Assembly: GCA_021234535.1 (NCBI GenBank)
Contig: CM037841.1
Location: 15,954,825-16,018,824, forward strand
Direction of reading: 5' to 3'
Origin: Stichopus chloronotus
Taxonomy: Eukaryota; Echinodermata; Holothuroidea; Aspidochirotida; Stichopodidae
DNA length: 64,000 bases
The position numbers were made by a program, and so were the translations under genes. Positions 1 to 64,000 of the stretch are shown here, one piece after another. Positions within the stretch are counted from its first letter, which is position 1; every line of letters begins with the position of its first letter. Below the pieces are notes generated by a model, which was not told the origin of the DNA, made no database searches, and was given only the letters and a program-made list of their open reading frames with translations.

Positions 1-1391
1 TACAATTTGCTTGAGATTGAAATGATATACTTACATTCTCCTACTTCTCACTGACTTTTGGGATTAAATTTGAATTAAAAACAATAACTATATCGGGCAA
101 AGATGTATATGGAGCATTTAGCGTATTATGGAAACAATCAACCCACTCTCGTTTGGGATTTGGAGGACGATAAATTCTTTGTGTACAAACTTTATCTCTC
201 AGGAAAAATCAATCAATATCGTCAACTTAATACTCTCTATTTTTTACAAACTGTGTGCTTTCTTCTATAGTTAACGAGATTGCCCCCTTCTTCCATCTCT
301 ATCTTTACGAAGAGGTTTGTAACTGGTATAAAGCTTTCATGATCATTATGACCTACATTAACGTCTGTCGCCATAGGTGAGAACAGATTTAAGTTGGTCT
401 CTTTATGAAGGTAGGTGTCAGGGACCTCTATGGTGGCGGTTTACAATTGCCTTAATTTTTATCATATGACTTGTGATTCGAATATTTTCACTTGCTTAAT
501 AACCCCATGAGAATAGCGCCTGTCGGCCCCACTTGGCAGTTCCATGGAAGGACCTCGTGTTCTCGATGACTGTGTACAGCTGATTTCCGACCAAGACACA
601 GGATTGAATGCTGCTCTGTTCGGTTGGTTATTTTAATCATAAAACACAGGCCTATATATAGGCCAATCCGTTCTTGCGTTACGATACCATATCCTTCCCT
701 ACGCGTCAAGACTTTTGTAGTGGGTATAGGGAACTGAATGTGCTCCCCAAAGAATTAGATAAACTATATTTCTATGGCTCCTCCAATGTGAAATGGGTGT
801 GTTCAATTCACGTTGGACGTAATTCGTATTTGTCATATGCGTGTTACCCATGAGGATAATTCACCCTCCAGCTAGGCCTATATCTGAAATTCACAACGTG
901 GTTTAGCGATATTTTTCGTTGTGCTTGAAACGGAAAATCACAACTTCCAGGTAGCCACACAAGCAATCTTCACTTCTAAAGCTCTAATAGGGAAGCAAAA
1001 TGTTTTTAACCTTAAGTTTGTAAACTGGATGAGGGAGAGGTGAGCTGCCTTCCGCCCATGTTTATGAAAGAAGAGCAGGAGACTTAGTAAGCGCGTGAGG
1101 CGCGCTGAAAATGTTGAGATCATATTTTGACAAATTTGAGATCTTATTTCGACAATGTTGAGGTTGTATTTTGAACGTTTGGGGGTCAATCTGATTTTCG
1201 TGTATGTCGGTACACTGTTGGACATGTTAAATGCCGCAGTTTTTCTGTAAATTCATAATGCATAGATGTGAACGGTGACAGTTGTGTGTAAAAATTTTGA
1301 ATCCGGAATTATTTTCCTGAATGTTCCAAGCTGCATGTACCCAGTCTTGAAAAAGGGATATCATGATTGAAATTCTCAATTTATGAGATAA
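1..1391. other. Unassigned DNA
   Basis: No coding region, RNA gene or repeat structure could be supported here. The open frames are short (under 100 codons), on both strands, and show no recognisable domain. Confidence 0.5.
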
Positions 1392-2170
1392 CCAGAATGC
1401 ACAAATGCATTGTGTTTTCAATTATTTGATTATGAGCATTTTTTTCTTAATCTGACATAATAGCATGTGTCACAGGCTACCTATGCTTTACAAGAAATAT
1501 GAGATCTGTATACAAGCTTCTTTTCTTGAGATCAAGGTCAATAAAGTTTTAACAATTTGACCCTTGGGACATTGAATGACCTTTGACCTCAATTAAAGAC
1601 CAAATGGTTCTTGTACTCTATGGGAAACAACTACTACTGAATGTGACATCTGTCGAAGCTTCTCTTCTTTAGATGACGTTCACAAGAATTTCCTATTGTG
1701 AGCCGGTTGACCTAATATGACCTTTAAACTTCACCAACGACAACGGAGTTCTTGTATACTCAATGAGATACACATACATTCTTAATGGGAGATCTACCCA
1801 AGCTTCCCTTCTTGAGATGTAGTTTTTACAATATTTTCAAAATTTGGCCCCTGTTGACCTCAAATGACCTTTGACCTCCAACAAAATCAGTAGAGCTCCT
1901 GTACTCAATGCGGTATACCGAATATGAGAATTTGCCCAAACTTTCTTTCTTGAGATATTGTGTTTACAAGTTTTTCACAATTTTATCCCTGTTTACTTCA
2001 AATGACCTTCACCTCCAACAAAATCAATAAGAGTGTTGTACTTAATGTGGTACATCTACATACCACATATGACATTTGTCCAAACTTTTCTTCTTGAGTC
2101 ATTGTGTTTACAAGGTTTCCATAATTTGACCACTGTTTATCCCAAATGCCTTTTCATCTTCACCAAAAAC
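1392..2170 (-). mobile_element. HINE-like repeat, minus strand, 5'-truncated
   Basis: Read on the minus strand, this ends with the same tail as the copies at 26.0 and 27.8 kb: the plus strand at 1391-1416 (ACCAGAATGCACAAATGCAT...) is the reverse complement of their terminal ...ATGCATTCTGG. It is preceded by about four degenerate ~150-bp tandem units with phrases such as 'cttgagat', 'tgacctttgacctc' and 'tcaatgagat'. Two perfect DR1 motifs (TGACCTTTGACCT on the plus strand) lie at 1577-1589 and 1865-1877. The head with its microsatellite is missing, so the copy is truncated near 2170. Confidence 0.6.
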
Positions 2171-5100
2171 TACAGGGTTCGATTGAACGTCTAACGCCAA
2201 GAAGTGACGCAGATGCGATAAGTCGATTTTGCCCTCTCACAAGGAAAACCTGGCTAAGCCCCTGTCCATGCGGCTACTATATATACTAATAGATCAATTG
2301 GATATCGAAAAAAAAAAAACATTTCAGGAATTTCAGGTACAGTAATACTGAAAAATGGATGTTTCATATACTGTATTGAACAAGGTATAAAAACCATTGA
2401 ACGAGTCAATTTCGGGGAATTAGTCACTAATTAAGTAGTGTAGTGAACAGGCCAAATCACAGTGACCAAGGTGTAGTTGCATTCCTGTAATTTGGCCTGT
2501 TTTGAAATGTATTTCCTGGTCAGTCACAAATAATTTGCTAGACTAATGAACGCATTGTGTATAGAGAGTTGAACGAAGGTCATGTTTATGACCAGGGTTT
2601 TGCTCACAAAGTCAAGCAAAAGATTCTTAATAGTCAAAAGGGGGACCTATTGTAAAATCACAAAAGAATATTTAAATGGTATTTTAGTAAAGTCTCAAAA
2701 TTTAAACTTCTGTCACTGAGTCAAATGTTTGCTTGGAGTACGTGGAGTTCTATCATACACTTATGTTAACAGGTCATTATAGACCTCATCAGCGCTCCTG
2801 ATTACGTGAAATATGTGAAGTGCCAGTCTGTGCGAGCCCTTGCTAAATAATCTGGGCTACGCCACTATTACTACAACGTTCTTAATTCCAAAATGAATTC
2901 TGCCCCCTCACCCCTGATCATGGATTGACTACCTAGTATATGTTATATACATTTGTTCACGGTCTTGGTCTCGGACCTTCTCGGACCTTTTTTTTGTTAC
3001 GGTCTCGAAGTTTTGCTTCTGGTCTCGTTCTTGGTCTCGACACCCTCTGTTCTCGGTCTTGCATATACCTGTCTCGACTAAAATCCATACGATGCCCAGA
3101 ACTTGAAATACCGTATTCCATTTAATGGCCAAGAGAAAAATTTTTTGTTGTTGTTGCAGTGATGTTTTCAATCTTTTTGCTGATCAGATGATAAAAATTG
3201 CCTGTTTTCCCTTAGCAGTTTTGTAACGTCCGAAACAAATTCACGATTAGTTTGAGAGGATAATAAACAGTTGTAGCATTTTTTTTTTTTTGAGTAATGG
3301 TGGACAATCCATGGGGTATAACTATCATTAGTAACCATCATTAGTAGATATAATGTAGTAGTCTAGTTCTGTTATTTAAATATTGGTGAAATTAACTTTC
3401 CATTAGCAAGTGTATTGTCCGACACCAGTGTAACGTCCGAAACCAAAAAGAAAAAAATACGAATTTCAATGTGATATCTGTATACAGAGAGGAACTGAAG
3501 TAAATCAGTCAACATGTAATTAAAAACGCTACCTTGGAAACACATTCAGACAAACTGGTTTCCGTCTTTTTGAAAGTAATACTTTGTGGGCAAAAATTGT
3601 TTCGGGTGTTACACAACTTGCACATCTTGTCCATTTCACAAACGTTTTCTCCCGCTTTGTGGATTAAATGAACTTTATTATTCTATATTATGTCCAGAGG
3701 AATGTATTAATCATGTCTTGCAATTTGAAATATGGAATATAAAGTTTATAAATCAGCATCATTCTTTTTATATTTTCATTGGGACCATCCACAATAGTAA
3801 ATTGCCAAACACAACGTTATAGGAATCATGATGCATTTGGTGCTAGATGCATTGAACTCAAACCTTCAATATCAAAAACTGATACACGTCATGTTTTGCT
3901 GAATATTGTTAACATGATTCCGGGCGTTACAAAAATGTTAACACGAACTAAAAAGGGGGAATGTCTGGTCTGCGGTTAAATTAGAGATTTTCACCACTTG
4001 TCATGTTCCTGTGAGGAATTGATTTCATATTTCCTCAAATGTTATCAAAAATAGTGATAAATCTTTAACTAATTGAAATCATGATTGTGGGAGAAGTTGA
4101 CCCGTCACAAGCTGAAGAGTCAATCGTCCACCTCTCCCAGCATTTGGAGCGTTCAACATGGTGTAGGATGTTTGATGAGCCCACAAATTGTAAACCGGTG
4201 AGTCAACGTGCTGCTCGTAACTTACTTTCATAACTTGGCATTAGTCACTCTTCGCATGATATATGTTTTGCACCAGAAATGCTTAATTTAGCACACTAGA
4301 AAGGACTCAATTTGTAGAGAACATTATTCTGGATGGATAAACTTTCGACTTCAACTTGATGTAAAATAGTTATTTCTTGTGACAGAAAGTTAACAATGTT
4401 AAGATGCAAAAAATGTAAAGATGTATTGTCAGCAGAAAATAATGGCCAAATAAAGCAGCAAAGCAAGAGGGTAGGGCATTACAAATGACGTGGTGAAGAT
4501 GTTAACATGACGTAACTTCCGAAACAGACAAGCAGTCTATCAATGTGCCATTTAATTTCTTTCATGAAACTTCATGGTATCTTCCATCGTTCACATGCAA
4601 ATAAGAAGGTCACAAAAAGAGCTGCTTTTGTTTGCCAGAAATAACTTAAAAATGTTCTACTTAAAAGAGGTGTAGATGTATATTTCTTTGTAGTAGAAAG
4701 TTGAAAATGTGCAGGGACAATCACTGAAGTGTGCTAGAAGCAATTTGTAAAGCGCTTGATAGGGATTACATACACCTTCGAAGCCGGTGTGGATATTTAA
4801 TGTTTTTCTAACCTCTCCGTACCTCCCCTTGATATAACATTGCAGCCAACCGGTGCATAGTACTACACGTCTAGATCTAGGACACAATCTACTGTATCAT
4901 AATATGTTGGAGAAAGTGTCTGTCAGACATATAATCCTTAACGTTGACAGGTATTCCTTAGGAGACAGTGTTTCACTGTCACGGACCCTATTTCCTGTCA
5001 CACCGGTATTCGCAGCACTCAGAACTACCCGTACTGACCACGTGTTCGACGTGATAAAATCAAGCGTTCAGTGTTTCAGGCTTGTGCAATGTGATAAAAA

Positions 5101-5308
5101 CAAGAGGTACTGTGCCCTTTAGACTGTGGTAGTAACACACTTAACTTGTATTCATGTCTTCCCATAAATTCGTTGACAAAAAACCATGAAACAGCAGCTT
5201 CAGCAGGGTTTGAGAGCAGTACTGTATACAGCAACTAATTGGCCAACAACTTTTGCCGATGCGATCATGTGTCAACACACCAAGTCGCCATTTGCGGCCT
5301 GGAAATTC
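2171..5308. other. Unassigned DNA with scattered short repeats
   Basis: No gene is supported. The phrase TGTAACGTCCGAAAC or a near copy recurs at about 3222 and 3430, and a variant near 4507, which hints at a degraded dispersed repeat. A stretch rich in GGTCTCG/GGTCTTG variants lies at 2960-3065 and produces short artefactual open frames on both strands. Confidence 0.4.
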
Positions 5309-5312
5309 TTAA

Positions 5313-5905
5313 AGGAGAATGAAAGTCAGAACGTTTTACAGTAAATCATCACCGTCAAATGAAAGACAAACATGTGGTGATCACCAACACCAAATTTTAT
5401 GTGCATATGTTGTTTACTTTCCAAGATATCGCCATTTGAAAGTTCATAAAAATCAATCAGGATGCTGCCATGCTGAGATTGTGTTGTTATAACCTGACCA
5501 CTTGTTAGTGAAAAGCTTTTGTTTTTCTTTATGATTTATTGACAAAATAGTTTTAATAGTTATGCATCTATTTAAATGGAAGTATGAATAATTTGATCGT
5601 TGCATGATGCATCTCAGTAATTCAATGCAAAATTGTGTACAGTGTACAAGCATTCATGGAAATTATGAGAAAGGAAAACAAAGAAATACATTAAATTCCT
5701 GCTGTCAGGGGTTATGTGACATCATAGTTCGACTTACTCAAGTCTGTTCACAATCAACAGACAAAAATGGCAGCACCCTTCTCTAGATTTCAAAAGTGCA
5801 TAACTTGGGAAGGGAAGAGCATTTTTTAATGAAACTTTGACAAGTGTTTTCTCAAACACTTCTGCTTCATATTTTGTAAAGATATCCCCAGGGTTTCATT
5901 CTCCT
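5313..5905. mobile_element. 593-bp TTAA miniature transposon
   Basis: A perfect 12-bp terminal inverted repeat, AGGAGAATGAAA at 5313-5324 and TTTCATTCTCCT at 5894-5905, is flanked on both sides by TTAA (5309-5312 and 5906-5909). TTAA target duplications are characteristic of the piggyBac and Kolobok superfamilies. The interior has only short open frames, so this is a non-autonomous element. The superfamily cannot be decided from 12 bp of terminus. Confidence 0.75.
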
Positions 5906-5909
5906 TTAA

Positions 5910-6524
5910 GTGAGGTAATCTGATTACTGCACATTACTTACAACTAATTTCGTCACATAAAATGGTTGTAAACTTATCTTATTTCGTTGTACTTTCTCCA
6001 GAAATACAAACTTGGCAAATTCGCTGTCATTGCCACTTACATGTACACACACAATGTAATTTTCATGATACAAGCACACTACTATATCATCGCATAGTAC
6101 GTTTGTCATCAAAGCGAGTGAGTTCTGTACTATTTCAAAGGGAAACTTTCACACTTGTTGTTCGCCACCTCAGTTCCAGGCTGAGCAAGTTGTTCATGCC
6201 CCGCCCTTAAGACCCCAAATGTAAAATGACTGACAGCCTTGAAGTGAAGCAGTCACATAGTATTTAGGCTAAGCCCATGACCCACAGTTGTGCATGTCAC
6301 TCAGAAAAGCTGATAAAATGACCTTATTTTTTATCTTTAACGGACGGAACCTCTTGCAGACATGTGATTTGTATAGCAATCACTATGACGGATGCATGAC
6401 TTTCGATTTTCTGACTACTGAAGTCAATTTTCTGTGAGTTTTTCTTGATCTATTTGGTGATTCTCACTCCAGTAGCTTGCTGTTGTAGCCTATACCTCCT
6501 GCCTACCAGTCATTAGTACTGCAG
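5910..6524. other. Unassigned DNA
   Basis: No feature could be supported; only short open frames without recognisable domains are present. Confidence 0.5.
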
Positions 6525-6701
6525 TTACACCGCCCTGTAGTGTAGGCCCACTGTCAAGATCGGTGCTGTTATAAGCTGGCTTGGCTGTGCGGATGTTTCT
6601 CTGATTTTCAAGCTTCCCTGATTCTTCCCAAAGAACTCGGGGATTAGCATCCGGCGAAGTTCTACAGAAAGCGTATACCTAGCAACGCATATCTTCAAGC
6701 C

Positions 6702-7299
6702 ATGATACAAGCCTGTATTGAAAGAGTACTTGACAGAAAATTGGACGCCCTATTTCGAAAAGTAGAAGAAAATACAGGCAAGATTCACCAAATGGAGAAC
6801 AAACTAGATGACCACACCAGTCAGATGGTCACATTAAAAAAGAAAATCAACGAACTTCAGGCTTTTTGCATCCGTTTACAGAATGAAACAATACGAACAA
6901 TATTCCAGATGCAACTGCCTTAGAATTTTCGGTATTCCTGAAACTCCTACGTAAGATACAAGCCAAAAGTGTTTGGAATTCATTAGGGAGAAACTGAACA
7001 TCCCGATTGAACCTTCCGATATCGACCGGTGTCACCGTCTTGGGAAACCATCATCATCCTCCATGAGACAAGTAATAGTTAAATTTACTAGCCACAGTAC
7101 CCGCTCACTCGTCATCCGAAATCGTGGAAGTCTCAAAGGGACAAACTATGTCGTAAAGGAAGACATGACTAGTGCCAACCAAGCTCTCCTCCAGCAATGC
7201 AAGAAACACCCCAAAGTTAGTTCTGCGTACTGGTCTCATGATGGCAAAATTTTAGTTATCATAAATGAAAACGGCACTGACCACACCAAGAGAGTATGA
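6702..7299 (+). pseudogene. LINE ORF1 relic (coiled coil + RRM-like)
   Basis: ORF1 proteins of L1/CR1-like LINEs are RNA-binding chaperones that coat the element's RNA. Here an N-terminal coiled coil (frame of 6702, heptad-like 'KVEENTGKIHQMENKLDDH') is followed, in another frame, by an RRM-type segment (RIFGIPETPT near 6920-6950) and then 'PSDIDRCHRLGK' and 'RQVIVKFTSHSTRSLVIRNR', a block typical of invertebrate LINE ORF1 proteins. The reading frame shifts near 6885 and has an in-frame TAA at about 6953, so the protein cannot be made intact. The remaining open part, 6973-7299, ends at TGA. The family is clear, the exact clade is not. Confidence 0.7.
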
Positions 7300-7640
7300 A
7301 CAAAAGTGACCTTGACCGCCTGTGACACCAGCCGTGCTTTTTTCCATATCAATCTCAAGCGTTTTTTCTTACTCAAGAACTCAAGAGTTTTTCTAAGTAA
7401 ATACTCTTATCCAAAAAGGTTCCTGTACGTATATTTTTGTGTTTATCGTTCTTCCTTTTTTGACTTTTGTTTCTTTCCTTTCTTGCTCCTTTCCTGTTCC
7501 TTCTCTACCACTGACCTCTTATATATAAATAATAATTTACTTATGATAAAGGACATGCATTTTTTTTCTGTATGTGTTGCTTTGTATACAACCATTGTAA
7601 AAGTAAGTTGGCCACTACGATTTTTGAAGCTGTTAGGCAT

Positions 7641-7844
7641 TTTAATGGTTCCAATTATTCTGTCACAACTCGAAACAGAAACTGATATAGTGTTTCTCAT
7701 TGTAATAATGTGCTTGGAAAATTGCTTCCTAACAATTATTGCTACAACCCATGGCAGTCGCTCCCTCAATCTGCTATATCTGCTAAGTCTCTAAAGTCTT
7801 TTAAAAGTAAACTTACACATGAACTTCTCAATAGTTATCAGTAA
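7641..7844 (+). pseudogene. LINE reverse transcriptase C-terminal fragment
   Basis: One frame reads 'NYSVTTRNRN', a stop at 7683-7685, then 'NPWQSLPQSAISAKSLKSF' and finishes '...LNSYQ' at the TAA 7842-7844. The pattern W-x-S-L-P-x-x-I-x-x-x-x-S-L-x-x-F-K is the usual ending of CR1/L2/Jockey-type LINE RT proteins. Everything N-terminal to this, including the catalytic core, is missing. Together with ORF1 upstream and the tandem tail downstream it defines an internally deleted copy. Confidence 0.7.
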
Positions 7845-8162
7845 GCTGATTCTACACTTTGCTCTGAGACTCCATTATTCTGACTCTGTCCTCTTACAGG
7901 ACCCTTTCCTTCTTTCTCCTTCTTTCTACTCTCCCTTCCTTCTCTTCTCCTCTGCTTCTTTTTGTTCCTTTGTTGTTTTACTATTGTATTCTTGTATATT
8001 TTTGTTTTTTTTTCACTTTGTGGTCACTAGCTTAGATAACAGTCTACTCTGTTGATCCAGTGCCCTTCATATGTATACATACATTAAAATCTGTATTACT
8101 GAATTGTACATACTTTTTAGACATATGAACAATAAATTTGAAATTGAAAATTGAAATTGAAT

Positions 8163-10640
8163 AATATTGTGTATAAGTTGGTAGATTGATTCGTTAGCCT
8201 TACTTGGCGTGATTTTTGTCAGCCAATCATGGATTTACAATGCCGGTGGCAGGTAGGACTTACGTTCAGTTCCTGTAGGTGAAAGGCGAGGAACGTTGCT
8301 TATGATCACAAATTGCGGAAATTCCCAGTCCAACTTATGCACTGATGTAAATGAAATTGTCATTATTGGCGCTAATTCAGTGATTTTAATCTGTCCTCGT
8401 TTTGTCCCAATTCGTAGCAGAATTAGCACAGGGAATCTTTTCTTCCACCGAGTGTGCCCATGCCGGCCTGCCTATTGCTGTAGTCAAGATTTGCCAGTTT
8501 GGCATTTTAAACACCAAAATAGACAAAATTGTTGTTCTTTCTTTTTAAACTTTGTGGGCAGGTAAAAATCAAATGCCAAACTGCATTTTGGCGTTTTTTT
8601 TTTTTTTGGGGGGGGGGGGAGGGGAGCCTAATTTAAATAGCTATAAAACACCCGCTTTATCAAGAAAGTTCAAGAATTTCCTCTTTCACAATTTAATAGT
8701 CACCCGAGAGGGACGTTTCAAGTTTACAATTTACTCTCCACTTGTGTCAACATAGATTGACTATGTAATGATTTATATCGTATTATCGTGTGTTAAAAAG
8801 ATTGACAAGTGTTACACTGTTAAAAAATACAGGGACAAGTTTCCTCAAGTAGGATCTGTCTTGCTTGTTTTTTTTTAGGCGATTTGGCCTGCAAGTTGGC
8901 CGTTTACCCCACAAACAAACTGGCATCCCTAATTATATTCACTATAAGACCATCGATTGAGCAATGAATGAAACTGGATTATATTGGATAGCTGTAACAG
9001 CAGGAAAAAAAATGACGAAGGTTGACTGCAGAAAAAACAACTTATCTTTTTTTTTGTTGCTCCATTATCGTTATTAATTGATACAGAATCACTTATAATC
9101 AGCAAAATAGGGAAGGGGTTTGCGACTACGTAGGAACTTGAGCAAAGGTTTTTTTTTTTGAGGTTGTTTCCTCTGTTTATTGGTTCTCAACCAAATTTAC
9201 ATAGTTATACAATACAAGTATTTAAAGAAAGGAATAAGTTAAAGTTCAATTGCAATGTTACTATTTACAATCTTAACGAAAGAATTACCGTTTATCCAAA
9301 GGTTTTTAAACCAATACGTTTAACAATAGAGAGAGATAAAAACACATGACAAAAGCATTGCCCAGCGGTGATCGAACTGTGACATCAACGTCACAGACCC
9401 GCTGGAGTAATTGAATGGGCCATTTAATGCGCAGATAATTATTGGAGGCTAAAGAAATACACAAAGATAAGCCCCCAGGAAAAAAACTCTGCTGGAATGT
9501 TACCTAAATGTAACTTATTTCTGTTTCCACTTGATAATAGCTCAGTTATTCTTCTTTAGTTCACTTTCGTTTAGTATGACACACAGATGCTATACTCTTT
9601 GTTTGCAGTAAGTTAGTGTAAACAAAATAGGCAATATGTGTAGGCCGAGCCTGACTAACGTAATGGAAAATAGCTGCTTTATTAGCCACAAGACAGTAAC
9701 TGCCACAGTGTACTGTGTACCAGGTTAACCACGATCAGTATCGGAGATGAATACATTTACTTTCACAAGTCTTGAGCTTTGTTTTTGTGAGATATTGAAA
9801 TGAAAAGTTTTAAAATGGATCTAGGACTTATTTTTTGTCCGTTTTGATGTTGATTTGTAAGTATTAACGCTACATTCCAAAAACAAATTTTTGTTGATTG
9901 TTGGACCGATAATTTTTCCGGTACTGCGAAATATTCAAAAGTACTAGTACCAGTACTCGCACAAAAATATTCCCTCGGGTATTGCAGGTACCAGTACTGC
10001 GAATACCGGTACTGATTTGGGTACCGGAATACCGCCCAACCCTACTTGACATGACCACTCTGGGTATAGCAGAAGTCCTCACTAAGGCCTCAAATAGTTT
10101 CTCTATGCACGCAGGTCCTAACATAACAATGCTACCGGTCAGTTTAGTTGTCGAGTCGCGAATTGCCAACCAATGAGTTCGTGCTCAGAAATCCTGACGG
10201 GTGTGCTTTTCAGTGCAGAGCTAGTATGCTTTTACTGATTACATGGATTGTCAGGATTTTTAGTTTTGAGAAATTTATTACCTACGATATATATGTTGTA
10301 ATACAAAATCCCCTGACATTTATCTTGCGCTTTCAATTCGTTTGTTTTTTCATTCGATACAGGTAAATGATAATGGAACAATTCTAAAGATGCACAAGTT
10401 GAATTGGCTCGAATGGATAATCTGTGACAACACACACAACAGACAATTATAGCCATGAATGAGCACTTACTCATGGGCTAAATACTGTAGTGTCAACTGT
10501 AGTACTGGTTGCGTGGGAATGATGTATAGGATTAGACTATTGGGTTAGGTGTCATGATTCGTAGATGGGGTTAGGAGATATTTTTAGGGGATAGTAGATA
10601 CTTATTTGAAGTTTTTTTTTAGTCTGGCCATCTTCATTTA
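8163..10640. other. Unassigned DNA
   Basis: No gene recognised. It contains a T13/G10-type homopolymer run at about 8597-8620. At 9900-10050 there is a cluster of GGTAC/GTACC-rich phrases (ACCAGTACTGCGAATACCGG) ending in CCGCCCAACCCTAC, which resembles the end of a miniature DNA transposon but has no second end that I can see. Confidence 0.4.
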
Positions 10641-11433
10641 TAGACACCACGGGTAGAAAGAGGAAACATTCTAACACCGGCCCCAACAACCACTAGACCC
10701 AGTCGGCGACACCGACCCCGAGGGAAGGCCATTCCAATGGACTTGGCACTCGGATCTGGACAAATCCTGCATTGGCACTGGCACCGGACATCTTTTTTAG
10801 GGGTCCAGAGTCTAATAAACAAAGAGAAGAGATAAAGTGGCCCGAAGAGGATATCTTCAGATTACAAAGTTCCCAAATGAATCTCAAGGATAGAATGGAC
10901 TTGGCAAAACACGGCCTTCAGAACAGTTTGCTTTCTTTGAGGACTTGACAATAGGAGACGACCGGCTGCAGTCACCCTGGGTCTGGGTGAGCCAAAAAGA
11001 GCCAATACTTAGGCAACATTCATCGGAATTCCACAGATCGGCTCCAGAGGAGCAGACTGTCTGACTAAAGCGGTTGAACAAATGGTCCGTCATCTCCCAA
11101 CGATCTCCATGAATCCCACGCGGGTTGTTTGTTCCATCCTGGCGAAGAAATAGGTGGCGTTCTCGCCTCAATTGGATACGACCCGGCCCTAAAGGTTTCC
11201 CATCAGGGCTGGGAATTGTTACTTCAACCACCCTCCAGGGAACCCGAAAGCGTCTCACAACTGAATAAAGTACCACATACCGTATCTCTAGGGACGCCAA
11301 CCAAACGAAGCACAAGATATCACATTTGACTAGGACCAGTCATAAACACTCATATCATGAGTGTGGCCAAACTGGTAAAGAGGCATCACCAACAGCTCCC
11401 GAACAATGAATTTAGAGAAACCAATAAAGAAAA
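10641..11433 (+). other. 5' flank of the gypsy insertion, possibly old retroelement
   Basis: This stretch and the one after 16994 were contiguous before the gypsy element inserted (target GAAAA). It is more GC-rich than its surroundings and may belong to the DIRS-like relic seen at 17.5 kb, but no diagnostic motif is readable on this side. The long minus-strand open frame (10884-11315) shows no recognisable domain. Confidence 0.3.
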
Positions 11434-11641
11434 TGTCATATCCGATCCTTATGAATATTCATGATCTAAGAATAAATCCACATTCCAGTCTACCCATAAT
11501 ACATCACTCTGTATCGGTAACTTACGTATGTAATTGAGGAGAAGTAATTATACAGTTATAACGTACAGACGTACGTGAGTTCGTTGTCCTCTCTACTGTG
11601 GATAGGCCTCTGGCGTAACGTGTCTTCCTTACATTACAACA
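11434..11641 (+). repeat. 5' LTR of gypsy element
   Basis: 208 bp, TG...CA ends, one mismatch to the 3' LTR. Just downstream (11642 onward, TGACGACGAATATGG) there is no standard primer site beginning TGG at the LTR edge. First-strand priming may therefore use an internal tRNA site or another mechanism. Confidence 0.95.
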
Positions 11642-11677
11642 TGACGACGAATATGGAATAGGAAAATACTCTTCGTA

Positions 11678-12406
11678 ATGGCATCGTGTAATTTATTGCA
11701 ACCCATTCCTTTTCTTGCTGATCCGGGCGAACCTGCTATACTCTGGAAGCAGTGGCTCCAGTCATTTCAAGTATACATTCTAGCGATTGATGGGGAGGAA
11801 TTTTCTGCACTGCGTAAACGGGCAATTCTACTTCACTGTCTGGGAGCCGAGGGGCAGCGCATATTTTCGACGTTGCCAAACCACGATGCAACACCTCCAT
11901 CAGGACGTACAGTCTACGAGCATGCACTCAACATTTTGGAGGACAGATTTTCACACAAAGCTAATGTTATGTCCGAACGTTATAAGTTCAGACGAAGAGC
12001 TCAAAACAGAGGTGAGTCCACAGATACTTTTCTTTCGGCCCTTCGAGACCTGGCCAAGTCATATGACTTTGGCGATAAACATGATGAAATGATTCGTGAC
12101 CAGTTAATTGAGAAAACCAATTCCAAGCAAATTCGAGACCGATTATTAATTGAGAAAGATTTGACGCTAGAGAAAGCAATTGAACTTGCTCGAAGAATTG
12201 AAACCGTGATCCGAGATTCATCTACCTTGGCAGCAGGTACATCGACAGCCCACCATCAGGAGTATGGTTTTACTCAGAGCGCTAACGCTACTTCAGTGAA
12301 TTATGTGAGGCATTCTCATCAAAGACCTGCAAAGTTTCAGAAACCTCGTTCACATGCAGCTAATACGGGTAAGCAGCCACCGCCATCATGGGACAACAAC
12401 GTGTAG
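11678..12406 (+). CDS. gag: Gag (capsid part) of gypsy element
   Basis: Gag forms the virus-like particle that packages the element RNA in the cytoplasm. The ATG at 11678 is the first one after the 5' LTR (36 bases downstream). The product (242 residues) begins MASCNLLQPIPF. It has the helical, charged capsid region of Ty3/gypsy Gags, with 'GEPAILWKQWLQSFQVYI' near residue 20 and 'RRAQNRGESTDTFLSALRDL' in the middle. The basic C terminus stops at TAG 12404-12406 without any zinc knuckle. The CCHC knuckles that normally end such a Gag lie instead at the start of the next frame, beyond a 595-bp interruption. The stop is used only if that interruption stays in the RNA. Confidence 0.85.
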   Translation: MASCNLLQPIPFLADPGEPAILWKQWLQSFQVYILAIDGEEFSALRKRAILLHCLGAEGQRIFSTLPNHDATPPSGRTVYEHALNILEDRFSHKANVMSERYKFRRRAQNRGESTDTFLSALRDLAKSYDFGDKHDEMIRDQLIEKTNSKQIRDRLLIEKDLTLEKAIELARRIETVIRDSSTLAAGTSTAHHQEYGFTQSANATSVNYVRHSHQRPAKFQKPRSHAANTGKQPPPSWDNNV

Positions 12407-12995
12407 CGGCTTCATCCAGAAGTCATAGATTGGAAGCCTGCCCTCACTTCCGGTGTCCACTTGGCAAACAAATTATTCCAAATTCTCAGAAAAGTTTTCT
12501 TGCCAAGTTTTGTATGAACATCCCTTTGTTTCGGCGGATGACTAATTATGCATCAGCCGAAACCTCTTACTTGACACGAGGAGATGAACAAAGAACTCTT
12601 ATCACTCTGCGTCCTACTTCTCAACGATTAGGCACGAGCCTCCGTCTCTAGTGAGAGTAGCGAATTTTAATTAAATACCCGATTATTGACACCAATAATC
12701 CTCGCATATTCATCTTCATATTTTTACCCCAATTTCACTTTATATACTTCCCGGAGAACTCTTTCAACTTCCTTAGCAAAGCCACGTGGTTCGCGACAGG
12801 AAAGCGAAAAGTTCTTTACAGCATCACTTAATTAATTCGCCGATTTATATATTTTACTCGTATTTTTACAATTTGGAATATCGACCAGGACCGGAATATA
12901 TTGACCACGGATTTAGCCAGAGCGAGTGTTTATAAACGGACTTTAGATTTGTTTTTGGTGAGTACACTTCTGATTTCCTTATTCGATCTGTATAG
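12401..12995 (+). other. Candidate intron (or insertion) between Gag and Pol
   Basis: The segment starts GT (12401-12402) and ends AG (12994-12995). It begins exactly after a Gag codon and ends exactly before a codon of the Pol frame, so its removal joins the two frames in phase 0. It holds stops in both frames, is AT-rich and carries no domain. A branch-site-like CTGAT sits with its A at 12973, about 21 nt before the AG, followed by TTTCCTTATTC. The donor (AAC/GTGTAG) is weak, and a stronger GTGAGT lies at 12958. The alternative is an insertion that merely looks spliceable; I see no target duplication or inverted ends to support that. Confidence 0.45.
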
Positions 12996-15788
12996 TTGCC
13001 CCCATACTCTCCTAAAAACGTACGTACCAGACAATGCTTTCGGTGTGGATCCAGTCGCCATCTTGCTAATCACCCTTCATGTCCTGCCATTGGTCAGCAT
13101 TGCCGTACATGCCAGAAGACAGGTCACTTTGCTAGGGTTTGTCACAGTGGTTTACCGTCGACAGATAAGGGCCCACCTGAAGGCACTCAGTCTCGCGGTC
13201 GCAACACTAACTTCAAGCGTACGAGTACAGCCACTACAGTAGGTAAGGTTCAACAGATCGATTCAATACAGTTGCAGGGAGGCCATGTTAGTTCTAATTC
13301 AGAAGTACTCGGGGGTCAGACAGACTCAAGTGACGTACAGGTACTAACTGTCCAATCTGAGAGGAACGAGTCGAATTCGCCAGCTGTGGGTTCTCCTACT
13401 AGTTCTACTCCGAGACCTATGTATTGCAACATCGAAGTGAATGAAATACCCATCCATATGCAGATAGACACTGGTTCCGGTTTCACTATCATTTCTCAGG
13501 ATTCCTTTGATCAACATTTCCTTCGCGAAGCACTTACACCGCCACCAGAAGAGAAGCTATCATCTTACACTTCCCAGGAATTAAACATTCTGGGCTCTTT
13601 CAGGGCACTTGTACGATATGAGGACAGAGCAGCTATTGGTAATGTTTTGGTAGTAGATAAGGGTTCAAATCTATTAGGACGAGATATGATACAGGCATTA
13701 CCCCTTAATATTCAGGGTTCTACCCTATCTTGTAATATTATTCGGGATCCTAGTACGGTTGATCATACTGTTAGATGTAATGAGGAGTCCGCTTCACAAG
13801 ATTTCTCTAGTCAGGCAAATACACCTATTAAAGGGTTTGTGCATAAGGTTAAAGTCAAAGAAAGTGTCTCTCCAGTTCAACAAAAAATGAGGAGGTTACC
13901 TTTTTCTATTAGAGCAAAGGTTTCAGCAGAATTATCAAAATTGCAAGAACACGGTATCATTGAAAAAGTGGATACATCAGAATGGCTCTCACCCATTGTA
14001 GTTTCGTGGAAGAGTAATGGAGAAATAAGGCTATGTGTCGATTTAAGGGAGGTAAACAAAGCAGTGGTACAAGATAAGTTTCCACTTCCAAAGATAGATG
14101 AGATGTTAAGTGAGCTGCGGGGTGCTAAGGTTTTTTCTTGTCTTGATTTAATGCATGCGTATCACCAGTTAGAGTTACACCCCGATTCACGGCCACTTAC
14201 AGCATTCATCACCCATGAGGGGGTCTTTCAGTACAGGAGACTATGTTTTGGTCTTTCTTCAGCGCCATCTACTTTTCAGAGAATGATGACTACTATTTTA
14301 GCCGGTCTTAAAGGGGTACAGTGCTACTTAGATGATTTGGTGATATGGGGAGCTACCACAGAAGAACATGATGCAAATTTGGCAGAAGTTCTCAGTGGAC
14401 TGACAAAGTACAATGTGAAATTGAATCTTACCAAGTGCAAATTTTCTCAAAAGGAAATTCATTTTCTGGGTCATACAATTAATGCCAATGGTATACAAAT
14501 GGGGGACAAGTACAAGGCAATCACTCAGGCTTCAGTCCCTAAGGATCATAAGTCCCTTAAGTCACTGTTAGGTCTTGCGGGATACTTTTCGAGGTATATC
14601 CCAAATCTAGCAACAATGTTGGAGCCCATGAGAAGGATTGGGAAACAGGCCCAGTTCACCTGGTCTTCAGATGCACAAGAGAGTTTCGAATCACTGAAAC
14701 AAGCTTTAAGTAAGGGTAACATTTTATCAGGTTTTGACCCTACTTTACCAGTTATTGTAACATGTGATGCTTCAGATTATGGGTTAGGGGCCACTCTGAC
14801 TCAATTCAAACATGGTAAGGAAGTAACAGTAGAGTGTATTTCCAGGACACTGTCAGATGCTGAACGCAAGTATGCAATCATAGAAAAAGAAGCATTAGCG
14901 TGTATCTGGGCGTGCGAACGATGGAACACATATTTGTTAGGACGTAAGTTTTTGCTTCGAACAGATCAAAGAGCACTAGTCACTCTTTTCTCCAAAGGTC
15001 CAGATAGACAGTCCTTAAGGCTAGCCAGATGGTCATATCGACTGATAGAGTATAATTTTGAGGTTCAGTACAAACAAGGTGTAAATAATACAGTGCCAGA
15101 TGCATTGTCAAGAGTTCCTATGACAGCTAGTTCAGCAGAGTGTGATTCTGATGATCAAGTCATATGTAATGTAGCCTTAGCGGCACAAGTACAGTTGGTT
15201 ACTTTAGAACATTTGAAAAGAGAAGTTGCACATGATCCGACCCTCCCGGTTCTGAAACGTTACATTTCGACCAGTTGGCCATCCTTTAACAAATTGGATG
15301 ACAAGGCTAAACCATTTGCCAGGTTCAAAGATGAGTTATGCATTTGCGATGACATTGTCATGCGTCAAGATAAGATAGTAGTACCAGAGAGCCTTACTCA
15401 GACATTCTTACAGTTAGCTCATGAGTCGCATCAAGGTATGACACGCACAAAGCAGTTACTTAGACAACTATATTGGTGGCCGTTACTAGATAAGCAGGTA
15501 GAAGAGCTTATTAAAGATTGTGTTGTTTGCCAGTTTAATGATAAGTCAGTAAAACAGAGCAAAGCTCCAATACAACCGGTTGAGTTACCATCTCGACCGT
15601 GGCAGAAGTTAGCTATGGACATAGTCGGTCCTTTTGAAAGAGCAACTCCGGATTGTCGTTATGCAATTACCCTTCTGGATTACCACAGTAAATGGCCGGA
15701 GGTTTGTTTCACTTCATCTATTAACACAAGTTCAGTTATTAACTTTTTGAAAACCATTTTCAGCAGGGAAGGCTTCTATGTGAAATAG
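12996..15788 (+). CDS. pol: Zinc knuckles, protease, RT, RNase H, integrase N part
   Basis: The frame opens right after a TAG (12993-12995) with no ATG, as expected for the downstream part of a Gag-Pol fusion. In order: two zinc knuckles, 'CFRCGSSRHLANHPSC' and the canonical CX2CX4HX4C 'CRTCQKTGHFARVC' (residues ~14-50); aspartic protease 'QIDTGSGFTIIS' (~155); RT with 'LCFGLSSAPSTFQ' and catalytic 'CYLDDLVIWG' (~410-445); RNase H 'VTCDASDYGLGATL' (~590) and 'IIEKEALACIWA'; integrase HHCC zinc finger ('HESHQGMTRTKQ', 'DCVVCQ', ~805-850) and the first catalytic Asp in 'LAMDIVGPF' (~875). It ends early at TAG 15786-15788 through a frameshift just before the second catalytic Asp. The order RT-RNase H-integrase marks Ty3/gypsy. 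Confidence 0.92.
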   Translation: MPPYSPKNVRTRQCFRCGSSRHLANHPSCPAIGQHCRTCQKTGHFARVCHSGLPSTDKGPPEGTQSRGRNTNFKRTSTATTVGKVQQIDSIQLQGGHVSSNSEVLGGQTDSSDVQVLTVQSERNESNSPAVGSPTSSTPRPMYCNIEVNEIPIHMQIDTGSGFTIISQDSFDQHFLREALTPPPEEKLSSYTSQELNILGSFRALVRYEDRAAIGNVLVVDKGSNLLGRDMIQALPLNIQGSTLSCNIIRDPSTVDHTVRCNEESASQDFSSQANTPIKGFVHKVKVKESVSPVQQKMRRLPFSIRAKVSAELSKLQEHGIIEKVDTSEWLSPIVVSWKSNGEIRLCVDLREVNKAVVQDKFPLPKIDEMLSELRGAKVFSCLDLMHAYHQLELHPDSRPLTAFITHEGVFQYRRLCFGLSSAPSTFQRMMTTILAGLKGVQCYLDDLVIWGATTEEHDANLAEVLSGLTKYNVKLNLTKCKFSQKEIHFLGHTINANGIQMGDKYKAITQASVPKDHKSLKSLLGLAGYFSRYIPNLATMLEPMRRIGKQAQFTWSSDAQESFESLKQALSKGNILSGFDPTLPVIVTCDASDYGLGATLTQFKHGKEVTVECISRTLSDAERKYAIIEKEALACIWACERWNTYLLGRKFLLRTDQRALVTLFSKGPDRQSLRLARWSYRLIEYNFEVQYKQGVNNTVPDALSRVPMTASSAECDSDDQVICNVALAAQVQLVTLEHLKREVAHDPTLPVLKRYISTSWPSFNKLDDKAKPFARFKDELCICDDIVMRQDKIVVPESLTQTFLQLAHESHQGMTRTKQLLRQLYWWPLLDKQVEELIKDCVVCQFNDKSVKQSKAPIQPVELPSRPWQKLAMDIVGPFERATPDCRYAITLLDYHSKWPEVCFTSSINTSSVINFLKTIFSREGFYVK

Positions 15789-16534
15789 TCACTGACAATG
15801 GTGTACAATTTACAAGCACAGAATTTGAATTATTCCTAAGTTCAAGAGGTAGTCATCATTACAAATGTTCTTTATATCATCCTCAGAGTAATGGGGCAGT
15901 GGAAAGGTTTAATGGAGTGTTAAAGAATTCAGTTCAGACTTGGCTTAATACAAGTAAAGCAAGGAAAATGGCTACCTTGGAGTTCTTAGCCGCATATCGT
16001 GCTACTCCACATGCCACGACAGGTTGTTCACCTTCACTACTATTGCATGGTCATGAAATGCGAACGAAACTCAATACTGTAGGGATTGACAAATTACCCT
16101 CACCGCCGACAACAACTGTTAATTCACCGACAGATTTAGACACGGTTAAAGATCGAGTTTCCACAAAGCAAGCATATTACAAGGAGTATTATAACAATAG
16201 AAACCATGTCAAATTGGTTGAATTTCAAGTTGGGGATTATGTCAGAATAGAGAAAACAGCACGTTTCAAGGGGGACAGTAAGTACACTGATCCTATCCAG
16301 ATAGTACAAAAGATATCTGACTTTACTTATGTGACAAGTGATGGTAGAAAATGGCACGTTAACAGGCTAATTCCCACACAATCATGTGGACCACCAAGCC
16401 AGTACCCACAGATTTTAGTGTTGGTTTTGCTGAGCCAGTTCAACATCACCCACCTGAACCACCATCCAACCAGGAAAGACGTCCTGTTAGAACTAGGACG
16501 CTACCGTATTGGCTCAGACAGGATTACGTGTTAG
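15782..16534 (+). pseudogene. Integrase C-terminal part, out of frame
   Basis: From 15782 the other frame carries the missing half of integrase: 'IVTDNGVQFTS' with the second catalytic Asp, and 'HPQSNGAVERFNG' with the catalytic Glu. A C-terminal DNA-binding region follows ('VGDYVRIEK' ... 'KYTDPIQIVQKI', a GPY/F-like module), and the frame stops at 16534. It has no start of its own near the beginning. It is the continuation of the 12996 frame, separated by a one-base-scale shift between about 15763 and 15785. In an otherwise young copy this may be a fresh mutation or an assembly error. Confidence 0.85.
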
Positions 16535-16770
16535 AGTAGTTTAGATGGACTTTCAGTTAGGGGAGAGAGAGAGATGTTGTCATACAAAAAGACAAGAGAC
16601 TAATTAAGACTAAAGACGCTAGTTTAAAAGTTCAGTTTCAAGTTTATTTACCTTCTTTTCATCCTGTATAATCAGTATCACTTATCACATTAATTCTAAA
16701 TACTAAATTAAAGTTTCATTACTTTTCTGCTCCCGTTGGTTCACGATGTCTACAGGGAAGGTTTAGAAAT

Positions 16771-16786
16771 AAAACAAAAGGGGAGA
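16771..16786 (+). promoter_or_regulatory. Polypurine tract of gypsy element
   Basis: AAAACAAAAGGGGAGA ends directly at the first base of the 3' LTR, where plus-strand DNA synthesis is primed in LTR elements. A related purine run (GGGGAGAGAGAGAG followed by ATGTTGTCAT) occurs upstream at 16560-16585, imitating the tract plus LTR start. Confidence 0.8.
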
Positions 16787-16994
16787 TGTCATATCCGATC
16801 CTTATGAATATTCATGATCTAAGAATAAATCCACATTCCAGTCTACCCATAATACATCACTCTGTATCGGTAACTTACGTATGTAATTGAGGAGAAGTAA
16901 TTATACAGTTATAACGTACAGACGTACGTGAGTTCGTTGTCCTCTCTACTGTGGATAGGCCTCTGGCCTAACGTGTCTTCCTTACATTACAACA
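16787..16994 (+). repeat. 3' LTR of gypsy element
   Basis: 208 bp, identical to the 5' LTR except for one base, and followed by the target duplication GAAAA (16995-16999). Confidence 0.95.
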
Positions 16995-17399
16995 GAAAAC
17001 ACTACCTGACCTGTGTAAGGCCCCTCCTGATGGGTGTCTATCTCGTCTTGGAGGTTCCCGAGGTGGGAGAGGTTCATGTTCTGTGGCTAGCAATAGGTGC
17101 GTATTTGGGCAGACCCACTGCTAGTTAGCACTACTGAAATTGTTAATAAATCAAAGACAGGAGACAACCATATCCCAGTTCTAAAGGACTGTCGTCGCAA
17201 GGTCCTGCACAACCGTCCTGCTAAACAGGCGGGGCACCCTTTCTTCGGAGTACCAAACAGAGCCAAAGAAAGCAGATTGTGGGTAACGATCTTGTGTGTG
17301 CATGATCTAATTCAAGGTGTCTAAGCCATCGGAACTTCTCAGGTTGGGGACAGTGACCATCGCCCGGCCAACTTTAAAGAAGGTCTACTGAGCAGCTGG

Positions 17400-17900
17400 T
17401 GTTGTTACAAAGGATATTTTCCCGCATGTCTCAATACATTAAGACTTCATATGGTTCCCCCACTCAGTTGAGGCGGCAGATCGAAGGCATTTCCAGAATA
17501 ATACCCGTCAGTTAATAACACATTTCACGGTGTTTTCTGGGATTGCAAACCACGGTGGTTAAGATCTTTGCTTACCTGGACGACTGGCTCTTCATAGCAG
17601 AATCTGAAGCTCTGTCAGGAGAAACGTCATTTTCACTTTAGTAGCGCTCAGTTTGAATAATTCATAAATCAGTAAATCTCTGTGTTTCCAGCTCAAATTA
17701 TACTTTTTTCTGGTTATCCGTTCACAACCGAAACTATCTTTGGAATTTTACCCCCTCAGGAGCAGAAATGCTGGAGAAATCATCTCCCACCATTCTAGAG
17801 GGTTGATCAAGTAATGTTCTTCTGACTCATGTTCAGCTTTGTAAATGTAGTAGATTTCTGGTAACGAAGCATGCACCCACTTCGGACCCGTCTACTCAGA
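17400..17900 (+). pseudogene. DIRS-like reverse transcriptase relic
   Basis: The frame through 17540-17620 reads 'VVKIFAYLDDWLFIAESEA'. YLDDWL at the RT active site is typical of DIRS-type (tyrosine-recombinase) retrotransposons and differs from the gypsy YLDD context. Further on, 'PAQIILFSGYPFTTET' (from ~17690) resembles the downstream part of DIRS RTs, in which a P-S/A-Q...LG(Y/V)xF-T block follows. Several stops and frame changes show that it is dead. The gypsy element inserted a few hundred bases upstream. A tyrosine recombinase domain or split repeats were not found. Confidence 0.5.
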
Positions 17901-19390
17901 TCTACAACCCAGTTTAAGAAAGTATACCAATGTCGCCGGCTGGTCGTCCGAGTAAGCTCCGTCAGTAGTGCAAAGAAATTGATATTGGTATATAGGCGAG
18001 ATAATCTATAGCGGAATATAGAAATTTACTACCAGAAAATTTCACAAGGCCAGTACACACAGTTTTGCCATAACCATTGACTATCATTGTACCTAGCGAT
18101 TGCTAAAACTCGTGTTCAACTACTATGAATGTTAACGCTTATGACGTAGTCAACCTTCCTTTATTCGTTATGATACTGCAATTGACGGCTACAATTAAAT
18201 ACAACATGAAATTACTGAATACCTTTACAGGGTTTTCTTTCAAGTAAGTTTGCACTGAACATTCGTCCTCGTATGCAATTTGTAACAATAACCAACTCCC
18301 TGGCCCTGTCACCCAACTCAGTCGTTATTTTATGGAACTTCCCAGTAGGAGGTCTCCTCCTCGATTTGACCGTTTATTGCGCAATTTTCACAATATTGCG
18401 AGCAACACCGGAAGTCACATATCGCTGCCGTCAAAACCATCACTGTGTGAAATATGAACTGAGAGGATCCCTTAAAATGTCGTCATTCTATGAATATTCA
18501 GTAAAAAAATGAGAAAAAATGGTCGGAACCGTTAACCAGAACCGTATTAAAGGTATTCGTTGTCAAACTATGCAGGTGCTTTTCCTCAGGGATCATATAA
18601 TCAGAAATTTCAGAGAGGGGTTGAACAAAATGGTAAGCAACATGTAGAAACCGAGAGGCATTTTTCTCATCTCGGACGTTTGCGTATTAAACTGTATATG
18701 TGGCAGTTGATTACATTTTAGTGTTTAGAACACATTAAACGTTAATTCATGTGAAACTTTTTAATTTTCACCCGTAGATTTTGAAGTAAATGGCACATAT
18801 TTAGCATCACTGATTTTGGAACCGCCTTACGTGTAGGACTCTTCGCTCCATATGTAAAGTGCTATTATAGGTTGCGCGAATTTTTAAACACCATATATAC
18901 AGTACGTACGAATTAAAAGCTGGCTAACGTAACGTTAATAGTACTGTAGGCCAAGTAGTAGTAGTAGATAAATAACTTAGTGACTAGACTCACGTTGGTA
19001 ATTACGACTTGCTGTAACATTTGAAGCCTATCTGGCTTGACAATAGCCTACATGACTTTTCGCTGCCCAAAATTATCAAACGGCTGCGCAAATAAAAATC
19101 TGTAGCAGAAGATTTTGTATGAACGGTAGCCTATGCCTATGAACATTACGACATTCACTGATTTGGAACAATTTGGACAAAAAAAGGCAATACAAATGAA
19201 AACTGATATTCTAAACCTACACAAATTTCGTATTCCTTTATGAGGCCTTTTTAGAAGAGTACTATGGCACTATGTACTATGGTACTATGTGCCTAACATG
19301 TCTTGGGTTTGCTCTTGCAATGAGTCTTAATTTTTATTTTCTTTTTCCTTCCTTAGGTTAAGCTGTGGATTGGCCAGCCTAGGCCCTGTT
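17901..19390. other. Unassigned DNA
   Basis: No gene or repeat structure could be supported. Confidence 0.5.
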
Positions 19391-19780
19391 GCAATTGCAG
19401 TTATTACAAGGAGTGTCTTTCAACTATCTTGCATTGTATTCCAAAGAACTTCAGTTGACTGCCTATAAAGTATGAAGGTACCAGTACTGGTAGTTGATTA
19501 GGTCCTCGTTGGAATATGCTTTTCTGTCTGGGACCCACAGCAGACAATTCTTACTGAAAGATTGGAAGGTTTGCAACAACGTATTGCAAGGTTTATAGCA
19601 AATGACTACTCCAGGGAAGTTGTGCCAATGACTGCTCTTTTAGAAGATCTTGGTCTCTTAACAAATACTTGTCTGACTGGTATAGTACTATCCATGTTTT
19701 GCATTACTGCCAATTGCTATAACTTCAGTTTGTCCCCAATACTGTTTGGGACTGGAACAGCCTCCTTAGGTGTTTGTTGA
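19391..19780 (+). pseudogene. LINE reverse transcriptase relic
   Basis: The last open stretch (19562-19780) starts 'EGLQQRIARFIANDYSRE' and continues 'VPMTALLEDLGLLT'. It matches the block 'RLExLQxRAARFIxxDY......VTxLLxxLGW' found near the C terminus of many LINE RTs. Immediately upstream, in other frames, 'SSLEYAF' (~19503) and 'IPKN' preceding 'LTAYK' (~19430-19470) correspond to the preceding 'LxLTAYKxLVRPxLEYA' block. Several frameshifts and stops make this a decayed fragment. No 3' tail is recognisable. Confidence 0.65.
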
Positions 19781-22659
19781 GGCTTCCCTAAGTAATCATA
19801 AGCTGATGGAATTCATTGCTATGTCATTGAGAGTTTGACCACACGGCACGCTTGTGAATTAATGTCTTCAGAAGTTCAGATGTGTCACCATATCTCTCAA
19901 TTAAAAGAAGAAAGAAGAAGTGACAGGGTGAATTGATACCTGATCATACAATATGGAAAAAGATTTATTTGCAAAATGCATTCGTCTGCCATTTCATGCA
20001 AGTGGTGGAGAACAATATGTGATTCTTATCACAATATGCTTCATGAATAATGGTGTTATTGTTTTTCATCCATGCATATGTATCAGTCCTTTTCATACAG
20101 TATGCAAGTTTTTAAGTATATCTCCCTGGTTGTATCAGTTAATTAGTTTCTTCAGCTTTATGCCATCTATGGTTAATACATTGCATGTGTAGTGGATGTT
20201 GATGTGTATAGTGATTTCACCACCTCTATTAAGCTGTTCAAAGTACTTCACATTTTTGTAAGAGTTGTATGCTTTCTTATGATGTTTAAGTTGGAGGTAC
20301 ATTGTATTGTAGATGTATAGATCACTTTTACCAATCACATGTGTTCCCAATTTTTCTCTTTCATGTCATTTTGTGTGTCCTTGTGCATGTGTTATTACAA
20401 ACAGCACTTGCCTTGCATTTCTTTTGTTTAGTGTGCCAATTAACAGCTTTCAGAATGAAAATATGTTGACAATTTCAACAATGTTGTATACATTTGTTAA
20501 TGTTATGTATGGATTTTTGTATGTCATACTAACTTGCCGTCCATATTAAGTTTTCTTTCATTGATGTCAAAGTTATCAATTGTGTTGTCAGTCTGTACCA
20601 AAGAAGGATTTAATAAAACTTAGAAATCAAGAAATATTGATTTGACTTGTCTTGTAATTTGTGATTGATGTTCACTTAAATATTTTAACTTTGCAACCTT
20701 GATTGCACAGAGAGAATGTAGGGTAAAAAGCTGTGGCCGACTCCCACGCATGATATGTGTTTCAGTTTGTAGGAGTGTGACTGTTTAGATGAGACTACTT
20801 AGTAAAACAACAATATCAACACTCCTAGATGTGTTCTGTAATAATACAGTAACTATTGTAGTTTCTTGTGAAGGGGTATATATTATGGGAGGGGGGAGGG
20901 TAAAATTATCATAAATAGATCTAAAGGTCCACCTCTCCCCCATGAATATAATTTGTACTATGGGCTTCAGTTGTAAGGATAAGCTAAACTTAGGTCCCAT
21001 ACCCCAGGCATATCGGTATATCCTTATTCTTAACAATATAAAGCCAAATTCGTATTTTAATGTGTTTTCCATTATTGAAGACCGAAATTGCAAGTGTATT
21101 AGTTGTGTGCACCCAATTCGGATTATGGGTAGTTGGATTTGTGTTTCATTAAACACTGACTGTGTTATCCATTGACTAAGTCTTTTCAAAGTTGTTTAGT
21201 GCAAATGAAGGATATGAAATATTTTACGTGCAATGAAAATTTATCAAAATTATTCTGTCATAAAAGTACTTGCCTTGTAATAAACATTTTTTAAGTTAAC
21301 CCCCTACAGTATATTTTGGTTTGGTCCGCGAGTATTATATTGTGTACACTATTTCAATGACAATCACTTTGTCTTAGCGCTTTACGGAATAGGGGTAAGT
21401 TTCATCTAAGACTAACCGTATTAGTCATTGATTTTGTCTCTTGACGGTTGCATTATGTAAAAAACAAATTTCTGTAACATCTCCCTGCATGTTTTCTTTT
21501 TTCACTCATGTTTTGCACAGTTTGGACCAATTTTCAAACCATGTCCGTAAGTCTCATATTTAAGCCTCAAAGTTGTTCGCGAAATTAGGCTATGTAGTTT
21601 GCACTGCCCAAACATGGCTTTTTCGTCCTCGTAAACTGCAACGTTCGAAGTATATATACCATATACAGCTATACTTAAAACTGGGCATATTTCGATGAAA
21701 TCTGTGTATTATGTTGTCGATTCGTACACATGTACAGCAGTGGCAAATTCAAAAAGTGGACGTCATTCCCGCTTGAAATTTTTCGAGGTCAAGGGGTCAG
21801 ATTTCCTACTGTTCCGGAATAAATGCACCTGCAGGTTTTCCTCACATTGAAATCAGCTTTCGGTGTAAAGTATCTCAGCACAAAGCCCCCAAGTTTCCCA
21901 ACATATTCAGAGGCGTCATCCGGGATGTCAACCGAAGAGACTGTTCGTTGAGAATGACAATATTGTAGTGGATGAGGTCCAGGCAACATAACACGCAAAG
22001 ATATTGCGATGGATAGCAAAGAAGGTCATTTGTGAAGACAGAATGTGCTGATTTATGTGACGGTTGCAATATAGATCATCCAAGCCAATAAGAGCATGAT
22101 TAGTGCGTTATGGCGTCAGATGAAGAACGTTTCTGGAGGATGATATTAAAACATTGGACTATGAAAATACTTTCAGTACAAAATGTCTGAGTCAACGTTG
22201 TGTATTGAAAATAAATATTTCATCATACGAACTGTGGGAAATATATTATTATGTGTATCGTGCATTACTTAAACAAGTGAATATTTTAAGAATGATAATG
22301 TTAAGAATTAGGAAAGAGCTTAGCAATTAAAGACTAAGTTTTTTTGTTTTTGATTAAAAGTAAATCACCTTTTAACTTTTTTTAATAACTCTATTAAAAT
22401 TTCTACATGACAGTTACAGTTTTGTTTGTTTGTCGTTTCTGTTAGTCCTGTTTGTCATCAATATTAAACTATTCTACTTTCTCTCTATCTCCCTCCCATC
22501 TTTCCCATCTCAGGAATGCAAGTAAAGAGTGTAATACCTTAACAAGATTTACTATGATCTCAGTCACCCCGCAAGTTATGAGTGGAAAGAGGAGGGGGGG
22601 GGGGGGAGTTAACAAACTTCATTCCGAACTGAAAGAGAGGGAGTGTTTCAGATTACCGT
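19781..22659. other. Unassigned DNA
   Basis: No gene is supported. There is a G13 run at about 22595-22608 just before the Penelope-like element. Short open frames on both strands show no domain. Confidence 0.45.
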
Positions 22660-22665
22660 CCGTGA

Positions 22666-23397
22666 TTGGTTGGAAAATATCATTTTGAATTTAACGGGCA
22701 ACATTATCTTCAAATATGTGGAACTGCAATGGGCACCAGAATGGCTCCCAGTTATTCAGTTATTTTCATGGCCGATCTTGAAGATAGGATGCTGGCTGGG
22801 TACCCTATACAACCGTTACATTACTATAGATATATTGATGATATCTTTTTCATTTGGCCTCACGGCAAACCTGCTTTACATTCCTTTATATCTTATTGTA
22901 ATTCTTTTCACCATTCCATCAAATTCACTTTTGACTGTTCTGACAAGGAAATTCCTTTTCTTGACGTACTGGTTAAGTTACACAATGGAACCCTATCAAC
23001 TACTCTTTATTGCAAACCTACTGACACACATGGTTTCCTTGATTTTAGCAGTTCCCACCATATTAGTTTAAAAAGATCAATCGTATACTCCCAATGTATT
23101 AGGATTAAACGCATCTGCTCCACGGAGAATGAATATGATAAGCATGTCAGCAATCTGACAGAATTCTTACTTGATTGTGACTACCCTCTACATGTTATCA
23201 GGGAGGGGATAAACAAGGCTTCCATTCACCGTAGGAACAAACTACTGTCCTACAAGCCCAAAGTAAAAAACTGTCGAATTCCTCTTGTCTTTGATTATTC
23301 ATCTAAAACCGAGGGTCTACATCAATGTATTCGTTCGGATTTCAGTATCCTTCAATCAGATAACTCAATCTCAGATCTTTCAATGATCCTCCGTTAA
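22666..23397 (+). pseudogene. Penelope-like RT, C-terminal part
   Basis: The frame begins in 'KYHFEFNGQHYLQICGTAMG', the conserved block preceding the active site, then 'TRMAPSYSVIFMADLED' and the catalytic 'YYRYIDDIFFIW' (about residue 50). Next come 'IPFLDVLV' and the thumb region. This combination (F-x-FNG...YxQxxGTAMGTxxAPxxA plus YIDDIF) identifies Penelope-like RTs. The first catalytic Asp and the fingers are missing, so it is inactive. The frame leaves the conserved path about ten codons before its stop at 23397. Confidence 0.85.
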
Positions 23398-23400
23398 CTG

Positions 23401-23924
23401 CTAGACGACAGCCACCTAACCTGAAGTCCCTTCTTACATCCTCCATTCTTCCCACCACTAGAAACACAGGTAACAAAAAGTGTGGCAAACCCAGATGTCA
23501 AGTTTGTCGTTTCATTGTCACTGATAAAACTTTCACCCCTCCTGGCACTACATATAACCTTCGGCCCCCTCCCCTTGATTGTGATACTCCTAATGTAGTC
23601 TACTTGTTATGCTGCAACATATGTAATAAAGATAACTATGTTGGCCAGACAGGCAATAAATTTAGACTAAGGTTTAATAATCACAAAAAAACAATACAGG
23701 ATGGGTCTTTGGGCTACCCTGTACTCAAGCGTTACAGCGGCGAACATAATCATTCACTTTCCAACTTGAAATGCATTTTACTAGGTAACGGCTACTCTTC
23801 GGTGATAAAAAGGTTAAGAGCGGAGAGTAAGTGGATAATTAAATTATCCACTCATTCCAATGGTCTAAATAAAGACCTTGGTTTGTTAAGTGATTTTCCC
23901 TCTGTTTGGGGTGGGGCGGGGTGA
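23401..23924 (+). pseudogene. GIY-YIG endonuclease domain of Penelope-like element
   Basis: Continuous frame from about 23400 to TGA 23922-23924. It contains 'KKCGKPRCQVC', a cysteine cluster usual in the linker of these proteins, then the nuclease core 'VVYLLCCNICNKDNYVGQTG' (a GIY-YIG variant, V-Y...Y-V-G). Downstream are R-x-R-F-x-x-H-K ('RLRFNNHKK'), H-N-H ('SGEHNH') and 'RLRAESKWIIKL' with the catalytic Glu. It is one frame away from the RT upstream and has no start of its own, so it is part of the broken single ORF. Confidence 0.85.
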
Positions 23925-24059
23925 TAATGATAAGTAACACACACTAAATTGGGACGCGTGACACACTGATTGTATATTGTTGCGTTGTTAGAGGGCGCGC
24001 TGCACATGGGCGTGTGCAGTCTGTTGTTTTTCGAAAATTGTTTTCAATATTAGTTTGTG

Positions 24060-24087
24060 CTGAAGAAGGACACAGGCGTGTCCGAAA
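24060..24087 (+). ncRNA. Hammerhead-ribozyme-like motif of Penelope-like element
   Basis: CTGAAGA matches the conserved CUGANGA box. It is followed by a 6-bp hairpin GGACAC-AGGC-GTGTCC and then GAAA, the second conserved box. Hammerhead ribozymes are known in Penelope-like elements. One extra A sits between the first box and the hairpin. Stems I and III and the cleavage triplet are not clearly readable, so this is a partial motif at best. Confidence 0.35.
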
Positions 24088-24284
24088 TATACACCTTTTC
24101 TTGTAAAAATTTTTGTGCTTCAAAATTGTCATATTTGTCAACATATTTATATTTATATCAAAGGGAGCATACGTGGATTTTCACATATATCTATATATAT
24201 ATATACTGATCATTCATTGCTTCATTGCTACTACAATATCACTTTCTGTTTCGATGAAACCGTAACAGTGTAATCATGTGGTGC

Positions 24285-24335
24285 ATGTATGTATGTATGT
24301 ACGTGTGTATGTATGTATGTATGTATGTATGTATG

Positions 24336-24366
<31 letters not shown>

Positions 24367-24372
24367 GTATGT
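24285..24372 (+). repeat. (TATG)n microsatellite
   Basis: About twenty copies of TATG/TGTA in the position occupied by a microsatellite in every complete HINE-like copy of this window. It creates artefactual long open frames of MYVC/THIHT repeats on both strands. Confidence 0.95.
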
Positions 24373-24389
24373 TGTGTGACGGCTACCTT

Positions 24390-25139
24390 CAGTGGCGGCG
24401 CCAGAATGTCAGACTTGGGGGCAAACTGAGGGCAGAAGAAAATGTTGGGGTGGGGGCAAAGATTTTCGAGCGCAGCGCGAAACCGAGCGCGAATCGCGAG
24501 GCCTTGCGGGTGGGGTCCAGGGGCAAAGCCCCGGTTGGGGTCCAGGGGGCGAAGTCCCCGGAAGCTCTGATGTTTAAGCATATCTCTGCAGGGTGGAAAA
24601 TTAAGTCCCAAGAGAGGTATATTATTTATTTTTTATATTATTCATTTTTTCGGTTGACCGTACTCCAAGGTTCCCAACTTTTTTCTTTGGGGGTACTATT
24701 TCAAATTTAAGCGGTGCCACCGAGTACATACACACACCCACACACACACATAGGCTTCATACACTTCCATTCCATTCCTTTATTTAGGAAAACAACGACA
24801 TTCCTATATTTAGGAAAACAACCACCTACCCGCCCTTCCCTTATGCTGGACGGTAAACATTCCAGAGAAAATTGGTCTGACCAGGCTGGCCTACTGTTGA
24901 AGTGGCTATGGGCATGATATTAAACTGGCAGCCTGTGTAACATAAATTAGTCATTTATCAATCATGGTTCCCCGGAAGCTGTTCTTATTCAGTCCAATGC
25001 TAATACATAGATTTGTGATTAAATTAATTTTGAATGAGTACAAGATCTGATTAGGAAGGGTGAGAGCAACTGGGGGAAGGAAAAAATCTGGGGGCAAATG
25101 CCCCCTCATGCCCCCCCCCCCCCCGTAGCGCCGCCACTG
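24390..25139. mobile_element. 750-bp non-autonomous hAT transposon
   Basis: Terminal inverted repeats CAGTGGCGGCGC (24390-24401) and GCGCCGCCACTG (25128-25139), 12 bp perfect, flanked by an 8-bp target duplication GCTACCTT (24382-24389 and 25140-25147). The 8-bp duplication and the CAGTGG start are typical of hAT transposons. The interior holds GC-rich phrases such as 'gtccaggggcaaagccccgg' and a C14 run, with no transposase. It sits inside HINE-like element 1 and is therefore the younger insertion. Confidence 0.9.
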
Positions 25140-26308
25140 GCTACCTTGTAAGCACGATATGCCAAGAAAGAAACATTTACAGATCTCATATTTGGTGTGT
25201 GGGTGAATCGTACAATGAGTAAAAGGAGCCTACAGCCTTATATCTAGTATGTAATGGAGCCTTAGTTTGGACAAGAAGCCTATTGTTTTAGTGCGAGGCC
25301 AAATGTCAAAATGTCATTTGATGGTCAACAGGGGTCAAATATTGAAAACCCTGTAAACAACATTATATCTCAAGAAGAGAAGCTTGGATAGATCTCACAT
25401 ATGGTTTGTTGGCGTACCATATTAAGTGCAAGAAGCCGATTGTTTTTGGTGAAGGTTAAAGGTCATGCCCCATCCACAGGGCTCAAGCAATTAAAATCTT
25501 GTAAACACAATATCCTAAGACGGAAAACGTCTACAAATATCATATTTAGTAGGCTGATGTACCTTATTAAGTAGATGAAGTTTGTTGTGTCTGGTGGAGA
25601 TCAAAGGTCATTTATGGGTTAACAGGGTCAAAACGTGGAAACCTTGTAAACACGATATCTCAATATGGGATGCTTTTCAAATCTCATATTTAGTGTGTGA
25701 GTGAGCCATCGTGAACACAAGAAGACCATTGTTTTGTGAAGGTCAAAGGTCATTTGTGGTCAGTGGGGTCAGATAGTTAAAATTTTCTAAGCACAATATC
25801 TCACTAGATTAAACTGGCACATAAATGGCATATTGATAAGTGGGTGTACTTTATGAAGCACGAGTAGCCCAACGTTTTGTTGGAGGTCAAAGGTCGTTTA
25901 TGGTCAACTGGGTCAAGTAGTGAAAACATTGTAAACACAGTATCTCAGGAAGTAAGATTCAGGAAAATAATTCCTCATGATGAATTCATCGAAACCACAA
26001 TATATTTATGCATTCTGGTTTATATGTCAGTTATCGCCAATTATTTACAATTCATTATGGAAAGTTAATTTTAAGTTCAGTTATTTACATTGAATAGAAT
26101 GTTCTGTGAAGTTTTGTGTAATATTCAAATAAAAAGGATCATTAACATGTCAGTTGTTTTACTGAAAGGTAATTTCACGACGGTAAACCTTTTATGTTTA
26201 CTGTATGATTTGCCTTGAAATTACGAGTGAAAAAAGTTTGTTTAGTAGAATATATAGAAACTAAAATGAAAAATACTGATTACTCATTGCTACTTCAGTC
26301 TCACTTTT

Positions 26309-27820
26309 GGTTTCGATAAAATCGTAACCCGTGTAATCATGAAGTGTATCTATGTGTGTGTATGTATGTATATTTGTGACAGCTACATTGTAAATAAGGT
26401 ATCTCAAAGTGGGAAGCATGTGCAGATCTCATATTTGGCTTGCTTGTGAGCCTTATTAAGGGGATGAAGTTGATTGTTTTTGGTGGAGGTCAAAGGTCAT
26501 TTGGGGTCAACAGATTTCAAAAAGTGAAAACCTTGTAAACATAATATCTCATAAAGGAATCATGTACATATCTCATGTTTAGCATGTGAGAGTAACATAT
26601 CAAGTATAAAAAGGACCATAGGTTTTGGTGGAGATGAAAGTTATTTGGGGTCAATAAGGGTCAAATAGTAAAAACATTGTAAGCACGATAACTCAAGAAG
26701 GGTAACATGTACAGATCTTATGTATGGTATATGTATTATTCATATATTTCACATATTACACAATAAATGTACACTCAATATGTATCATATTAAGTGTACC
26801 AAAAGCCTATTGTTTTTGGTGGCGGTCAAAGCTCATTTGGTTCAACATGGGTCAAATAGTGAAAACCTCGTAAACACGAAATCTCAGGAAAGGAAACTTG
26901 TACAGATCTTATACTTAGTATGTAGGTAAACCTTATTGAGGAAAAGAAGCCTATTGTTTTAGTGTGACGTCAAAGGTCATTTGGGGGTCAACAGGGGTCA
27001 AATATTGAAAACCTTGTGAACATCATATCTCAAGAAAGGAAACTTGTACAGATGTCACGTTCAGTATATAAGTAAACCTTATCGAGGACAAGAAGTTTAT
27101 TATTTTAGTGAGAGATCAAAGGTCATTTGGGATCAACAGGGATCAACTACTGAAAACTTTGTACACATATTATTTTAAGAAGGGAAGCTTCAAGAAGGGA
27201 AGCTGAGATAGATCTCATATTTGATTTGTTGGTGCACCATATTAAGTGCAAGAAGCCTATTGCTTTGCTTAAGGTCAAAGATCCTTCAGGGTTCACAGGG
27301 CTAATATATTAAAAACCTTGTAAACACAATATTCAACGGGGGAAAACTTCTACATGTCTCATACTTGCCATGTAGGTGTGCCTAATGAAGGACAAGAAAA
27401 CTGTTTTGGGATGAAGGTCAAATATCATTAATGCTTCAATAGGGTCAAATAGTGAAAACCGTGCAAACACAATATCTAATATGGGAAGCTTTTGCAAATC
27501 TTTTGGGTGAGCCTTATTGAGTACAAGTGCCCCATTGTTTTTGGTGGGGGTCTAATGTCATTTGCCGGACAGAAGGGTCAGATTATCTTTGTAAGCACAA
27601 TATCTCACTAGGTTACACTTGCACATGCATGTCATACTGGTAAGTGGGTGTACCTTATGAAGCCCAAAAAGCCTAACGTTTTGTTGAAGGTCAAAGGTCA
27701 TTTAGAGTCAACAGATGTAAATTGTGAAACCTTGTAAACACAATATCTCAAGAAGCAACATTAATGAGATAATTCCTAATGATGATTTCATCGAAACCAT
27801 GATGTATTTGTGTATTCTGG
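26309..27820 (+). mobile_element. HINE-like element 2
   Basis: Head hairpin and subterminal repeat GGTTTCGATAAAATCGTAACC (26309-26329) and tail repeat GATTTCATCGAAACC (27784-27798), 14 of 15 matching when inverted. A short GT/TATG tract (26340-26375) follows the head, then about nine tandem units of roughly 150 bp. The end is GTATTCTGG followed by TT (27820). Perfect DR1 motifs lie at 26487-26499 and 27688-27700, with one- or two-base variants in most other units (near 26822, 26968, 27113 and 27275). Confidence 0.65.
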
Positions 27821-28373
27821 TTTTACCTTGGGTACGTTGTATGGTCGAAGGTTGTATTTTCACACTCCAAATATGATGGGTTCTCGTGTAAAAACGTGTT
27901 ACTAATTCTCTTGGAGGGTATCATCGGAGCATCCCGATTTATTGTTGCCTATTTTGCATTTTTTTCAGATTTGCCACTTACCTGTCAAAGATATAGTTTA
28001 CAAAGGTAAAGGTTCTAAACCCCGCACGGAGAAAATCCCGAACACATAACTGTAGTGTGGTTTTGATGACTTCATAATATGACATATCGCATACGGCGAT
28101 ATGTTTCGTTTTTCTTTTGTGATATTACATCAACTTATGATTTCACCACTTAAGATCTAACAACTACATTGCAAACAATGCCATCTGCTGCCCTACGTTG
28201 ATAACTGATAGGCACATTATCATATATCTCAACATGCACAACTGCATACTACATAGTAGTATAGATGTCCACATGCATGTCCTGTGAATATTGAAAAATC
28301 GACTCTTCTTTTCAAAGATGATCCCCACCAAACATGATAGTTACTTGTGGTCGATACACCACTGCATCTACAT
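27821..28373. other. Unassigned DNA
   Basis: No feature could be supported. Confidence 0.5.
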
Positions 28374-28670
28374 AAGATATGAGAGCCCATTGCCGGCTTT
28401 CCTCTTTGGAATATGATGTTCACAAGGTTTTCACTATCCTGCAACTGTTGACCACAAATTACATTTGACCTCTATCAAACACAATAGGGTATTGTACTTA
28501 ACGAGGTATATCCACCCATGAAATACAACAAATGTCCATGCATCCCTTCTTAAATATCGTGTTTACAAAGTTTACTGAGTTTGACCTATATTGACCTCAC
28601 GCGACTTTCGTCTAGCACACATAGCAATCTGCATTTTATACTCAATGTGGTGCACCTACACATCAAATCT
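28374..28670 (-). repeat. HINE-like tandem-unit fragment, minus strand
   Basis: About two degenerate units in reverse orientation: 'cctctttggaatatgatgtt', 'tttgacctctatcaaacaca', 'tatattgacctc' and 'actcaatgtggtgcacctac' mirror the units at 25-27 kb. No head, microsatellite or tail was found and no DR1 is intact. Confidence 0.6.
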
Positions 28671-29202
28671 GTCGTGATTTCCCTTTGATTGTTCAAAGGT
28701 TTAAACTATTATAATTTAGTCGGAGACTTACAATGTCTTTTAACGAGGCGGCAGAACACTTTTTATTTAATGACTTAATCATTTTCTTACCTACCTTCCT
28801 GTAGTAATCCCTTTACGAGCATTTGAGCCGTAACTATCAAGACTGCTGTTGCATGGGTTATTTCATGTGCAAACGTTTCGTACAATGTAATATATGTTTA
28901 AAATACTCTACCATAGAGTAAAAGAAAATCAAAATCACCAACTACCCCCGATTGCGACATTGTTAATTCTTTAACAGTAGTTTAAATGTTGAGGTACGTG
29001 GATTTTCCACTACCACTAACTTTTCACTCGCGGTCGGAAACCTAGTGTTTAGGGCAGCTCTATTAACAAAATAATACACTTTTTCCGCAGGTGCCTGCCA
29101 CTTGTGAATTCCATTATAACGTCCAAATGTTAGTAAATCAGATGCTGACTTGATGTTGCACATTCTCTCTTTCAGTTGCTTCCAGCTACTGTTATCTAAG
29201 AT
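28671..29202. other. Unassigned DNA
   Basis: No feature could be supported. Confidence 0.5.
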
Positions 29203-30066
29203 GACCCATTAGTGCCACCGGAATGAAAAATAAACCACTGTACCACACAGAAAGAAAATTAAAGCACTGTACCACAGAGAAAAAAAAAACTACTGTACCA
29301 CGGAGACAAAAAATACTAATCTGTCACAACAGATTAAATCATCTGTCATAACAGATTAAATAAAATTTAGACCACAGTAATCTGTCGTAGCAGATTAAAT
29401 AATCGGTCATAACAGATTATTCTATCTGTCATAACAGATTAAATAGTCTGTCGGAACAGATAAAATAATCTCTCATTGCAGACTAAACAATCTGTCTTAA
29501 CAGATTATTTAATCTGTCGTAACAGATTATTTAATTTGTCGTAACAGATTATTTAAATTATTAAGAATTATTTAATTATTAAGAATTCTTAAGAAACTAT
29601 TGCCATTTTACGGTTACCTTCTAGTTATTCAACATAGGAAAACTTTTTACACATCTACCTTGCAGCTACCTTCAGCGACGCTAGATTACTACCATGCACA
29701 CATGTTGCACTAGTTGCTGTCATTCCTTTATTGTAGCCTATACTCATAAGCGTACCAGCTGGATTTGGGGGTAAGATTTCATTTGCTTAATCTGGACGCT
29801 GTTTTAAGCGTTCACGCATGTGAAATAATGTTAATATTTGAAAAAAATCATCTGTTGCGACATTAAATAATCTGTTATGACAGATTATTTAATCTGTAAT
29901 ATCACAGATTATATAATCTGTTATGACAAATTATTTAATCTGTTATGACAGATTATTTAATCTGGTATGGCAGATTAGTTTTTTTTTCTCTGTGGTACCG
30001 TAGTTTAATTCTTTTTCTCTAGTACAGTGGTTTATTACTTTTTCTTTCTGTGCCAGTAATGGCCCA
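29203..30066. mobile_element. Inverted-repeat element filled with 22-bp palindromes
   Basis: The two ends are imperfect inverted copies of each other over about 120 bp. The left reads GACCCATTAGTGCCAC ... AATAAACCACTGTACCAC ... ACCACAGAGAAAAAAAAA; the right is the reverse complement of GGGCCATTACTGGCAC ... AATAAACCACTGTACTAG and so on. Inside each end lies a block of short palindromes of the form AATCTGT-NNNN-ACAGATT, spaced ~22 bp (29318-29560, about ten; 29845-29975, about six). The middle (29560-29845) is non-repetitive. No coding capacity. It looks like a small foldback or miniature element; no clear target duplication was found. Confidence 0.6.
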
Positions 30067-30990
30067 TTGTAGTTATCTTACTCAACCTACCCCGACAGTG
30101 TCGTCAGTAAAATTCTCTTCTAGTTACGAGATCTACGAACGCCTCGAGAATCCACTCTTCGCCTACTGCGCATTGGTGCATTTTGTTCTTGTTACCAGGT
30201 CTCCTACACGTGCAATAGTTCTTCCCTGTCAAAACACGTAATCTCCTGCTCCCAGATCAGTTCGAAGATCTTAAACTAAATAGTATCATCTGTCCAATTG
30301 ATAAATTATTTAGAAGACCTTGCCACATGCTCGTTAGTCAGAGTTTATCTTAATCGGGTCTTGACCAGCGCAACGCAAAGCGAAGAAAGCAAGGGCATAA
30401 CATTTGTCTTTCTTCACTGTGCAAAAGGCAAGCTGCAGCTTCAACAATTTCTAACAGATCTGAGAATCCAGCAGGGTGCCTTGCTTTCCAATAATGACAC
30501 ATTTGGAGAGGACCTTTCCAATCTTACTCAGGATAACCCAATGTGAATTTCTTATGTGGATTTTTGTACAAATTCTGTAAAAAAGTCTAAGTCTCTGTCA
30601 CAAGTTAAGAATAACGTGTGTAAGCGCTTTAGCCTCTACTAGCCTGCTCAGCGCACAACAGCAGTTTCGTGAAACTACTTTTTCTTTTAATTAAACTGAG
30701 CGAGTTTTTCCTATATTCAATTTGACGCTTTTGCCTACAATCGAAAGCATATTTTACTGAAGAAAATTTATTTTTTAAATCTAATTAAAGGTTCATAAAG
30801 ACAAATTGATATGGCACTTCGTTGACTAACGTTTATGGTTTTGGGTGCAGCCTGAGTGTTAAATTGGTTGCAGACACAGAATTTATTTCTGTGGTTGCAG
30901 ACGACATACCGGAAGCCGCTTCAATCCATGGAGTTGCGGAGCTCATCGCTAAGTGCTTTACTGATATAGGCCTAACGTTAGTAGTTAAAT
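30067..30990. other. Unassigned DNA
   Basis: Two short open frames (30050-30241 and 30298-30546) have no recognisable domain. No repeat structure seen. Confidence 0.45.
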
Positions 30991-31119
30991 TCACAGGTCC
31001 TCCTAGCGTTAAGTATAAACTATTACCTTACCCTATATATGTATACACTATTACCTACCCCTATATACGGTATGTAGGGGTAGGTAATAGTTTATACTTA
31101 ACGCTAGGACGCCCTGTGA
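30991..31119. repeat. 129-bp hairpin with ~46-bp arms
   Basis: The arms pair TCACAGG...TCCTAGCGTTAAGTATAAAC with its reverse complement. The central 27 bp of each arm (from CCTAGCGTTAAG at 31002 and ending CTTAACGCTAGG at 31108) match perfectly and the outer 8-10 bp match with about three differences. The loop is ~50 bp of CCCTATATA-type sequence that is itself partly complementary. It is probably a very small MITE or a fresh inverted duplication. Confidence 0.85.
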
Positions 31120-31622
31120 TGGCAAGCACTGGTCAGTGTCATTTATAATATTTCGTCTGAACTATCTGTCGGACCAGCTAAATGAGCTTGATAACTACAA
31201 CTTATTTCCCATGCTCCGATCTCACTGAAATTTGAAGAATTTAATGCCAACTGACACACAGAGACGATCGCATGAAATTATCTATGTATTGTCAAGAAGA
31301 ACATAAAACGGTGAACCATAAAGTCAGACCGACTCTGATTACACACCTAACCCTAGAGTAGGCCTGTAGCGTTCATGCGTCCATTGGCTTTCCAAAGTTT
31401 CTCTGACTGCAGTAAACTTAATGTGATTGGGGCGCTCTCGCCTACCAAAAACTTTTCAGAGAAAGTTTGATGCTGCTCAGCTACATGGGAAATATTGTAT
31501 TGTTTGATAATTCACGCGTATTTTTTCAAGTTCATCTTTCGTTGTTACGTCCGTTACTAGTTTCTGAAGCTTTATTGCGTAGTGTTCCGTGTATTCAAGA
31601 TTCACAAAACAGTATATTTTAC
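31120..31622. other. Unassigned DNA
   Basis: No feature could be supported. Confidence 0.5.
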
Positions 31623-32596
31623 GGGTGTCTATAAAACGAAGACCTCTAAAACGAAGACCGAAGACCAAAAACCCGTTCAAATGACGAGCAACTAAACAAA
31701 GAGACATACACTGTTCTGCCAAACTGCCAAACACAGAGTCAATAAACGTATCCCGTTTCTGGGAGAGTCTTCGTTTTCCGGTCTTCCTTTTAGAGATTTG
31801 CAATATTACTAAAATCTATAAAACGAAGACCGAAAAACGAAGACCCTATCGATGTATCAACCAAAGCATTATTTAACCGACTTCCATTATCGGCGGCGCT
31901 CAAATAAGTATTTTTCTTGCAGTTTAATTAAGTTTAGCCCATCTTGATGTTAATACCAGCAAGGGAATACATCAAGCTGAAGTTCGTTAGTAAAGTGGAT
32001 TCTTAACTTCGAAGCAATACAATGTAAATCCCGACCCGTTTATCAAATTTAAGGTTCAAAACTGTACGTGAACAAAGATTTTAACCCTATTTTCTATGCG
32101 TTATGTTTATTTCTTGTTTTAGATACGGGTCTTCGTTTTCCGGTCTTCCTTTTAGAGATTTGCAATATTACTAAAATCTATAAAACGAAGACCGAAAAAC
32201 GAAGACCCTATCGATATATCAACCAAAGCATTATTTAACCGACTTCCATTATCGGCGGCGCTCAAATACTGTAAGTATTTTTCTTGCAGTTTAATTAAGT
32301 TTAACCTATCTTAATGTTCATAACAGCAAGGGAATACATCAAGCCGTTGTTCGTAAAATGGATTGCTAACTTCAAATACAATACACCGTACATCCCGACC
32401 CGTTTATCAAATTTAAGGCTCAAAACGGTACGTGAACAAAGATTTCAACCCAATCTTCTATGCGTTATGTTTATTTCCTGTTTTAGATACGGGTCTTCGT
32501 TTTCCGGTCTTCCTTTTAGAGATTTGCAATGTTACTAAAATCTATAAAACGAAGACCGAGAAACGAAGACCCTATCGATATATCAACCAAAGCATC
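31623..32596 (+). repeat. Left arm of foldback element
   Basis: Terminal segment (31623-31766) and two full ~361-364-bp units plus a final hairpin. Each unit has an ~82-bp imperfect palindrome (31767-31844, 32127-32208, 32491-32572) of the form GGGTCTTCGTTTTCCGGTC ... GACCGAAAAACGAAGACCC around a GCAATATTA loop, followed by ~280 bp of unique spacer (ATCGATATATCAACC..., AACCGACTTCCATTATCGGC...). Confidence 0.9.
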
Positions 32597-35500
32597 AGTT
32601 GACGGTGATAGTACCATCAAATGTTTTCTAAAAAAAAATAGCACCTAAGAACGCCGGAAATCTCTCTTCCCTGGCCCCACAAGTGATCTCAAAAGGTAAT
32701 CTACAGAATTTTCTTCAAAGGGACAATCGGAGTTTGATAGAGAAAATTAACCTTTTGTAATTCCAGCACATCAATTTCCTTTCTAGACTATTTACCAGAA
32801 TATAAAGACATTGAGAAGGACCTTCAGGTGAGGAGAAACTTTAATTATTGTGTTTATTACCGTTGAATAAGAATTAATTAATATTTTTCGGGTAAAAAAA
32901 TGTTTCTTTGCAAAAGAAGACAGCTTCCTCTACACTGTGACCAAATCACAACGTTAACCCCTGATGATAGATTACCAACTTCACGTTTATAGGTCTATTT
33001 GCATTGCAGATTGTCGAAATAAAGTCACGTCTGTCTCATGCTCTAACGCATCATTCGCAAATTGTTGCACCACAACAACAACCTCAGACTTCGGTGTGAC
33101 ACAGTAGTGTGTGCAATGGTGGGCGCAGGAGGACTATGCCTCCCACCTCTGTCAGTAGTCGGAAGAAAATCAGATGGTCGGGAGAAATCGGAAGCAGTCT
33201 GGACGAGTGTAGCGAGCAACAACAGCTCTCCCTTCCCAATTGGCCGTCAGACGTGTTTTAATATGCTTCAAAATGTTTCAAATATAGCACCATTTTGCAT
33301 CTCAGCCCTCACCCCTCCCCTTAGACCCTCCCCCATACAGCAAAATGATCAAACCTTGCGGCCCCAGGCTCTCGACTTTTGCAAATGTTAACCGTTAAAC
33401 TATATAATAGCAGTTCCTGATGAAACTGTAAATCCTGTTTCTATAACGATAACTACCTTCATATTTGTCATTAGATAGTGGCGTGAAGCATATATAGCCC
33501 TCTTCCCTTGAGCATACTTTTGGTAAGGTATAATGTTAATATTTTACTATATGGCTATAGTGTTTTCCTATTCATGTGCGGTAAGGAGGCTTTGGAAGTA
33601 CCATCTTCAGCAATCTGGGAGGTATTAGCCAAAATTTCTTCACGGCGCTTCGTGTCAACTCTTGATGGCGCTGAGCGCTGGGAGTCTGTCTATGGGCTTT
33701 GCCCCTACACTTGACAAAAAAAAACAAAACAAAACTGGTTACGCCCCTGTCATAAGGAGGAACGATTTTGCATCTAGCCAGATAGACGTTCTCTCCATGC
33801 CAGTCAGTCGGGGGGATTACCAAAGTTCGCAGTCTGCCTCCCCCCACCTCGCAATTCCTGCCCTGCTACTGGAGTGACATAGGCTAGCCTATTCTGCTTG
33901 ATGATGACTGCATCGATATCGATAGGCCTATATCTATTGACCTAGTTAGGTGTAGGTCCATTCCCACTGGCATCAGCGATTTCTTTTAGTTTGTTAATTC
34001 TAGTAAAGAACAATAATTTCCCTCACCCCTCTTCCTTTCCGCTTTTGAATATTACAGCTTTAAGGGAAAAGTCACCACAAATTGAAATAGGCCTAGTGTA
34101 GTATTACCGCAGTAGCCTATACCCTAATTCATGAATGGCTCTTGAGAATCATGTTACCTCATTTTTCTCTCTGAACTGTAAAGTTTGTGAGGAGTAACTC
34201 TTTGCTTTATCTTGGGTATGCAATATTAGACTAAGTCATGAAATATAATGAAAAATACTTGGAAGAGAAATATAAAGGAATTAGTGAGAATTAGGCCAAG
34301 CAGTTGTTTCAAAATAAGTCTGGATCTACAACTTTTGCCCTTAAAATACATTTATGTAATGAAAAAACACTGGCCATCATTCGTTGTTCAAGCTGCCTGA
34401 GCGCCCTTGTATTGTCCGGACGGATCGGTAGGCCTATGTCCATTGATATATCGATCAATATACGCATGGGCGTCCACAGAAAAAAATTCAGTGGTAAAAA
34501 ATTTCTAGGGGTGGGCAAAAGCTCCGCGCCACCACAAGTTGGCTCGAAGCACAAGAAAATTTTGGCCTGCAATGCCTCCCAGATCGCTGTAAATGCCATT
34601 TCTAAAGCCTACTCACCGCATATAGCCTAAGCAGTGAAAACACATTTTGTTCGGGTTTTTCTTTATTTTTTATACGTGTTCTCAAATTTTTGATTTTCCA
34701 GGAGGGGGGGGGGGCAAGTACTTGACAATGCCTGCGGACGCCCACGAATATACGGTACCGGTAATTGTGACCCTGTAGGCCTAATTATTCTAGACAGCCA
34801 GAATGAGGAAACCCGACAATGTGGGACTCCCTCCGTTTCGTATACCTCTGACCGGTTTGGACTACCATCTAGCCCCCCCCCCCCCAGCTGCCATAAAACC
34901 CCACAAAATGTCATTTTGTGGAAGCCCGTTTCTGTAGGGGACGTGAGTCCCGCAGTACCCATGCTTAAAGCAGGCCCTCGGGAAAGTGATCCGAAAAAAA
35001 AGTCTTCAACCCCCCCCCCCCCCGGCTAAGAACACCTTGTGCTTATGTTTGTATGCCTAACGTTACTAGTCTTCTAACCTTATAACCCTAAACAGTGAAA
35101 ATATCCCTCGATGGGATAAAGCCTGCTATTAATGAAAACAATTAGATTAATCTAGGCCATCCGCCTAGGCTAAAACAATTAGGCCTAGCCTATTTGATGT
35201 GTTGCCTTTTATATACGGAGCAACACAGTAGCCTATTTTATATGGAGCTCGATATCGGTTCACGTGGGCACGTGGGTGTTTTTCCGAGGTTTCAGATTTT
35301 GAACTACCAAGACACACATTCTATGTGTTGTATGTTATACTTACATCGTTTACGAAGGCCTCGAAGACCATGAACTCGTTAAAATGGTTGTTACAGGCTT
35401 GCAAGAATAGTGAAAACGACGCAAAAATCAAAGCATGAAGGTTTCCTCAATAGAGCTCAGTGGAGGATTGCCCTCCATTCAACTGGAAGGCTGATTCCAA

Positions 35501-35866
35501 GAAAACACGGGGTCATACGATGGATCTCTACCATAAACAATACATTTGTTGTACTGTTTCTGCAATCTACTTAGGGCCTACAGTTTTTAAATGTTGGAAT
35601 GATCGAATGTGGCGGTTTTTACACTTTAGCAGGCGTTCCATTTTTTCATAGATTCAATATTTGGAAATCCAAGGCTGAAATGCTTCTTCTTTTCAGGAAG
35701 CACATTTCTTAATACGCTTAGAGGCAGGGGTGCACACCTCTGTTTGGGGGTGAGTGTGTGTGGGGGTGGGGGGCAACATGCATGTAGTGTACGCGTCGAA
35801 TGTGAAACTGTGCACACGAAACCCACAATGGGTGGGGTTCAGGGGCCCGCCATGCCGAGGTCCAGG
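32597..35866. other. Unique middle of foldback element
   Basis: About 3.3 kb between the arms. No transposase or other domain could be recognised in any frame. It includes homopolymer C or G runs (34705, 34866, 35010). A segment at 33250-33360 (CCATTTTGCATCTCAGCCC...CTCCCCTTAGACCCTCCCCC) has relatives at 38190-38280 and, weakly, at 41395-41460, so at least one dispersed repeat lies inside. Possible captured or nested DNA. Confidence 0.4.
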
Positions 35867-37199
35867 ACATATCGATAAGGTCTTCGTTTTTCGGTCTTCG
35901 TTTTATAGATTTTAGTAATATTGCAAATCTCTAAAAGGAAGACCGGAAAACGAAGACCCGTATCTAAAACAAGAAATAAACATAACGCATAGAAAATAGG
36001 GTTAAAATCTTTGTTCACGTACAGTTTTGAGTGTTAAATTTGATAAACGGGTCGGGATTTACATTGTATTGCTTCGAAGTTAAGAATCCATTTTACGAAC
36101 AAACGGCTTGATGTATTCCCTTGCTGGTATGAACATTAAGATAGGTTAAACTTAATTAAACTGCAAGAAAAATACTTATTTGAGCGCCGCCGATAATGGA
36201 AGTCGGTTAAAGAATGCTTTGGTTGATATATCGATAAGGTCTTCGTTTTTCGGTCTTCGTTTTATAGATTTTAGTAATATTGCAAATCTCTAAAAGGAAG
36301 ACCAGAAAACGAAGACCCGTATCTAAAACAAGAAATAAACATAACGCATAGAAGATTGGGTTGAAATCTTTGTTCACGCACATTTTTGAACCTTAAATTT
36401 CATAAACGGGTCGGGATGTACGGTGTATTGTATTTGAAGTTAGCAATCCATTTTACGAACAAACGGCTTGATGTATTCCCTTGCTGGTATGAACATTAAG
36501 ATAGGTTAAACTTAATTAAACTGCAAGAAAAATACTTATTTGAGCGCCGCCGATAATGGAAGTCGGTTAAAGAATGCTTTGGTTGATATATGGATAAGGT
36601 CTTCGTTTTTCGGTCTTCGTTTTATAGATTTTAGTAATATTGCAAATCTCTAAAAGGAAGACCGGAAAACGAAGATCCGTATCTAAAACAAGAAATAAAC
36701 ATAACGCATAGAAAATAGGGTTAAAATCTTTGTTCACGTACAGTTTTGAGCCTTTAGTTTGATAAACGGGTCGGGACGTGTATTGTATTTAAAGTTAGCA
36801 ATTCATTTTACCAACGAACTTAGGCTTGATGTATTTCCTTGCTGGTATTAACATCAAGATGGGTTAAACTTAATTAAACTGCAAGAAAAATACTTATTTG
36901 AGCGCCGTCGATAATAGAAGTCGGTTAAATAATGCTTTGGTTGACATATCGATAGGGTCTTCGTTTTTCGATCTTCGTTTTATAGATTTTAGTAATATTG
37001 CAAATCTCTAAAAGGAAGACCGGAAAACGAAGACTCTCCCAGAAACGGGATACGTTTATTGACTCTGCGTTTGGCAGTTTGGCAGAACAGTGTATGTCTC
37101 TTTGTTTAGTTGCTCGTCATTTGAACGGGTTTTGGTCTTCGGTCTTCGTTTTAGAGGTCTTCGGTCTTCGTTTTAGAGGTCTTCGTTTTAGAGACACCC
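35867..37199 (-). repeat. Right arm of foldback element
   Basis: Reverse-orientation units with palindromes at about 35879-35959, 36238-36318, 36598-36678 and 36955-37035, spaced 357-360 bp, then a terminal segment (37036-37199) that mirrors 31623-31766. It has one unit more than the left arm. Units within the arm differ by only a few per cent. Confidence 0.9.
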
Positions 37200-37514
37200 A
37201 TCCTCTCTGGAGCACCGCAACCTAGTCTCCAGCGGATCAACTTAACGCTACCCTACGCAGCATTCATGAACTCGAACATTATTACCTTAGGGCCTATCTG
37301 TATTAGAACGAGTTTCTAGAGCCTGTGGTCGACCACTGCGTGATAGAATACAACTTATTCACTTTAAATGCCCTACAGCTCATACTAGCCCGTGGATTGT
37401 TACTATTAGTTTTACACCAGCTATAACTTCGGAGGTTAATTTTTCTAAACTGAACTAAATTGTTTATCCAGTGCTCTCCTCGCGATAGCGCTAAGCCTGT
37501 ATTCCTCAAGAAGC

Positions 37515-37540
37515 GGCGCGCGCCACTTGTGGCGCGCGAC
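37515..37540. repeat. GC-rich hairpin
   Basis: GGCGCGCGCCAC-TT-GTGGCGCGCGAC, 11 of 12 pairs, conspicuous in an AT-rich setting. No associated gene; possibly the terminus of a miniature element. Confidence 0.7.
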
Positions 37541-37837
37541 GTGGTTTTGATTGACGCAAAAGACTGGGAGAATACTGAAAAATTTAACTTTTTATAACTT
37601 TTCTGACAAGGATTATTCTGTCTCAAAAATAGGTAAATATATCTAGTACTTCCCACAGACAGACTTCACATACCGACAAGGATGTAGCAACATCCTATTT
37701 ATTCTCACAAGAAAGTAAGATCACCGTCACTGTTCACATTCATTACAGTCAGTTCCTTGTCGACTCACCGTTACCGCAAGACAGACAGGTGATGTTTAAA
37801 ATAAATTCCAAATCTAGGCCTTCTGCATGCGCACCAC

Positions 37838-38077
37838 TTGCTAACCTACGATTTCTGGATAAGTGTTCCTCAAACTTGCAGTGATCTGAAATCGTTGTAT
37901 TTGAAAGTGTTGGTGATATTCGGATCCTCCTATATCTGCGAAAGTTCCTTTAGCAACATGAACTTTATCAAAGAAAAAGTTTCGAACACGACTGTCTCAC
38001 CACCACCTGCAGGACATAATGACAATATCTACAACTACATTTGTTCCGGATTTTTCAAGGCTTGCCAGATCATCTAA
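37838..38077 (+). pseudogene. hAT transposase C-terminal (dimerisation) fragment
   Basis: The frame carries 'LKVLVIFGSSYICESSFSNM' followed by 'NFIKEKVSN'. The pattern of a hydrophobic stretch, GSTY-x-CE-x-x-FS-x-(M/L)-N-x-IK is the hAT-family dimerisation domain shared by transposases and domesticated ZBED/SCAND3/FAM200-type proteins. After 'KVSN' the expected R-x-x-L-x-x-x-x-L-x-x-x-L-R part is lost, and no catalytic domain is readable upstream. The fragment stands 640 bp beyond the foldback element and looks unrelated to it. Confidence 0.65.
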
Positions 38078-40400
38078 ATGTCATTTCAGCCACTAGGTAG
38101 GTGGAGAATCTTTCTTTGTTTCTTTCTCTGATGCAAAGTTCCCACAAGTTTTGGACAAATTTTGGCCGGGGAAATTGAACAAACTTTGCACCATTTTGCA
38201 TCTAAGCCCCTTCTGAAATGGGAAAATTTTCAAAAGGGGAGAGGACCCCTCCCTTTATACCACTCCCCCAGGACGGCGATCAGTGGCGCATTATATCAGT
38301 AACATTTTGTAATGTGTTGCTTCAAAAAATTTAATCGAGGAAGCCTGCTGTATGGCAGTATTCCAGTCACTCCGCGTGCCAACCTCATTGGGAGTAATCT
38401 AAGATAATTCATTTGGAGTAATTGTGAAAAGCGCCATTTTCTATTGGGGAAATTCCCTGATCTATATAATTTTGCATATGAACGGCGAATAAACGAATAA
38501 TCTCGTGGAACTGTTACTTTGTACACAATTGGCGAGTAAGCGCCACACTACAGGTTCGTCTTTGATTGGCGGTACACGAACACAGCTTGGGGTAAGTTAC
38601 ATTACTTATCCTTAGCATTAGTAAGCTGATTTCTTAGATTAACGTAAGGCCTACTGCAAGGATAAGGCTATGTAGTAATAGCAATGGAAACTTTGTCGGC
38701 AGGCCTTTTGCATACATGTCAACATTGATCAAGCACATCGATCATTACAGCTGTAGGCCTACTGCTATTTGTGCTAAACTCATTGTTAAACTTAAAGGCT
38801 GTAATGCATGACCCCAGACAGTTTCAATTCTCCCAACCACCTACCTCTAGTCCCTCCCTCAGCCTGTCTTACATTCCTCCACATGTGTAATCAAAACAAT
38901 GGATCCCTGTGTATGCTGTGTAATACGAGCTGCTCAGCATCTTTCGAATTTGCTGGCAATCTAAGAGTACTGTAACTTAGAACCAGTTGAGAATTTTCCT
39001 TTCAGGGAGGTAAAAATATAGCTTAGGCCGGGTGATGCAATACAGCCTTTAACTTACATTACATGTCATTAGTCAACATTAATTCAAGCATTGCCTAGGC
39101 TATTGGCATGGATGTTGACCCATTCATTTACCACAGGACCTGGGTCTGCTAAAATTACTGTTTGCTTAAAAAATATAGTTGAAGGAATGGCCAGTCACAC
39201 GGTTGTTGTTCGTGTTAGGATAGGTTTTGGCTTAAAGGTAAGTTACTTCTAAGATCAATATCCAATCACCATCAGTACAGTCCCAGTGAGGTGCAGGAGC
39301 ATGGACAGATGTCCCTGGTAAACCTTAAGGGTACACTGAAGTAGCTATAGTCACAATATGCTATTAATGTAAGGGCCGATTAGGCCTAGGTTACAGTAGG
39401 ACACTGTAATGTTATGTAACTTCTTTACTCCATGTGTGCAATGTTATGTATTATTATGCAATATTATGCTGCATTACATCTGAACACCTGCATGTGTACA
39501 ATAGGTATGCAGCTGCAGCAGGAATTAAGCCACTGGTCATTACCACTTGGTCGCTTCCTTGGCACACACCTGACCTTTGATGTTTTTCTTGTATTGTATA
39601 CTATGTTGAAGTAATAAACATGGAAGTCCAAAACCTCTGTATGACTCTATTGCATTATTACAGTCACCAGGGTATTGTGTTGTCAGGTCAGTCCTTGCAA
39701 AGTCTTAAGGTATACTTTTTTGCTTCATTCCAAATTTCAGAGCAAAATATGGCTTTTTCTGTGTTATCAGGCAAAGCCTTACAAAGTCTAAGGGCTATTT
39801 CTCAAGTAGTTCTCAAGATACAGTATGCTGGAAATCCCAACTATGCTGCAAAATTGACTTTGTTCCTCAAAAATCAGCGACACCCTGGATATTTTGCCAT
39901 TATGTACAACGTGACCAAGTTTATAAGCATGCTCATATATTTCTCAAGGTATTTTGGACACACACGCACACACATACCCGTTTAGGGCGCTGATCGGGTA
40001 CATGAACTTTTCCTCACGTAAACGGGGATATTCCCACTTTGCAGATGATGTCCACAGTTAGTGGTATTTAGTCTTGCATGCATCCCCGATTCACGCCAGA
40101 GACAGGATTGTGTGTATAATTTTTTACACACATACACCCCTATACACAGGTATAGATCCGTACAATAGGTTATTGGGGAAAAAGTTAGATTCACTTATAA
40201 AGTTTAGGGTGCATATCTGATACTTCAATTTTCATTATGTTAAAATATCCAGAGATGGGGATATCCCCATTTTTCCACGTAACCCCGGTTGCAAGCTTGA
40301 AGTTCCTGTGTGTGTTCCTGTTCGGTGCCCTAAACAAACCCACACACACACACATGCATTGACAAGGACACATTTTCATTTATATCACTCAAAAGGACTT
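38078..40400. other. Unassigned DNA
   Basis: No gene is supported. 38190-38280 is a copy of the dispersed repeat also seen at 33250-33360. The open frame at 39620-39985 has no recognisable domain. GT/CA-rich short tracts occur at 39960-39976 and 40336-40353. Confidence 0.4.
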
Positions 40401-41136
40401 GGCTGAACCCATGGTCTTTTTACCATGGGGTACCCCTGGTGTGTCGCAACTCACCCTCTCCACCTGTTTCCATGGCAACCGTTTTGCAATGAATGTACAG
40501 TACAATATGTACTAGCTCCTCTAGCAAAGTGACTACAAAATCTCATCTTAGCCCCTATAGGGGGATGAGTTAAAAATTTCTGTATTGTCTACTGTTCACA
40601 TTTGGTAATTTTTTAAAACTAGGGCATTCAAACATAGAGTTAATACTTGAAAATGTGTTTGCTGTTTTCATGATATGTGACTCTTGACCTATGATGTCAT
40701 CAGTTGGTTGGCACTATATCACAAACCTAGGCATCTGCAGTATACCCACCAAGTTTGAAATTTATATTACTTGCCATGTAAGAGGAGATTGTAGCATACT
40801 TTTTCTGATTACTTGCTGATTTTACATTTAACCATGTGACAGTTGAACTTGTTATGTCATCAATATTTTGAAAATGTTTCCTGTATTGTCTACTTTCCAT
40901 ACTTGGTAGTTTTTGAACATTCACACAGAGATGTTTTTATGACCCTTGACTTTTGATGTCATCAGTTTGGTGGACACTATACCATATACCCAGGCACCTA
41001 CCCATGAAGTTTGAAGTTTATCCGACTTACCATCTACTGTACATGTAGGAGGTACACAATTTCTTTTGCACACATACTGTACACACAAACGTCATCACCA
41101 TCGCATAGATTCTTTGCCTGCCTTCGGCAAGGAATC
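40401..41136 (-). mobile_element. Possible HINE-like element with a different tandem body, minus strand
   Basis: On the minus strand this begins at 41136 with GATTCCTTGCCGAAGGCAGG, the same head as the element at 47639, then 'atctatgcgatggtgatgac' and a degenerate GT tract. The body, however, consists of about two ~270-bp units with the phrase TGACATCATAGGTCAAGA or TGACATCAAAAGTCAAGGGT instead of the DR1 units. A clear 3' end was not found, so the left limit is a guess. Confidence 0.45.
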
Positions 41137-43784
41137 AAAAAAAGAACACAGAGTACGATATTACAGACAACTTTTTAGGTCATCATTTTTGTGATTTGCA
41201 ATACACCCATTAAACAATTGCGCACATAAAATTACATGCGTGTTCTCCAATGGATGATTAGGGCTGACCTGGCAACGAAATAGAATGGTGATACCTGTAC
41301 AGCTCTACTAACACAAGGACCTGGCTTGGCTGCAAAGAGTAAACAATAGGCTTCTGCCATTTTAAAATAGAGCAACTGTAATCTCTAATTGACACCACTT
41401 TGCATCTCAATAATTAGAAATTCTTTTGAGGTGAGGTTGAACCCCTCTCCAACCACTGCTTGATAGTGATCGCTCATGTGTGACTGCCCCCCCCCCCCTT
41501 GCTTCTGTAGGGAACACTGTAAAGATTAATTACTGTTCTCAAAAGTCTAGTGTTACAAACAACGCACAAATAACCTACAAATGCAAATTAAGGGGAGTTT
41601 AAAGTTTGAAAAAAATGCAAAACATGACATATGGAGTGTTGCACAGTGTCCATTTTTCTTTTGTTTACCCTTTTTTCCCTCTTAATTACTTTATTACTTA
41701 GTTTCACATTGGTAAGTGATATTGATATTTTTGAAGGAAAATATACATGTATACTTCCAAAATAAAACCCTTTTGGAATATTAAATTCTGAAATGTCCTT
41801 GAAATAAAGGTTACATAAACAAAGGATTAACATGAAGACAAACAGGTATCGTACTCCATCTCTTGACGTCAAAAATTTGCATACTTAGCCAATGTTTATT
41901 TATGACACAGCTGTGAGACACTATAGTTGCCTGTAAATTTGTCAATTTTTGACAGATTTGTATGGAATTTGTGGCTACTGTATTTTTCAATGGTTTGAAA
42001 TTGAATGCTTCATGCATCCAAAACTCCAAAGTGTCATTTTCATGTCACACCACCTTTAACACAGTACAAAAGATATGCATAGAACAATACAACTTCAGAG
42101 ATTTATGATGTTTTTTGGCACTGAAATCTATTACTTTTGGAGTTGAAAACTTTGCATACATTATTACAAGTTAATAAAAAAATACTATAACCAAAAGAAC
42201 TTCTTTCTGCCCTCTTCTTTTAAATCATTTTAAATTGAAACTGTTAACATTTTGATAAATGTATTCAGGTCAAACTTTTACATACCAGGGAGTAACTATG
42301 ACAGAAAGCAACTGCCTGCCTGGTCATTTACTGATATACTGCCGTCAGCCTTATGGTCACGGTGATTGCTACGTAAGATGCCAAATAGTAAGATGCCAAA
42401 TAGTTATGGCGGAAAAATCTTTTTTTTATATACTTATCTTCATATATTCTGATGTTAGCGTTGTATTTTAACACAATTAAGCAATCTGTTTCACAAGGTG
42501 GGCTATTTATTGCCCAGCATGTAATGGTAATCTAAGGAGAGCATTTTGATACTCACCTTGGGAAGTATTTTTGTTTCCAAGGCAGGGGTGTTTATGCAGG
42601 CAATTGCCCAGGACATATGACCAGCAACTAAATTTCCATGCATGCAATGTTTATCTTGTAAGCAACGTTTTATTTTGCTTCATTTGCGAATGTTTAGTTT
42701 TCATTTTAATCATTAAGAAGGCATTTTACTGGGACAGATGATAGTGGATAATCCTAGTTTGTGCTGTACACATCATAATGTTTACAATATAAGCAAGTAC
42801 TTACGGCAATTCACACAGTTACTTTTAGCAAAGATATCACACATTTTATGCTGGTGTGTCTCAAACTGTTAACTGATTGTGGAAAACATTACAATAGGTC
42901 CCTGCTTCATATAATACCCCAGGCAAGGAAATATTTTACTACTGACAGCTGTACTGTCTGGTTGCTGCAGTACAGTTCACAGAACAATCAGAACTTTTGT
43001 CCGATCACCGACAACAATCTTGCAAACAAGCTACTATTTAGCAATTAAATGATGATTGGCAGATGTTTCAGGCTGAATTTGTAGAGCGTGGTGTTTATAC
43101 TGTATGCTGCAGAGCTTGTCACATCACTTTGTATGTAGTGCAATGATGTAATCTGTAATCTGATAATACTTATAATACAGTATCTAATGATACTGCAGAT
43201 GGGCATTTGTAAACTGGCTCACATGAATGATTTGCCGTACAGGCTGAGGAAAGTGTACACGGGTGGGACTTTGATAAGGTCACCAACAGAATTTCGCTGA
43301 TGAGCCAAACAAAGAGAGTTAACTAGTTTCAAAAGCGATGTTAACATTCCCTTTGAAACAAAAAAACAAACAAAAATTGTGCAGATCCTCTAAACTCACA
43401 GGCCTTTCTTTCTGTGTGTCCCACATTATTTTCGCGCATACAATATTTTACCAGAGGTCTCGGGTTATAGTGAGCGCTAAGTAATAAAAATATACTGTAT
43501 CCGTGATTGTACAAACAATCAATGGAGATCATTGAATTCTCTGTATTTCTTACAATCATCCAATGAAAGCTCTATAGTCACTCCAGGCAAAGTAAAAAGC
43601 ACTGAAAAAATTGTGGAATAACCTTTTGGTTCTTTTGCATTGTATAAAGTTACTACTAATTAACCCATGATTACAATTACTTTAGCGTTGTACTGTAATT
43701 CATTATGATTACAATTTCTTTTCAATTTTCCCAAAGTAATAGATTGCAATTGCTTAAAATATATGTGATCATTCGTAATCAAGT
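41137..43784. other. Unassigned DNA
   Basis: No gene is supported. A C10 run lies near 41488 and a 15-bp tandem duplication (AAGATGCCAAATAGT) near 42378-42405. Confidence 0.45.
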
Positions 43785-43899
43785 ATGATTCTGATTACAA
43801 TTACACTATGCCTGGTGTATGCATGCTTATGTTGTTATCACGATATCTTGAGAAATTTAGATAATATACTGAGAGCTTTCATACTTTGTATGTACATCC

Positions 43900-44560
43900 C
43901 ATATCAAGTAGAAGAACCCTATGGTTTTTTTTTGAAGGTCAAAGATTATCTGAGACCACCGGAGGTCAAAACACTGAAAACTTGCTTAACACAGCATCTT
44001 AAGATTGCAATCATGAAGTTCATGTGAGGTCTGCAGAGGTCAAATACTAACAACATTGTTAACATGATACTCTAGATAGGAATCATGGAAATTTTTGAAA
44101 ATCAGCATGTGAGTGGGTTATATCAATAGAAAAACCCTGTTGTTTCTTGTGGAAGTCAAGAGTTATTTTGAATCAGCAGGGTCAAATAGTAAAAGCATTC
44201 TAAACATGATATCACCAATAAGGGGAACTTTGACAGATATAATTGTATGGGTGGAGGTCATTTGAGGTCACCAGTGGTCAAATGTTGAAAAGTTTGATAA
44301 TGCTGTATCTCAAGACACAAATCATGGAAACTGTTGATACTTAACATTGTGAATGCATTATTTCAAATAGACAAACCCTTTTATTTTTGGGAGAGGTGAA
44401 GAGTTATTGAAGGTCCTTTGAGGTCAAACACTGAAAACCTTTCTATACAGTATCTCAAGATAGGCATCATGGCTACTTCGTATCCTAACTATGTAGTTTT
44501 CCCATATTACGTATATGAAGCCTACTTTTTTTTTAAAAGAGGTCAAAGATCACAGGTATT
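43900..44560 (+). repeat. HINE-like tandem units, headless
   Basis: About four diverged units ('gaaggtcaaagattatctga', 'ggaggtcaaaacactgaaaa', 'ggtggaggtcatttgaggtc', 'gtatctcaagataggcatca'). No head or microsatellite precedes them and no DR1 is perfect, so this is an old copy. Confidence 0.6.
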
Positions 44561-44699
44561 TAATCATCATCAAAACCTCAAGTCTATGGACTCTGGTTAT
44601 GTATTTTATGAGAATAGTTGTAAGCATTGTCTTTTTTATTCTTTTATGTGTGTCATTTATTCTAGTGCCCACCATGCTATAGCTAAAACAGTGGTTTTT

Positions 44700-45204
44700 G
44701 GTTCCTTGTGTCAGCAAAGGAACCTATGCAGTCAGGTTGGCGTGTGTGTGTGTGCATCTGTAACACTTGCTTAGGTACGCTCTAACTCAATAGGGGAAAG
44801 TCAGATAAAAGTCAAACTTGGTATGTAGGTTCGCTTTATTGAGAAGGTGTGCCCTATCGTTTTTGGTGGAGGTCAAAAGTCATCTGGCGGTAGAAGTCTG
44901 TTTTGCTTGGGTATGCTGTAACTCAATAGGGGAAAGTCAGATGAAAGTCAAACTTGGTATGTAGGTTTGCCACATTGAGATGGTGTGCCCTATTGTTTTT
45001 GGTGGAGGTCAAAGGTCATCTGGGGGAACTGGGGGCAAAAGTCTGTTTTGCTTGGGTATGCTCTAACTCAATAGGGGAAAGTCAGATGAAAGTCAAACTT
45101 GCTATGTAGGTTTGCCATATTGAGAAGGTGTGCCCTATTGTTTTTGGTGGAGGTCAAAGGTCATCTGGGGGAACTGGGGGCATAAGTCTGAAAACCTTGT
45201 TATG
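44700..45204 (+). mobile_element. HINE-like element with three units, 3'-truncated
   Basis: Head hairpin GGTTCCTT-gtgtcagca-AAGGAACC (44700-44724), a short GT tract, then three closely similar ~150-bp units beginning 'ctaactcaataggggaaagt'. They contain 'ggtggaggtcaaaggtcatc'; perfect DR1 motifs are at 45006-45018 and 45151-45163, and the first unit has AGGTCAAAAGTCA. The tail is missing at about 45204. Confidence 0.65.
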
Positions 45205-46993
45205 TTATGGATGCTCATATGTTCCATCAGTCCCCCTCCAGTGCATCATGGAAGTATTGCTTGAGTTAGCGGTTTCTTGATCAAATGAGTAAGCAGCAGT
45301 GTGCTGTTTGCAGTACTGTAGGTGGTCACACCAGACAAGTTTTGGCTGGATCAGTTTACCTCCTCATGCCTGAGTGCTAATGTGTTCATTCATGTAAGTG
45401 TCTTTTCAATTAGTGAAGAGGGCAGAACACAATGAAAGAAAATAAGTCAGTTGGTGTTCTTACCAGTTTAAACTAGACCCCAGGAGTCCCCTCCAGGCAT
45501 GTTGTCAGTTTGATGGACTTTAAAGGGGCAAAGATGTGATAAGCCTTATTGCAATTTGCAGAGATACACAGCTGTTTGTGTTTTGTAAAATGAATGGGAT
45601 ATTGCTGTATATTGCAGTTCTAAATCAACATCTTCAATTCATTGCATTAATTGAAATGGCTTCTTTGGTATTTATGAACTCAGGCACATCATTTTACAGT
45701 ATGTATATTCCAAGTACAAGGAACCATAGTGCCCCTAGGCTGTTGTGAAAGCATGCTAAATACTTCTTCTCTTACAGATTGTATGTAACACTGTTGATGG
45801 TTGGTCACATTAGTGCTATGGAAGTGATTCCATGTGGGTGCATGTTTGTCATGTTTGGGGTCCAATGTCTGAAATGGGCCATTTTATAGAAGCATGAAAT
45901 ATGTTTCTCTCTCTACAGATTTTATGTTACAAAAGTGAGAGTTCATGGTCAGAAATGGACCATATAGGCTATCGTACAAAATAATGCAATATGCTCCCTT
46001 TTACTTCATATTTAACATTATATGCTCTCCATCTGTGCAAGGAACCAGAGTGGCACTTGTCATTAGATGTTTCAAAATTTGACAGAATTACTATGGTGCA
46101 GAAGCATACATGTTACAATCTATTTACTCTTTAGAGTATAATACTAAATCATGAAAAGATGGAATGACAAGTACTAGGTGAACATTTATTTCTTGGTTGC
46201 ATAGAACTGAAAGAAAAAATAAGTAGTCTGATGTTCTGCTTTGAACTACATGTCTTTGTATTGAAAGCTCACGATATGACAGGATTTGAACAAACACCTT
46301 CACCCTTCTACTTTCTTTGACGAAATTTGTTTAAAGGTCTGAACAAAAATATAAATAAAAGTGAAAATATTACTTGGCCATTGGACAGCTTGGTAAAATG
46401 ATGGAATTTGCTTACTTTAATAACTCATGTACAGTAAGTTGTATCAATGAAAAGAATATTTTAATTAAAAGAAAGATTAATCAGGGTAGATAAAACAACT
46501 GCCGACTTGCTAATGATTTTACTGAGAATCCCACAGTTTGGGGCAAATATAGTGACAATTTGCAAAAAGGTGCTAGAGCAAATCCAGCCAATTATTGTCC
46601 AGTGATTTTCAACTTCTTACTGTACCTGCAACCTTGAGCACATTGCAAATCATGATGAGAATCACATAGGTAATTCTCTTGTTCATGTCATCATAGGTTT
46701 CTTGAAGGTAGATTATAGAATATGTAGCTCACTAGACTTGAGGACCTTGCAAAATTTCTGTATCACAAAAGCCAGTGTCATGTGGTAATTGGGTTTCAGC
46801 AATGAAGTTTTCAACACAATTCCACATCAGTAATTCACAAAAGTTTAAGAACACTGACATCAACAACTGGCACTAAACAACTGGCTCTTGGATAAGTACT
46901 TTTCCAGCTGATTGACCGAGAGTTTTCCAAAAAAGGGATAGTCTTTTCAGATCCTTGTTACTCCATGGGTACCAGAATGAGCTGAATGTTTTT
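45205..46993. other. Unassigned DNA
   Basis: No feature could be supported. Confidence 0.5.
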
Positions 46994-47638
46994 GGTTTCG
47001 ATGATAAGAGAAACCTATGCATTCATGATGGCGTGTGTATGTATGTGTGTATGTATGTGCGTGCGTGTGTGTGCGTGTGTGTGTATGTATGTGTGATTGT
47101 GACACTTCTCGTTAAACACGATATCTCCAGAAGGGAAAGTCTAACATTTCTCAAACTTGGTACACAGATGCCCCATATGAAGAAGAAGAACCCTATTGTC
47201 TTTGGTGGGGTTCTAAGGTCAGCTGGGGTCACCAGGGGTCAGACACTGAAAACCTTGTTAACACAGTATCTCAAGTTAAGGAAGTTGAATGAACTTCATA
47301 CATAGTACTGTAGATATAACATAGTGAGAGGAAGAACCCTTTTGTTTTTGAGGAGGTCAAAGGTCATCTGAAGTCACCAGAGGTCAAACACTGAAAATGT
47401 TGTTATCACAATATCTCAAGATGGGAAACTGTGACAGTTCTCAAACTTGGTACATAGATGCCCCATATTAAGAGGAAGATTGCTTTTGTTTTTTATGGAG
47501 GTCAAAGGTCATCTGAGGTCACCAGAGGTCAAACACTGAAAATCTTGTTATCATGATATTTCAAGAAAAGAAAGTCAGACTGTTCTCAAACTTGGTACAT
47601 AGATGCACCATATTGAGAGGAAGATTGCTTTTGTTTTT

Positions 47639-47681
47639 GATTCCTTGCCGAAGGCAGAGGAATCTGTGCGATGGTGATGTC

Positions 47682-47714
<33 letters not shown>

Positions 47715-49990
47715 CGTGTGTGACGCCTGCTTGTAAACACGATATCTCAGGAAGCGTAACTCTGAGTGAACTCATACTTGGCATGTAGATTGCCCATATT
47801 GAGTAGATGATCCCTATTGTTTTTGGTGGAGGTCAAAGGTCATTTGGGGTCACTAGAGGTCAAAAGGTAAATACCTTGAAAATTGCTTGTAAACACGATA
47901 TCTCCAGAAGAGTAACTCTGAGTGATCTCATACTTGGCATGAAGGTTGCCCTTATTGAGTAGATGATCCCTATTGTTTTTTGTGGAGGTCAAAGGTCATT
48001 TGGGGTCAACAGGGGTCAAATTGTGAAAACCTTGTAAGCACGATATCTCAAGAAAGGAAGCTTGTAGAAATCTCATGTTTAGTATGTAGTTGCACCATGT
48101 TGAGTAAGGAACCCTATCGTTTTCAGTGGAGGTCAAAGGTCATTTGGGGTCAACAGGGGTCAAATTGTGAAAACCATGTAAACACGATATCTCAAGAAGA
48201 GAAGCTTGAGCAGATGTCATATGAAGTGGGTAGGTGTATCTTATTGAGTACAAGGGTCACCAGAGGTCAGAAGGTAAATACCTTGAAAATTGCTTGTAAA
48301 CACGATATCTCGAGAACGGTAAATGTGAGAGATCTCATAGTTAGCGTGTGGATTGCCCATATCGAGTAGATGATCCTTATTTTTTTTGGCAGAGGTGAAA
48401 GGTCATTTGGGGTCATGGGAGGTCAAAATGTGAAAAACTTGAATCTACAATATTTAAAGAACGGTCCTTCTAGTGAATTTTATACTTGTAATGTAGAATC
48501 CTCTTGTTGATTTGAGAACTTCTTTTAGGACATACCAACATAGTCTCTTCGATAATCATAAAGAAAAGATGAAGACAACATTAAATTTGGTATCAAAGAT
48601 TATTATTTTGCAAACCTTTTGCCACTATCCTCATAAGGACATGTGAGCATGCATGAATTGTAAATTGGAATTGATTAAATATACCACGGGTTATTAGCTT
48701 TATAAAAAGAACTAAATTACTGATCATTTGGATCAAATACCCTTGAGCGTGCATGAACTGTGATTGCTTAATTGAATGAATCAAATTGTAACTGACCCCC
48801 CTCTGTTCAAATTGGTCACTGTTATCTGACATAATTTATCACAGTTGACTGCCAGTAGAAACTACAATGTCCAGAATAAATCATACAGTCTGTTGAGCCA
48901 GGTGCTCAATGGACTTAACCATTTACTGTATAAACAGTGTCTCTGTTTAGCCCTTAAAGGGAAATAGGGCGTTTGTTTTACAGAAAACAACCATATTTTT
49001 AAAACCATTATTTGTGGACATAGAATGATAGATTATTCAAAAATAACGAATTACAGTAGTCTTATTTTCAAGGAATAAGATTCTCACAGATCAGAAATTT
49101 AGCTATTTGTTGCTCAACAATAATTTGTTCACCCAAACTTTTTAAAATTCAAATGATGCATCCGTTACTCATCACATGCATAATGTTTTTAGGAGATGAA
49201 GTTTTGACAGATATTTATTGATCAGACTGAATGGTTTAACAATGGTTAAGGCAAATTTCTTTGTATGCCATGTTGGTGTATTCTAAACACCCTATTTCAC
49301 TTTACAGTAGTTCAGGTAAGCTTTAAACAAATGACTACTGTGTATCAAACCAGGGAAACTTGTACTGTGTGTTGTGTCTTTAAGTAGACTAAAGGCAAAA
49401 TTGCAAGTCATGCTAGATTCTTGTTTAATAGGAATATCAGTTTTTGCTAATTTTCAAGGACCTCATAGCCATTGGGAAGGGCATCATGCCAAAAAATCAA
49501 ATATGAAAGAGCTGCCACCAATAGCTGTAACTCGACAAAATAAAGTGCTATAATTTTGATTAAATAAACATGTTTACCTTTTTATCAAGTTATTAGACAC
49601 GACAAAATATAATTTGTTCCCCTGCAGCATCATATCCGTTTGGGAGTTTTCTCATGTTTGTGTAGGTCAAAGGTTATTTGGGGTGACAAAAGGTCAAAAC
49701 CTTGTATGCATGATATTTTAAGGGTGATAAATAGGAGGGATCTTATACTTAGTTTGTGAATTGTTCATATTTAGCATGTTGATGGCCATATAGGGTAGGT
49801 GATCCCTATTGTTTTAAGTGGAGGTGAAAGGTCATTTTGGGTCACGAGATTTCAAAAGGTTTTGACCTTACTAAGATGGTATCTCAAGTAGGATAACTGT
49901 GTGGGATCTCATGCTTGTCATGTGGGCGATTCATGTTTGTTACAATATATATCATGAGGCAAGGAATCACTAAGCCTTTTGGCTTTCTAG
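47639..49990 (+). mobile_element. HINE-like element, inner copy, complete
   Basis: Starts GATTCCTTGCC (47639) and has the inverted partner GGCAAGGAATC at 49960-49970 just inside the 3' end. The 3' end has a hairpin AAGCC-TTTT-GGCTT followed by TCTAG (49990) and TT. Both junctions fall in the T run of a host unit whose uninterrupted form is at 47485-47510. Inside are a GT/TATG tract (47684-47722), tandem units with perfect DR1 motifs at 47830, 47996 and 48130, about 1.1 kb of non-unit DNA with a nested miniature element, and two more units near 49.66-49.95 kb. A hairpin followed by CTRR and T-T insertion are Helitron/Helentron traits. Confidence 0.7.
48954..49304. mobile_element. ~350-bp miniature element, nested
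   Basis: Imperfect inverted ends TTAAAGGGAAATAGGGCGTTT (read to 48974) and the reverse complement of TAAAGTGAAATAGGGTGTTTA, about 18 of 20 matching. A left TTAA is present; the right is TTAC. Probably a TTAA-type miniature transposon with a decayed flank. No coding capacity. Confidence 0.55.
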
Positions 49991-50806
49991 TTATGGAGGT
50001 CAAAGGTCATCTGAGGTCACCAGAGGTCAAACACTGAAAATCTTGTTATCATGATATCTCAAGAAGGGAAACTCTGACAGTTCTCAAACTTGGTACATAG
50101 ATGCACCATATTAAGGGAAAGAGGCCTCGTGTTTTTGATGGAGGTCAAAGGTCATCAGAGGTCAAACACTGAAAATGTTCTTAACACAACATCTCAAGGT
50201 AGAAATGATGGATACCTCCCATACTTAGTGTGTCAATCATTCATATCAAGTGGAAGAACCCTATTGTTTTTGGTGGAGGCCAAATGTCATCTGAGGTCAC
50301 CAGAGATCAATACTGAAATGTTAACATAATATCTCAAGGTAGGAACCATGGAAACTTTTGGTATGTAGTTTGTCAATGTTTTACATTAAATAGAAGAAGC
50401 CTATTGTTTTTGGTGGAGGTCAAAGGTCACCCTGGGTCAAAGGAGTTCAAATTGTTAAAATATTATGAACATAATATTGCGAGAAGGGAAGCATCTACAG
50501 AACTTGTATGGAGTTTGAAGCTGTGCCTTATTCAGCCAAACTAGCTTACTGTTTTCCACTGAGGCCAACAATAATTTGAGGTGAACTGGAGTCAAGTTGT
50601 GAAAACCTTGTAAACTTTCAAGGAAGCTTGGACAGATGTCATATTTGATTTTCAGGTGCACCTTATTTGGTGGAAGATGCCTATTGATTTTGTTAGAGGT
50701 AAAAACTCATTGGGGATCAACATATCCTCACAACATGCAATATGCCAGATTCAAAATACTCATACTGTAATTGAATCATCGAAACCACAATGTCCTGGCT
50801 TTCTGG

Positions 50807-51296
50807 TTTTTTTAATGTTTTAATACAGTTCCCACAAAGCTTTGTTGCTCATAACAAGGGATGGGAGGATAGCCATCATGCATCAACATTTACTTGACTC
50901 TTGTTTTAGGAATGACTGGTGTTGGGGGACCTAGCTTTCCAGCCTTAGATCACCATTATTAATTAAAGCAGGTAGGATGTGCTGTTATTCCTGCATTTTC
51001 AAAGTACACCAAAGGACTGGTTATACTTCTCATAGTTGCAGACAGTTATAAAAACTCATATACAGGGGTATATTTGTCCACGTATAGCCTAGTTTCTAAA
51101 GGAAATGTGTTTGCATAGGGGTTTCATTGTAGCAGTGTTCACATGGAAGTGCCTCTCATTTATCACAGGGTCCAGTTCCGCTAACTTTTAGCCGAAAAAA
51201 CTAAATCGCTCTTCTTTCTACCATACTTAACACTCTAGTTAATGAATTTTTTAATGAAAGAAACCTGGCGTAGCATGTTATTATCCACATTGGTAT
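50807..51296. other. Unassigned DNA
   Basis: No feature could be supported. Confidence 0.5.
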
Positions 51297-51432
51297 TGTT
51301 ACGGGAATAGCCCATACACAGTTATGATGCCTAGTATACTAATGTAAATTGTCTTCACCTGTGTGTTATGCATAAATCATTCTATACAGCCTCTGCCTAG
51401 TCAAGTGTGTGTAAGATGCTAGGCATATGTAC

Positions 51433-51560
51433 GTCGTGAGGTCAATTTGCCTCATGAGGTCAATTTACCTCGTGAGGACAATTTACCTCGTGAGGACAAT
51501 TTACCTCGTGAGGTCAATTTACCTCGTGAGGAGAATTTACCTCGTGAGGTCAATGCAGCA
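51433..51560 (+). repeat. 18-bp minisatellite inside LTR
   Basis: Seven units, each with the arms CCTC-GT-GAGG, spaced exactly 18 bp. The 3' LTR has the same number of units, with one A/T difference in unit four. It lies upstream of the TATA box, where enhancer elements of LTRs are found. Confidence 0.9.
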
Positions 51561-51603
51561 CGTGAGGTATGTAGATATTTGTAGAGAATGATAAGCACTG
51601 CAG

Positions 51604-51613
51604 TATATAAAAG
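51604..51613 (+). promoter_or_regulatory. TATA box of 5' LTR
   Basis: TATATAAAAG, about 140 bases before the AATAAA signal, is the likely Pol II core promoter of the LTR. The same box is at 54598-54607 in the 3' LTR. Confidence 0.7.
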
Positions 51614-51828
51614 GAGTCCGCAGAAGTAAGTTGGTCAGTGAGAGGAGAGTCTGCAGAAGTAAGTTGGCCAGTCAACAGAGGCAGAGCTTGAGAAAGACCT
51701 CTCTTTGTACAGTGTAAACATGACGTTGTAGAGCTAGAACATGAATAAAAGTAGCGAAGTCAGAAACAATCTGCTGGTAGTCCTGGTCTCATTTCTAACC
51801 TCCTGGTCGTCTTGGCGAACGTTACAAC

Positions 51829-51859
51829 TGGTGGCAGCGGTGGGATTCGAACCCACGCC
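51829..51859 (+). promoter_or_regulatory. Primer-binding site, tRNA-Leu type, 31 nt
   Basis: Starts TGGTGGCAGCGGTGGGATTC and continues through GAACCCACGCC. As I recall the 3' end of animal tRNA-Leu (acceptor, T arm and part of the variable arm, plus CCA), the 31 bases are its exact reverse complement. Usual primer sites pair 10-18 nt. It lies two bases after the 5' LTR. Confidence 0.8.
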
Positions 51860-51903
51860 ATTGAAATGACTGGTGAACAAAATATTGACAAGAACCAAGC
51901 AAG

Positions 51904-52128
51904 ATGTGGAACAATTCAGCTGCAAGCGAATGGCTACTTTTAGACGAATATCTTTCACCACTGGGATCTACATCATCCAATCCGTTCCAAGGCGATAACA
52001 CACAAGAAGCAGGTCCACAAAGTACCAACCCCTTTCCAGCTGCAGAAATATACCTACAGGACTATGATTTCCTCGGGGAGAGCAATCAGAATGCGCCAGT
52101 CACACGCCAAGCTGAAGGAGCAAATTAA
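51904..52128 (+). pseudogene. Gag N-terminal remnant
   Basis: First ATG after the primer site. The product of 74 residues (MWNNSAASEWLLLDEYL...) ends at TAA before any capsid core. The next recognisable Gag part, a zinc knuckle, lies in another frame (from ~52130). Most of the capsid region has been deleted. Identification rests on position in the element and not on sequence similarity. Confidence 0.5.
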
Positions 52129-52129
52129 A

Positions 52130-52366
52130 GATCCAGTGAACAAGTCCAACCACCCGCCAAATAACAACAGGAGTAACGGTGCCCCAAATTATCATGCTTC
52201 AAGACGATGTTTCAGCTGTGGTACATTGGGGCATATAGCCCGAAATTGCCCAGGGAAAGAAGATAAAAACCAGATACCAATCACCCTTCTCAGCCCCAGT
52301 CCCAACCTCAGTCTAACACTAATGCAGATTCCAAAGTCCAGGAAAACTCCAACCTGTCGAGTTTGA
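52130..52366 (+). pseudogene. Gag nucleocapsid remnant with one CCHC knuckle
   Basis: 'CFSCGTLGHIARNC' is a canonical CX2CX4HX4C zinc knuckle, the RNA-binding part of retroelement nucleocapsids, in a basic, Asn/Pro-rich context. The frame differs from both the Gag remnant before it and the protease after it. Confidence 0.75.
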
Positions 52367-52376
52367 GGGCCTGAAA

Positions 52377-53213
52377 CCGGCAGGAAGACAGCAGGGCCCC
52401 TCTGTTAAGTCGGCGAAAAGTGGAATAAGCAGCAGAGAGATAACAGTCAAGGGCTATGTGAAGAATGTTGCAATTAATTTTGTTATAGACTCTGGTTCAG
52501 ACATCACAATTATGAGGTCGGATATCTACAACAAAATTCCTGAAGACTTCAGACCAGAATTACAGGAGCCTTCAGCAACTGTAGCAGTGGCTAGTGGACA
52601 AACCCTAACCTGTATGGGCTGTGGAAACTTTTCTTTAAGTATTGGGGGCAGGCAGATTGAGTATGAAGTTTGGGTGGCTGAGATTGAAGCAGAAGGAATC
52701 TTGGGAACAGACCTACTTAGACACTACGATTGCCAGATAGATGAAAGAAAGGGGGAAGTGACGTTTAGGGAGCTAATGGGGGCTAGCCAGGAGATAGATG
52801 AGTACTCCTGTCTCAGAGTCAAGTTAGCAGACAACGTTGCGGTGCCCTCTAATAGTGAAGCAATTGTAGTAGGTTTGTTGATAAAGAGGTCACATGGTTC
52901 AGCCATGGTGGAGATGTTGCCAAGCTTGCCACTAAAGCATGAGGTGTTGGTTGCCAGAGCTGTGGTAGATGCTTCAAAGACAGTCATTCCAATCAGAGTA
53001 TTCAATTTGTCAAATACCCCAACAACACTTTACAAGAGAACCATTCCTGCAACATGTGAACCAATAGACAAAGTATCCTGCCAAACAATCAGTGTTGATA
53101 AAATTAATGGTAGAAATCAGGGAACAACCAAGGCAACAGAAACAAGAGTTGACCTCGATACTGACCCTCTGGATTTACTGGAAAGAAGTACTAACAACCT
53201 AAAAAAATTCTGA
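52377..53213 (+). pseudogene. Retropepsin (protease) region of Pol
   Basis: Aspartic protease that would cut Gag-Pol. The frame is open from about 52377. The active-site block 'INFVIDSGSDITIM' (D-S-G) lies near 52475-52515. 'AEGILGTDLLRHYDCQID', matching the I-L-G-x-D-x-L/F block of retropepsins, lies some 60-80 residues later. After ~250 residues the frame ends at TGA 53211-53213, with no RT motif in this or another frame. The closed end suggests that the rest of Pol has been removed by deletion. Confidence 0.75.
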
Positions 53214-54276
53214 GGTACTGCAAGCAAGTTCTCAGAGAGCAACATTCTGAAAGGAGAGCAATCTATCTTTAAACCCTGCTGTCAGCTTATCCAGTGTGCT
53301 TAAACTTCCTACTCAACCATGTAACTTCTAGTGGAGGTGAGATGTCTACCTGGCTATGTGGCATGGTGAAGGCCCTTGGGCAAGGTCATACACTGCCAAA
53401 TAGTCGCCTGGATCTGCCCACCAAACCTGATGTAGCTGAACCAACCCAACTGGCGATGGAAGGAGGTGACCGGGGACAGCCTTGTACTACTCCGCGATTA
53501 ATTAATTATGTGAATGCTAGTGTTAGTGGGTTCTGTATAGAAATAGTTGGCAGAAGTAGAAAAAGTGGACTCTCGTCATCCAATTAATATTCACAGCAAG
53601 ATGGATCAGCTGATACTTTTTACCATTTTCTCTAAGATGTAAGAACATTTTAACGTGATGATCTGAGATTTTATTGTGAAGTGTTTTGCCTAGTGGGGGC
53701 ATGGACTCTATCAGCTCCCATTGCCTGTTTTCTTTTGGACTCTGTTCAGCCTACTGTCATCGACTCTCACAAATGTGGCTTAACTTTACATGTAAATTGC
53801 TATACAGAAGAATGTCATAAGTATATAGTTTGCCTCTCCTATTTATCTACTGAAATTCTGAACAGCAAACAAGCTGTTACAAGGATGTTATTTGGAAAAG
53901 AAGTGGTTAATTTTTCCTGTCCCTAAAAAAAAAGGAAAAAAAGAAAAAGGGCTAATTTGGAGCAAGTGTTTCGGTGTGCAAAGTGGCAACTCATTTTTCA
54001 TTACTTTTGGCTGTTTGAATGATTGTACCTACACAGGTGACAGGTAAGACTTACCCTTCAGGTCCAAGTTAGGAACACTAAAGCCCTTACAAATTTAGTG
54101 TGTGTAAGTGTTCACCGAATAAGGAAAGAAGTTCTGTTAATTAGGCATGTGGGTAGGAGTAAAAGATCTCCCGTGGAGACACACTGTACATAGTGTAATT
54201 TATACTTTCTTGGTTTGAGTGTTATAATCTAGGGTGTTCAACATGTTCATTTGTAGGATCTCGGGTCGAGCTCTGT
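53214..54276 (+). other. Non-coding rest of the deleted LTR element
   Basis: Lies between the protease and the polypurine tract. No RT, RNase H or integrase motif can be found. A purine-rich run (AAAAAAAAAGGAAAAAAAGA) is at 53926-53946. It may include a 3' untranslated region and remains of an integrase C terminus. Confidence 0.5.
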
Positions 54277-54290
54277 AAAGGAGGGGGCAG
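54277..54290 (+). promoter_or_regulatory. Polypurine tract of deleted LTR element
   Basis: AAAGGAGGGGGCAG directly abuts the TG of the 3' LTR. Confidence 0.75.
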
Positions 54291-54689
54291 TGTTACGGGA
54301 ATAGCCCTTACACAGTTATGATGCCTAGTATACTAATGTTAATTGTCTTCACCTGTGTGTTATGCATGAATCATTCTATGCAGCCTCTGCCTAGTCAAGT
54401 GTGTGTAAGATGCTAGGCATATGTACGTCGTGAGGTCAATTTGCCTCATGAGGTCAATTTACCTCGTGAGGACAATTTACCTCGTGAGGTCAATTTACCT
54501 CGTGAGGTCAATTTACCTCGTGAGGAGAATTTACCTCGTGAGGTCAATGCAGCACGTGAGGTATGTAGATATTTGTAGAGAATGATAAGCACTGCAGTAT
54601 ATAAAAGGAGTCCGCAGAAGTAAGTTGGTCAGTGAGAGGAGAGTCTGCAGAAGTAAGTTGGCCAGTCAACGGAGGCAGAGCTTGAGAAA
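54291..54689 (+). repeat. 3' LTR, truncated
   Basis: Matches the first ~399 bp of the 5' LTR through 'gaggcagagcttgagaaa', then switches to unrelated DNA. The last ~130 bp, including the AATAAA signal, are missing, so no target duplication can be tested. Confidence 0.9.
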
Positions 54690-54699
54690 TATGGAACGC

Positions 54700-55030
54700 A
54701 AAAAGGGCAAATTAATGTGATGAAGACGTACTTTGATGTGATGACGACGTAAATTGATGTGAAGAAGAAGCAAATTGATTTGATGAAGACGTAAATTTAT
54801 GTGAAGACGACCTATTTTGATGTGATGGAGAAGCAAATTAATGTGATGACGACCTATTTTGATGTGATGAAGACGTAAATTGATGTGATGAAGACCTACT
54901 TTGATTTGATGACGACCTACTTTGATGTGATGAAGACGTAAATTGATGTGATGAAGACCTACTTTGATTTGATGACGACATACTTTGATGTGATGAAGAC
55001 GTAAATTGATGTGATGATGACGTAAATGTA
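54700..55030 (-). repeat. 21-bp minisatellite, open in two minus-strand frames
   Basis: About fifteen 21-bp units of the types GATGTGATGAAGACGTAAATT, GATGTGATGAAGACCTACTT(T) and GATTTGATGACGACCTACTT(T), arranged in a 63-bp higher order in the middle. Because 21 is divisible by three and the units lack stops on the minus strand, two overlapping minus-strand frames stay open. One (54838-55185) encodes S-S-S-H-Q-x-x heptads after a ~50-residue start 'MTTVQFIHRRLTQNVWIMHR'; the other encodes H-H-I-N-L-R-L type heptads. I do not recognise the non-repeat part. Coding is possible but unproven. Confidence 0.7.
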
Positions 55031-55189
55031 TTTGATGAGCTACTTTGATGCAACAACGCAATTTCATGCAAGGCACGGCGACGCTCTTCATTAATGACCA
55101 CTTGGAATATGCTATCAGTTCCGCGACGATGCATTATCCATACGTTTTGTGTTAGTCTTCGATGAATGAACTGTACTGTAGTCAACCAG

Positions 55190-56202
55190 CATTTTAATTT
55201 TCAGGTCGTGAAAGCCAAGGGAGGACCAAGGAAGCGCAATCTTTGGCTTGCGGTAATTAGATAAACGCAGAGGAGTACATCTGGAGGAAGAAAGGTGTCT
55301 ATTCGTGATCGTTTGAAGAAAAGTGTAAGTATTGCGTATTTGGTACTTTTACATACAGTAGGTCGCACGACTTCACAGTAGGCCTATACAAGTTACACTT
55401 ACAGGAGTATCACTAACACAGTGTCACTTGACTTAGGGCCTAACTCGTGATGAATGTGAATGAACTCAACGACCTGGTCACTGAAAGGGGCTGTATAATC
55501 CGCTTCTTTTAGTCACTCCTCCCTACCACAAATGGAGTTTATTAATATTACACTACAGAGAAATTGTAGTGATGCCGGTAAAGGGTATTACTACAGAGTA
55601 CAGGCGTAAGCTACTGTATGGCCTGCAGTAGGCCAGGGCTGTAATATTCAAATTAATTTAATGTAAGGTATGGCAATGATAACACTGAATAGGCAAGCTG
55701 CTCTGTTGTTCTTTCTAGCTCAAGCTTGCAGTCACATGGGTATGATGCGAATCTAGAGTTACTGTAAGCTGTACAGAATTTCCGTAGAGGCCTAAGGCTA
55801 AACTTGAGCCTCACCTTAATTCTATAAACCATTTTGCTATAGTCATTCTAAATTTACAGTAACATGGTTAGACTGGAAATCAGTCACCTTCACAAATGCA
55901 CGATACTGTGTGATTGATATGGAGTGGATAAATTCCACTCCCTGCTTAATTGCAGTCCCTTTAGAATATTAACACAATTCCATTTCTACAGTAGCATGAA
56001 TGTATAAAACTTTGAGCATCTAAAGTAAAATGTTAGAATTTTCTAACTGCTGGAAATTCAAAATCCCTATGAATCTAATAATCTTGTTTTAGCAAGTCTC
56101 AAGTTCCATATGCTAGTAGCTTGACCGAATCTGGTAGGAATTGTAAGTCGAAATCTGTTATTTTACCCAACATTAACTTGAGTTAATGATACGATGTCAA
56201 CC
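55190..56202. other. Unassigned DNA
   Basis: No feature could be supported. Confidence 0.5.
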
Positions 56203-56826
56203 TGCCAAACTTCGCGCACCCACTAACATTAGCATGAACATCATTACACGAAGAGTGCCCTTTTAAACAAATCTCATGTGTAAACCTACAGCAATTACAC
56301 ATGAACAAGCTAGCAACAAAAACGGTCATGAACGGTGTTATAACATGGTGCGGCCATCAGGGTGTGGCACATATGTAACACGAAGAACAAGAACACAGTA
56401 CACAGAATTCACAGAGAGTAACCGTAAACGCATCTATTCACAACTGAGGAAACGTAAAGACTGCAAAGATTGATAGTAATACAAACCTACTTACAGACAC
56501 AACACAATAGAAAAGTACTTAGCATAAGAACTTAAAGTATTGCACACCTGGGGAGATATGACAAATGGTTCCACTGAGGGGTCAAAGTGATGATTTGGAA
56601 ATATGTAACATTAGTCGGCAACTGCAAATAGGATGCTTTAGGCCTAGCCCAACTCTCCTGTGCAAATGCAGTACCGTTGACTAACCAGACAAGGGCGATT
56701 AAACAAACGGTGTCTCGGCTTACTTTTAAGTCATTTCAGGGTACAGTATGGTAGTCAAAATGTTGTCAAGCTGCTTAGTTGTTTCATTTTCGGGCTTATT
56801 GTTTTAGGGGTGCGCGAAGTTTGGCA
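56203..56826. repeat. 624-bp segment bounded by 19-bp perfect inverted repeats
   Basis: TGCCAAACTTCGCGCACCC at 56203-56221 is matched by its exact reverse complement at 56808-56826. The right copy is followed by a second GTGCGCGAAGTTTGG (56827-56841). The inside has no coding capacity. Possibly a miniature transposon; no target duplication is seen. Confidence 0.65.
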
Positions 56827-56841
56827 GTGCGCGAAGTTTGG

Positions 56842-59800
56842 TGTATGTACTATACAGTGCCTGCATCTAGGGGAAACTGACATTTTTGGACCAGCGGATA
56901 GTGAACCTGAAGTTAGAATCTATTTGGTATCTCCATAGAATCAATGGAATGCTGGAAGAGAACTTTGGCAATGGGGAAGGTAAAATGAAAGTTCTCAAAA
57001 TATCACCGGACAGATGTGTTGCTAAAATTGGTACTTGTGCAGTGAACAGTATTCTTCTGCAGTATGGTAATATAGTGATGGATTCTATTTTTTATGCCTG
57101 TAAGCCTGTTCAGCCCAATATCTAACTCAGTCATCTTGGTAAATCTGTTATGGAAAGTGAGTGACAATGTACAGGACTGTGCCATGGATGGCTGCATTAC
57201 TGTATATTGAGATTTACAGTAACCAAGGAAATTGTTCCCTGGAAAATTGTTACCCAATTGCTGCAGGTTCCTGGAAGTCTTGTCCATCTCTTATTTCCAC
57301 CCTGTTATTTTTAGTGACTTGAACTATTTTCAGATGATCTAACAGTATTATGGGTTGCAGCCCCATTTTGAATATTACCATCGCTCTACATCTTTGTGAG
57401 CAATAGAAGTTACACATCAGTTCTGCATCTGATCAAAGCGAATGAAAAATGTCTTCCTTGTTTCAATGGCTGTCACAGATTCTAGAGAATGTAAAAAATT
57501 ACACATGAACAATCAATCTGGATTTTTAATGATCAACATAAAGTCATATTTTATTTCATGTGGAGTGGCATATGTAATATAAGCTTGTAATTTCTATTGC
57601 TTTATTAAAATAAGTTTTGTTACATGGTACAGTACTGTAGTTCCTTTTGCTCCTAATCAGAGTTGTAATCAAGGCATGATTCAAGTCACAACTTGAAAAA
57701 TTACCTGACTGGAATAGGTCTGGCTGATTTTTCCCCCATTGAAATTTATAACACTTGATTTGAGACTTGACTCCAGTTGCTAAAATGAGTGTAGTTGACT
57801 TGCCAGAAAAAGTGTGATTTGGTTACAACTCTGCTTTTGATTTAAAATGCAGTTCCAAGTTAGTATTAATACATTATGTTTATAGTACATATAGTCTCCA
57901 CAATTGATACTGTGTCTCTTACAGTAGTTGACATAGAATGTGTCAGATAGGTCTACAGTACAAGATGTAATTTCTTTGAAAAGGAAACTTCCTCATATCT
58001 AGCAGTTACCATATCAAATTAAATGTTTGCAGTAGGAGCCAAAGCAGTATCATGACTTTGAAGTATACATTTAAATTAGCACTATCTGGAAATAAATAGT
58101 GTATCCTTTCTGATTCCAACACAATAAAAACTTTCAGCTGGAACTTCAGGCCAAACTCTACTGAACTTTCTTACTTGCTTCAGTTCAAGCTAAAGTACAT
58201 TCCTTGTCAGGCCCATGCTGAAGTTATGCACAATAAAAAAAAGTTAGGAAACATGAAGAAAATGCCAACTTCACACAGGAGATCTTCAGTTCTGACTGCA
58301 CAGAAGGCAGACTGGAGTTAAAGTACAGTACCCTTTATGTGTCATTTCAAAGTAGACCTTTTTGAATACCCAAGGGGTGCTGCATTAAACATAAACATCA
58401 AGATACTTAAACTTTTCTACACACTTCTAGGCTATACAAGACATGCAAACCACCAAATAGGTCTATGACTTGTTTGCATTTGATACAGTAGAACAATTTT
58501 TCTATGGAATTGCCTTTTCACTATTGAAAATTATCTTTTTTATATAACCAAAATCCCATTTCACTTGGAACCTTCATTCTTCTAAGCACTAACAATCTTG
58601 TCTGCAGAATATATCATAGTTCAAAAACTTTGTTATGTACAGTACAGTAGGGTGACTTTACAAGTTGCCAAACAGGAGTACATAAGTACCTGTACAGACT
58701 AAGCCTACTGACACTAGCATGGTGTATCATTCTGCTCAGCTAAACATTGTCATGTTAAAAACAGGTGTTAAGATACGCTCTCAATGATCTGTAGATGTAT
58801 TCATAATACTTTATTCTTCTTTTATGCTTCTTACACACTGATCAAATTAATAGCACATTATATAATTGCTAAATTCTTAACAGACGACGTGTCTGCAAAC
58901 ATGAATTACACAGTAAGTACGATACCATATTACATACAGTACATCTTAAGATTCAATTACAGAATTTTTCCCAATCATAATATTTTATGTGATAGGAATG
59001 AAGTCAAAGTACAGCTACACAGATTTATTTTTGGAATTCTTCAAAAGAAATATTGATCTCAGAAGTCCATATACTACTTGGTATAGCGTTTACGTAATAT
59101 CCAGTGAGCGAATAAAGATATTACTATCTGAGAGAACATGGTTTGTATGTGATCATTTACATACAAACCATGTAGCGTTCACTCTAGACTTTGCAAAGTC
59201 TTTCTCGGCAAATGAATTCTCCTCATTTGATACATTCCTCACAATTTGTGCTGCAGCCTACTTATACCCAACCGAGGATATGTGCTTATCTAGTAATAGC
59301 GTTTCCCTGTGCAGATCGCCGTCCGCCGGAAAGACTTTGGACACTCGATATAATTATGTACAAATGAATAGTGACGTTTGACGTTAGGGTTAATACATAT
59401 TAAAATACTACGCGTTGGTCTCATGAAATGAGCCAGTAGCAGCGATCGAACAATGAGAGAAAATAATGGTACCTAGGCTAACTTTCACCGTATCACCAGA
59501 TTTGCCTACGGCAGAAATAGGATATCGCTAAGAGAGGCCTCAAACAGTTGGAGGAGAGTAGAATATTGCCATGATAGTTACGTAACTAATCAGTCGTATG
59601 TCCTTTCCCCATCATCACTCCCATCATTTCTCACGATGGCCGTGATTGGCTTCTACCGTATTCGGTAGCGAAAAGCAATGGTGTTACTTAAAAGTTGTGT
59701 GCATAATTAAAACGAGTGTCCAGAGTCTGCGACGGCAGCTATCAGTAGGGGGAGTAAACACTCTTCCGGAAGAGCAGTACAGTGTGGGTGTTCAGAGGTG

Positions 59801-60583
59801 GCAGAACCAAGATTTACAGAAACTTTCCAGCCCAAGCAGACTCTGCAGAGTCTACGTTCACTCAGGCTCACATGCAGATGTACCTACAAGCAATCTCTCA
59901 CAAAGACTCTGTACTCATAGGTTAGTAAAGGCATTTTTTGAAAAGGAGCAAACAGTTTATGCTTTGATTGATAGTGTATTAGTGTGTGTAGCAGAGATTG
60001 TGCTCTTTCACAAGTTTGATATCCAAAAGGGCTGTGGGGGTTAAACTAGGCCTATTACGGTGTCATGGTGTCAAGTGACGATCCTCTGTACATTTGTAAT
60101 CCATGCATGATTTCTTACTGGAAATACTGAAAGTACACATTTGACAGAACCGTATCATTCAGGCAATACATGTGTGCAGATTTGGTTTAATTATCAGTTT
60201 AAAAGACCTCTAACCTGAACTACAGTAGCAATGATTTGCCCTCTTGGCACAGACAGTGAAGGAAACTATTTTGTTCAGTACTTTAATATACTGTACATCT
60301 AGATTAATTTGGCTAAGGCTGTATTTGGAGGAATTGTATCATTGTAGGTCACAGTTATTCTTGATTTTGGACTATGTGTCTCATTGCAACACTTTTGCTC
60401 TCTAGCTCTCCCCCTGATTTTGAATTGTCAACTTCTTTTTTCTTTCAGCTCTCATCATCTTGCAAAGAGTGTGCAAACCAACATCAAGGAACCTGGGAAG
60501 CAGTTTAGCTTTTATGTTGTGACACTTTGGAAACTTGATGTCTGGGACCCCATAACAATGCAGTTAACAATGGCAGTTACCTA
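56842..60583. other. Unassigned DNA
   Basis: Several open frames (56886-57125, 58784-59056, 58989-59381, 59646-60044, 60384-60584) have no recognisable domain. A good splice-acceptor-like tract (CTTCTTTTTTCTTTCAG) ends at about 60449 and a GTTAGT donor-like site is at about 59921, so exons of an unrecognised gene cannot be excluded. Confidence 0.35.
59136..59173. repeat. Perfect 15-bp-arm stem-loop
   Basis: ACATGGTTTGTATGT, then GATCATTT, then ACATACAAACCATGT: 15 perfect pairs around an 8-nt loop. No associated gene or terminator context. Confidence 0.9.
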
Positions 60584-61455
60584 AACTGCACTGTTGTTTC
60601 TGAAAATCTTCTCTGCTGAAAGGAGAAATTGCAAAACACCTTCAGTGGAATGTGCCAGACATCCATCCTTGTATTCCTTCAAGTTTGTTAGCCATGCAGA
60701 AAGCTCAGTTGGTCTATCCCGTTGACTGTTTTTAACAAGTTGTGTGATGCAGTAACCTACAAGGTAGTAGGGGCTGTTCAGCTTATCTCCCGCAATATCT
60801 TCCATTTGGGACATTGTGGTTAAAATCTACCTCAGGGACTTGTTCTTGAGTAGCTTGGTGCTGGCCATCACCAAACTCAGCAAGGAATTGATTGTCATTC
60901 TCCTGGTAGTTTCCTTCATGGGTGGCCTTCAAAAAACTGAGAGATTGTGATTATTTTCAACTATCAGTAGGACCTTGTAGGGTAACATTCCCAAGTACTG
61001 CACCCTACCACTGTTGCTATCATATTTGACAGTAGATGTAACAGACATTTCATCCAGGGTGAGGCAGTGTTCCAGTTCTTGTTCTCCCATTTCACTGACA
61101 TTCATCTTCAGATTTTCAAAAACTTACTGTCAAAATTCTATATTCAAATGACACAACTTTCATCTTTCTATGTACAGTAGTGTGCATAGTGACGGCAAAA
61201 TAAAGGGTATTGTTGTTTTAGGAGTAAGTCATAGCTTTTAGGGTCACATGCAAATCTCAATTTCAGAGCTTGTTGGATGGTTGAAAGGCACCATTTTGAT
61301 CCACGATTGGAAAGCTGGCCTAGAGCTTTGAGTTGATCAGGACCAAACACCTTTGTGAGATTTTGTAGTAAATGGCTATTTCTTTTGTCAATTAGTCTCA
61401 TCTCTCTTCTTAGCTTTGTAAGCTCTCTTTGCAACTGAGTCATTTTCCTTTGCAT
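60584..61455 (-). pseudogene. P-element/THAP9-type transposase relic
   Basis: Read from 61455 downward. A leucine-rich coiled coil 'LQRELTKLRREMRLID' is followed by the helix-turn-helix block 'FGPDQLKALGQLSNRGSKW' and 'TIQQALKLRFACDPKSYDLL', ending near 'YPL'. This arrangement is characteristic of P-element and THAP-type transposases. After two frame changes come 'FEYRILTVSF' (~61130) and 'EQELEHCLTLDEMSVTS' (~61080-61040), where LDEM holds the first catalytic Asp of the RNase H-like domain. A further open part (60814-60584, 'PYYLVGYCITQLVKNS') may be the C terminus. The N-terminal THAP zinc finger was not found. Frameshifts and stops make it a dead copy or a badly disrupted multi-exon gene. 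Confidence 0.7.
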
Positions 61456-64000
61456 TTACACTATCATCATGGAGGCACATTGCAGTTGATTGTCGGTACT
61501 GTATGACTTGTCATTATCCGTTCTCTATCATCTTGTACATCAGCAGGGGTATGAAGAGTTACCTTGTTGTTGTATTCAGGAATTCTGGACACCTCACCTG
61601 CAAAGCAAAGCAGCTATAATGCAAACATTGAGATTGTGCTGTTCATGATGAAATGTATCATGCAGAAAGGAGATATTACAGTGTCAATGCAGGGAGATAT
61701 TACAGTGTCAATGCAGGAAATCGTAGAATCAGTTTATATTGTATCCAAACTGAATTTTTTTAAAATTTATGATTAATTTTAATGATAAATTATGATAAAT
61801 TTATGATAAATTATTAATGAATGAGAGTGAGCTTTGGTCTTGGACAAAATATAATGAAGCAGACTGCAAAGGTAGTGGCATATTTCTTGCAAAACTTTGT
61901 TCTATGATGCTTTCAAGTGTACATGTTTCATATTATACAAAGAGTTCACAGAAACTGACTCTAACTTCCACAAAGAAGAATAAAGTAGCCTGCTATTATT
62001 TTCATGTGTATCACCTTAACATGTAAACTAGGCAAACAGCACGTGGTGTCCAAATAGCAACTCAATTGGAAAGATGTACTGTACTGGCTTACTGTACAAT
62101 CTGCTTTGTGATTAAGTCAAAAGCCACCAATTGTCTTAATATTGCAATGGTACCATTTATTTTCACTGGGCAATGTAATGAGTGGTAAACATAAAAGATT
62201 GTTTTTCTCTTTTTCACAACATTGGTCCTTCTATTGAAATTTTTCCCTTCAGTTTTGTATGTCCTATTATCAGCTGATTAGTTATATTTTCACTGTAATA
62301 CCTACATTTCACTGTATGTACAGTATTTTAATGTCAGCTTAAAACAGATTACAATAGCATGTATGTAAAATGGACATCCATTTTACAAAGAAAAAGTGAG
62401 AACCAAGATTAAATACTGTGAAAATAACCAAGTCTCATCTTTCTTGAAGAGAATCTCTCCAAGGAACTCAAAACAATATGAACTGTAAAGTTAAAAAATC
62501 ATTCATTTGATAATGTTACCACATGCAGCTCTGTCTCAATGCCTAAAATACCAAATAAATTTTGTTTCATAAATCAAAACTAAAGAAAAACTTAAGACAT
62601 AAAAACAGTTCTTGCAGAAAATGTTACGTTTTTGAGGTAAACACTCCCCCTTCCAGTGCACCTATACTTACCAACAAATGGCCATAAACTGTTGTTGCAT
62701 TGTTTATGGATAGACTATGAAAAAGGGAGAGAGGGTATGATGTAAAAGTTTGTAAATATCAACTCCCTCGAAGATGAACTGCCTGGATCTGGAACGGACA
62801 CGCCAACACGTTGAGAAATCACCAGCCGAACAAGCGTTTTTAAATTTTACCGTAAGTCAGATCGAACTGTACTGAAGTTATCATCCCACAGCATTTCAAC
62901 AACACCGGTCGTAGCCTGGACCAAATTGTGTTAACCGTCTGAGGTTCAGAATCATAATGTCCAATTGTTATTTCTTTACTTTCAAAACCCTGTTTTAATC
63001 ACTTTTAAAACAAGCACACGTTTCCCATTAGAAATCACGCAACGATCAATTTACATACTTTTAACCAATATTATGATGTCAAAATGCAATAACTTTTAAA
63101 ATGCATTTCATCTGTATCATTACATATGGGTTCTGAATAGGACATCCACCAGGAACACCTTAACTGACCTTCCAATGTAACTGATTCCAACTGCAGTTGA
63201 GCATGTAGTACACATCTTCTGATCAATGCTCTGCAGATGAGCCAGAACTGTGAGCAGCTAGTTGTGGTGTTGTTCCGTTTACTACAGTACGTTGAGTACT
63301 AAGTCATATGTTAGACCAAATGCAGCTATGTGCAGAATTTGGAAAGTCACTGACACATTTCTGTATTTGATTAACACACTTCATCAGCCAACATTGAGCT
63401 TTCTGGAATGTTACTGGTACGGTAAAGTCATGCTACCGTCTGTATCATAGTGGTCATCCTCTCGTCTTCTCAGGTATCATAGACATGTATGCCCTTGAAT
63501 CACTAAGACCTCTTTATTGTGATGGTAGACTAATGAAAAACTCCCTGTTGAGTTTACAGGAGGTACCACAACATGATGCTTGCTTCTAAACTGCTGTCAC
63601 TGTCACTTTTATGCCAAGTACACATATCCTGGAATTTCAGAATTTGCAGAAATAGTGTTGCTGGACAAAAAAAATGAAAGATGACTTGTTACATTACTAA
63701 CAAGGGTCAATGTACATCAAAGGATACATTTGTTTGTCATAGTTCAAAGGAAGTAATGTGATACTAACCTATTGCAAGTTGAAAGATAAGTTTTTACAAC
63801 ATGTTAGCATACTCGCTATTACTTTTGATGATACCATGCTGCGTTAAATTGGTATTTGTCCCAAAGCACAGGCACCAAATAGAAATCTAACATTTGACTA
63901 GCCATTTCATCCAAGTGCATTACCTAGCCTATACTATGGGCATAGGCCTTATTGTTGATCCCTGCTGTATTAGCAAAACCAATGAATTTAAAATAAATTG
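61456..64000. other. Unassigned DNA
   Basis: No gene is supported. A 24-bp tandem duplication (GGAGATATTACAGTGTCAAT GCA) lies at 61669-61715 and AT-rich GATAAATTAT repeats at 61780-61815. A possible minus-strand small exon of the P-type relic (acceptor-like TGCTTTGCTTTGCAG ending near 61602) could not be confirmed. Confidence 0.4.

Follow-up and report, generated by a model that had tools for sequence, protein, structure and literature searches.

We found that the DR1-bearing tandem arrays in the window (the whole 64,000-bp stretch of Stichopus chloronotus DNA that was analysed) are probably the central tandem repeats of HINEs, which are non-autonomous Helentron-type rolling-circle transposons. 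Judged by its sequence, the family appears to be of the HINE kind already described, with different sequences and a unit that bears DR1 plus DR4 half-sites. The proposal in the preliminary description that insertions deliver arrays of DR1 sites is supported by the mobile-element ends, by the register of DR1 within the unit and by its presence in the consensus of genomic units.

The repeat unit and its perfect DR1 sites

The arrays have a repeat period of ~145 bp, and a 147-column unit model gives 49 matches, which make up 6,188 of the window's 64,000 bases. The core of the unit reads AGGTCA-A-AGGTCA-TTTG-GGGTCA-ACAG-GGGTCA (DR1 plus DR4), with half-site spacings of 1, 4 and 4; as the definition of a DR1 requires, AGGTCA half-sites are repeated at one-base spacing in the window copies and in the unit consensus. 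Each unit has on average 1.89 half-sites on the plus strand, whereas the minus strand has 0.10 and shuffled sequence 0.25. The 13-mer AGGTCAAAGGTCA is perfect in 15 places of the window, 13 on the plus strand and two on the minus strand (motif scan):

25740..25752, plus strand: first plus-strand copy of the perfect DR1 13-mer (motif scan; inside a unit match)
26487, 27688, 45006, 45151, 47354, 47499, 47830, 47986, 48130, 49997, 50142, 50417, plus strand: other perfect DR1 13-mers, all within unit matches
1577..1877, minus strand: two perfect DR1 13-mers in the minus-strand array (starts 1577 and 1865; motif scan, unit model)

With up to one mismatch AGGTCAAAGGTCA has 25 window matches, 15 of them perfect, against a mean of 0.14 and a maximum of 2 in dinucleotide shuffles (n = 100). 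The earlier count of 13 plus-strand and two inverted perfect copies was confirmed, and one of its coordinates, 47996, was a misprint for 47986. DR1 sits in register in the unit: each of the 15 perfect copies falls within a unit match, 13 of them at model positions 64-66. An ungapped estimate of position places the remaining two off register (49997 at model position 96, 1865 at position 58), probably as a result of indels. Read by eye, GGGGTCAACAGGGGTCA follows the 13-mer or its variant exactly near 26980, 47999 and 48143, and variants of it occur elsewhere. The window gave no Rfam match at gathering thresholds, and the matches in a family scan of 10 window ORFs were retroelement domains.

Element copies in the window

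We use LF1 and RF1 for the left and right ends of the main family, and LF2 and RF2 for the ends of the copy D subfamily. The following features were located:

1386..1428, minus strand: copy E 3' end RF1, subTIR and palindrome (nhmmer E 6e-11)
1511..2180, minus strand: copy E tandem unit array (unit model; left end not found)
24239..24372, plus strand: degenerate LF1 with (ATGT)n microsatellite, probably belonging to copy A (E 4e-7)
25180..25954, plus strand: copy A tandem units (unit model)
25982..26022, plus strand: copy A RF1 (E 5e-11)
26302..26358, plus strand: copy B LF1 with subTIR, inverted repeat and start of the GT microsatellite (E 2e-13)
26423..27756, plus strand: copy B tandem units (unit model)
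27785..27826, plus strand: copy B RF1 (E 1e-10)
28032-28072, minus strand: weak RF1-like end beside the two old minus-strand units (E 0.0025)
28394..28672, minus strand: two old units (unit model)
43874..44553, plus strand: degenerate unit array of an old copy (unit model)
44697..44735, plus strand: third type of left-end sequence, with hairpin GGTTCCTT...AAGGAACC, belonging to the 44806-45202 copy (fold z -3.2; sequence)
44806..45202, plus strand: units of the copy with the third left-end type (unit model; sequence)
46987..47095, plus strand: copy C LF1 and GT/TATG microsatellite (E 4e-15; hairpin fold z -1.8)
47145..47640, plus strand: copy C left-part units, ending in the T-run of the interrupted unit (unit model; join comparison)
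47639..49991, plus strand: copy D, of the second subfamily and inserted within a copy C unit (borders ambiguous by a few bases in the T-run)
47639..47672, plus strand: copy D left end LF2, hairpin with 5' subTIR GATTCCTTG (fold z -3.95)
47730..48465, with more at 49657-49899, plus strand: copy D units (unit model)
49960..49992, plus strand: copy D RF2, 3' subTIR CAAGGAATC and palindrome AAGCC-TTTT-GGCTT (sequence)
49993..50722, plus strand: copy C, remaining part of the interrupted unit and the units after it (unit model; join comparison)
50773..50811, plus strand: copy C RF1 (E 1e-9)

In the array at 44806..45202 two units are 95% alike, DR1 is perfect in two of three, and the DR4 half-sites are lost. 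Copy D split a copy C unit inside a T-run with no target duplication, according to one empty-site comparison, in which the best join, 47641/49995 (score 217, with 216 for the alternative 47638/49992), restored a unit equal to its neighbour at 113 of 116 positions. RF2-like ends are also present at the genomic loci L012, L013, L014, L017, L022, L080 and L083, with L012 and L013 sharing flanks.

Element anatomy and class

Both in the window and in genome copies, the main family has inverted 12-bp subTIRs near its two ends (GGTTTCGATGAT / ATCATCGAAACC), and its left end bears an inverted repeat, ATCGTAACC, complementary to the 5' subTIR, together with a GT-rich microsatellite. The 3' palindromes are AATGCA-TTTG-TGCATT and, in copy D, AAGCC-TTTT-GGCTT. 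The left ends of three window copies fold with z of -1.8, -3.2 and -3.95, and the right-end folds of three window copies are weak (z -0.8 to -1.4). T is enriched before 26 LF1 matches, a set that includes antisense hairpin matches, and after 45 RF1 matches. In a complete copy, a hairpin on the left (formed by the subTIR and its inverted repeat) is followed by a short microsatellite, by an array of one to about nine ~145-bp units in a single orientation, and by a right end with inverted subTIR and palindrome. Such a copy lands in T-runs, with rolling-circle mobilisation presumably supplied by an autonomous Helentron, and DR1 would be copied wherever the element inserts and wherever units duplicate, and would then decay.

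Canonical Helitrons begin with 5' TC and end with 3' CTRR. The left ends here start with a T-run followed by GGTT or GATT, not with TC, and at the right ends CTGG or CTAG immediately precedes the terminal T's, a sequence that also fits CTRR and counts against the HINE assignment. Also against this assignment are several window arrays that have no recognisable end on one side, and the copy D subTIRs (GATTCCTTG / CAAGGAATC), which at 9 bp fall below the 11 bp of PMC4067079. Among ORFs of at least 90 codons at L058, L061, L068, L072, L075 and L079, no Rep/helicase was recognised by eye.

The ends, the one-way arrays and the insertion into T-runs without target duplication match the HINE definition in the passages of PMC4067079 and PMC7492417 that treat these elements. 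In those passages, HINE / DINE-1-like elements (PMC4067079) and Cg_HINE of Crassostrea gigas (PMC7492417) share with our copies the subTIRs, the left-end inverted repeat, the microsatellite, the central tandem repeats, the 3' palindrome and the T-rich insertion without target duplication, whereas the sequences differ and the elements here have a ~145-bp unit with DR1 plus DR4 half-sites; the same passages of the two papers make no mention of receptor half-sites in HINEs. The element type was absent from the interpretation in the preliminary description.

Abundance across the genome

The main 3' end, at up to three mismatches, has 2,553 genome matches (1290 + 1263; control 0). Units lie within 1.5 kb upstream in 28 of the 30 loci fetched by the exact 3' end (L085-L087 among these 30 resemble each other), in one orientation in all 28. 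DR1 is present in the consensus of the 123 units reached in this way and perfect in 27 of them; counted over the near-full units of 27 loci, with neighbouring arrays taken in, this amounts on average to ~1 perfect DR1 for each locus sampled by 3' end. Half of the 30 loci (15) have no perfect 13-mer. Across 16 evenly placed 2.5-kb genome stretches (40 kb), unit sequence makes up 2.4%, mostly at a single locus (L049), and no perfect 13-mer occurs on either strand. The density of DR1 units in the window is a local high.

Conservation of DR1 within the unit

Across 227 units outside the window, DR1 is the least substituted block (0.899 vs 0.813, z 2.1). The comparison of 13-mer and flank decay that had been proposed as a check on functional DR1 sites therefore did not return equal rates, DR1 ranking with the least substituted stretches of the unit. 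At each of the five pair depths DR1 is slow (DR1 over the all-window median 0.97/1.46, 0.95/1.32, 0.82/1.18, 0.70/1.12 and 0.59/1.00; ranks 8, 11, 9, 4 and 3 of 126). An apparent protection of DR1 only between old copies was an artefact, which disappeared once each window was left out of its own stratification. In 104 units with ends handled, DR1 scores 0.836 vs 0.793 (rank 10 of 126), the overall mean of 0.738 for these units being lowered by unaligned end columns. Within the window alone the values are 0.887 vs 0.740, which overstates the effect because the window was chosen for its DR1s. The conservation excess of DR1 is modest. It could be more than passive, a point against the explanation preferred here.

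A unit block without half-sites is conserved about as well as DR1; in the pooled units this holds for TATCTCAAGAAGG. The best 6-mer in the 3'-end sample alone, CTCAAG, lies outside the motif. The four half-sites jointly rank 3 of 107 placements, and half-sites have no significant advantage over spacers (contrast rank 21 of 107). No motif position is kept less well than the second base of the second half-site, which comes last outright or shares the last place. The CAAAG core is kept no better than the outer positions (residual 0.089 vs 0.101), with G the least well kept of its five bases, and DR1 has more gaps than the average (0.064 vs 0.035, z 1.3). With gaps counted, conservation peaks 1-3 bp on the 3' side of DR1, and other blocks are co-conserved. 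A selection pattern that follows receptor contacts, with half-sites favoured over the spacer and spacing kept, was not seen in these units. Overall, change in the unit core is somewhat slower than across most of the ~145-bp sequence.

Similar arrays in other sources

Scans of IMG/VR and GTDB with a 22-mer, and of IMG/VR with two further patterns, gave no match, and paired-13-mer scans returned 2 IMG/VR and 11 GTDB loci. By eye, five of these 13 are AGGTCAA-type simple repeats (L035-L038, L040) and one a short degenerate repeat (L041); L029 and L030 are near-identical IMG/VR contigs with facing copies, and L031 and L033 have runs of N between the 13-mer copies. L032, L034 and L039, three contigs from two other assemblies and probably animal DNA, hold arrays of ~147-158 bp, which were retrieved by searching for DR1 itself. 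L039 scores 32 against the unit, with 16 shared bases, and the highest of 200 shuffle scores is also 32; its reverse strand scores 35. The similarity of L034 and L032 to the unit disappears with every GGTCA masked (24 and 25 against a shuffle maximum of 29) and so gives no support for common descent of the cores. Half-site spacing differs by source, being 1, 4, 4 here and 1, 0, 3 in L034 (read by eye).

Explanations for the DR1 core and its significance

The likeliest cause of the slower core is constraint or low mutability of the repeat itself, for which receptor binding is possible and not needed. Selfish receptor use, in which DR1/DR4 would recruit HNF4, RXR or COUP-TF type receptors that open chromatin in the early embryo or germ line, so that site-keeping elements are copied more, appears fairly unlikely. 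The low substitution of DR1, the joint rank of the four half-sites, their plus-strand excess and the DR1s in tandem units of the three probably animal contigs, though found via DR1, favour it, and the part of PMC6927752 on Caenorhabditis Helitrons offers a precedent in heat-shock elements reported to recruit HSF-1. However, the half-site contrast is not significant, DR1 gaps are above average, CTCAAG lies outside the motif and TATCTCAAGAAGG is about equally conserved. Neither is the CAAAG core, more relevant for HNF4alpha than the half-sites (PMC3252374), preferentially kept. It is unlikely that the GGTCA-rich core instead serves the element's own machinery as a site of recognition or recombination (candidates being Rep/helicase, single-strand binding or unit-number change), a possibility with which the gap-counted peak 3' of DR1, the co-conserved blocks and the variation of half-site spacing between sources are consistent.

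We regard as very improbable a host-beneficial mobile enhancer or receptor sink, with near-gene insertions kept since their DR1 arrays regulate genes; it draws on Alu as a precedent, which has HNF4alpha sites (PMC3252374) as well as DR2 retinoic acid elements (PMC1785376), and on an average of roughly one perfect DR1 per locus in the 3'-end sample, but the sites are imperfect in most units. An ordinary satellite or minisatellite with a chance half-site cluster and no transposon accounts for the 145-bp tandem period and is scarcely credible, contradicted as it is by ends common to 2,553 places, constant orientation and a nested insertion. It is distinctly unlikely that HINEs across distant animals kept the DR1 core because receptor binding aids their spread, which would make them a very old and recurrent source of hormone-response sites.

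Like the Helitrons in the cited part of PMC6927752, the putative HINEs are rolling-circle elements spreading clustered transcription-factor sites; HSF-1 recruitment and heat-induced expression of nearby genes are reported there, whereas the case here is one of sequence. Alu likewise is an interspersed repeat that spreads many nuclear-receptor sites (PMC3252374, PMC1785376), but it is a SINE without tandem units, its HNF4alpha 13-mers are without a prominent CAAAG core, and its binding is shown, while the sites here are predicted. Should receptors bind, the arrays would stand beside the receptor sites of Alu and the heat-shock elements of Helitrons as a counterpart made of tandem units; should they not, the arrays warn clearly that even a perfect consensus match inside a repeat may be a passenger. 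Given binding, this single transposon family could have seeded the genome with consensus DR1 sites numbering some thousands, an estimate of ~1 perfect site per locus times 2,553 ends that is based on exact-3'-end copies only and will overstate older ones. By our own arithmetic, chance alone would yield about 20 perfect DR1 13-mers in a genome of 719 Mb and 38% GC.

The DR1 13-mer and its repeat unit

We found 15 exact occurrences of the DR1 13-mer AGGTCAAAGGTCA (two AGGTCA half-sites with a one-base spacer) in the window, and 25 matches with up to one mismatch versus 0.14 expected. The sites listed in the preliminary description are borne out by exact search, with one position corrected from 47996 to 47986. 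A model of the ~145-bp tandem unit has 49 matches in the window, covering 6,188 bases, and all perfect 13-mers sit within them. The 13-mer had been described as always occupying the same place in the unit; this holds for 13 of the 15, at model positions 64-66, the other two being offset in this ungapped estimate, probably through indels.

Element ends and probable family membership

Flanks of several window arrays have a left end in common, which recurs at 6 of 8 other loci, while a common right end was seen in fewer array flanks. Profile searches of the window and 44 loci (28 retrieved via a DR1-containing 23-mer, 16 evenly placed) identified TTTTT-GGTTTCGATGATAATCGTAACC as the left end, with a GT-rich microsatellite after it, and ATCATCGAAACCACAATGCATTTGTGCATTCTGGTT as the right end. 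The left end forms a hairpin, whose first arm reappears inverted within the right end (12 bp) and is followed there by a palindrome. Across the 719 Mb genome searched, 2,553 places match the right end with up to 3 mismatches (1290 forward, 1263 reverse), and the reversed pattern, used as control, gives none at that threshold. Units lie within 1.5 kb upstream in 28 of 30 loci fetched by the exact right end, all in one orientation at those 28. Three loci (L085, L086, L087) resemble each other, and L087, a near-copy of L085, was left out of later counts.

Passages of PMC4067079 and PMC7492417 describe non-autonomous Helentrons (HINEs) as having subTIRs, a microsatellite, central repeats and a 3' palindrome, as inserting at TT or T-rich sites without target duplication, and, in DINE-1 and Cg_HINE, as carrying an inverted repeat within the left end; the former also mentions that sea urchin and molluscs have elements of the DINE-1-like type. 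The window elements display these structural hallmarks, the subTIR being short in copy D, an element of a second subfamily. Canonical Helitrons end in CTRR, and the CTGG or CTAG ahead of the terminal T's here would fit this too.

A nested insertion

Copy D carries ends of its own, a hairpin, GATTCCTTGCCGAAGGCAGAGGAATC, on the left and CAAGGAATCACTAAGCCTTTTGGCTTTCTAGTT on the right:

47639-49991, with a few bases of ambiguity at the borders: second-subfamily copy D

Right ends like that of copy D occur at seven further loci (L012, L013, L014, L017, L022, L080, L083), of which L012 and L013 have flanks in common. In the best-scoring join of its flanks, 47641|49995, the unit and the one beside it agree at 113 of 116 positions; the join 47638|49992 scores 216 versus 217 and restores a run of six T without target duplication. 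Because the joined flanks rebuild a near-identical unit, we read the arrays at 47.1-50.7 kb as copy C (46987-50811), interrupted by copy D, which landed in a T-run immediately before a DR1. Left ends at L003 1959-2016, window 47639, L017 2299 and L026 3480 come after TTGTTTTT. In two cases, window 47639 and (judged by eye) L003, the T-run preceding the left end belongs to another unit; therefore unit arrays may be places where further copies insert. Another second-subfamily left end lies at ~41136 on the minus strand; after it come repeats that are diverged, more widely spaced and contain CATAGGTCAAGAGTCA, forming a GGTCA cluster that lacks a DR1.

Conservation of the DR1 block

Conservation of the DR1 block and its rank among windows along the unit

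Sample 1, 38 near-full units of the window, gaps counted: 0.887 versus 0.740 overall, rank 2 of 135
Sample 2, up to 28 loci via the DR1-containing 23-mer, 127 near-full units less 23 ascertained (104): 0.831; with unaligned ends handled, 0.836 versus 0.793, rank 10 of 126
Sample 3, 123 near-full units including neighbouring arrays, from 27 loci found only via the 3' end: 0.844 versus 0.772, rank 5 of 131 (bootstrap 1-28)
Sample 4, pooled 265 units in 59 groups: 0.848 versus 0.786, rank 3 of 126

Site rates on trees concur (sample 1, 0.74 versus 0.99; sample 3, 0.77 versus 1.00, rank 6 of 131). The sample 3 consensus retains AGGTCAAAGGTCA exactly, with a DR1 excess over the rest of 0.080 (locus-bootstrap interval 0.037-0.119) and a base-adjusted rank of 2 of 131. 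Whether the 13-mer is better conserved than the rest of the unit was a check proposed in the preliminary description; when samples 2 and 3 are combined (227 units, all from outside the window), substitutions only give 0.899 versus a mean of 0.813 over windows along the unit (z 2.1; base-adjusted, z 1.96) and the top eight windows overlap DR1, raw or base-adjusted. Pair comparisons, in a pool including the window's units and with each window along the unit excluded from its own stratification, concur at all divergence levels. Since samples, substitution counts and pairs agree, the DR1 block really changes more slowly than most of the unit; outside the window the excess is 4-10 points, varying with sample and gap counting.

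Interpretation of the DR1

Such conservation could be a sign of nuclear-receptor use, and the half-sites alone do rank high (3 outside the window, 6 in sample 3, 2 in the window). However, the excess is just those few points, TATCTCAAGAAGG, which lacks half-sites, scores 0.851 in the pool of 265 units with gaps counted, and the top base-adjusted 6-mer of sample 3, CTCAAG, lies outside the motif. Half-sites do not surpass spacers significantly: the contrast ranks 21 of 107 for units outside the window, 29 of 107 for sample 3 and 8 of 95 for the window's own units. Although a DR1 needs one-base spacing, gaps are more frequent in it than on average (0.064 versus 0.035, z 1.3), with lengths of 1 to 30 bases in 37 of the 227 units. 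Furthermore, no base of the motif is weaker than G2 of the second half-site, which comes last in sample 3 (residual ~0) and joint last in the 227 units, in contrast to the reliance of HNF4alpha on CAAAG reported in a passage of PMC3252374. Only 27 of the 123 sample 3 units carry the perfect 13-mer and 38 one mismatch; RGKTCA-type DR1 occurs in 33 and DR4 in 36. The perfect 13-mer is absent from 15 of the 30 loci fetched by the exact right end and from 16 evenly placed genome stretches totalling 40 kb.

We consider it likely that the DR1 travels in the core of the HINE unit, spreading by rolling-circle copying, as family membership suggests; it would multiply as units duplicate and decay following insertion. 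Its modest slowness might reflect repeat constraint, recognition by an element protein, low mutability, or receptor binding under weak selection. In open-licence PMC literature we found no work linking Helitrons, Helentrons or tandem repeats with nuclear-receptor DR1/HNF4 sites; AGGTCAAAGGTCA or TGACCTTTGACC with tandem repeat or satellite returned subjects unrelated by title (e.g. mulberry markers), and for Helitron with nuclear receptor the paper returned concerned transposable elements in sexual development.

Arrays in other sources

Scanning GTDB contigs for two 13-mers one unit apart gave 11 loci, three of them tandem arrays with a 147-158 bp period, in contigs filed as bacterial:

L034 1-3928: DR1-unit array, contig of a Bacteroidetes MAG
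L032: DR1-unit array, second contig under that MAG
L039 4900-5400: DR1-unit array inside a Bathymodiolus gill-symbiont assembly

These arrays are probably animal DNA, given the hairpin end and GTCC-type microsatellite visible in L034 and the palindromic end of L039. Against the unit, L034 has a 45-column match scoring 52 (best of 200 shuffles, 27), which falls to 34 versus 30 with DR1 masked and is gone with all GGTCA masked (24 versus 29); L039 does no better than its shuffles. GGTCA-rich cores thus recur in such arrays, a likeness among loci picked by DR1 search that does not establish common descent. In IMG/VR contigs, near-identical runs at L029 5930-6087 and L030 402-559, with AGGTCAAAGGTCAAT facing ATTGACCTTT, are a possible hairpin cluster.

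Other repeats in the window

Tandem units of ~360 bp rich in GGTCTTCGTTTT form two inverted arms, 31653-32603 and 35866-37133 (up to 342 nt, 96% complementary), which look like a foldback element. The 300-nt direct repeats at 51292-51591 and 54286-54585 (98% identical) contain 18-bp TACCTCGTGAGGTCAATT repeats with AGGTCA inside and enclose zinc-knuckle and aspartyl-protease ORFs; they probably represent the LTRs of a retroelement. Direct repeats of 224 nt (97% identical) surround gypsy-like ORFs at 11418-16994, and at 54649-55133 there are ~16 tandem copies of the 21-bp AAATTGATGTGATGAAGACGT, with two minus-strand frames open.
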